Assembly (NCBI GenBank): GCA_026770585.1 | Contig: MU646611.1 | Location: 424,458 to 447,763 of the forward strand | Length of the DNA: 23,306 nucleotides | Origin: Baffinella frigidus | Taxonomy: Eukaryota; Cryptophyceae; Cryptomonadales; Baffinellaceae | Reading direction: 5' to 3' | In this document: positions 1 through 23,306 of the stretch, one piece after another | Position numbering within the stretch: position 1 is the first letter of the stretch | Layout of the letters: every line of letters starts with the position of its first letter | Position numbers and translations under genes: made by a program | Notes under the pieces: generated by a model | What the model was told of the DNA's origin: nothing | What the model saw: only the letters and a program-made list of their open reading frames with translations | Databases searched by the model: none

Positions 1-1117
1 CCCTAAACCCCAAACCCCAAACCCCAAACCCCAAACCCCAAACCCCAAACCCCAAACCCCAAACCCCAAACCCTAAACACGAATCCTGACACCAGGTACG
101 AGAGATCGACCAGATCCCGCTCGGGCTGTCGAACCTCGTGTCGTGTTCCTTCACGTCTCATCCCAAACCCTGACACACCCTGAACCCTGAACCCTAAACC
201 CTAAACCCTAGATCCTGCACCCTCAAACTCAAACCCGAAACCCGAAACCCGAAACCCGAAACCCGAAACCCGAAACCCGAAACCCGAAACCTCACACCCT
301 AAACCCTAAACCCTGAAACGAACCTCGTCTCGTGCTCCTTCACGTGCCACCCCCCTCCTCAACCCCAACCCCCCGGCCCTTCCGTTGATTACCCCCGAAA
401 CAAACCGGGTAACGGAGACACCCCGTAAGTGGGAGGTCCAGAGTTCCAAGCTGGCCGTGGGGAGATCTGGTGTATGCGCCCAAAACCCGTGCGGTTGAGG
501 GTCACTGTGAGACCTCCACCCTGAGAGTCCAGACGCGCTTTTTCACGTCTCACCCCCCTCCGTTACGAGTGTGTTCTTCATTTCATACTCGCGAACCTTG
601 GGTTGAGGGATCCAATAGTGACTTTGAGAGAATCAGCCTGAGAGGCTGGACGCTCGAACCTCGTCTCGTGCTCCTTCACGTCTCACCCTAAACCCCTAAC
701 CCTGCACCTTAAACCCTAAACCCAAAACCCAAAACCCTAAACCCTAAACCCTAAATTCTCAACCCCAAACCCTAAACCCCAAACCCTAAACCCTAAACCC
801 TAAACCCTGAACCCTAAACCGGGTTGAGGGTCAGACGTGAAGGGTTAGGGTCAGCCCCCCCCCCTCCCGTGCGATTGAGGCTAACTAGGAGATCCTGAGA
901 GTCTAGTATCGGATTGTCTAGACGCTCAGTCGTAAGACCCTCAACCTTCGGGACAGATGCATAGCTGAACCCTAACCGCTCGACCCCTCCAAACCTTCAG
1001 CCCTCAATCCTCAACCTTCCTTCCTCAACACCAAATTCTGACCCATAAACCCTAAGCCCTACACCCTACACCCTTAACCCCACACCTTAAAACCTCGAAC
1101 CCTAAACCCTCAACCAG
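1..1117. repeat. Degenerate telomere-like arrays with short dispersed repeats
   Basis: C-rich heptamer arrays on the + strand: CCCCAAA at about 10-75, CCCTAAA/CCCGAAA at about 176-318, CCCTAAA at about 686-825. Between them a roughly 32-bp motif (GAACCTCGT-TCGTG-TCCTTCACGT) recurs at 129-160, 319-350 and 654-685. A second block around CCCGTGCG-TTGAGG recurs at about 485 and 865. The same heptamers fill the introns of the gene downstream, so I read this as intronic or 5'-flanking sequence and not as a chromosome end. No exon could be placed with confidence. The LVSCSF-like reading of the 32-bp motif is a weak candidate for part of a preceding TIG exon. Confidence 0.7.
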
Positions 1118-1220
1118 GTCTAACAATGACGATTTCTACATCATCCTGCCAGCATTCCAAACCGGGCCCCTGCAGGCCAGCTGTCTCGTGCCGGCAGGCA
1201 CCCAGGGCTTCACCATGCAG
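1118..1220 (+). CDS. Exon 1 (first seen): IPT/TIG module segment of REJ/TIG surface protein
   Basis: The acceptor is CCCTCAACCAG and the exon ends CAG before GTCGAA. The peptide includes DDFYIILPAFQTGPLQAS followed by CLVPAGTQGFTMQ. The pattern C-x-VPAGT-x-GF-x-V-x-V is typical of the second half of IPT/TIG Ig-like repeats of surface receptors. It starts with one base completing a codon, so an earlier exon is expected. It ends in phase 0 and joins exon 2 to read QVRLSLNG, as expected for a TIG domain. In-frame TAA follows two codons into the intron. It is the most complete of six tandem copies (1118-1900). The donor is weak, and a later copy could be the one actually used. Confidence 0.6.
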
Positions 1221-1269
1221 GTCGAATAACCCACCACTGTCCAACAAACAATATTCGGGTTTCGGGATT

Positions 1270-1960
1270 CGATGCCGGATCTGCATCGCAGGCCAGGCAC
1301 CCAGGGCTTCACCGTGCAGGTCGAACGATTTCCCCACCACCATCGAACAAAAAAACAATCGTGTTTCGAAGTTCGATACTGGATCAGCATTCCAAACCGG
1401 GCCCCTCCAGGCCAGCTGCCTTGGTCCTGCAGGAACCCAGGGCTTCACCGTGCAGGTCGAAAAAAATCCCTACCGCTGTCAAATAAAAAATATTCGGGTT
1501 TCGAAGTTCGATACCGGATTTGCATTCCAAACCGGACCCCTGCAAGCCAGATGCCTCGTGTCGGCAGGCACACAGGGCTTCACCATCCAGATCGAATACT
1601 TTCCCCACCATTGTCGAATACAAAAATATTCGTCCCCACCACTGGCGAACAAAACAATATTCGGGGTTTGGGGTTCGATACCGGATCTGCATTCCAAACC
1701 GGGCCGCTCCAGGCCAGCTGCATCGTGCCGGTAGGCACACATGGCTTCATCGTGCAGCCCCCCCCCCCCCTTCTCGAATGTACCACGTACGCATGCGATT
1801 ACTACTGCTTTTCGGGTGTCAATACCGGGCCAGCATTCCAAACCGGGCCGCTTCAGGCCAGTTACTTTGTCCCGGCTGGCACAAAGGCGGCACCTTGCAG
1901 GTCGAACAATTTCACGTGTGCCGAATGATTTCCCCACCACTGTCGAATAATTTCTCGCTT
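1270..1960 (+). repeat. Downstream tandem echoes of exon 1 (five copies)
   Basis: Five more copies of the exon 1 3' portion lie at about 1291-1319 (internally deleted), 1385-1454, 1521-1590, 1689-1757 and 1831-1900. Each has the core CATTCCAAACCGGGCC and a GGCTTCA-CAGGTCGA end; the copy at 1689 has CAGCCC in place of the donor. The spacers are also repeated: CCCACCACTGTCGAATA, an AATATTCGGGTTTCG block and GATACCGGATCTGCAT. The repeat period is about 115-165 bp. Only the copy at 1118 has a recognisable acceptor. A 202-codon open frame (1126-1734) runs through the array because of its repetition, but it is out of frame with the TIG reading. Confidence 0.75.
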
Positions 1961-1980
1961 CTGGGGGACTACTAATGCCC

Positions 1981-2082
1981 GTTTTAGTTATCGTCCTGGT
2001 ACCGGGATCGAGCCTGTTTTAGTTATCGTCCTGGTACCGGGATTTGAGCCCAGGGTGGGGCAGATCTTCTACTGCGCCTGCC
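1981..2082 (+). pseudogene. Degenerate upstream echoes of exon 2
   Basis: A 35-bp direct repeat (1981-2015, 2016-2050) begins GTTTTAGTTATCGTCCTGG and continues into ACCGGGAT-GAGCC, matching the 5' half of exon 2. The second copy extends through GGGGCAGATCTTCTACT, then is interrupted at 2083 by an inverted-repeat element. There is no acceptor upstream and no open frame, so it is not usable as an exon. Confidence 0.55.
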
Positions 2083-2193
2083 CGCCCTATTTCCGGCGTC
2101 AACCTCATCCCGGCATTCCCTAGGGTGCTACGGTAGGCAAGCCAGCAGGGTGCTTCGGAACGCCGGAATATGGTTGATGCCGAAATTAGGGCG
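2083..2193. mobile_element. MITE-2 copy a (foldback element, about 37-bp arms)
   Basis: The left arm (2083-2119, CGCCCTATTTCCGGCGTCAA...) pairs with the right arm (2157-2193, ...GATGCCGAAATTAGGGCG) with few mismatches. The short loop contains CTACGGTAGGCAAG. It interrupts an exon 2 echo and is followed by CCACCCTTA, TTTTCGG and GCAG, leading into another exon 2 echo at 2224. The same order is seen at 2643 and 13767. No protein is encoded, so it would be non-autonomous. Confidence 0.65.
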
Positions 2194-2223
2194 TCCACCC
2201 TTATGGTTTTCGGCTGTATGCAG

Positions 2224-2275
2224 GTGAAGCTTTCGCTGCACGTTCGAGGGCAGCACCTCTCCTTTTCTCGCTCTG

Positions 2276-2315
<40 letters not shown>

Positions 2316-2400
2316 CCCTCTCTTGCTCTCGCAGGTGAAGCTTTCCCTGAATGGGAGTTCGAGCCTGGGGTGGGGCATATCTACTACGATGAAACCTCAT
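2224..2400 (+). pseudogene. Two further 5' echoes of exon 2, separated by (CT)n
   Basis: At 2224-2260, after GTATGCAG, the sequence reads VKLSL and then diverges. At 2335-2390, after CTCTCGCAG, it reads VKLSLNG, but a 4-base deletion relative to exon 2 shifts the frame before the EFEPGAGQIFYY motif. A perfect (CT)n run fills 2280-2312. Both copies keep an acceptor and lack a donor. Confidence 0.6.
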
Positions 2401-2574
2401 AAACGTCAAACCGCCTGACGTAAACATTACTACTACTACTCCCTGAACCAACACCCCGAAACCCTGAATCTTCACTACACCCTAAACCCTAAACCCTGAA
2501 CCCTAAACTCTAAACCCTCAACCCCACACCCTAAACTCTAAACCCTCAACCCCAAACCCTAAACCCTAAATCAG
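2401..2574. repeat. Telomere-like intron array
   Basis: CCCTAAA, CCCTGAA and CTCTAAA heptamers fill about 2478-2570 and end AAATCAG at the acceptor of the next exon 2 echo. Confidence 0.7.
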
Positions 2575-2646
2575 GTAAGGCTGTCGCTGAACGGGATCGA
2601 GTTCGAGCCCGGGGCGGGGCAGATTTTCTACTACGCCTTCCCGCCC
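2575..2646 (+). pseudogene. Near-complete 5' echo of exon 2, cut by a MITE
   Basis: Reads VRLSLNGIEFEPGAGQIFYY then AFPP and an in-frame TAA at 2647. It is identical in protein to exon 2 up to Phe22 (AF), then broken at CCCGCCC where a MITE-2 copy begins. It keeps the acceptor and lacks the donor. It is the best-preserved upstream echo. Confidence 0.7.
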
Positions 2647-2736
2647 TAATCCTGGCATTCCCTAGGGTGCTATGGTAGGCAATACATCAGGGCGATACGT
2701 TACGGAACGCCGGAATTTGGTTAACGCCGAAATTAG
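2643..2736. mobile_element. MITE-2 copy b
   Basis: Shares with copy a the segment GGCATTCCCTAGGGTGCTA, the GGTAGGCAAT motif, GGAACGCCGGAAT and GCCGAAATTAGG. It is followed by CCACCCTTACGATTTTCGG and the GCAG acceptor of exon 2. Confidence 0.65.
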
Positions 2737-2767
2737 GACCACCCTTACGATTTTCGGTTGTTTGCAG

Positions 2768-2866
2768 GTGAGGCTGTCGCTGAACGGGATCGAGTTTGAG
2801 CCTGGGGCGGGGCAGATTTTCTACTACGCATTCCTCCCGGAAGTCACCGGTATCTTTGGCCTCAAG
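2768..2866 (+). CDS. Exon 2: IPT/TIG strand plus linker
   Basis: 33 codons, phase 0 at both ends, acceptor TTTGCAG, donor GTGAAC. The peptide begins VRLSLNGIEFEPGAGQIFYY and ends AFLPEVTGIFGLK. The V-x-LSLNG-x-x-F core followed by F-x-YY and then P-x-V-x-x-I closes one IPT/TIG repeat and opens the next, a layout seen in plexin-, Met- and fibrocystin-type ectodomains. It is the last and only intact member of a family of at least five 5' copies and three 3' copies around it. The predicted segment is extracellular. Confidence 0.8.
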
Positions 2867-2978
2867 GTGAACCCCGAAACCCTCCCTCACCCCCATAATC
2901 CAAAACCAAAAAGTGAAACCGCAAATCGAGTGAGATGACTTGGATTGTGAGTTTGCTGATGATCTCGTGGATCCGCAT

Positions 2979-3358
2979 GCGGTCACCGCTGGGTTTGGCC
3001 CCAAAGTGAGAGAGAGGTTACTGCTGTGTTAGGGCTGCAGGCGAGAGAAGTGGCGTTTTGTTAAACTGGCGATGTTGAAAGATATCCTGTAGTGAAAGCG
3101 TTGTCTGTGTCTACTACGCCTTTCTCCCGGAGGTCGCCGCTGTGTTCTTGAGGGCCTCGAGGTGACAAAAACGACTTTGAGCCACTTAGCAGCCACCGGG
3201 TCCTTCGATGATGTGTCCATCTAAACGATTCTGGTGCAAATTGCAATTCATTTCAGGGTAAGGGGCTTGAAATGATCCCCGGGAATCCGGGGAAGACAGA
3301 ACTTGGGCGCTGCTAAGTGGGAACTAGTGACTCGGTTACCGCTGAGGTTGGGCTCCAG
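2979..3358 (+). pseudogene. Downstream 3' echoes of exon 2
   Basis: Three fragments match the end of exon 2. One at 2979-3005 (GCGGTCACCGCTGGGTTTGG, then GTGAGA) and one at 3333-3358 (GGTTACCGCTGAGGTTGGGC, then GTGATG) are short. The third, 3111-3160, reads YYAFLPEVAAVF before GTGACA. All have a GT donor dinucleotide and none has the exon's acceptor half. Confidence 0.55.
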
Positions 3359-3660
3359 GTGATGGCGATTTCTTTGATGATCATGCGCTGCTGAAGTCGA
3401 AAGATATCGTGATGTTGAACCGGTGCCCGATGATCGAACAAGCGAAGTCATTAGCGAACACGCACACATGCTCAACTGGTCAAACCCTAGCCTCCGACGG
3501 GAGGAATGCCTACTAGCCATGTTGAACATCGCTACCCGCCGAGACAAAATCCAGAGCGGGACGCCTCAACGAAAGAGGGGACCTCCGTGACTTGAAGCAG
3601 CGGTGGATAAAGGTAACTGGTTTAGGGTTTAGGGTTTCGATAAAAGGTGTAGGGTTCATC
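3359..3660. other. Unassigned intron sequence
   Basis: Mixed-composition sequence without a recognised domain or echo. The TTGAA-GATATC motif at about 3077 and 3402 suggests it also derives from local duplication. A short TTTAGGG-strand patch (GGTTTAGGGTTTAGGG, about 3620) is one of few places where the G-rich telomere strand is on +. Confidence 0.4.
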
Positions 3661-3860
3661 TAAACCCTAAGCAATGAGCCCTACACCCTAAACCCTAAAC
3701 CCTAAACCCTAAACCCTAAACCCTAAACCCTCACCCCTCGACCCTCAACCCTCAACCCTCAACCCTCAACCCTAATCCTTAAACCCTAAACCCTAAACCA
3801 TAAACCATGAACCCTTAACCTTCAACCCTAAACCATAAACCCCAAACTCCAAACCCCAAC
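3661..3860. repeat. Telomere-like intron array (CCCTAAA, CCCTCAA)
   Basis: Perfect CCCTAAA runs at about 3690-3730 turn into CCCTCAA at about 3735-3770 and then into mixed variants. The array ends shortly before the acceptor of exon 3. Confidence 0.8.
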
Positions 3861-3871
3861 CCCCGAAAAAG

Positions 3872-3949
3872 GTCGGGCCGGAGGAGAGTGCAACGACAAT
3901 CACCGTCACCGGAAGCAACTTCTTGCAGACGACTCGGTCTGCTTGCAAG
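3872..3949 (+). CDS. Exon 3: IPT/TIG core
   Basis: 26 codons, phase 0 to phase 0, acceptor GAAAAAG, donor GTTTTA. Reads VGPEESATTITVTGSNFLQT, then TRSACK. GP-x-x-x-ATTITVTGSNF is the canonical start of an IPT/TIG domain, with the Cys of the C-x-F/V strand at the exon end. The acceptor lacks a pyrimidine tract, so an acceptor a few bases away is possible. Confidence 0.85.
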
Positions 3950-4041
3950 GTTTTACACCCTCAACCCTCATCCCTAACGCCCTGCCTCTATCTCAACGCC
4001 CTCCATCCTACATCCCAAACCCTAAACCCTAAACCCTCTTC

Positions 4042-4150
4042 CACCGTCTCCGGAACCAAGTTCTGGCAGACGACGTCGACCGCGTCGTGAGCGGTTTCCC
4101 GGGCCGCTCTTCCACCATATGAACGCCCTTCCATAAATCTCCGGAACCAA
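4042..4150 (+). pseudogene. Downstream 3' echoes of exon 3
   Basis: 4042-4085 reads TVSGTKFWQTTST, aligned with ITVTGSNFLQTT of exon 3. A second trace at about 4134-4150 (AATCTCCGGAACCAAACC) keeps only the TG-x-NF region. Neither has an acceptor. Confidence 0.5.
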
Positions 4151-4264
4151 ACCCTCGAGGGCGTCCTGGCAAGTACTCGAAGACGAGAGAGAGGGAGAGG
4201 GTTCCGGAGTTCACGACCTTCATCCTGCTTCTTTCCCTCTCCTCCCTGCATCCTGCACTTGCTA

Positions 4265-4389
4265 TAGCTCTGTCCGAGTAAAGTTGGGCGTCGTGAAATA
4301 CATTTAGACGTCTGAATTTATTTAATGTGTACTGGAATCCCTGCTCTAAAACTAACGATGAGGTGCCCAACTTTACTCGGACAGAGCTA
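4265..4389. mobile_element. Foldback element with 24-bp perfect terminal inverted repeats
   Basis: TAGCTCTGTCCGAGTAAAGT at 4265 is the start of a 24-base arm (4265-4288) exactly complementary to 4366-4389. The element is 125 bp and both ends read TA-GCTCTG, matching the termini of the MITE-1 family in this window. It is non-coding. Confidence 0.75.
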
Positions 4390-4445
4390 CACTCCTCCCA
4401 AACGTCTTTCGCGTCGCAAATTAAGCATGCATGTTCTTGGGCCAG

Positions 4446-4525
4446 GTCGGAAACTTCACGTCCCCGGCGGTGGTGAACGCAGACTCCGAGTCGGTCAAGT
4501 GCTTCGCCCCGCAAATGTCTTCCAG
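4446..4525 (+). CDS. Exon 4: IPT/TIG second half
   Basis: 26 codons plus two bases, acceptor GGGCCAG, donor GTTCCT. Reads VGNFTSPAVVNADSESVKCF then APQMSS. The N-A-D-S-E-S-V-K-C-x-x-P pattern is the usual end of an IPT/TIG domain, pairing its Cys with the one at the end of exon 3. It joins exon 5 through an AG|G Arg codon. Confidence 0.8.
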
Positions 4526-4642
4526 GTTCCTCACCCCCAAACCACTCACGACTAGTTTTAGAAACCTAAACCCTAAACCCCACACCCTTTACCCTTCACG
4601 CTACCAAGTCAACCCTAAACCCTAAACTTTCCTCGAAACCAG

Positions 4643-4712
4643 GCGGATTTCGGAGCAAGCCAAAGGACTTGTCGGCGAGGGGAAGATCCCGGCGCGTGGA
4701 GACGACGGACAG
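4643..4712 (+). CDS. Exon 5: linker between TIG repeats
   Basis: One base plus 23 codons, acceptor TCGAAACCAG, donor GTACCG. Reads RISEQAKGLVGEGKIPARGD then DGQ. No motif on its own. The frame is chosen because it is the only phase joining exon 4 to exon 6 without stops. It has two downstream 3' echoes. Confidence 0.65.
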
Positions 4713-4718
4713 GTACCG

Positions 4719-4855
4719 CGCTGTATCCGTCTATTTGCGCCCACCAGTTTGCTTCTCCCGGGCTCTTTTCCGGTCCAAAGTTGACGGATTTGTACCATGG
4801 ACCCAGCGTGTCAACTTAGGAATAGTCCGCGAGCCAACCGAGTGCGGCAGCGGTA
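4719..4855. mobile_element. MITE-1 copy a (degenerate)
   Basis: Shares GGTCCAAAGTTGACGGATTT, GTACCA-GG-CCCAGC, GTCAACTTAGGAATAGTCCG and a terminal GGCAGCG with the copies at 5225 and 10402. Its termini are decayed. Confidence 0.6.
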
Positions 4856-4863
4856 TGAGGTAG

Positions 4864-5032
4864 CGAGGGGCTTGTCGCCGAGGGGAAGATCTCGGCGCGT
4901 GGAGACGACGGACAGGTAGTGAGCCCAGACAAGTTCTACTACTGAAAGCCAACGCTAGCGAGGGACTTGATTCGGGGTCTAGCTGTAGGCTTAGGGTTCT
5001 AAAAGCATCCCGCGGGGGGAGACGACGGCCAG
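4864..5032 (+). pseudogene. Downstream 3' echoes of exon 5
   Basis: 4864-4914 repeats GAGGGGAAGATC-CGGCGCGT and GGAGACGACGGACAG before GTAGTG. A second copy (about 4962-5032) is disrupted but ends GGAGACGACGGCCAG before GTCTAG. Both keep the donor side only. Confidence 0.65.
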
Positions 5033-5224
5033 GTCTAGACACTACTAGATTCGAACCCTGCACGTACCCCTGCGACACCACGAGGCTTGCTTCAGCCTGC
5101 ACCTCCCTCCCAGAATCCTCAACTTTGCGAGACATCGCTTGATTCAACCCCTCCCTTGCGCCGTGGAAGAAGCGTATAAGAACCTGACAAGCAATACCCC
5201 CCCTGGCTTTTCCAGAGCGGCTTT

Positions 5225-5361
5225 TAGCTCTGTCTCCGTCTTTTTGGGCCCACCATTTTTTTGCGTCTGAGCTCTTTGCCGGTCCAAAGTTGGCGGATTT
5301 GTACCACGGGCCCAGCATGTCAACTTAGGAATAGTCCGTCAACCCGACTGAGGCAGAGATA
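5225..5361. mobile_element. MITE-1 copy b (TA-flanked, best preserved)
   Basis: Starts TA-GCTCTGTCTCC and ends CTGAGGCAGAGA-TA, giving short terminal inverted repeats inside an apparent TA target duplication, as in Tc1/mariner-type non-autonomous elements. The body carries a CAAAGTTG / CAACTT internal inverted pair. It is 137 bp and non-coding. Confidence 0.65.
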
Positions 5362-5415
5362 GGAGGTATCGAAGGGCGTGTCGTCCCAAAAGTCACCTTA
5401 TCGTCAACTTGCCAG

Positions 5416-5507
5416 GTGTGTGTGGAGTATGCGACGGATGGACAGCACTTCACGACGACGTGCCTCGCCACCTTCACTCACTACACGTCGCCTTCCGTTA
5501 CGGGCGT
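5416..5507 (+). pseudogene. Upstream 5' echo of exon 6
   Basis: After acceptor TTGCCAG it reads VCVEYATDGQHFTTTCLATF and then THYTSPSVTGV, one residue different from exon 6. It diverges at the Gly-Val where exon 6 continues with VPPSAP. It has an acceptor and no good donor. Next to it (5513-5548) is a hairpin with an 11-bp stem, GAAACCATTTA/TAAATGGTTTC. Use as an alternative exon is possible but would break the frame. Confidence 0.6.
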
Positions 5508-5630
5508 GGGAAGAAACCATTTACTGCCACACAGCAATAAATGGTTTCACGCAGCAATACATGGTCTGTACATAACAATGAAGGGTTTTCTGGCGCGGGC
5601 GCCAGGTTTAGACCCCACACCCGAAACCAG

Positions 5631-5759
5631 GTTTGTGTGGAGTATGCGACGGATGGGCAGCACTTCACGACGACGTGCCTTGCGACCTTCACATACTACA
5701 CGTCGCCTTCCGTCACGGGCGTCGTGCCCCCGTCGGCTCCGATGGGGCAGGACACCATG
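5631..5759 (+). CDS. Exon 6: IPT/TIG domain end and next domain start
   Basis: 43 codons, phase 0 both ends, acceptor CCCGAAACCAG, donor GTAACC. Begins VCVEYATDGQHFTTTCLATF, continues TYYTSPSVTGVVPPSAPMGQ and ends DTM. YTSPSVTGVVP is the standard start of an IPT/TIG repeat (F-x-Y-x-x-P-x-V-x-x-I-x-P) and the exon ends where the next strand (LTVYGSHF) begins. It has one 5' echo upstream and four or five 3' echoes downstream. Confidence 0.85.
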
Positions 5760-5920
5760 GTAACCCTACCCCCTCACCCCTAACCCCTAAACAGGAACTC
5801 TATGAGGTGACCCAAACCCTAGCCCCTAACACCTAACCCCCAACCCCCAGCCCCCAACCCCCAACCCCCAACCCCAAACTCCGCACCACCAAGCCCCAAA
5901 CCCCGACACCCAACCCCGAA
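5760..5920. repeat. Telomere-like intron array (CCCCTAA/CCCCCAA)
   Basis: Eight-base to seven-base C-rich units (CCCCTAA, CCCCCAA, CCCCAAA) follow the exon 6 donor directly. Confidence 0.65.
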
Positions 5921-6640
5921 CCTACTACACCTCGCATGCCGTCACTGGCGTCGTGCCCCCGTCGGCTCCGATGGGGCAGGACACCATGGTAAGCTCTTCT
6001 TCTGTATTGTTCTCACGCCTGGAGATGAGACGATAGCGAGGTAGTGAGACGCGCCTTCCTCCGTGTCCCTCCAAGTCCCGAGGCGGGCCTATCAGTCTAT
6101 CTATCGATCGATCTATCTGTACATCTACCTACCTATCTATCTATCTATCCATCTATCTCGATAGCCTATCGCCGTCGACTTTCACTTACTACACGTCGCC
6201 TTCCGTCACGGGCGTCGTGCCCCCGTCGGCCCCGATGGGGCAGGACACCATGGTAAGCTCTTCTTCTGTATTGCTCTCACGCCTGGAGATGAGACGATAG
6301 CGAGGTAGTGAGACGCGCCTTCCTCCGTGTCCCTCCAAGTCCCGAGGCGGGCCTATCAGTCTATCTATCGATCGATCTATCTGTCTATCTATCTATCTAT
6401 CTATCTATCGCGCCTCCTTCCCTGGCCCTGGCCCTGTCCGTGCCCATGTTTCGAAGCGGGCCCCGTCGACCCCCACGGGGCAGAACACCATGGTCACCCG
6501 AACCTTCCGTCACGGGCGTCGTGCCCCCGTGGGCCCCCACGGGGCAGGACACCATGGTGTCGTATACCCCCAACCCCTTCCCCACAGTTAGGCCTTATAT
6601 CCTAGACCCTAAAAAGGTCCCCGTGGGGCAGGACACCACG
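5921..6640 (+). pseudogene. Downstream 3' echoes of exon 6
   Basis: Copies of the exon 6 3' half lie at 5921-5988, about 6180-6252, about 6455-6491, 6502-6556 and 6617-6640, each ending GGGGCAG-ACACCA-G before a GT dinucleotide (GTAAGC twice, GTCACC, GTGTCG, GTGACC). The first two sit in a 264-bp segmental duplication. The shortest reads VPVGQDTT after an AAAAAG. None has the exon's acceptor half with the TTTCLATF segment. Confidence 0.75.
6085..6165. repeat. (TATC)n microsatellite, first copy
   Basis: CTAT/CTAC tetranucleotide run with GATCGATC interruptions. The same array recurs 264 bp later at about 6350-6410 as part of a larger direct duplication. Confidence 0.8.
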
Positions 6641-6902
6641 GTGACCCTAAACCCGAAACCCTAACCTCTAAACCCTAAACAATAAAACCTAAACCCTAAA
6701 CCCTCAAACCTAAACCCTGAACCCTAAACGCTAAATCCCAACCCCGAACCCAAAAATCCCAACCCCGAACCCCAAATCACTAAATCTCTAAAACCTCGAA
6801 CCTCAAACCACCGACCACAAACCCCTAATACCCAAACCCAACCTCCCAACCCCCAACCCCTAACCCCTGAAACCCAACCCCCAACCCCCAAACCCTACCC
6901 AG
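6641..6902. repeat. Telomere-like intron array
   Basis: Mixed CCCTAAA, CCCCGAA and CCCCCAA units run to the CAG at 6900-6902. Confidence 0.75.
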
Positions 6903-7160
6903 GTTAAAGTGCATGGCTCCCACTTCCACAACGCACCCAGCTAACCCTACACCCTAAACCCTGACCCTGACCCCTAACCCCCAACCCTCACCCCAAACCC
7001 CCAACCGCCAACCACACTTGACGGTGTATGGCGCACACTTATGCAACGAACCCGGCTCAAACCCCTCACCCTTAGGTTCTAACCCCTATACTCAAACCCT
7101 AAACTTTAACTTCTACCGCAGTTGACGGTTTACGGCACACACTTCTACACTGAACACCAA
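6903..7160 (+). pseudogene. Three upstream 5' echoes of exon 7
   Basis: 6903-6941 reads VKVHGSHFHNAPS then stop. 7018-7062 reads LTVYGAHLCNEPGSNP but its acceptor is changed to CACACTTG, with no AG. 7122-7153 reads LTVYGTHFYTEH after ACCGCAG. Each stops partway into the exon and passes into telomere-like sequence, with no donor. Confidence 0.7.
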
Positions 7161-7221
7161 ACCCTAACATTTAAACCTTAACCCCTAAGTCCTGAACCCT
7201 GAACTCTAAACACCACCGCAG

Positions 7222-7337
7222 TTGACAGTTTACGGCTCACACTTCTACAACGAACCCGGCTCAAACCCGCGCTGCAAGTTCGGCGACGAGGAAACAGAGG
7301 CATCCCTCACAGACACGGACGTCAATGGCGGGATAAG
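7222..7337 (+). CDS. Exon 7: IPT/TIG core
   Basis: 38 codons plus two bases, acceptor ACCACCGCAG, donor GTCAAA. Reads LTVYGSHFYNEPGSNPRCKF, then GDEETEASLTDTDVNGGI. LTVYGSHF is the IPT/TIG 'ITVTG-x-NF' strand and CKFGDE is the conserved 'C-x-F-G' strand. It follows exon 6 in phase and makes a complete TIG start (VPPSAPMGQDTM-LTVYGSHF). Confidence 0.88.
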
Positions 7338-7440
7338 GTCAAACCTAAACCCTAAACCCTCAATCCTAAACCCCTAACCTGTGAGTTGACTTAAGTTGGC
7401 CTAAGTTCACAAAAATTAGTCAACATTAGTTGACTTAATT

Positions 7441-7497
7441 CGGGACCGGAGAATCTGAAGCATCCCTCATGGACGCGGACGCCAATGGCGGGACAAG
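7441..7497 (+). pseudogene. Downstream 3' echo of exon 7
   Basis: Reads TGESEASLMDADANGGT and ends ACAAG before GTTTCA, matching the 3' half of exon 7. No acceptor. A TTGACTTAA-type palindromic patch precedes it (7383-7440). Confidence 0.65.
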
Positions 7498-7677
7498 GTT
7501 TCAACCCTGAACCCTAACCCCAAACATAAACCTCAAACGCAAACCCTCTCCATAAACCCTAACGTAAACCCTCAACTCTCAACCCTAACGTAACTCCTAA
7601 CCCTCAAACCTCCACGTAAGCCTCAACTACCCTAAATCCTAAACCATACACCCTAAACCCTACACCCTAAATCCCAG

Positions 7678-7723
7678 GCTCGAGTGCTCCGTGGGACCGT
7701 TAACGACGGGGAAGGCGATGCTG
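7678..7723 (+). CDS. Exon 8: IPT/TIG Cys strand (micro-exon)
   Basis: 46 bp: one base completing Arg, then LECSVGPLTTGKAML. Acceptor CTAAATCCCAG, donor GTTCCC. A C-x-V/P strand with 'G-x-A-M-L-V' is the usual closing half of a TIG domain. The phase (2 to 0) joins exons 7 and 9 exactly. The shortest exon of the model. Confidence 0.7.
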
Positions 7724-7734
7724 GTTCCCCAAAC

Positions 7735-7938
7735 CCTCAACCCTAAACCCTACCATGCACCCTAAACCCCAAACCCTGAACCCCAAACCCTAAACCCTAA
7801 ACCCTTAACCCTAAACCCTGAACCCTAAACCCCAAATCCCAAACCCTAAACCCCAAACCCCAAACCACAAACCCCAAACCCCAAACCCCAAACCCCAAAC
7901 CCCACACCCCAAACCGTAAACCCTAAACATTAAACCAG
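7735..7938. repeat. Telomere-like intron array
   Basis: CCCTAAA, then a homogeneous CCCCAAA stretch at about 7850-7905, ending TTAAACCAG which serves as the acceptor of exon 9. Confidence 0.85.
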
Positions 7939-8022
7939 GTTGGACTGGCGTTTAATGGGGTGTACGAATCGCACAATTCCGTCTTCTTCGCGCGATACGC
8001 CCCCGCGCCCCTCCTACCTCAG
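7939..8022 (+). CDS. Exon 9: IPT/TIG final strand
   Basis: 28 codons, phase 0 both ends, donor GTACGG. Reads VGLAFNGVYESHNSVFFARY then APAPLLPQ. V-x-L-x-FNG-x-x-x-x-x-S-x-x-F-x-x-Y completes a TIG domain, parallel to exon 2. Confidence 0.82.
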
Positions 8023-8225
8023 GTACGGACCATGCTTAAGTTGACGTGCTGGGTGTCAGAGACCGGTCTTTCGGAATCACGTCTCGATGTGAGTTTCGAA
8101 AAGTCAATTTCGTATGACTCACATCCTGGAAAGTGTGAGTTGAATCCAGCGGGATGTGAGTTCAGGAACTCTCGCGGTTTCGCGCTGGTTCGCTACACAT
8201 GGAGATGCCACCACGCTCAACCCTA
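8023..8225. other. Intron sequence with MITE-1 trace
   Basis: About 8036-8060 carries AAGTTGACGTGCTGGGTGT, resembling the MITE-1 body. The rest has no recognised feature. Confidence 0.35.
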
Positions 8226-8357
8226 AACCATAATCCCTTAACCCGAAACCTGAACCCTCAACCCTAAACCCCAAACCCCAAACCCCCAACCCAAACCCCC
8301 AAACCCCAAACCCTAAACCCTAAACCCTAAACCCTAAACCCTAAACCCTAAAACCAG
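8221..8357. repeat. Telomere-like intron array
   Basis: CCCTAAA/CCCCAAA units, with a perfect CCCTAAA run at about 8305-8350 running straight into AAAACCAG, the acceptor of an exon 10 echo. Confidence 0.85.
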
Positions 8358-8430
8358 GTGCGGGTCGGAAGGAACTTTGGAAGTGTGGATCTGATGTTCT
8401 ACAACTTCACTGACCGCGCGTCCTTCCTTC
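8358..8430 (+). pseudogene. Upstream 5' echo of exon 10
   Basis: Reads VRVGRNFGSVDLMFYNFTDR then ASF, one substitution from exon 10, and then passes into a GA-rich microsatellite (to about 8480). Acceptor present, donor absent. Confidence 0.7.
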
Positions 8431-8546
8431 CTTCGAGAGCGAGCGAGACAGGGAGAGAGCGAGATAGAGAAAGAGATTTTGCGTTCATTCAGCCATTGTT
8501 ATCCATGCAGTTTAGCTCCTTCAGTGAACCATAACCCCTCGGGCAG

Positions 8547-8643
8547 GTGCGGGTCGGGAGGAACCTGGGGAGCGTGGATCTGATGTTCTACAACTTCACA
8601 GACCGCGCGTCCTTCCGCTCCAACCCCCGCGAAACGGATGCCT
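8547..8643 (+). CDS. Exon 10: segment after the last TIG module
   Basis: 32 codons plus one base, acceptor CTCGGGCAG, donor GTAACT. Reads VRVGRNLGSVDLMFYNFTDR then ASFRSNPRETDA. The V-x-V-x-x-N-x-G-x-x-D-L-x-FYNF pattern resembles a TIG-like strand, but I do not assign a family. It ends in phase 1 and does not match exon 11 directly, so an exon of length 3n+1 is expected between them. Confidence 0.65.
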
Positions 8644-8780
8644 GTAACTCCCCAAACCATAGTCCTCTGAACTCGAAACCCGAAACTGGCTTAGGGGTTC
8701 AGGAGTTCAGGATTTAGGGTTCAGGAGTTCAGGATTCACCCCGAAAAAGGCGTTGCGAACGCCGCCATCCGCTGCGATCC

Positions 8781-9020
8781 TATTGTAGATTTCGGCTTAG
8801 CGCGGAATTTTGGGAGATCAGGTCGGGAGATCGTGGAACGAAAAAAAGTGAAAATGAACCGAAAAGGTGTATTTTACGGGTGGGAGTCGCGATCTTGTCA
8901 TCAAATCCATGCGTAAGATAGCATAAAACTTTAGATGGACGTGAAAATGATCTCGATTTTTTCGATTTTCTCGATCCCCCGACCCGAAGTGAATTCCGCG
9001 CTAAGCCGAAATCTACAATA
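8781..9020. mobile_element. TA-flanked foldback element, copy 1
   Basis: The left end TA-TTGTAGATTTCGGCTTAGC and the right end, its complement ending ACAA-TA, pair over about 30 bases (8781-8810 with 8991-9020). It sits inside a repeat whose uninterrupted form (CATCCGCTGCG...TCTGGTCGAA) is seen at 9125-9165. A related element lies at 20106. No coding potential. Confidence 0.75.
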
Positions 9021-9052
9021 TCTGGTCGAATCTGCTCCGCGGGTCCATTCAG

Positions 9053-9089
9053 TGCACGAAACCGTCACCCATGATCCCTTTTTCAAAAG
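9053..9089 (+). pseudogene. 37-bp candidate micro-exon, first copy
   Basis: CAG, then 37 bases reading LHETVTHDPFFK in the required phase, then GTGGCT. Its length satisfies the phase gap between exons 10 and 11. The body is close to degenerate telomere-like text, so coding status is doubtful. Confidence 0.25.
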
Positions 9090-9333
9090 GTGGCTCCAAC
9101 TCGAGCATCCGCTCTATCTCGAGCATCCGCTGCGGGCCGCTCTGGTCGAAGCCGCTCCGCGGGCCTAAACCCCAAACCCGCAACCCCATTCTCCAAAACC
9201 TAAACACCAAATCCTATGACCCTATGCCCTGATGACTGGATGGCCCTGAAGCGTAACACCTGAAAAAGACGGGGCAAACTCTTCGATCCGGTTCGGGCCG
9301 CTCTGGTCGGATCCGTTCTGCGGGGTCTTTCAG

Positions 9334-9370
9334 TGCACGAAACCCTCAATCATGAACCCTTTTGCAAAAG
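9334..9370 (+). CDS. 37-bp candidate micro-exon 10b, second copy
   Basis: CAG, then 37 bases reading LHETLNHEPFCK, then GTGGCG. It would join exon 10 (phase 1) and exon 11 (needs phase 2). A third partial copy lies at 9388-9407. The surrounding unit CATCCGCTGCGGGCCGCTCTGGTCG recurs at 9125, 9283 and 9423. This is inference from phase only. Confidence 0.25.
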
Positions 9371-9439
9371 GTGGCGTTCACTGAACCCTGAACCCTTTTT
9401 TCAACAGGTGGCTCTAACTCGTCCATCCGCTGCGGGCCG

Positions 9440-9645
9440 CTCTGGTCGAAAACCCTACACCCTGAACCCTCAACCCCAAACACCAAACCCGAAACCCCAA
9501 ATCCTGAACTCTAAACCCTAAACCCTAAACTCCAAACCCCAAACCCCAAAAATGAACTCCAAAACCCTAAACCCTGAACCCTAAACCCTAAACCCCAAAC
9601 CCTAAACCCCAAACCCCAAACCCTAAACACTAAACCCTGAACCAG
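9440..9645. repeat. Telomere-like intron array
   Basis: CCCTAAA/CCCCAAA mixture ending CCCTGAACCAG at the acceptor of exon 11. Confidence 0.85.
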
Positions 9646-9717
9646 GTCGAACCCGACAAGTGGGGTGTTCCCGTGCACGGATCTTCTCGTGATCTCCAAG
9701 GGTGTCGCTTCTCTCGG
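9646..9717 (+). CDS. Exon 11: start of REJ-region sequence
   Basis: One base, 23 codons, two bases. Donor GTCTCT. Reads SNPTSGVFPCTDLLVISKGV then ASL. The F-P-C-x-D-L-L-V pattern is compatible with the first strand of a REJ-type module. It joins exon 12 through a Gly codon (GG|G). Five tandem copies exist and this one alone has an acceptor. Confidence 0.6.
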
Positions 9718-9763
9718 GTCTCTCCCCCCCCCCCCCTTACAGCCTAGATACCCACCCCCCCAC

Positions 9764-10308
9764 CGCGGGGCGTTCCCGTGCAGAGATCTTCTCGTGATCT
9801 CCAAGGGTGTCGCTTCTCTCGGGTCTCTCCCCCCCCCCCTTACAGCCTAGATACCCACCCCCCTACCTCGGGGCGTTTCCGTGCAGAGATCTTCTCGTGA
9901 TCTTCAAGGGTGTTGCTTCCCTCGGGTCTCTCTCTCTCTTTCTCCCCTGAACTCTCCTAGAAAAATTTACTCTTGTGAGTTGTCATGGGCTCATAACCTT
10001 ACAACTTAAGTGCCCTCAAATTGCACGTCCCCGGCCCTGTATATAGACTCCTGAGAGCCTAGATGCCCCCCCCAACCCACCGCGGGGCGTTTGCGTGCAC
10101 GGACCTTCTCGTGATCTCCAAGGGTGTCTCTTCCCGCGGATCTCCCCCACCATCTGAAATCTCCTAAGTGGATCTACTCTGGTAAGTTGTCCTAGGCTCA
10201 TAACCTTACATCCTAGGTGCCCGTAGAGCGTAGATACCCCCTCCACCACCACGGGGCATTTCACATCACGGACCTTCGTGTGATCGACGAGGGAGTCACT
10301 TCGTTCGG
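9764..10308 (+). repeat. Four downstream echoes of exon 11 with repeated spacers
   Basis: Copies at 9764-9822, 9866-9925, 10079-10140 and 10250-10308 read GAFPCRDLLVISKGVASL and increasingly diverged versions. Three keep the CGG-GTCTCT donor and the 10079 copy has lost it (CGG-ATCTCC). The spacers carry C-runs, AGCCTAGATACCCACCCC and a GGCTCATAACCTTACA block, also repeated. Acceptor-side sequence is absent from all four. Confidence 0.75.
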
Positions 10309-10401
10309 GTCTCTCTCCCCACCCCCCACCCAAGCATCCTCAGAGTAGAGGGCAGGTGGTATCCTGGTTTGGGCCTCACGCGGGTCTTTCTTCCCACCTC
10401 C
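10309..10401. other. Unassigned intron stretch
   Basis: C-rich, no recognised exon or element. Confidence 0.3.
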
Positions 10402-10541
10402 TAGCTCTGTCTTCACTTTTTTTTGAGCCGACGCGTTTTGGTGAGCCCGGGCGCGTTGGAGCGAGAAAGTTAACGGGTTTGTACCGCAACCCCAGCATGT
10501 CATCTTGAGAATAGTCTGTCGACCCGACTGAGGCAGCGCTA
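10402..10541. mobile_element. MITE-1 copy c
   Basis: TA-GCTCTGTC start and GGCAGCGC-TA end, with body motifs TTTGTACCGCAACCCCAGC and GAGAATAGTCTGTCGACCCG shared with copy b (5225). Confidence 0.65.
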
Positions 10542-10599
10542 CAAGATGCCGCAGGTCTCAACTCCGAAGTGGATCAAATCGAGGATGTAACTTGAGCCG

Positions 10600-10645
10600 T
10601 TTCCTTCGGACAGCCGGTCGTTTTCGACTGGTCCCTCGAAGGAAA
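10600..10645. repeat. Nested hairpin in intron
   Basis: TTTCCTTCG (10600-10608) pairs with CGAAGGAAA (10637-10645). An inner stem CCGGTCG/CGACTGG closes a TTTT loop. No function is evident. The rest of 10542-10861 is unassigned intron. Confidence 0.4.
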
Positions 10646-10861
10646 AGTCTGGAATTCCACACTCGGCTTAGTAAACTTTGAGAGCATGCATCCCTTGCAT
10701 CCTGGACATCATGTCTACACCCAACCCTATCTTACCCGCGCGCGCTGAATCCCCGCGCACTTTCATCAACCAAACACACTAGATACTGTAAGGTTGGGGT
10801 ATGAGATACGGCAGGGTTGGAGTGTAGGCGACGGCAGGGCTCTAACTACAGTGTGCGGCAG

Positions 10862-10967
10862 GTACGGAGCATCGTGCGCGTGGAAGGACAACGTGACCTT
10901 GACCGTGACGATGGGCACGGAAGCCACCCTCGTTCCCGGGGACTTCCTCAGCATCCTCCCGTACAAG
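10862..10967 (+). CDS. Exon 12: REJ-region segment
   Basis: One base plus 35 codons, acceptor GTGCGGCAG, donor GTCGCG. Reads YGASCAWKDNVTLTVTMGTE then ATLVPGDFLSILPYK. The N-x-T-L-T-V-x-x-G-x-x-A-T-L-x-PGD pattern fits a beta-rich extracellular strand pair just before the REJ core. Two downstream echoes exist. Confidence 0.75.
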
Positions 10968-11050
10968 GTCGCGTGCCTCCCAACTCTACCTGAGTGGCTC
11001 GCTTTAAAATACATTTGGAGCAGGTAAACAATACATTTAGAGTAGGACAT

Positions 11051-11084
11051 CTATTTTTTAGTTGCACGTGCAACTAAAAAATAG
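11051..11084. repeat. Perfect 34-bp palindrome
   Basis: CTATTTTTTAGTTGCAC is followed immediately by its exact complement with no loop. It sits three bases upstream of the exon 12 echo, and GGACAT lies on both sides. A decayed foldback insertion is possible. Confidence 0.85.
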
Positions 11085-11086
11085 GT

Positions 11087-11399
11087 ATGAAGGACATCGT
11101 GACGCTGACCGTGACCATGGGCACGGAAGCCACCCTCGACCCTGGGGACTTACTCAGCATCCTTCCGTACAAGGTCTCAGCTCTGCTTCAGTTGGGTTCA
11201 ACGACTGTTCAAAAGTCGACGTTGTGGGTTTTGCGTTGTGGTTTTTGCGGTAGAAAATCGACGTTGTGGATTTTGCGGTACACATTCGTCAACTTTGGAG
11301 CGAAAACAAGCTGGGGATCACCAAATTGGTGGGCCCACATTGACTCACCGTGACACCAACGCCACGCTCGTCCTCTCACCAGCATTCTCCCCTACACGG
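11087..11399 (+). pseudogene. Downstream 3' echoes of exon 12, the first followed by MITE-1
   Basis: 11087-11173 reads KDIVTLTVTMGTEATLDPGD then LLSILPYK before GTCTCA. It is nearly complete but has no acceptor. A shorter copy at 11345-11399 keeps ACGCTCGTCCTCTCACCAG-type remnants and an ACACG-GTCGTG end with frameshifts. A reverse-oriented MITE-1 copy (about 11178-11337) separates them. Confidence 0.7.
11178..11337 (-). mobile_element. MITE-1 copy f (reverse orientation, internally duplicated)
   Basis: Starts AGCTCTGCTTCAGTTGGGTT, the complement of the MITE-1 right end, and contains GTCAACTTTGGAGCG and CACCAAATTGGTGGGCCCA from the left half. An internal GACGTTGTGG-TTTTGCG unit is duplicated. 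Confidence 0.55.
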
Positions 11400-11634
11400 T
11401 CGTGCTGCCTAGCTCTGCGCCGACTGTTTTCTTCACATTGAATCGCACACCGCATTTTTTTTTGAACACCCCACCAAGCCCGCGTCTGCTGCGAGTCACT
11501 CTCCCATCACACAACCCCGGTGTAGTGTGGAAGTTGCGCCTTTGATGCGTTGGGGCAGGTTTCAGCAGTGACGTGCAGCAGACGGTGGCACTAGTGCACC
11601 ACCGCCGAGTTATCCACCCAGCAACACCGCCGGC
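11400..11634. other. Unassigned intron stretch
   Basis: No echo, element or domain recognised. A T9 run at about 11456 and CAG-rich sequence at about 11565-11590. Confidence 0.3.
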
Positions 11635-11797
11635 TCAACCCTCAACCCTCAACCCTTAACCCATCAACCCTCAACCCTCAACCCTCAACCCTTAACCCTC
11701 AACCCTCAACCCTCAACCCTCAACCCTAACCCCTCAACCCTCAACCCTAACCCCTCAACCCTCAACCCTTTACCCTCAACCCTCAACCCTCAACCCT
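11635..11797. repeat. Homogenised CCCTCAA array
   Basis: Almost pure CCCTCAA heptamers, with occasional CCCTTAA and CCCCTCAA, in the intron just upstream of exon 13. This variant is rare in the neighbouring introns. Confidence 0.9.
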
Positions 11798-11803
11798 GGG
11801 CAG

Positions 11804-11918
11804 ATCCGGAGCGGGCAGCAGCTGTCCTACTACCTCCCCGTGACGCTGATGGCCGTCCGCGCGCCCATCAACCCCATCACCAGCCCGATCGCCGTCCTCG
11901 TGTCCCCCTACGACGTGG
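11804..11918 (+). CDS. Exon 13: REJ-module N-terminal strand
   Basis: 38 codons plus one base, acceptor CTGGGCAG, donor GTGCGT. Reads IRSGQQLSYYLPVTLMAVRA then PINPITSPIAVLVSPYDV. P-I-x-V-x-V-SPYDVG-PC leads directly into the REJ core of exon 14. The donor GTGCGT at 11919 is preferred over GTGGGT at 11915 because only it gives the phase needed by exon 14. Confidence 0.82.
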
Positions 11919-11924
11919 GTGCGT

Positions 11925-12187
11925 ACACCCTCACCCCTACACCCTACACCATGCACCCTACACCCTGAACCCTACACCCTACACCCTACAACCTGAACCC
12001 TACACCCTACACCCTGAACCCCACACCCTGCACCCTGCACCCTGCATCCTACACCCTACCCCCTAAACCCTAAACCCTAAACCCTAAACCCTAGACCCTA
12101 GACCCTAGACCCCAGACCCCAAACCCCAAACCCCAAACCCCAAACCCCAAACCCCAAACCCCAAACCCCAAACCCTCAACCTGGACC
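11925..12187. repeat. CCCTACA, CCCTAAA and CCCCAAA arrays in succession
   Basis: Three blocks in order: CCCTACA/CCCTGCA (about 11925-12060), CCCTAAA/CCCTAGA (12061-12115) and CCCCAAA (12116-12175). Each block is internally uniform. Confidence 0.85.
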
Positions 12188-12189
12188 AG

Positions 12190-12299
12190 GTCCGTGCGGG
12201 GTGTTTTCGCTGGATGCATCGCTGTCGTACAACCACGGGGGGAGGCAGTGGAAGAGCATAAGATGGGCGCAAAGCGGGGGGCCCTCAGTCATCAATGAG
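12190..12299 (+). CDS. Exon 14: REJ core strand
   Basis: Two bases plus 36 codons, acceptor TGGACCAG, donor GTTTGC. Reads PCGVFSLDASLSYNHGGRQW then KSIRWAQSGGPSVINE. C-x-x-x-x-LDASLSY-x-x-GGR-x-W-x-x-x-W is the signature opening of REJ domains in PKD1/PKDREJ/suREJ proteins. A short 3' echo (GTCATTAATGAGGTTTTCGG) sits at about 12406-12421. Confidence 0.9.
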
Positions 12300-12471
12300 G
12301 TTTGCGACCTGGCTCCACCGCCCTGGTCCCACCACCTGATAGATTCTATCTCAGATTTGGCTTGGCGTTGGATTCGTTTCGTACTGTTAAGGCTGCACAT
12401 GCTGGGACGGTCATTAATGAGGTTTTCGGCCCGGGTCCACTTATCAAGCAGTGACCTAAGTTGACAACTTC

Positions 12472-12597
12472 TCGCTCTGCCTGGCACGCGTTGCCCGACC
12501 ATTCGCAAGTTGACATGCTGGGTGTGCGGCGCAAATCCGTCAACTTTGGCCCGGGAAAGACCAATTTGGTGAGCCCAAATAGAACGAGGCAGAGCTA
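12472..12597 (-). mobile_element. MITE-1 copy d (reverse orientation)
   Basis: Left GCTCTGCCTGG, right GAGGCAGAGC-TA, with GACATGCTGGGTGTGCGGCG and CAAATCCGTCAACTTTGGCC in the body. Opposite orientation to copies a-c. Confidence 0.65.
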
Positions 12598-12779
12598 TAA
12601 CTTGGTGTACGCGAACAGATCCTTCTTCTTCTTTATTACTCTCAATACAGGTCCTAGATGAGGCCCCTGAGCCTTGAGTTGAGTGATACAAGAGTTTGTG
12701 CGCGTTAAGAAACGCGTGCAGATCTACCTCCGTTTGCTTACCTGCATTCCGCCAACCAGCCTGATAGGACCTCTACCGT
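12598..12779. other. Intron stretch with a rejected exon-like site
   Basis: CTCAATACAG is a good-looking acceptor followed by VLDEAPEP and a stop. No donor and no domain support. Otherwise unassigned. Confidence 0.3.
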
Positions 12780-12915
12780 AGGGCCCTAGGACCTGCCTAG
12801 GACCAGCCTAGGACTTGCCTAGGACCTGCCTAGGACCTGCCTAGGACCTGCCTAGGACCTGCCTATGACCTTCCTAGGACCTACCTAGCACCTGCCTAGG
12901 ACCAGCATGGGACCT
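12780..12915. repeat. 11-bp tandem repeat (CCTAGGACCTG)n
   Basis: About ten units of CCTAGGACCTG and one- or two-base variants. The unit contains the palindrome CCTAGG. Confidence 0.85.
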
Positions 12916-13012
12916 GCCTGAACCTTGCCCCCCCTCGCGGGCAGTATCCCTTGCTGCATCCCAGTACCCCTGAACCCAGCTGGGACGAGTACCCCTGAAC
13001 CCCTCCCTCGTG

Positions 13013-13160
13013 AATCCCTAAACCCTAAACTCTGAACCCGACGGGCCTGGGTGAGGTGGGCACCCTGAACACTGAACCCCAAACCCCAAACCCAAACCCC
13101 AAACCCCAAACCCCAAACCCCAGACCCTAAACCCCAAACCCCAAACCCCAAACACTCAAC
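13013..13160. repeat. Telomere-like intron array (CCCCAAA)
   Basis: CCCTAAA start, then a uniform CCCCAAA block at about 13076-13150, ending shortly before the ACACAG acceptor of exon 15. Confidence 0.85.
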
Positions 13161-13164
13161 ACAG

Positions 13165-13242
13165 GTGACAGGTGCCGGGACGACGTCGCACTACCTCAGC
13201 CTCGATCCGTTCAATCTCTTCGAGGGCGTCTACACTGTCACG
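13165..13242 (+). CDS. Exon 15: REJ strand
   Basis: 26 codons, phase 0 both ends, donor GTCCTC. Reads VTGAGTTSHYLSLDPFNLFE then GVYTVT. L-x-x-x-x-L-x-x-G-x-YTVTV-x-VTN, made with exon 16, is the expected second strand block of a REJ module. Confidence 0.85.
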
Positions 13243-13380
13243 GTCCTCTCTCTTTCTCTCTCTCTCGCCCGCGCGCTCTCTCTCTCTCTCTCTCTCTATG
13301 CGTCCCTCTACCCCCGCAATCACCCTCTATATTTCATCCCTCCTCTCTCTACACCGTCACGGTCCCGCCTCCCACCAACC
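13243..13380. repeat. (CT)n insert bounded by a duplicated exon end
   Basis: The last bases of exon 15 plus GTC (TCTACACTGTCACGGTC, 13229-13245) recur with one change at 13347-13363. CT-rich sequence lies between. The second copy continues into VPPPTNPNG, which I treat as intronic because exon 16 already continues the domain in frame. Confidence 0.7.
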
Positions 13381-13483
13381 CTAACGGGAAGATCAAACGA
13401 TCGATTTTGGATTTTAGATTTGAACCGCCATACATCGGACTTGGAAGGGATTCTGAATAACTCCTAAGCGATAAGACATATGA

Positions 13484-13590
13484 CCCTACGGTAGGCAATC
13501 CGTAGGGGCGTAGGGGGGGTTCCTACGGATAAACCGCCTTTATCCCTACGGCAGCCCGTAGGGGTATAGAGGGGTTCGTACGGATAAGGT
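13484..13590. repeat. Two-copy CCTACGG/CCGTAGGG repeat
   Basis: Units at about 13484-13530 and 13542-13585 share CCTACGG, CCGTAGGGG-GTA and GGGGTTC-TACGGATA, about 58 bp apart. The ACGGTAGGCAAT motif is shared with the MITE-2 copies and with the foldback at 17891. Confidence 0.6.
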
Positions 13591-13739
13591 AACGGAAAGA
13601 TGGCCCGATTTAGGCCGAAAATCCCTTTTCAGCCCGCTGTGTGGAGACCCCCGGATTTGGGGGCGCGAATACCGCATGCTGCGTGCCCTGTAATCAAGAG
13701 CATGTTTCGATGGGCGCCTAAACCCTAAACCTAAACCAG
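13591..13739. other. Unassigned intron stretch
   Basis: No recognised element apart from a short CCTAAACCTAAACCAG at the end, which forms an acceptor. Confidence 0.3.
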
Positions 13740-13766
13740 GTAATCGTGACCATCTGGGTGGACCAA
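13740..13766 (+). pseudogene. Upstream 5' echo of exon 16, cut by a MITE
   Basis: After AAACCAG reads VIVTIWVDQ, matching VTVTNWVDQ of exon 16, then breaks into MITE-2 copy c. Confidence 0.75.
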
Positions 13767-13870
13767 CCTCATTCCGGCATTCCGCATCACCCTACCGTAT
13801 TGCATACCGCGGCACCCTACGGAATCCCATGGTTAGGGTGACGCCGGAATTATGGCGCCCACCCTTAATC
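13767..13870. mobile_element. MITE-2 copy c
   Basis: ATTCCGGCATTCCGCATCAC on the left and GACGCCGGAATTATGGCG on the right, followed by CCACCCTTAATCG and a GCAG acceptor at 13889-13892. The same order (exon fragment, element, CCACCCTTA, GCAG, intact exon) is seen at exon 2. Confidence 0.65.
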
Positions 13871-13892
13871 GAGCTTGTTTTGATGGACGCAG

Positions 13893-13961
13893 GTGACGGT
13901 GACCAACTGGGTGGACCAAAGCGCCAGCTCGTCCATCGCCATCAATCGCCTCGAGATCGAC
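13893..13961 (+). CDS. Exon 16: REJ strand
   Basis: 23 codons, phase 0 both ends, donor GTAAGG, one of the few canonical donors. Reads VTVTNWVDQSASSSIAINRL then EID. Continues YTVT from exon 15 to make the REJ 'Y-x-VTVTVTN' strand. Confidence 0.88.
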
Positions 13962-13969
13962 GTAAGGGC

Positions 13970-14031
13970 CCGGATAGAGAGAGAGGGAGAGAGAGAGGCA
14001 GAGGGAGAGAGGGAGAGGGACAGAGAGGGGC

Positions 14032-14063
<32 letters not shown>

Positions 14064-14093
14064 TCCATCGCCTTCAATCGCCTCGAGACCGAC
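13970..14093 (+). pseudogene. (GA)n run and downstream 3' echo of exon 16
   Basis: A GA-rich microsatellite fills 13973-14062. Then GTCCATCGCCTTCAATCGCC leads to GAGACCGAC before GTAAGG (14063-14093), a donor-side copy of exon 16. Confidence 0.8.
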
Positions 14094-14175
14094 GTAAGGC
14101 CGCACACCCTTGGTTTACATTGTTTCGATTCTCTCGGATGAAGTTTCGCAACCGCGCTTGACTTTCTTTCTTCAG

Positions 14176-14284
14176 TTGACTTACCAGACCCAGACGGCAA
14201 CCCAAACCCCTACTCCCTAAACCTTAAACCTTAACCCTGCGTGCAGGTTGTAATGATCCTGCCCCCCCACCCCGCTCGATTTGA
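14176..14284 (+). pseudogene. Upstream degenerate echo of exon 17 and exon-like LTYQTQ site
   Basis: 14247-14284, after GCGTGCAG, begins GTTGTAATGATCCTGCCCCC, matching the start of exon 17 (ATCCTGTCCCCCCCCAC), and then decays. At 14176 a CTTCAG acceptor precedes LTYQTQTATQTPTP and a stop, without donor support. Confidence 0.45.
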
Positions 14285-14348
14285 TTTGCTTGAGGCCCCA
14301 GAAAGCCATCCATGACTGAACACTTCCGCAACGAAAACATGCGCGCAG

Positions 14349-14433
14349 GTGCCGCAAGTGAGGATCCTGTCCCCCCCCACGCTCGCCACGTTCCGCCCAT
14401 ACTCCGTCACCCTCCGCGCTTTCGCCTCGCCAG
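14349..14433 (+). CDS. Exon 17: REJ strand
   Basis: 28 codons plus one base, acceptor GCGCGCAG, donor GTGGGA. Reads VPQVRILSPPTLATFRPYSV then TLRAFASP. Fits the REJ stretch 'V-x-I-x-x-P-x-L-x-x-x-x-P-x-x-LRA'. Continues into GGC at exon 18. Confidence 0.85.
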
Positions 14434-14796
14434 GTGGGAGAGAGGGGGGAGGGGGGAGGGGGGAGGGGGGATGTGGGTATCCCTCTCATCTCCAAGGCAA
14501 TCTGCGCACAAAGCACATGACCCCCTAGGGTACTCAGCTTCCTCACACACCGTCGTTTCCTACCATGCGCCCTGCAAGTCACGGTCACTCTGACCGGTTC
14601 CATTCTCACGCGCGGGTCGGCCCCACACCATTTTTGAACCCTACACCCTCGACACTAAACCATAAACTCTCAACCCCACGCCAGGCTGGTGCGGGGCCCG
14701 ACGCGAATTCTCACGCGCGTTTCGGCCCCACACCACTTTTAAACCCTAATCCCTAGAAACCAAACCATAAACCCGAAACCATGAACCCCACGGCAG
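14434..14796. other. Intron with duplicated exon-like blocks
   Basis: G-rich run at 14440-14470. CATTCTCACGCGCGGGTCGG (about 14601) and GAATTCTCACGCGCGTTTCG (about 14705) are two copies of one block with CCCCACACCA-TTTT after them. GCCAG-GCTGGTGCGGGGCC at 14678 resembles the acceptor region of exon 18 and may be its 5' echo. Confidence 0.4.
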
Positions 14797-14861
14797 GCGG
14801 GTGTGCTTCAAATCCAGACCGTGAAATGGGGTACGCGTGGTCGCTCACAGACAAAACCACG
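14797..14861 (+). CDS. Exon 18: REJ Cys strand
   Basis: Two bases plus 21 codons, acceptor CCACGGCAG, donor GTAACC. Reads GCASNPDREMGYAWSLTDKT then T. The C-x(n)-Y-x-W-S-L pattern is conserved in REJ domains. The frame is fixed by phase with exons 17 and 19. Confidence 0.82.
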
Positions 14862-15056
14862 GTAACCCTACCCCCTACTCCCTACCCCCTATCCCCTAAG
14901 CCCTAACCACTAACCCCGAGCCCTGAACCCCTAACTCCTGACCCCGAACCTCTAACCCCTAACCCCGAACCCCGAACCCCGAACCCCGAACCACGAACCC
15001 ATAACCCATAACCCCTTACCCCAAACCCCCAACCCCTAACCCATAACCCCTGACCG
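14862..15056. repeat. Telomere-like intron array (CCCCTAA/CCCCGAA)
   Basis: CCCCTAA, CCCCGAA and CCATAAC units right after the exon 18 donor. Confidence 0.8.
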
Positions 15057-15079
15057 TCGCGTTGCCCTGCGACAGTCTC

Positions 15080-15577
15080 ATCCGGGAACAAGTATTTTTC
15101 TTTTATTTCTGCTAGGGCGATTTCGATGTTTTCCCTTAGAATATTTTTTAAAATTGTCCGCCCAAAAAGTTAGGAACGTCATCTGAAAGGGCTCGGAAAG
15201 TTTTTGCTTGGATGTGGTCTCAGATTTTTGCTGGGCCATCGGGAAGGGCCCCTTTGGAGGGGCGCAAAATGTCGGTTTGTATGAAAATTACTACACAGCC
15301 TTCCAAATCGCATTTTTACAATTCATTTGATTTCCATTTTAAAATGAATCTTTTTGAAACTGTGTAGTAATTTTCACAGGATCTTCATTTTGCGCCCCTC
15401 CGAGGGGGCCCTTCCCGATGGCCCAGCAAAAATCTGAGACCACATCCAAGCAAAAACTTTCCGAGCCCTTTCAGATGACGTTCCCAACTTTTTGGGCGGA
15501 CAATTTTAAAAAAATTCTAAAGGGAAAACCTCGAAATCGCCCTAGCAGAAATAAAAGAAAAATACTTGTTCCCGGAT
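15080..15577. mobile_element. 498-bp long inverted-repeat element
   Basis: ATCCGGGAACAAGTATTTTT at the left is complementary to the right end (15558-15577), and the pairing continues inward with few mismatches for roughly 200 bases per arm (for example GCCCAAAAAGTT with AACTTTTTGGGC, CTGGGCCATCGGGAAGGGCC with its complement). The loop region is AT-rich with TACTACACAG/CTGTGTAGTA. It encodes no obvious protein. It looks like a foldback transposon. The short CCCAGACAGCG after it resembles GCGACAGTCTC before it. Confidence 0.8.
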
Positions 15578-15585
15578 TAAGTCCC

Positions 15586-15638
15586 AGACAGCGATGCTCT
15601 CCAACGCGGTGGGGATGACGGTCACGGTTCTGATGCTC
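15586..15638 (+). pseudogene. Upstream 5' echo of exon 19
   Basis: Reads AMLSNAVGMTVTVLML and stop, matching AMPGNAVGKTSTVLMI of exon 19. The long inverted-repeat element abuts its upstream side. Confidence 0.7.
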
Positions 15639-15640
15639 TA

Positions 15641-15807
15641 GCCAGTCACCTAACCAGAGTCAGTTCTAGACAGTCACCTACCCAGAGTCAGTTCCTAGAC
15701 AGTCATCTACCCAGAGTCAGTTCTAGACAGTCACCTTCCAAGGGTCAGTTCTAGACAGTCACCTTCCAAGGGTCGGTTCTAGACAGTCTCCTACCCAGGG
15801 TCAGTTA
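15641..15807. repeat. 32-bp tandem repeat, about five copies
   Basis: Unit GACAGTCACCTACCCAGAGT followed by CAGTTCTA. Two sub-types (CTACCCAGAG, CTTCCAAGGG). Confidence 0.85.
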
Positions 15808-15857
15808 ACACCGAGGTTACAACTTACCCGAAGATACACGGTGCTTTCCCGTGACGC

Positions 15858-15900
15858 AGTCCCTATCGGCGATGCTCCGTGTGGCAGATGTGGGCAGCAG
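15858..15900 (+). pseudogene. Second 5' echo of exon 19
   Basis: After GACGCAG reads SLSAMLRVADVGSR, weakly matching the start of exon 19. Low information. Confidence 0.35.
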
Positions 15901-15949
15901 GGTGTATCACAACCCTAACCCTGACCTCTAACCCCTGAAATCCTGACAG

Positions 15950-16081
15950 GGGTTGGAAGCGATGCCTGGAAATGCGGTGGGCAAGACGTCCACGGTGCTG
16001 ATGATCCCGGCGCTCTCGCTCATCGCGGGGAGGGTGTACACCGCGTCTGTCACTGCCAAGCATAAGGACGCCGCCGCGCTG
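15950..16081 (+). CDS. Exon 19: REJ strand block
   Basis: 44 codons, phase 0 both ends, acceptor TCCTGACAG, donor GTATCG. Reads GLEAMPGNAVGKTSTVLMIP, then ALSLIAGRVYTASVTAKHKD, then AAAL. L-x-IPA-x-SL-x-AG-x-x-Y-x-x-x-VTA matches the strand before the REJ 'A-x-V-x-V' segment. Two possible 5' echoes upstream and at least four 3' echoes downstream. Confidence 0.88.
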
Positions 16082-16792
16082 GTATCGACTCTCTCTCTCT
16101 GTCTCTCTCAGTCGCTGTCTCTCTCTCTGCCCATGTGTCTGTCTCTTTCTCTGTCGCTGTGACTCTCTATGTACCTCTTTGTGTCTCTCGCCCGCTCTCT
16201 CTATCTCGTCACTGTCAAGCACACAATAGATGTATAGACTATGCCCCGTGTGCGTGGCGTGGTGTACACGGTTCACGCGTGCTGATGCTCCCGGCGCTCT
16301 CGCTCATCGCGGGGAGGGTGTACTCCGCGTCTGTCACTGCCACGCATAAGGACGCCGCCGCACTGGTATCGACTGTTTCTCTCTTTCTCTCGCTCGCTCT
16401 CTCTCTCTCCCACACATACACACACAGGCTCTCTCTCTATGTCTCCCTTTCTCTGTCTCTCGCGCTCTCTCTCTCTCTCTCGCTCTCTCTCTCTCGTCAC
16501 TGACAAACACAAGGACGCCGCCGCGTTGATATAATCTCTCTCTGTCTCTCTCTCTCTGTCTCTCTCTCTCTTTCTCCCCTTCTTTCTCTCTCTGTCGCTC
16601 TCTCTCTCTCTATTTCGCGTCACTGCCAAGCATAAGGACACCGCCGCGCTGGTATAGACTGTCTCTCTCGCTCGCTTCCTCTCTCTGTCTCTCTCGCCCT
16701 CTCTCCATCTCTCTCTTTCTCCCTCTCATTGTCGCTCTCTCTCTCCCCCCACCTCTATCCCTGGTTTTAACTAAGGTCTCTCTCAATCGCAG
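16082..16792 (+). repeat. (CT)n intron with four 3' echoes of exon 19
   Basis: Donor-side copies at about 16207-16231, 16280-16365 (SLIAGRVYSASVTATHKDAA and intact GTATCG donor), 16495-16529 (donor lost) and 16617-16651 (donor GTATAG). Each is followed by CTCTCT/CTGTCT runs, so the repeat unit is 'exon 3' end + GT + CT-run'. Minus-strand open frames rich in Arg-Glu here are artefacts of the microsatellite. Confidence 0.8.
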
Positions 16793-16861
16793 TCGGCGAA
16801 AGCGACGGTGACAATCGAAGTGGACCGGAGCGCGCCGGTCGCGGTCATCAACGGACACTCC
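16793..16861 (+). pseudogene. Upstream 5' echo of exon 20
   Basis: After ATCGCAG reads SAKATVTIEVDRSAPVAVIN then GHS, identical to exon 20, then runs into a CT microsatellite. Identity at the DNA level suggests a recent event. Acceptor present, donor absent. Confidence 0.85.
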
Positions 16862-17028
16862 TCGCTGTCTCTCTCTGTCTGGCTGTCTCTGTCTCACTGT
16901 CTCTCTGTATCTGCCTCTCTATGTCTCTCTCTCTCTCGCTCGCTCTCTTTCTTTCTCTCTCTCTCTCTCACACACGCACACACTATACCTGGTGCTAACT
17001 AACCTCTCTCTCTTTCTCTCTATCGCAG

Positions 17029-17135
17029 TCGGCGAAAGCGACGGTGACAATCGAAGTGGACCGGAGCGCGCCGGTCGCGGTCATCAACGGACACTCCCGC
17101 GCCGAACCCGCCACCAAGAAACTCGTCCTCTCAGG
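17029..17135 (+). CDS. Exon 20: REJ central strand
   Basis: 35 codons plus two bases, acceptor TATCGCAG, donor GTGCGT. Reads SAKATVTIEVDRSAPVAVIN then GHSRAEPATKKLVLS. S-x-x-TVT-x-EVDRS-x-P-VAVI-x-G followed by L-x-LSG is among the most conserved REJ stretches. One 5' echo upstream and three 3' echoes downstream. Confidence 0.92.
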
Positions 17136-17275
17136 GTGCGTGGACCCGCAACAATTTTTTATTTTTATGTTGTGACGAGATTTGCTGCCTTCTTGTGTGT
17201 GGTTCGGTGAGGTTGCGTCCTCATGTGTGGTTCGGTAGGGATGTTTCCTTTTTTTGGAGTTGGTTGCATGATTCT

Positions 17276-17629
17276 TCGAAGTGGATCGGAGCGCGCCGGT
17301 CGCGGTCATCAACGGACACTCCCGCGCTGAACCCGCCACCAAGAAACTCGTGCTATCCGGGTACTTAGATCCCCAAACTGGTTGACTTTGATTTTTTTTG
17401 ATGGCGTGTCGAGATTTTATGCCGTCTTGTGTGTGCCAAGAAACTCGTTGCATCCGGGTACTTCTACTTCTCTCGCAGTCTATTTGGGCTCACCGATTTG
17501 GTGGGCCCGGGCTCTTTCCCGCTCAAAAGTTGACGAATGTCAACTTGAGAATAGTCTGTCAAGAGGGCGGTCGCGGCCATCAACGGACTCGCGTGCAGAA
17601 CCCGCCCCCAAGGAACTCGCCCTGTCCGG
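17276..17629 (+). pseudogene. Three downstream 3' echoes of exon 20
   Basis: 17276-17360 starts in the EVDRSAPVAVINGHSRAEPA region and ends TATCCGG before GTACTT. 17434-17457 keeps CCAAGAAACTCGTTGCATCC. 17566-17629 is frameshifted, ending GTCCGG before GTATTT. Following intron text (TTAGAT-CCAAACTG) is shared by the first and last. Confidence 0.8.
17476..17564. mobile_element. MITE-1 copy e (truncated)
   Basis: CTATTTGGGCTCACC, CCCGGGCTCTTTCCCGCTC and GTCAACTTGAGAATAGTCTG shared with copies b-d. Ends decayed. Confidence 0.55.
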
Positions 17630-17815
17630 GTATTTAGATTACCAAACTGATTTGCTTTCCACCCAGAGGGCTTAGGAGCGAATTTCACCCGGATTTCCGG
17701 GTCAAGTCCGGGTGAATGTCCAGTTATTCCCTTGCAATGGACAAGGTTTGTACCAGGGAAACAGAAAACGAGCCCGCCTCGGTACGGTCGGAGTCCTCAA
17801 AGGTGCGCGTCCGTA

Positions 17816-17880
17816 GGGCACAATTGTATGACCCGGATGTATCGACCGCGGAGAACCTCGTAGCTCTCCGACACGATTTT
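17816..17880 (+). pseudogene. Upstream 5' echo of exon 21
   Basis: After CCGTAG reads AQLYDPDVSTAENLVAL, matching AQSYDPDLSPAANLAG of exon 21, then stops where a foldback element begins. Confidence 0.75.
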
Positions 17881-17890
17881 AATCTATTAT

Positions 17891-18063
17891 GAATTCAATA
17901 GGGTAATGGACTAAAAATGGGGTAGTTAGGCCTACGGAATTGCCTAGGACCTCCTACTGTAGGCCAAAATTGTAGGACTTTTTGGTCATAAGAGCCCTAC
18001 GGCCTACGGTAGGCAATACCGTAGGCCTAACTACCCCATGTTTAGTCCGTTGACCTATGAAAT
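17891..18063. mobile_element. Foldback element between exon 21 copies
   Basis: GGGGTAGTTAGGCCTACGG and GGACTAAA on the left pair with CCGTAGGCCTAACTACCCC and TTTAGTCC on the right. Arms are about 45-50 bases. The centre carries CCTACGGTAGGCAATACCGTAG. No coding potential. Confidence 0.75.
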
Positions 18064-18121
18064 TGGTTACCAATTATTCATCGGTGCCTGGTCGTTTTGC
18101 TTACGTGATGACGTGGCGCAG

Positions 18122-18225
18122 GGCGCAATCTTACGACCCGGATCTATCACCCGCGGCGAACCTCGCTGGCTCTTCGACTCTCTCCTATGAGTGGTCCTGC
18201 GTCGGCGAACGAGACTCTTTCCCAG
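18122..18225 (+). CDS. Exon 21: REJ 'SYDPD...LSYEWSC' strand
   Basis: One base, 34 codons, one base. Acceptor GTGGCGCAG, donor GTATCT. Reads AQSYDPDLSPAANLAGSSTL then SYEWSCVGERDSFP. Joined to exon 20 it gives LVLSG-AQSYDPD, and LSYEWSC is the diagnostic Trp-Cys strand of REJ domains. The strongest single-family exon in the window. Confidence 0.93.
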
Positions 18226-18656
18226 GTATCTCTCTCTCTTGCGCGCGCGCCCTGTCTCTCTGTCGCTCGCTCTCTCTCTCTCTCTCGCACACACACACAC
18301 ATTCACGTGTATGTACCAAGTTTCTACTCAAACTCCGAAGCCTGCCTTTCGATTTCGGGGATACCTTGGCTTCAACGGCTCCAATTCCCACACTTGGACG
18401 AAAATGCCGGGGGATGGGGGGTGACTTTTACCCTGTATACAACCAGTTTTAGCATTCTCTTGGTTGAAATGATGGAAGGTTCTTTTACTCTGCATACAAC
18501 CAGTTTCAGCATTCTCCTGGCCGAAATGATGGAAGGTTCAGGTGGTTGAGTAGATCGCATCCAATGTCGTATCACGTGTCACGTCCAGGGTCGTCGTCAA
18601 GTAAAGGTCCTTTGGACGTGGACTCACTGGCACACCCTGACAGCGCGGTGTCGCAG
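18226..18656. repeat. (CT)n intron with a 57-bp tandem duplication
   Basis: CT/GC/CA-rich run at 18226-18305. At about 18422-18540 a 57-bp unit (CATACAACCAGTTT-AGCATTCTC, GAAATGATGGAAGGTTC) is present twice and stays open in one frame (FTLYTTSFSILLVEMMEGS and a second copy). No acceptor/donor pair or domain supports it as an exon. Confidence 0.6.
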
Positions 18657-18720
18657 GCGTGATCACGCCGTGCGTGGAGCTAAACGCGGACTTCTTGTTC
18701 TTCCCGAACAACTTAGTGCG
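18657..18720 (+). pseudogene. Upstream 5' echo of exon 22
   Basis: After GTGTCGCAG reads VITPCVELNADFLFFPNNLV then diverges. Three substitutions from exon 22. A (CT)n run follows (18755-18812). Confidence 0.8.
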
Positions 18721-18754
18721 ACTCGAGACTCGTGCACCCTTTCAGGACCGAGTT

Positions 18755-18789
<35 letters not shown>

Positions 18790-18854
18790 CGCTCGCTCTC
18801 TCTCTCTCTGATGACGCACCCTGAAGACACTGGCACCTCTCCTCTGTCTCGCAG

Positions 18855-18937
18855 GCGTGATCACGCCGTGCGAGGAGCTGAACGCGGACTTCTTGTTCTC
18901 CCCGAACAACTTAGTGCGCTCGCCTTCGATCCTGCAG
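18855..18937 (+). CDS. Exon 22: REJ segment with Cys
   Basis: Two bases plus 27 codons, acceptor GTCTCGCAG, donor GTTTGG. Reads VITPCEELNADFLFSPNNLV then RSPSILQ. Follows the PG-x-x-x-PC Cys expected after the REJ WSC strand. Phase fits exons 21 and 23. A 3' echo (GCTCGCATTCGGTCCTCCAG) ends at 19061. Confidence 0.85.
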
Positions 18938-18947
18938 GTTTGGGGTG

Positions 18948-18960
18948 TGGGATTTAGGGT

Positions 18961-18998
<38 letters not shown>

Positions 18999-19070
18999 AG
19001 GTTGAAGGTTGAGGTCCTCACCACGGGACGGGTATCTGCGCGCTCGCATTCGGTCCTCCAGGTCAGGGTT
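18948..19070 (+). repeat. G-rich telomere-like run and 3' echo of exon 22
   Basis: GGGTTGA heptamers (18957-19010) put the G-rich strand on +, against the general bias. The donor-side echo of exon 22 (about 19039-19061) follows, with GTCAGG as donor. Confidence 0.75.
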
Positions 19071-19084
19071 GCCACCACGGGTGT

Positions 19085-19213
19085 CTAAACACCAAACACC
19101 AAACAACAAACAACACACGACACACAACAAACACCAAACACCAAACACCAAACACCAAACACCAAACACCAAAGCACCAAACCGCAACCCCCAAACCGCA
19201 AACCCCAAACCCT
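19085..19213. repeat. ACCAAAC array
   Basis: Uniform ACACCAA heptamers at 19087-19175, then mixed CCCCAAA/CCGCAAA, ending CCTCAACCAG at exon 23. A variant shared only with the introns at 20840 and 21530. Confidence 0.85.
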
Positions 19214-19220
19214 CAACCAG

Positions 19221-19283
19221 CCGAGCGGAACCTTACCCCTCCCGTGGTTCAACGCCGACTACCGCTACACCTTCACGCTCGTG
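19221..19283 (+). CDS. Exon 23: REJ 'YRYTFTLVV' strand
   Basis: 21 codons, phase 0 both ends, donor GTATGC. Reads PSGTLPLPWFNADYRYTFTL then V. With exon 24 it gives YTFTLV-VTRAG, matching the REJ 'Y-x-F-x-L-x-V' strand. Confidence 0.85.
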
Positions 19284-19287
19284 GTAT

Positions 19288-19545
19288 GCACCCATAACCC
19301 TCAACCCTAAATCCTAAACCCTAAACCCTAAACCCTAACACCTCATCACTAAACCCTCAACACTCAACATCAAACCCTAAACCCTAAACCCTAAACCCTA
19401 AACCCTGAACCCTGAACCCTACACCCTACACCCTAAACCCTAAACCCTAAACCCTAAACCCTAAACCCTAACCCCCAAAACCCAAACCCGAAACCCGAAA
19501 CTCTAAACCCTAAACCTGAAATCCTCAACCCAAACCCCTCACCAG
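19288..19545. repeat. Telomere-like intron array
   Basis: Long CCCTAAA runs (for example 19375-19405, 19432-19470), then CCCGAAA, ending CTCACCAG at exon 24. Confidence 0.9.
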
Positions 19546-19602
19546 GTCACGCGGGCGGGTGTCGGCGCATATCCCGCCAAGAGCCACACCACCTCCATCG
19601 AT
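19546..19602 (+). CDS. Exon 24: REJ segment
   Basis: 19 codons, phase 0 both ends, donor GTAAGC (canonical). Reads VTRAGVGAYPAKSHTTSID. Follows YTFTLV in frame. Confidence 0.82.
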
Positions 19603-19725
19603 GTAAGCCCTAAACCCTAAACCCTGAATCCTGCACCGCAAACCGCAAACCCCAAACATCGTTGCCCTCAAAACGTTCCCAAATCCTTGGGCTCAAAACG
19701 TGCTCAAAACGTTGCTCGTTCGCAG
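19603..19725. other. Intron with CAAAACG direct repeats
   Basis: Short telomere-like patch, then CTCAAAACGTT repeated three times before the acceptor TTGCTCGTTCGCAG. Confidence 0.45.
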
Positions 19726-19770
19726 ATCTACCTGTTCCTCGACAACTTCCCGCAACTTCCGATGCAATCT
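19726..19770 (+). pseudogene. Upstream 5' echo of exon 25
   Basis: Reads IYLFLDNFPQLPMQSA, two substitutions from IYLFLDEFPQLLMQ, then diverges. Shares TTGCTCGT-CGCAG with the exon 25 acceptor. Confidence 0.75.
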
Positions 19771-20008
19771 GCACATATGTGTGTTTCTGACCGATTATCT
19801 GGATCATGACGCACGCCAGATAGGGCATCATGGACGCCAGCCGTCCTTGTACTGCTGTCACGTCCCGAAAGTAGTACCGGGCTGTAACAAGGCGGTACAA
19901 AAAGGTACAAGCCGGTACAAAAAGTTACTACCGTCACGTCCAAATGAGCCGTCCATCTAACATATATAGGCCACACACACAAGAATTTTCATGCTGAGCG
20001 AACGCAAG
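19771..20008. other. Unassigned intron stretch
   Basis: Contains a GGTACAAAAAG direct repeat at about 19892-19927. No coding signal. Confidence 0.3.
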
Positions 20009-20096
20009 GCACGTACACGACAGTCAAGGTCGATATTCGACCTTGGCTTTCAGGTAACAGAACGGTTCACGTATTAACCTCTTCGCTCGGCAGCGG
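20009..20096. repeat. Hairpin-bearing repeat, copy 1
   Basis: GACAGTC precedes an 11-bp stem with a TAT loop (20023-20033 with 20037-20047), then TTTCAGGTAA and CTCTTCGCTCGGCAGCGG. The copy at 21074-21168 has the same flanks but a different stem sequence. Confidence 0.75.
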
Positions 20097-20105
20097 TAGG
20101 GCCCC

Positions 20106-20313
20106 TATTGTCGCAATGGGCTTCGCGCGGAATCGAGATCAGGTCAGGAAATCAGTTTTTTTCCTCAAAAACGGACTTTTATGCTATCTTAGGTATGGTT
20201 TTTATCTCAAAATAGCATCTCCCACCCATAAGATGACACAAAAAGGCAAAAAAATGGGAAAATGTTGCTGACCTGACCTCGATTTTTTCCGCGCGGAGCC
20301 CCTTTCGACAATA
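20106..20313. mobile_element. TA-flanked foldback element, copy 2
   Basis: TA-TTGTCGCAATGGGCTTCGCG at left and CCGCGCGGAGCCCCTTTCG-ACAA-TA at right. The inner arms AATCGAGATCAGGTCAG and CTGACCTGACCTCGATT also pair. Related to copy 1 at 8781 by termini and by the GCGCGGAATT block. Confidence 0.75.
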
Positions 20314-20351
20314 ACACCGAGAAGTTTCCTGAGAGAAATCGCGGTGCGCAG

Positions 20352-20360
20352 ATCTACCTT
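20352..20360 (+). pseudogene. Very short 5' echo of exon 25
   Basis: GTGCGCAG-ATCTACCTT, then unrelated. A minimal acceptor-side fragment. Confidence 0.4.
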
Positions 20361-20444
20361 GATTACACTCACGTGTTTATCACACTTTGAACGATGTGAT
20401 AAAAAGCTCTCAAATCTACTGCTCACACCGTTGCTCGTGCGCAG

Positions 20445-20528
20445 ATCTACCTGTTCCTGGACGAGTTCCCGCAGCTCTTGATGCAACCCCGTCCGGCTGG
20501 AAAACATAACCCCGGCAAGGCGCTCACG
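20445..20528 (+). CDS. Exon 25: REJ segment
   Basis: 28 codons, phase 0 both ends, acceptor CGTGCGCAG, donor GTACGT. Reads IYLFLDEFPQLLMQPRPAGK then HNPGKALT. Phase and order agree with REJ; the segment itself is less conserved. It has 5' echoes upstream (19726, 20352) and 3' echoes downstream (20574, 20701). Confidence 0.82.
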
Positions 20529-20573
20529 GTACGTTCGCCACAACTTTGTTTCTCTATAACACTTGTACCCCTT

Positions 20574-20750
20574 CATGAAAACACGACCCCGGGAGGTCGC
20601 TCACGGTAACCGTGACTGTAAGGACAACAGCGAAACCATACACTATAGTAAGCACAACAGATGCCAGCACAACAGATAAACCATACTACGTATGCATCCT
20701 CGTCTGGCTGGAAAACACGATCCCGACACGACCCCGGCAAGGCGCTCACG
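20574..20750 (+). pseudogene. Downstream 3' echoes of exon 25
   Basis: 20574-20606 (AAAACACGACCCCGGGAGGTC, ending CTCACG before GTAACC) and 20701-20750 (CGTCTGGCTGGAAAACACGA, ending CTCACG before GTCAAG). Donor sides only. Confidence 0.75.
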
Positions 20751-20835
20751 GTCAAGCCATACCCGAACCCCTACACCAAAATGTTACAACCTACACCTAA
20801 ATTGTGAACCCTAAATTTTCCAACCATAAACTCTT

Positions 20836-20957
20836 AACACCAAACACCAAACACCAAACACCAAACATCAAACACCAAACACCAAACACCCAACACCCAA
20901 TACCAAACACCCAACACCAAACACCATACACCAAACACCACACACTAAACATCAAAC
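20836..20957. repeat. CACCAAA array
   Basis: Uniform ACACCAA units, with CACCCAA and CATCAAA variants, ending in CCCTCAACCCTGACGCAG. Confidence 0.85.
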
Positions 20958-20974
20958 CCTCAACCCTGACGCAG

Positions 20975-21019
20975 GTGATCCCGTACATCACCGGAGCGTG
21001 GACGCTCAGCAAGAACCTG
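20975..21019 (+). pseudogene. Upstream 5' echo of exon 26
   Basis: Reads VIPYITGAWTLSKNL, two substitutions from exon 26, then turns into telomere-like CCCGAAA text. Acceptor CCTGACGCAG, no donor. Confidence 0.8.
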
Positions 21020-21073
21020 AACCCGAAACCCCAAGCCCTGAACCCCCACCCCCACCGTTGTCGAGCAAACTCG

Positions 21074-21168
21074 GCACATATAAGACAGTCATGTCCAGAA
21101 TCTGGACATGACTTTCAGGTAAAAGGACTTTGAACGTTTTACGGTGTTCCCTCTTCGCTCGGCAGCGG
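21074..21168. repeat. Hairpin-bearing repeat, copy 2
   Basis: GACAGTC, perfect 11-bp stem with AAT loop (21088-21098 with 21102-21112), TTTCAGGTAA and CTCTTCGCTCGGCAGCGG. See copy 1 at 20009. Confidence 0.75.
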
Positions 21169-21194
21169 ACCCTGAAACCTGTACCCGGACGCAG

Positions 21195-21257
21195 GTGATT
21201 GCGTATATCAGTGGAGCGTGGACGCTCAGCAAAAACCTCGTCTGGTCGACCACCCAG
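21195..21257 (+). CDS. Exon 26: REJ segment
   Basis: 21 codons, phase 0 both ends, acceptor CCGGACGCAG, donor GTTACG. Reads VIAYISGAWTLSKNLVWSTT then Q. Only this one of three copies has both acceptor and donor. Confidence 0.82.
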
Positions 21258-21400
21258 GTTACGAGTCCCCCACCCCACGGTTGACTACGGGGTCTTTTCA
21301 AAAGTCAAGTTGCCCCGTGGCGAGTTGACTTTAAGGCCTTTGCTGGTACATAAGTGGTGGATAAGATCCCTATATGCAGAGGGTCTTGGTTGTGCCGTAG

Positions 21401-21433
21401 CCCAGCAAAAACCTCGGCTGGTCCACCACGCAG
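21401..21433 (+). pseudogene. Downstream 3' echo of exon 26, donor lost
   Basis: CCCAGCAAAAACCTCGGCTG to ACCACGCAG reads PSKNLGWSTTQ, but the following bases are ATTGAG, so the donor is destroyed. Confidence 0.7.
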
Positions 21434-21483
21434 ATTGAGAACCCCCCCAATCGCCACGCGTGACTCAGACGGGAAACAACCAA

Positions 21484-21606
21484 CCTTAAACTCTGAACAC
21501 TAAACCTTGAACCCTAAACCACAAGCCCCAAACACCAAACACCAAACACCAAACACCAAACACCAAACACCAAACCCCAAACCCCACACCCCACAACCCA
21601 AACCAA
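21484..21606. repeat. CACCAAA array
   Basis: Uniform ACACCAA units at 21531-21575 flanked by CCCTAAA/CCCCAAA text. Confidence 0.8.
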
Positions 21607-21825
21607 GGTGACCTCGCACCGTCCTCGCACCCCGAGGCGTTCCGCATAGTGTTACCACAGGGCAAAACCCGCCCGGAAGATACCCAAAGTTCAAATAAAT
21701 ATCTAAATTCAAATCAGCCAAATGTGATATACATCACATAACCAAAGGGGGATTCAAATTCAATATTCCGTGCGATGTATTGTTTAGGTTATTTTAAATT
21801 AAATTCCCCGTACGTTGTGGCGCAG
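21607..21825. other. AT-rich intron tail
   Basis: AT content is clearly higher at 21680-21810 than elsewhere. It contains ATGTGAT-ATAC-ATCACAT (stem 7, loop 4). Ends at acceptor GTGGCGCAG of an exon 27 echo. Confidence 0.45.
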
Positions 21826-21876
21826 GGCGACGTTGCACCCTCAAGGCAGCAAGAAGCCTTCATCATGGATGCCGCG
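21826..21876 (+). pseudogene. Upstream 5' echo of exon 27
   Basis: Reads GDVAPSRQQEAFIMDAA, one substitution from exon 27, then TGTGTG text. It ends just where exon 27 goes on with PSFSLTV. Confidence 0.85.
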
Positions 21877-22001
21877 TGTGTGCTATTGTGTTATATTGTA
21901 AAGCAATTTCGAGTCTACGATGGCGAATTCCACCCTTAATATCGTACAAAACGGTATTTCAAATTGAAGCTGATTTCTCTGTTCCGGGCACTGGGGCGCA
22001 G

Positions 22002-22151
22002 GGCGACGTTGCGCCGTCGAGGCAGCCAGAAGCGTTCATCATGGATGCCGCGCCCTCCTTCTCGCTGACGGTCCTCCCAGACAAGCTGACGCCGGGCATG
22101 ACGTACAAGTTCCGGGCGTCGTGGGCGGAGAACACCCAAGCCTTCGCCGAG
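22002..22151 (+). CDS. Exon 27: REJ segment
   Basis: 50 codons, the longest exon, phase 0 both ends, acceptor GGGGCGCAG, donor GTCCGT. Begins GDVAPSRQPEAFIMDAAPSF, then SLTVLPDKLTPGMTYKFRAS, then WAENTQAFAE. L-x-PG-x-x-Y-x-FR-A matches the REJ 'L-x-P-x-x-x-Y-x-F-x-x' strand before the VNSPP segment. Confidence 0.9.
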
Positions 22152-22200
22152 GTCCGTAACCTTCCGAAACACATTCCAATTTTGGCACACCCAAGCGTTC

Positions 22201-22228
22201 GCTGGGGAACACCCAAGCTTTCGCCGAG
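22201..22228 (+). pseudogene. Downstream 3' echo of exon 27
   Basis: GGGGAACACCCAAGCTTTCG ends CCGAG before GTCCGT, the same donor as exon 27. A shorter trace (CACACCCAAGCGTTCGC) precedes it. Confidence 0.75.
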
Positions 22229-22465
22229 GTCCGTCCACTCGAGGCTGGAAATGGAATTATTATCGGGTTGAGGTTTCTCTCGCGCAGGTCTTCGCTTAAG
22301 GTTATCTCACGCTCTGTCTTGACCATCTTTCTGGCAATAGAATTTAATTACACAGAATGAGTTTTACTAGTAATGTTAAAAAACTCGTGTAGTAGTTTTC
22401 ATTGAATCCCAAAGTTTCAAATGAAAATCGTTTTTTTATGAGATTCAACACTGCTGTCTTGGCAG
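22229..22465. other. Intron stretch with AT-rich inverted motif
   Basis: TAATTACACAGAATGAGTTT and AACTCGTGTAGTAGTTTTC resemble the loop of the 498-bp inverted-repeat element at 15080. No exon seen. Confidence 0.4.
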
Positions 22466-22665
22466 GTGAGAGTGGTGGTGAACAGCCCCCCCCGACCCAT
22501 CTCTATCTTTTCAAAGTCGTCTCTCTCTCTTTCAGAGAGTCATCTCTCTCTCTTTTTCGGAAAGTCATTTCTCGCTCTTTCAGAAAGTCGTCTTCTCTCT
22601 CTCTGTTTTGGCAGGTGGCGGTAGTGGTGAACAGTCCCCCGATCGTCGGAATCTTCAGTCTCTCT
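22466..22665 (+). pseudogene. Two upstream 5' echoes of exon 28
   Basis: 22466-22500 reads VRVVVNSPP and diverges. 22615-22656 reads VAVVVNSPPIVGIF and then passes into CTCTCT text. Both have the acceptor TTGGCAG and no donor. A roughly 33-bp tandem repeat (AAAGTC-TCTCTCTTTCAG) lies between them. Confidence 0.8.
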
Positions 22666-22672
22666 TCCTATG

Positions 22673-22797
22673 TCTTAGTCGTCAATGACTGTCTTAGTCA
22701 GCAATGACTGTCTTTGGTCATCACTGACTGTCTTTGGTCAGCAATGACTGTCTTAGTGAGTAATGACTGTCTTGGTCACCAATTACTGTCTTGGCAG
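22673..22797. repeat. About 20-bp tandem repeat ending in the exon 28 acceptor
   Basis: Units of CAATGACTGTCTTAGTCAG and variants (GTCTTTGGTCAGCAATGACT) repeat about six times and end ACTGTCTTGGCAG, the acceptor of exon 28. Confidence 0.85.
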
Positions 22798-22896
22798 GTG
22801 GCAGTGGTGGTGAACAGTCCCCCAATCGTCGGAATCTTCACTGTCTCTCCATCCACCGGCGCCTCCCTCGATACCTCCTTCTCCTTCTTCGCTGAC
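22798..22896 (+). CDS. Exon 28: REJ 'VNSPP...VSPSTG' strand
   Basis: 33 codons, phase 0 both ends, donor GTCTGA. Reads VAVVVNSPPIVGIFTVSPST then GASLDTSFSFFAD. VN-x-PP-x-x-G-x-x-x-V-x-P-x-x-G-x-x-L-x-T-x-F is a textbook REJ stretch. An in-frame TGA follows the donor, so the exon must be spliced. Confidence 0.93.
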
Positions 22897-22897
22897 G

Positions 22898-23110
22898 TCT
22901 GAAACCCGAAACCCGATACCCGAAAACTCGAAACCCCGAAACCGAAACACGAAACACAAAAACCGAAATTCGAAACACGAAACACGAAAACCGTGAACCG
23001 AACCCACAACCCCCAAACCCCACACCCCAAATTCAAAACCCAAAACCCAAAACCCAAAACCCAAAACACAAACCGCAAACCACAAACCACAAACCACAAA
23101 CCACAAATCC
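22898..23110. repeat. CCCGAAA, CACGAAA, CCCAAAA and CCACAAA arrays
   Basis: Starts immediately after the exon 28 donor with CCCGAAA, changes to ACACGAA, then AAACCCA, then ACCACAA units up to 23106. Confidence 0.85.
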
Positions 23111-23118
23111 AGGGGTAG

Positions 23119-23168
23119 ACCGACGATCCAGAAGACATGCCTCTCACATACGCATTCGTATACCGGAA
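23119..23168 (+). CDS. Exon 29: REJ 'DDPEDMPLTYAFVYR' strand
   Basis: 16 codons plus two bases, acceptor AGGGGTAG, donor GTATGC. Reads TDDPEDMPLTYAFVYR. In REJ proteins FTF-x-A is followed by D-D-x-D-x-PL-x-Y-x-F-x-Y, so this continues exon 28 exactly and in phase. If the donor is not used, the frame runs on to YASCD and a TGA. The gene continues beyond the window. Confidence 0.85.
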
Positions 23169-23255
23169 GTATGCATCATGCGACTGAGTGTTTTGGTGTC
23201 TAGGCCCTCGCCGCACAGGCACCCCTCGTGAGGGTTCTCACGATGTCCACCTTTC

Positions 23256-23258
<3 letters not shown>

Positions 23259-23306
<48 letters not shown>
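23259..23306. repeat. (CT)n run at the window end
   Basis: Uninterrupted CT dinucleotides to the last base, within the intron after exon 29. Confidence 0.95.

Follow-up and report, generated by a model that had tools for sequence, protein, structure and literature searches.

Broken copies of exons lie in a left-right order in the introns of a Baffinella frigidus gene

Typically, tandem exon duplication copies whole exons together with both splice sites, so that the extra copies lie beside the original. Tandem genomic duplication across an intron-exon boundary has been described for the potato RdRp gene, where a single event created a new intron, according to those portions of PMC4974935 that deal with this gene. 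Intron gain via a duplicated exon segment that carries AGGT has been proposed as well (Rogers 1989; Hellsten 2011, both as summarized in passages of PMC3443670 and PMC4974935). Introners, as presented in the main text of PMC9860276, have target duplications of 3-9 bp; the words Baffinella and cryptophyt are absent from that main text.

Here, we analyze a window (the whole stretch of DNA under study, 23,306 nucleotides) of nuclear DNA from the cryptophyte Baffinella frigidus, a cold-water alga, that holds part of a gene encoding TIG, PKD and REJ domains. We rebuilt 31 exons of this gene, all on the plus strand and spanning positions 96-23169: exons 0 (96-154), 1 (1118-1220), 2 (2768-2866), 3 (3872-3949), 4 (4446-4525), 5 (4643-4712), 6 (5631-5759), 7 (7222-7337), 8 (7678-7723), 9 (7939-8022), 10 (8547-8643), 10b (9408-9444), 11 (9646-9717), 12 (10862-10967), 13 (11804-11918), 14 (12190-12299), 15 (13165-13242), 16 (13893-13961), 17 (14349-14433), 18 (14797-14861), 19 (15950-16081), 20 (17029-17135), 21 (18122-18225), 22 (18855-18937), 23 (19221-19283), 24 (19546-19602), 25 (20445-20528), 26 (21195-21257), 27 (22002-22151), 28 (22798-22896), and 29 (23119-23169, with an uncertain 3' end). 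An earlier, sequence-only reading did not include exon 0, which lies beyond its range, or the 37-nt exon 10b. The exons sum to 2.7 kb, compared to about 20 kb of introns, and 18 of the 31 begin with GT directly after the AG. The reconstruction is genuine: all 30 introns are GT..AG, the spliced exons form a single open frame without a stop codon, and across 929 aligned columns, the resulting protein and the NCBI entry 'REJ domain-containing protein, partial [Baffinella frigidus]' agree in 843. Among the 86 columns that do not agree, 84 are gaps, which correspond to three partial exon copies included in the NCBI model and to the end of exon 3, absent there.

All 31 exons were searched against the whole window, on both strands, with a cut-off of E≤0.01 and with self-matches excluded, and each match was classified as 5' or 3' depending on which exon end it comes nearer. 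The search yielded 51 partial exon copies (hereafter, echoes), every one of them on the plus strand and in an intron adjoining its own exon; under the same conditions, no match between an exon and another exon was found. Echoes accompany 20 of the 31 exons (14 with upstream and 15 with downstream copies); the original estimate was about 20 exons with broken copies nearby. By class, there are 18 upstream 5' parts, 31 downstream 3' parts, and 2 upstream 3' parts, so that the expected polarity (5' parts upstream, 3' parts downstream) holds for 49 of the 51 echoes. The echoes of one exon are not mutually independent; when polarity is counted by exon side, 28 of 29 sides obey it (binomial p ~1e-7). 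When the introns were shuffled 20 times and searched likewise, each run gave 0-2 matches. Looser cut-offs produced 60 matches (E≤0.1) and 105 matches (E≤1), among which minus-strand and non-adjacent ones turn up; one minus-strand match with an E value of 0.005, visible only in these looser runs, is the palindromic start of exon 22 matching itself. The pattern of broken copies with a left-right order is hence confirmed as real and is not a product of chance. The polarity had been described as strict, with no clear exception, and this part of the claim fails at exon 10b, the source of both exceptions: upstream of it lie a near-complete copy with both splice sites (9090-9144) and a 3' piece (9277-9309).

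Downstream echoes that carry the 3' part and retain the donor belong to exons 0 (319-353, 654-716), 2 (3110-3165), 5 (4868-4918, 5003-5034), 6 (5920-5992, 6176-6256, 6503-6558), 12 (11089-11176), 16 (14063-14099), 20 (17276-17376, together with intron flank, and 17568-17631), 25 (20577-20608, 20692-20752), and 27 (22204-22234). Additional 3' parts derive from exons 1 (1294-1350, 1385-1464, 1522-1598, 1829-1909), 6 (6461-6499, 6621-6649), 7 (7440-7508), 11 (9767-9839, 9870-9932, and a weaker match at 10267-10327), and 19 (16271-16398, with intron flank, and 16619-16665). Upstream echoes that carry the 5' part and retain the acceptor belong to exons 2 (2331-2388, 2572-2641), 6 (5412-5507), 7 (7115-7155), 10 (8355-8427), 16 (13737-13766), 20 (16780-16865, with flank), 21 (17812-17872), 22 (18648-18725), 25 (19701-19767, with flank), 26 (20955-21018), 27 (21816-21876, with flank), and 28 (22454-22491, 22603-22664); a 5' part of exon 19 (15590-15638) starts at exon base 9, and an echo of exon 2 (2043-2077) is interior, covering exon bases 28-62. 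As the sequence-only reading had stated, the AG or GT dinucleotide is mostly kept, but the donor is missing, for example, from echoes of exons 1 (1689-1757), 3 (4042-4078, from the 3' side), 11 (10084-10148), 19 (16492-16540), and 26 (21400-21447), and the acceptor from one echo of exon 7 (7011-7064). Exons 4, 8, 9, 13, 18, 23, 24, and 29 have no echoes at E≤0.01; exon 17 has weak echoes only, exons 14 (12410-12440) and 15 (13348-13365) have a single weak 3' echo each, and a weak 3' echo of exon 22 (19040-19071), like the latter two, lies on the plus strand and is absent from the E≤0.01 list. On the hand-made list of 60 echoes, weak ones counted, the echo intervals cover about 16% of the intron sequence.

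Could such arrays result from assembly, through stitching of haplotypes with similar exons and differing introns? Mixed haplotypes would yield unmatched introns and differences of the silent type (see below), and the CCMP2293 genome as published was assembled from Illumina data with AllPathsLG (534.5 Mbp in 10,880 scaffolds; PMC9756366), but the assembly searched here is a different one (382,457,362 bases in 1364 contigs). The window contains not a single N, and its arrays hold up to five differing copies of one exon. Furthermore, the same pattern is seen in a second gene, from a stretch chosen without selection (L018) and used for comparison, which has 11 echoes, 11 of 11 on the plus strand and 10 of 11 with the expected polarity. 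We consider an assembly artefact very improbable.

An intron flank common to the echo and the exon was clearly detected in 16 of the 45 echoes tested (rank 0-1 among 29 controls, with about 3 expected), including copies of exons 1, 11, 19, and 20, and some of these matches align a simple TC repeat with another simple TC repeat (exons 19 and 20); in the remaining 29, there is no clear flank match. In 19 of 56 echo-exon alignments, the similarity stops 2-6 bp beyond the splice site. The spacers between echoes and exons include simple repeats, MITE-like repeats, and unique DNA; their length is 115-123 bp in 7 of 17 upstream cases, whereas only 2 of the 18 nearest downstream spacers fall within 110-125 bp. 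Staggered breaks, in which filling of the overhang at either end yields two copies with unrelated DNA inserted between them (copy, filler, copy), would suit the spacer content and the upstream lengths. Such repair, however, does not fit the downstream lengths and leaves unexplained both why similarity stops near the splice site and not at random points along the intron, and the silent excess described below; we regard it as quite improbable.

When direct tandem duplications were enumerated, the polarity arose by construction whenever one cut fell inside an exon. The polarity thus follows from geometry and calls for no separate rule, because any direct tandem duplication with one cut in an exon necessarily produces an upstream fragment with the 5' part or a downstream one with the 3' part, and the tandem-duplication mechanism originally put forward is accordingly right in outline. 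Same strand, adjacent intron, and polarity all agree with it. If each unit had merely bridged the boundary of today's exon, a copied intron flank would be expected as well; this flank is clear in only 16 of 45 echoes, and the differences are more often silent than decay of a dead copy of that exon would allow, so that the mechanism is supported in part. Depending on the settings, 6-51% of the enumerated duplications copied a whole exon without cutting it, and the window shows one such case, exon 10b. Direct pairs comprised 3 confined to introns versus 45 with one copy in an exon, under unequal filters: intron-only pairs had to have 30 unmasked bases and no echo, and the 45 exon-involving pairs were free of both demands. 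The expectation at present intron lengths is 60% intron-only versus 23% boundary duplications (650-bp introns, 200-bp units), and a shortage of intron-only pairs would require formerly shorter introns, fast intron turnover, or exon targeting.

In 53 window alignments, the mismatches between copy and exon fall on the three codon positions in the ratio 51/53/140, with a third-position difference of roughly 15%. We simulated a neutral copy next to an exon that accepts silent changes only. The silent fraction observed in the window, measured by comparing copy and exon alone, is 0.557 versus 0.419±0.033 simulated (maximum of 120 runs, 0.504); a threefold CpG rate shrinks the excess (0.467±0.030, maximum 0.551). 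In the second gene, with 9/5/35 mismatches by codon position (S 35, N 14), the silent fraction is 0.714 versus 0.423±0.069 simulated. Four window exons have three or more echoes each; in these, the changes private to a single echo are even across codon positions (12/11/14), and those common to at least two echoes are mainly in the third position (3/4/15). These counts suggest, with less certainty, that in these exons the echoes were dead after capture and that their source was silently distinct from the present exon. The private changes in the six exons with just two echoes (5/6/17) and the echo-echo mismatches (57/52/117 in the window, 39/15/57 in the second gene) are third-biased and fit death after capture less well.

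If the echoes were working alternative exons, selection on the coding sequence would account for the silent excess in both genes and for the third-position bias of the echo-echo differences, and the NCBI model indeed counts three echoes as exons, namely 11089-11176 of exon 12, part of 16780-16865 of exon 20, and 18648-18725 of exon 22. Yet, the echoes are one-ended fragments, and their private changes are even in the four exons that carry three or more of them; insertion of two echoes reduces the REJ score from 101.6 to 98.1 bits, a slight drop and a weak point. This explanation appears extremely improbable. In the simple form of tandem duplication, the present exon-intron boundary would be duplicated, and the copy would decay unconstrained. 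The polarity, strand, and adjacency of the 51 echoes, the matched flanks, and the evenness of the same private changes are as expected under this scheme, but the unmatched flanks and the silent fractions in both genes are not. We consider the simple form unlikely, although its odds overlap those of the preferred explanation, given that both include a duplication step.

The explanation we prefer, to which we assign a probability of about 0.62, is that the echoes come from local duplication in which a diverged functional allele often took part, and that selection retained one intact exon. Many local head-to-tail duplications would have occurred with one cut within an exon and a second in the intron beside it, each leaving an intact exon accompanied by a 5' fragment on its upstream side or a 3' fragment on its downstream side. 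Purifying selection would weed out most of the alternatives, such as whole additional exons and cuts within the coding sequence, and because most other outcomes would be eliminated, introns would gain one-ended fragments and lengthen. We infer tandem duplication as the event, along with this selective filter. Less certain is the step in which a diverged functional allele often supplied either the version that was copied or the one now present; we invoke it because too many of the copy-exon differences are silent and the intron flanks are often unmatched. A search of the assembly for a second, diverged version of exons 2-4 yielded none, which leaves this step with no direct witness. A bolder possibility, tentative and on balance doubtful, is that the introns archive coding alleles. 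Pieces of exons bounded by splice sites would have been captured from other functional versions of the same gene in a population of high diversity (silent divergence of about 15%), via exchange between homologues with matching exons and unmatched introns. Introns would then have grown mainly through such exon-bounded capture and not through ordinary tandem duplication of the resident exon.

The Baffinella genome has been reported to be 6.1 times the size of that of Guillardia theta (PMC9756366), and the echoes illustrate how so small a coding length comes with such long introns. They can mislead gene prediction: the original reading expected leftovers with a single splice site to be passed over under exon definition, and three echoes are included in the NCBI model. 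The polarity provides a cheap signature that separates tandem duplication from dispersed copying in any genome. Should the silent-difference result be true genome-wide, introns would keep past or other alleles, a new source of population history.

Compared with tandem exon duplication, the Baffinella copies similarly lie beside their source exon but are partial; whole-exon copies with both splice sites, which that process would leave, are not what the window contains, the copy of exon 10b alone coming close, and we rejected this candidate. Repeated MITE-like elements are present in several window introns, which recalls the introners as presented in the main text of PMC9860276; unlike introners, the echoes are pieces of neighbouring exons, not copies of one element, and are longer than the target duplications. 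Like in the AGGT model, as outlined in the relevant passages of PMC3443670 and PMC4974935, directly duplicated exon sequence lands in an intron, and more than half of the exons here have GT after AG. By deduction, however, that model would have an intron open with the 5' part of the exon after it and close with the 3' part of the exon before it. The order in Baffinella is the reverse: 3' echoes of the previous exon precede 5' echoes of the next one in all eight window introns with both kinds at E≤0.01 and in the A-B intron of the second gene, and this model was rejected as well. The duplicate in the potato RdRp gene, going by the portions of PMC4974935 that describe it, likewise takes in the 3' side of an intron together with the 5' part of the exon that follows, such that a 5' fragment lies upstream of the intact exon. 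The earlier statement that the pattern had no named description is therefore right only in part, boundary-crossing tandem duplication having been published for that gene. Unlike that single event, the Baffinella gene holds dozens of intronic fragments, from both exon sides and often with an unmatched flank. Boundary-crossing tandem duplication is already known, and it is the density of echoes in the Baffinella gene that is unusual.

The window occupies positions 424458-447763, the end of a contig in the 382,457,362-base genome assembly of the cryptophyte Baffinella frigidus used here. Its 31 exons (numbered 0-29 plus 10b; 2691 bp in total) and 30 GT..AG introns (median length 666 bp) yield, upon splicing, a stop-free open frame. 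The product, in which Pfam identifies TIG, K319L-like PKD and REJ domains, is identical in 843 of 929 alignment columns to an NCBI protein, 'REJ domain-containing protein, partial [Baffinella frigidus]' (P0001), and 84 of the other columns are gaps. In the NCBI protein, exon 3 is truncated and three partial exon copies located in introns (hereinafter, echoes), those of exons 12, 20 and 22, are taken as coding exons. With two of these three echoes added to our product, the REJ score falls from 101.6 bits to 98.1 bits, which is only a weak sign of their being non-coding.

A GT directly follows the acceptor AG at the start of 18 of the 31 exons, and many donors look weak beyond the GT (both, 96-23118); ACCAG directly precedes nine exons. 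The introns are rich in telomere-like heptamers (CCCTAAA and variants), often reaching the splice sites (1-820, 2475-2570, 3660-3856, 7727-7936, 9450-9643, 11924-12176, 19296-19537, and others); the CTAAA within this repeat may, we presume, serve as a branch-point sequence. In contrast to the intron-rich window gene, distant TIG relatives in two other stretches (L009 and L010, around the C755 and C197 matches) occupy uninterrupted frames of 1158 and 4397 aa, with a GC content of 0.60-0.65 and no local direct repeats.

A search of the window with every exon, on both strands (E<=0.01), detected 51 matches beyond the exons themselves, all on the plus strand and within the intron adjoining their own exon. 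Classed by whichever exon end is closer, 31 are 3' parts lying downstream, 18 are 5' parts lying upstream and 2 are 3' parts lying upstream. In twenty runs with shuffled introns, the same search gave 0-2 matches each. No inverted copies were found in the window at this cut-off; only in runs with a wider cut-off does the palindromic start of exon 22 match itself on the minus strand (E 0.005). The sequence-only reading had proposed that 5' parts always lie upstream, and 3' parts downstream, of the intact exon, with no clear exception. The rule holds for 49 of the 51 echoes, but the claim of no exception does not, because two upstream copies of the 37-nt exon 10b break it; one of them is nearly whole, with both splice sites, and 18 bp longer through an internal repeat. 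The rule extends to exon 0, which lies outside the range originally surveyed (1118..23168) and thus, with its conforming echoes, can be used as a held-out case. In all eight introns containing both kinds of echoes at the cut-off, the 3' echoes of the previous exon precede the 5' echoes of the next one.

We enumerated random tandem duplications using the real exon lengths, with the intron length set to 120, 300 or 650 bp and the unit length to 120, 200 or 300 bp. Any enumerated duplication with one cut inside an exon produces a 5' fragment upstream or a 3' fragment downstream; the polarity arises by construction and hence is a signature of tandem duplication. A whole exon is duplicated, without any being cut, in 6-51% of the enumerated events, but in the window, only exon 10b approaches whole-exon duplication, a rarity that points to selection against extra exons. 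As for a possible assembly artefact, the published CCMP2293 genome is an AllPathsLG assembly from Illumina reads (PMC9756366); the assembly analysed here differs from it in size. Two features make misjoining less likely: a single exon can have as many as five differing copies in an array, and the window is free of N.

The intronic flanks of the echoes were examined by anchored alignment of 80 bp, with the 3 bp next to the splice site omitted, and the alignments were ranked relative to those with flanks from 29 other exons. The flank of the echo's own exon ranked 0 or 1 for 16 of 45 echoes (~3 expected), some of these being simple TC repeats; for the remaining 29, the match did not stand out from the controls. 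Similarity stops 2-6 bp beyond the splice site in 19 of 56 alignments (17 upstream and 39 downstream). Precise, RNA-based insertion, considered as a cause of such splice-site-bounded similarity, was rejected because the spacers do not generally start with GT and several echoes share longer flanks. Within 1200 bp, there are 3 intron-only duplicate pairs vs 45 in which an exon holds one of the copies, under stricter filters for the former. The spacers between echo and exon include simple repeats, MITE-like repeats (2083-2176, 2644-2722, 13764-13857) and unique DNA. Seven of the 17 upstream spacers are 115-123 bp long (2642-2764, 5508-5626, 8428-8543, 13767-13889, 18726-18845, 21877-21991, 22665-22785), a size preference absent downstream; those at 2642-2764 and 13767-13889 contain related MITE-like sequence, and the other five look unrelated. 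Several introns also carry, in both orientations, a repeat family that appears MITE-like by eye (4718-4877, 5227-5383, 10402-10536, 12475-12600, 17461-17538), and intron 18-19 contains an inverted repeat of ~500 bp with 89% identity (15080-15577).

Three stretches away from the window and from the matches were also read. One (L018) contains a gene of four exons, chosen by eye after its repeats had been seen, with a joined open frame of 81 codons. Two of these exons have 11 echoes between them, all on the plus strand; 10 conform to the polarity, while the one that does not comes from the exon's interior and is similar to part of a neighbouring echo. A by-eye guess of PP2C was dropped after a Pfam search with the fragment returned no match. 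The remaining two, L016 and L025, adjoin each other and contain a WD40-like gene, which was left out of scoring because its protein repeats confound the echo test.

The differences between echoes and exons are unexpectedly silent for a model in which the present exon-intron boundary was duplicated and the copy decayed without constraint. In 53 window alignments (excluding the exon 10b copies and the downstream matches of exon 12 at 11380, exon 17 at 14540 and exon 20 at 17436), mismatches by codon position number 51/53/140. The silent fraction is 0.557 vs 0.419+-0.033 in a simulation where a copy evolves neutrally next to an exon accepting silent changes only (n=52, the exon 0 copy at 542 also being excluded); with one echo per exon side (n=32), it is 0.572 vs 0.418+-0.037. 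A threefold CpG rate narrows the excess (simulated 0.467+-0.030 and 0.471+-0.035, respectively), but CpG mutability was rejected as the sole cause because the third-position excess persists with CpG contexts removed (mismatch rates 0.054, 0.056 and 0.159). The L018 gene shows 9/5/35 mismatches and a silent fraction of 0.714 vs 0.423+-0.069 (p 0.02 when each exon side contributes a single echo, for 3 alignments in all). Thus the boundary-spanning duplication originally suggested accounts for polarity, strand and adjacency but fits poorly with the flanks of 29 of the 45 echoes, the few intron-only pairs and the silent excess.

Ten window exons with several echoes allow private changes to be separated from shared ones. 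In the four with at least three echoes, private changes are spread evenly across codon positions (12/11/14) and shared changes favour the third position (3/4/15); in the six with two echoes, the counts are 5/6/17 and 1/0/7. Echo-echo mismatches are 57/52/117 in the window and 39/15/57 in L018. From these patterns, we read the echoes as mostly dead after capture, the source, or the present neighbour, being a silently different functional allele; the two-echo exons and L018 allow for some coding life in the echoes. A diverged second copy of exons 2-4 was not found across the genome assembly: of six matches, four are at the gene's own locus and two are paralogues with 36-37% identity. The probable mechanism is a local duplication with one cut within the exon, retained because one exon remains intact; the partner may have been the sister molecule or a diverged homologue, or else a broken end into which foreign DNA was filled.

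A literature search on intronic exon fragments, on partial copies of exons and on duplicated boundaries within introns, with most subscription papers outside its coverage, returned only a Lynch syndrome paper. Among known systems, one tandem duplication in a potato gene spans the boundary between an intron and an exon (PMC4974935). The AGGT model of intron gain, as summarised in PMC3443670, would by our deduction place the parts inside the intron in the order opposite to that in the window, and Introners (PMC9860276) are a phenomenon different from the window echoes.
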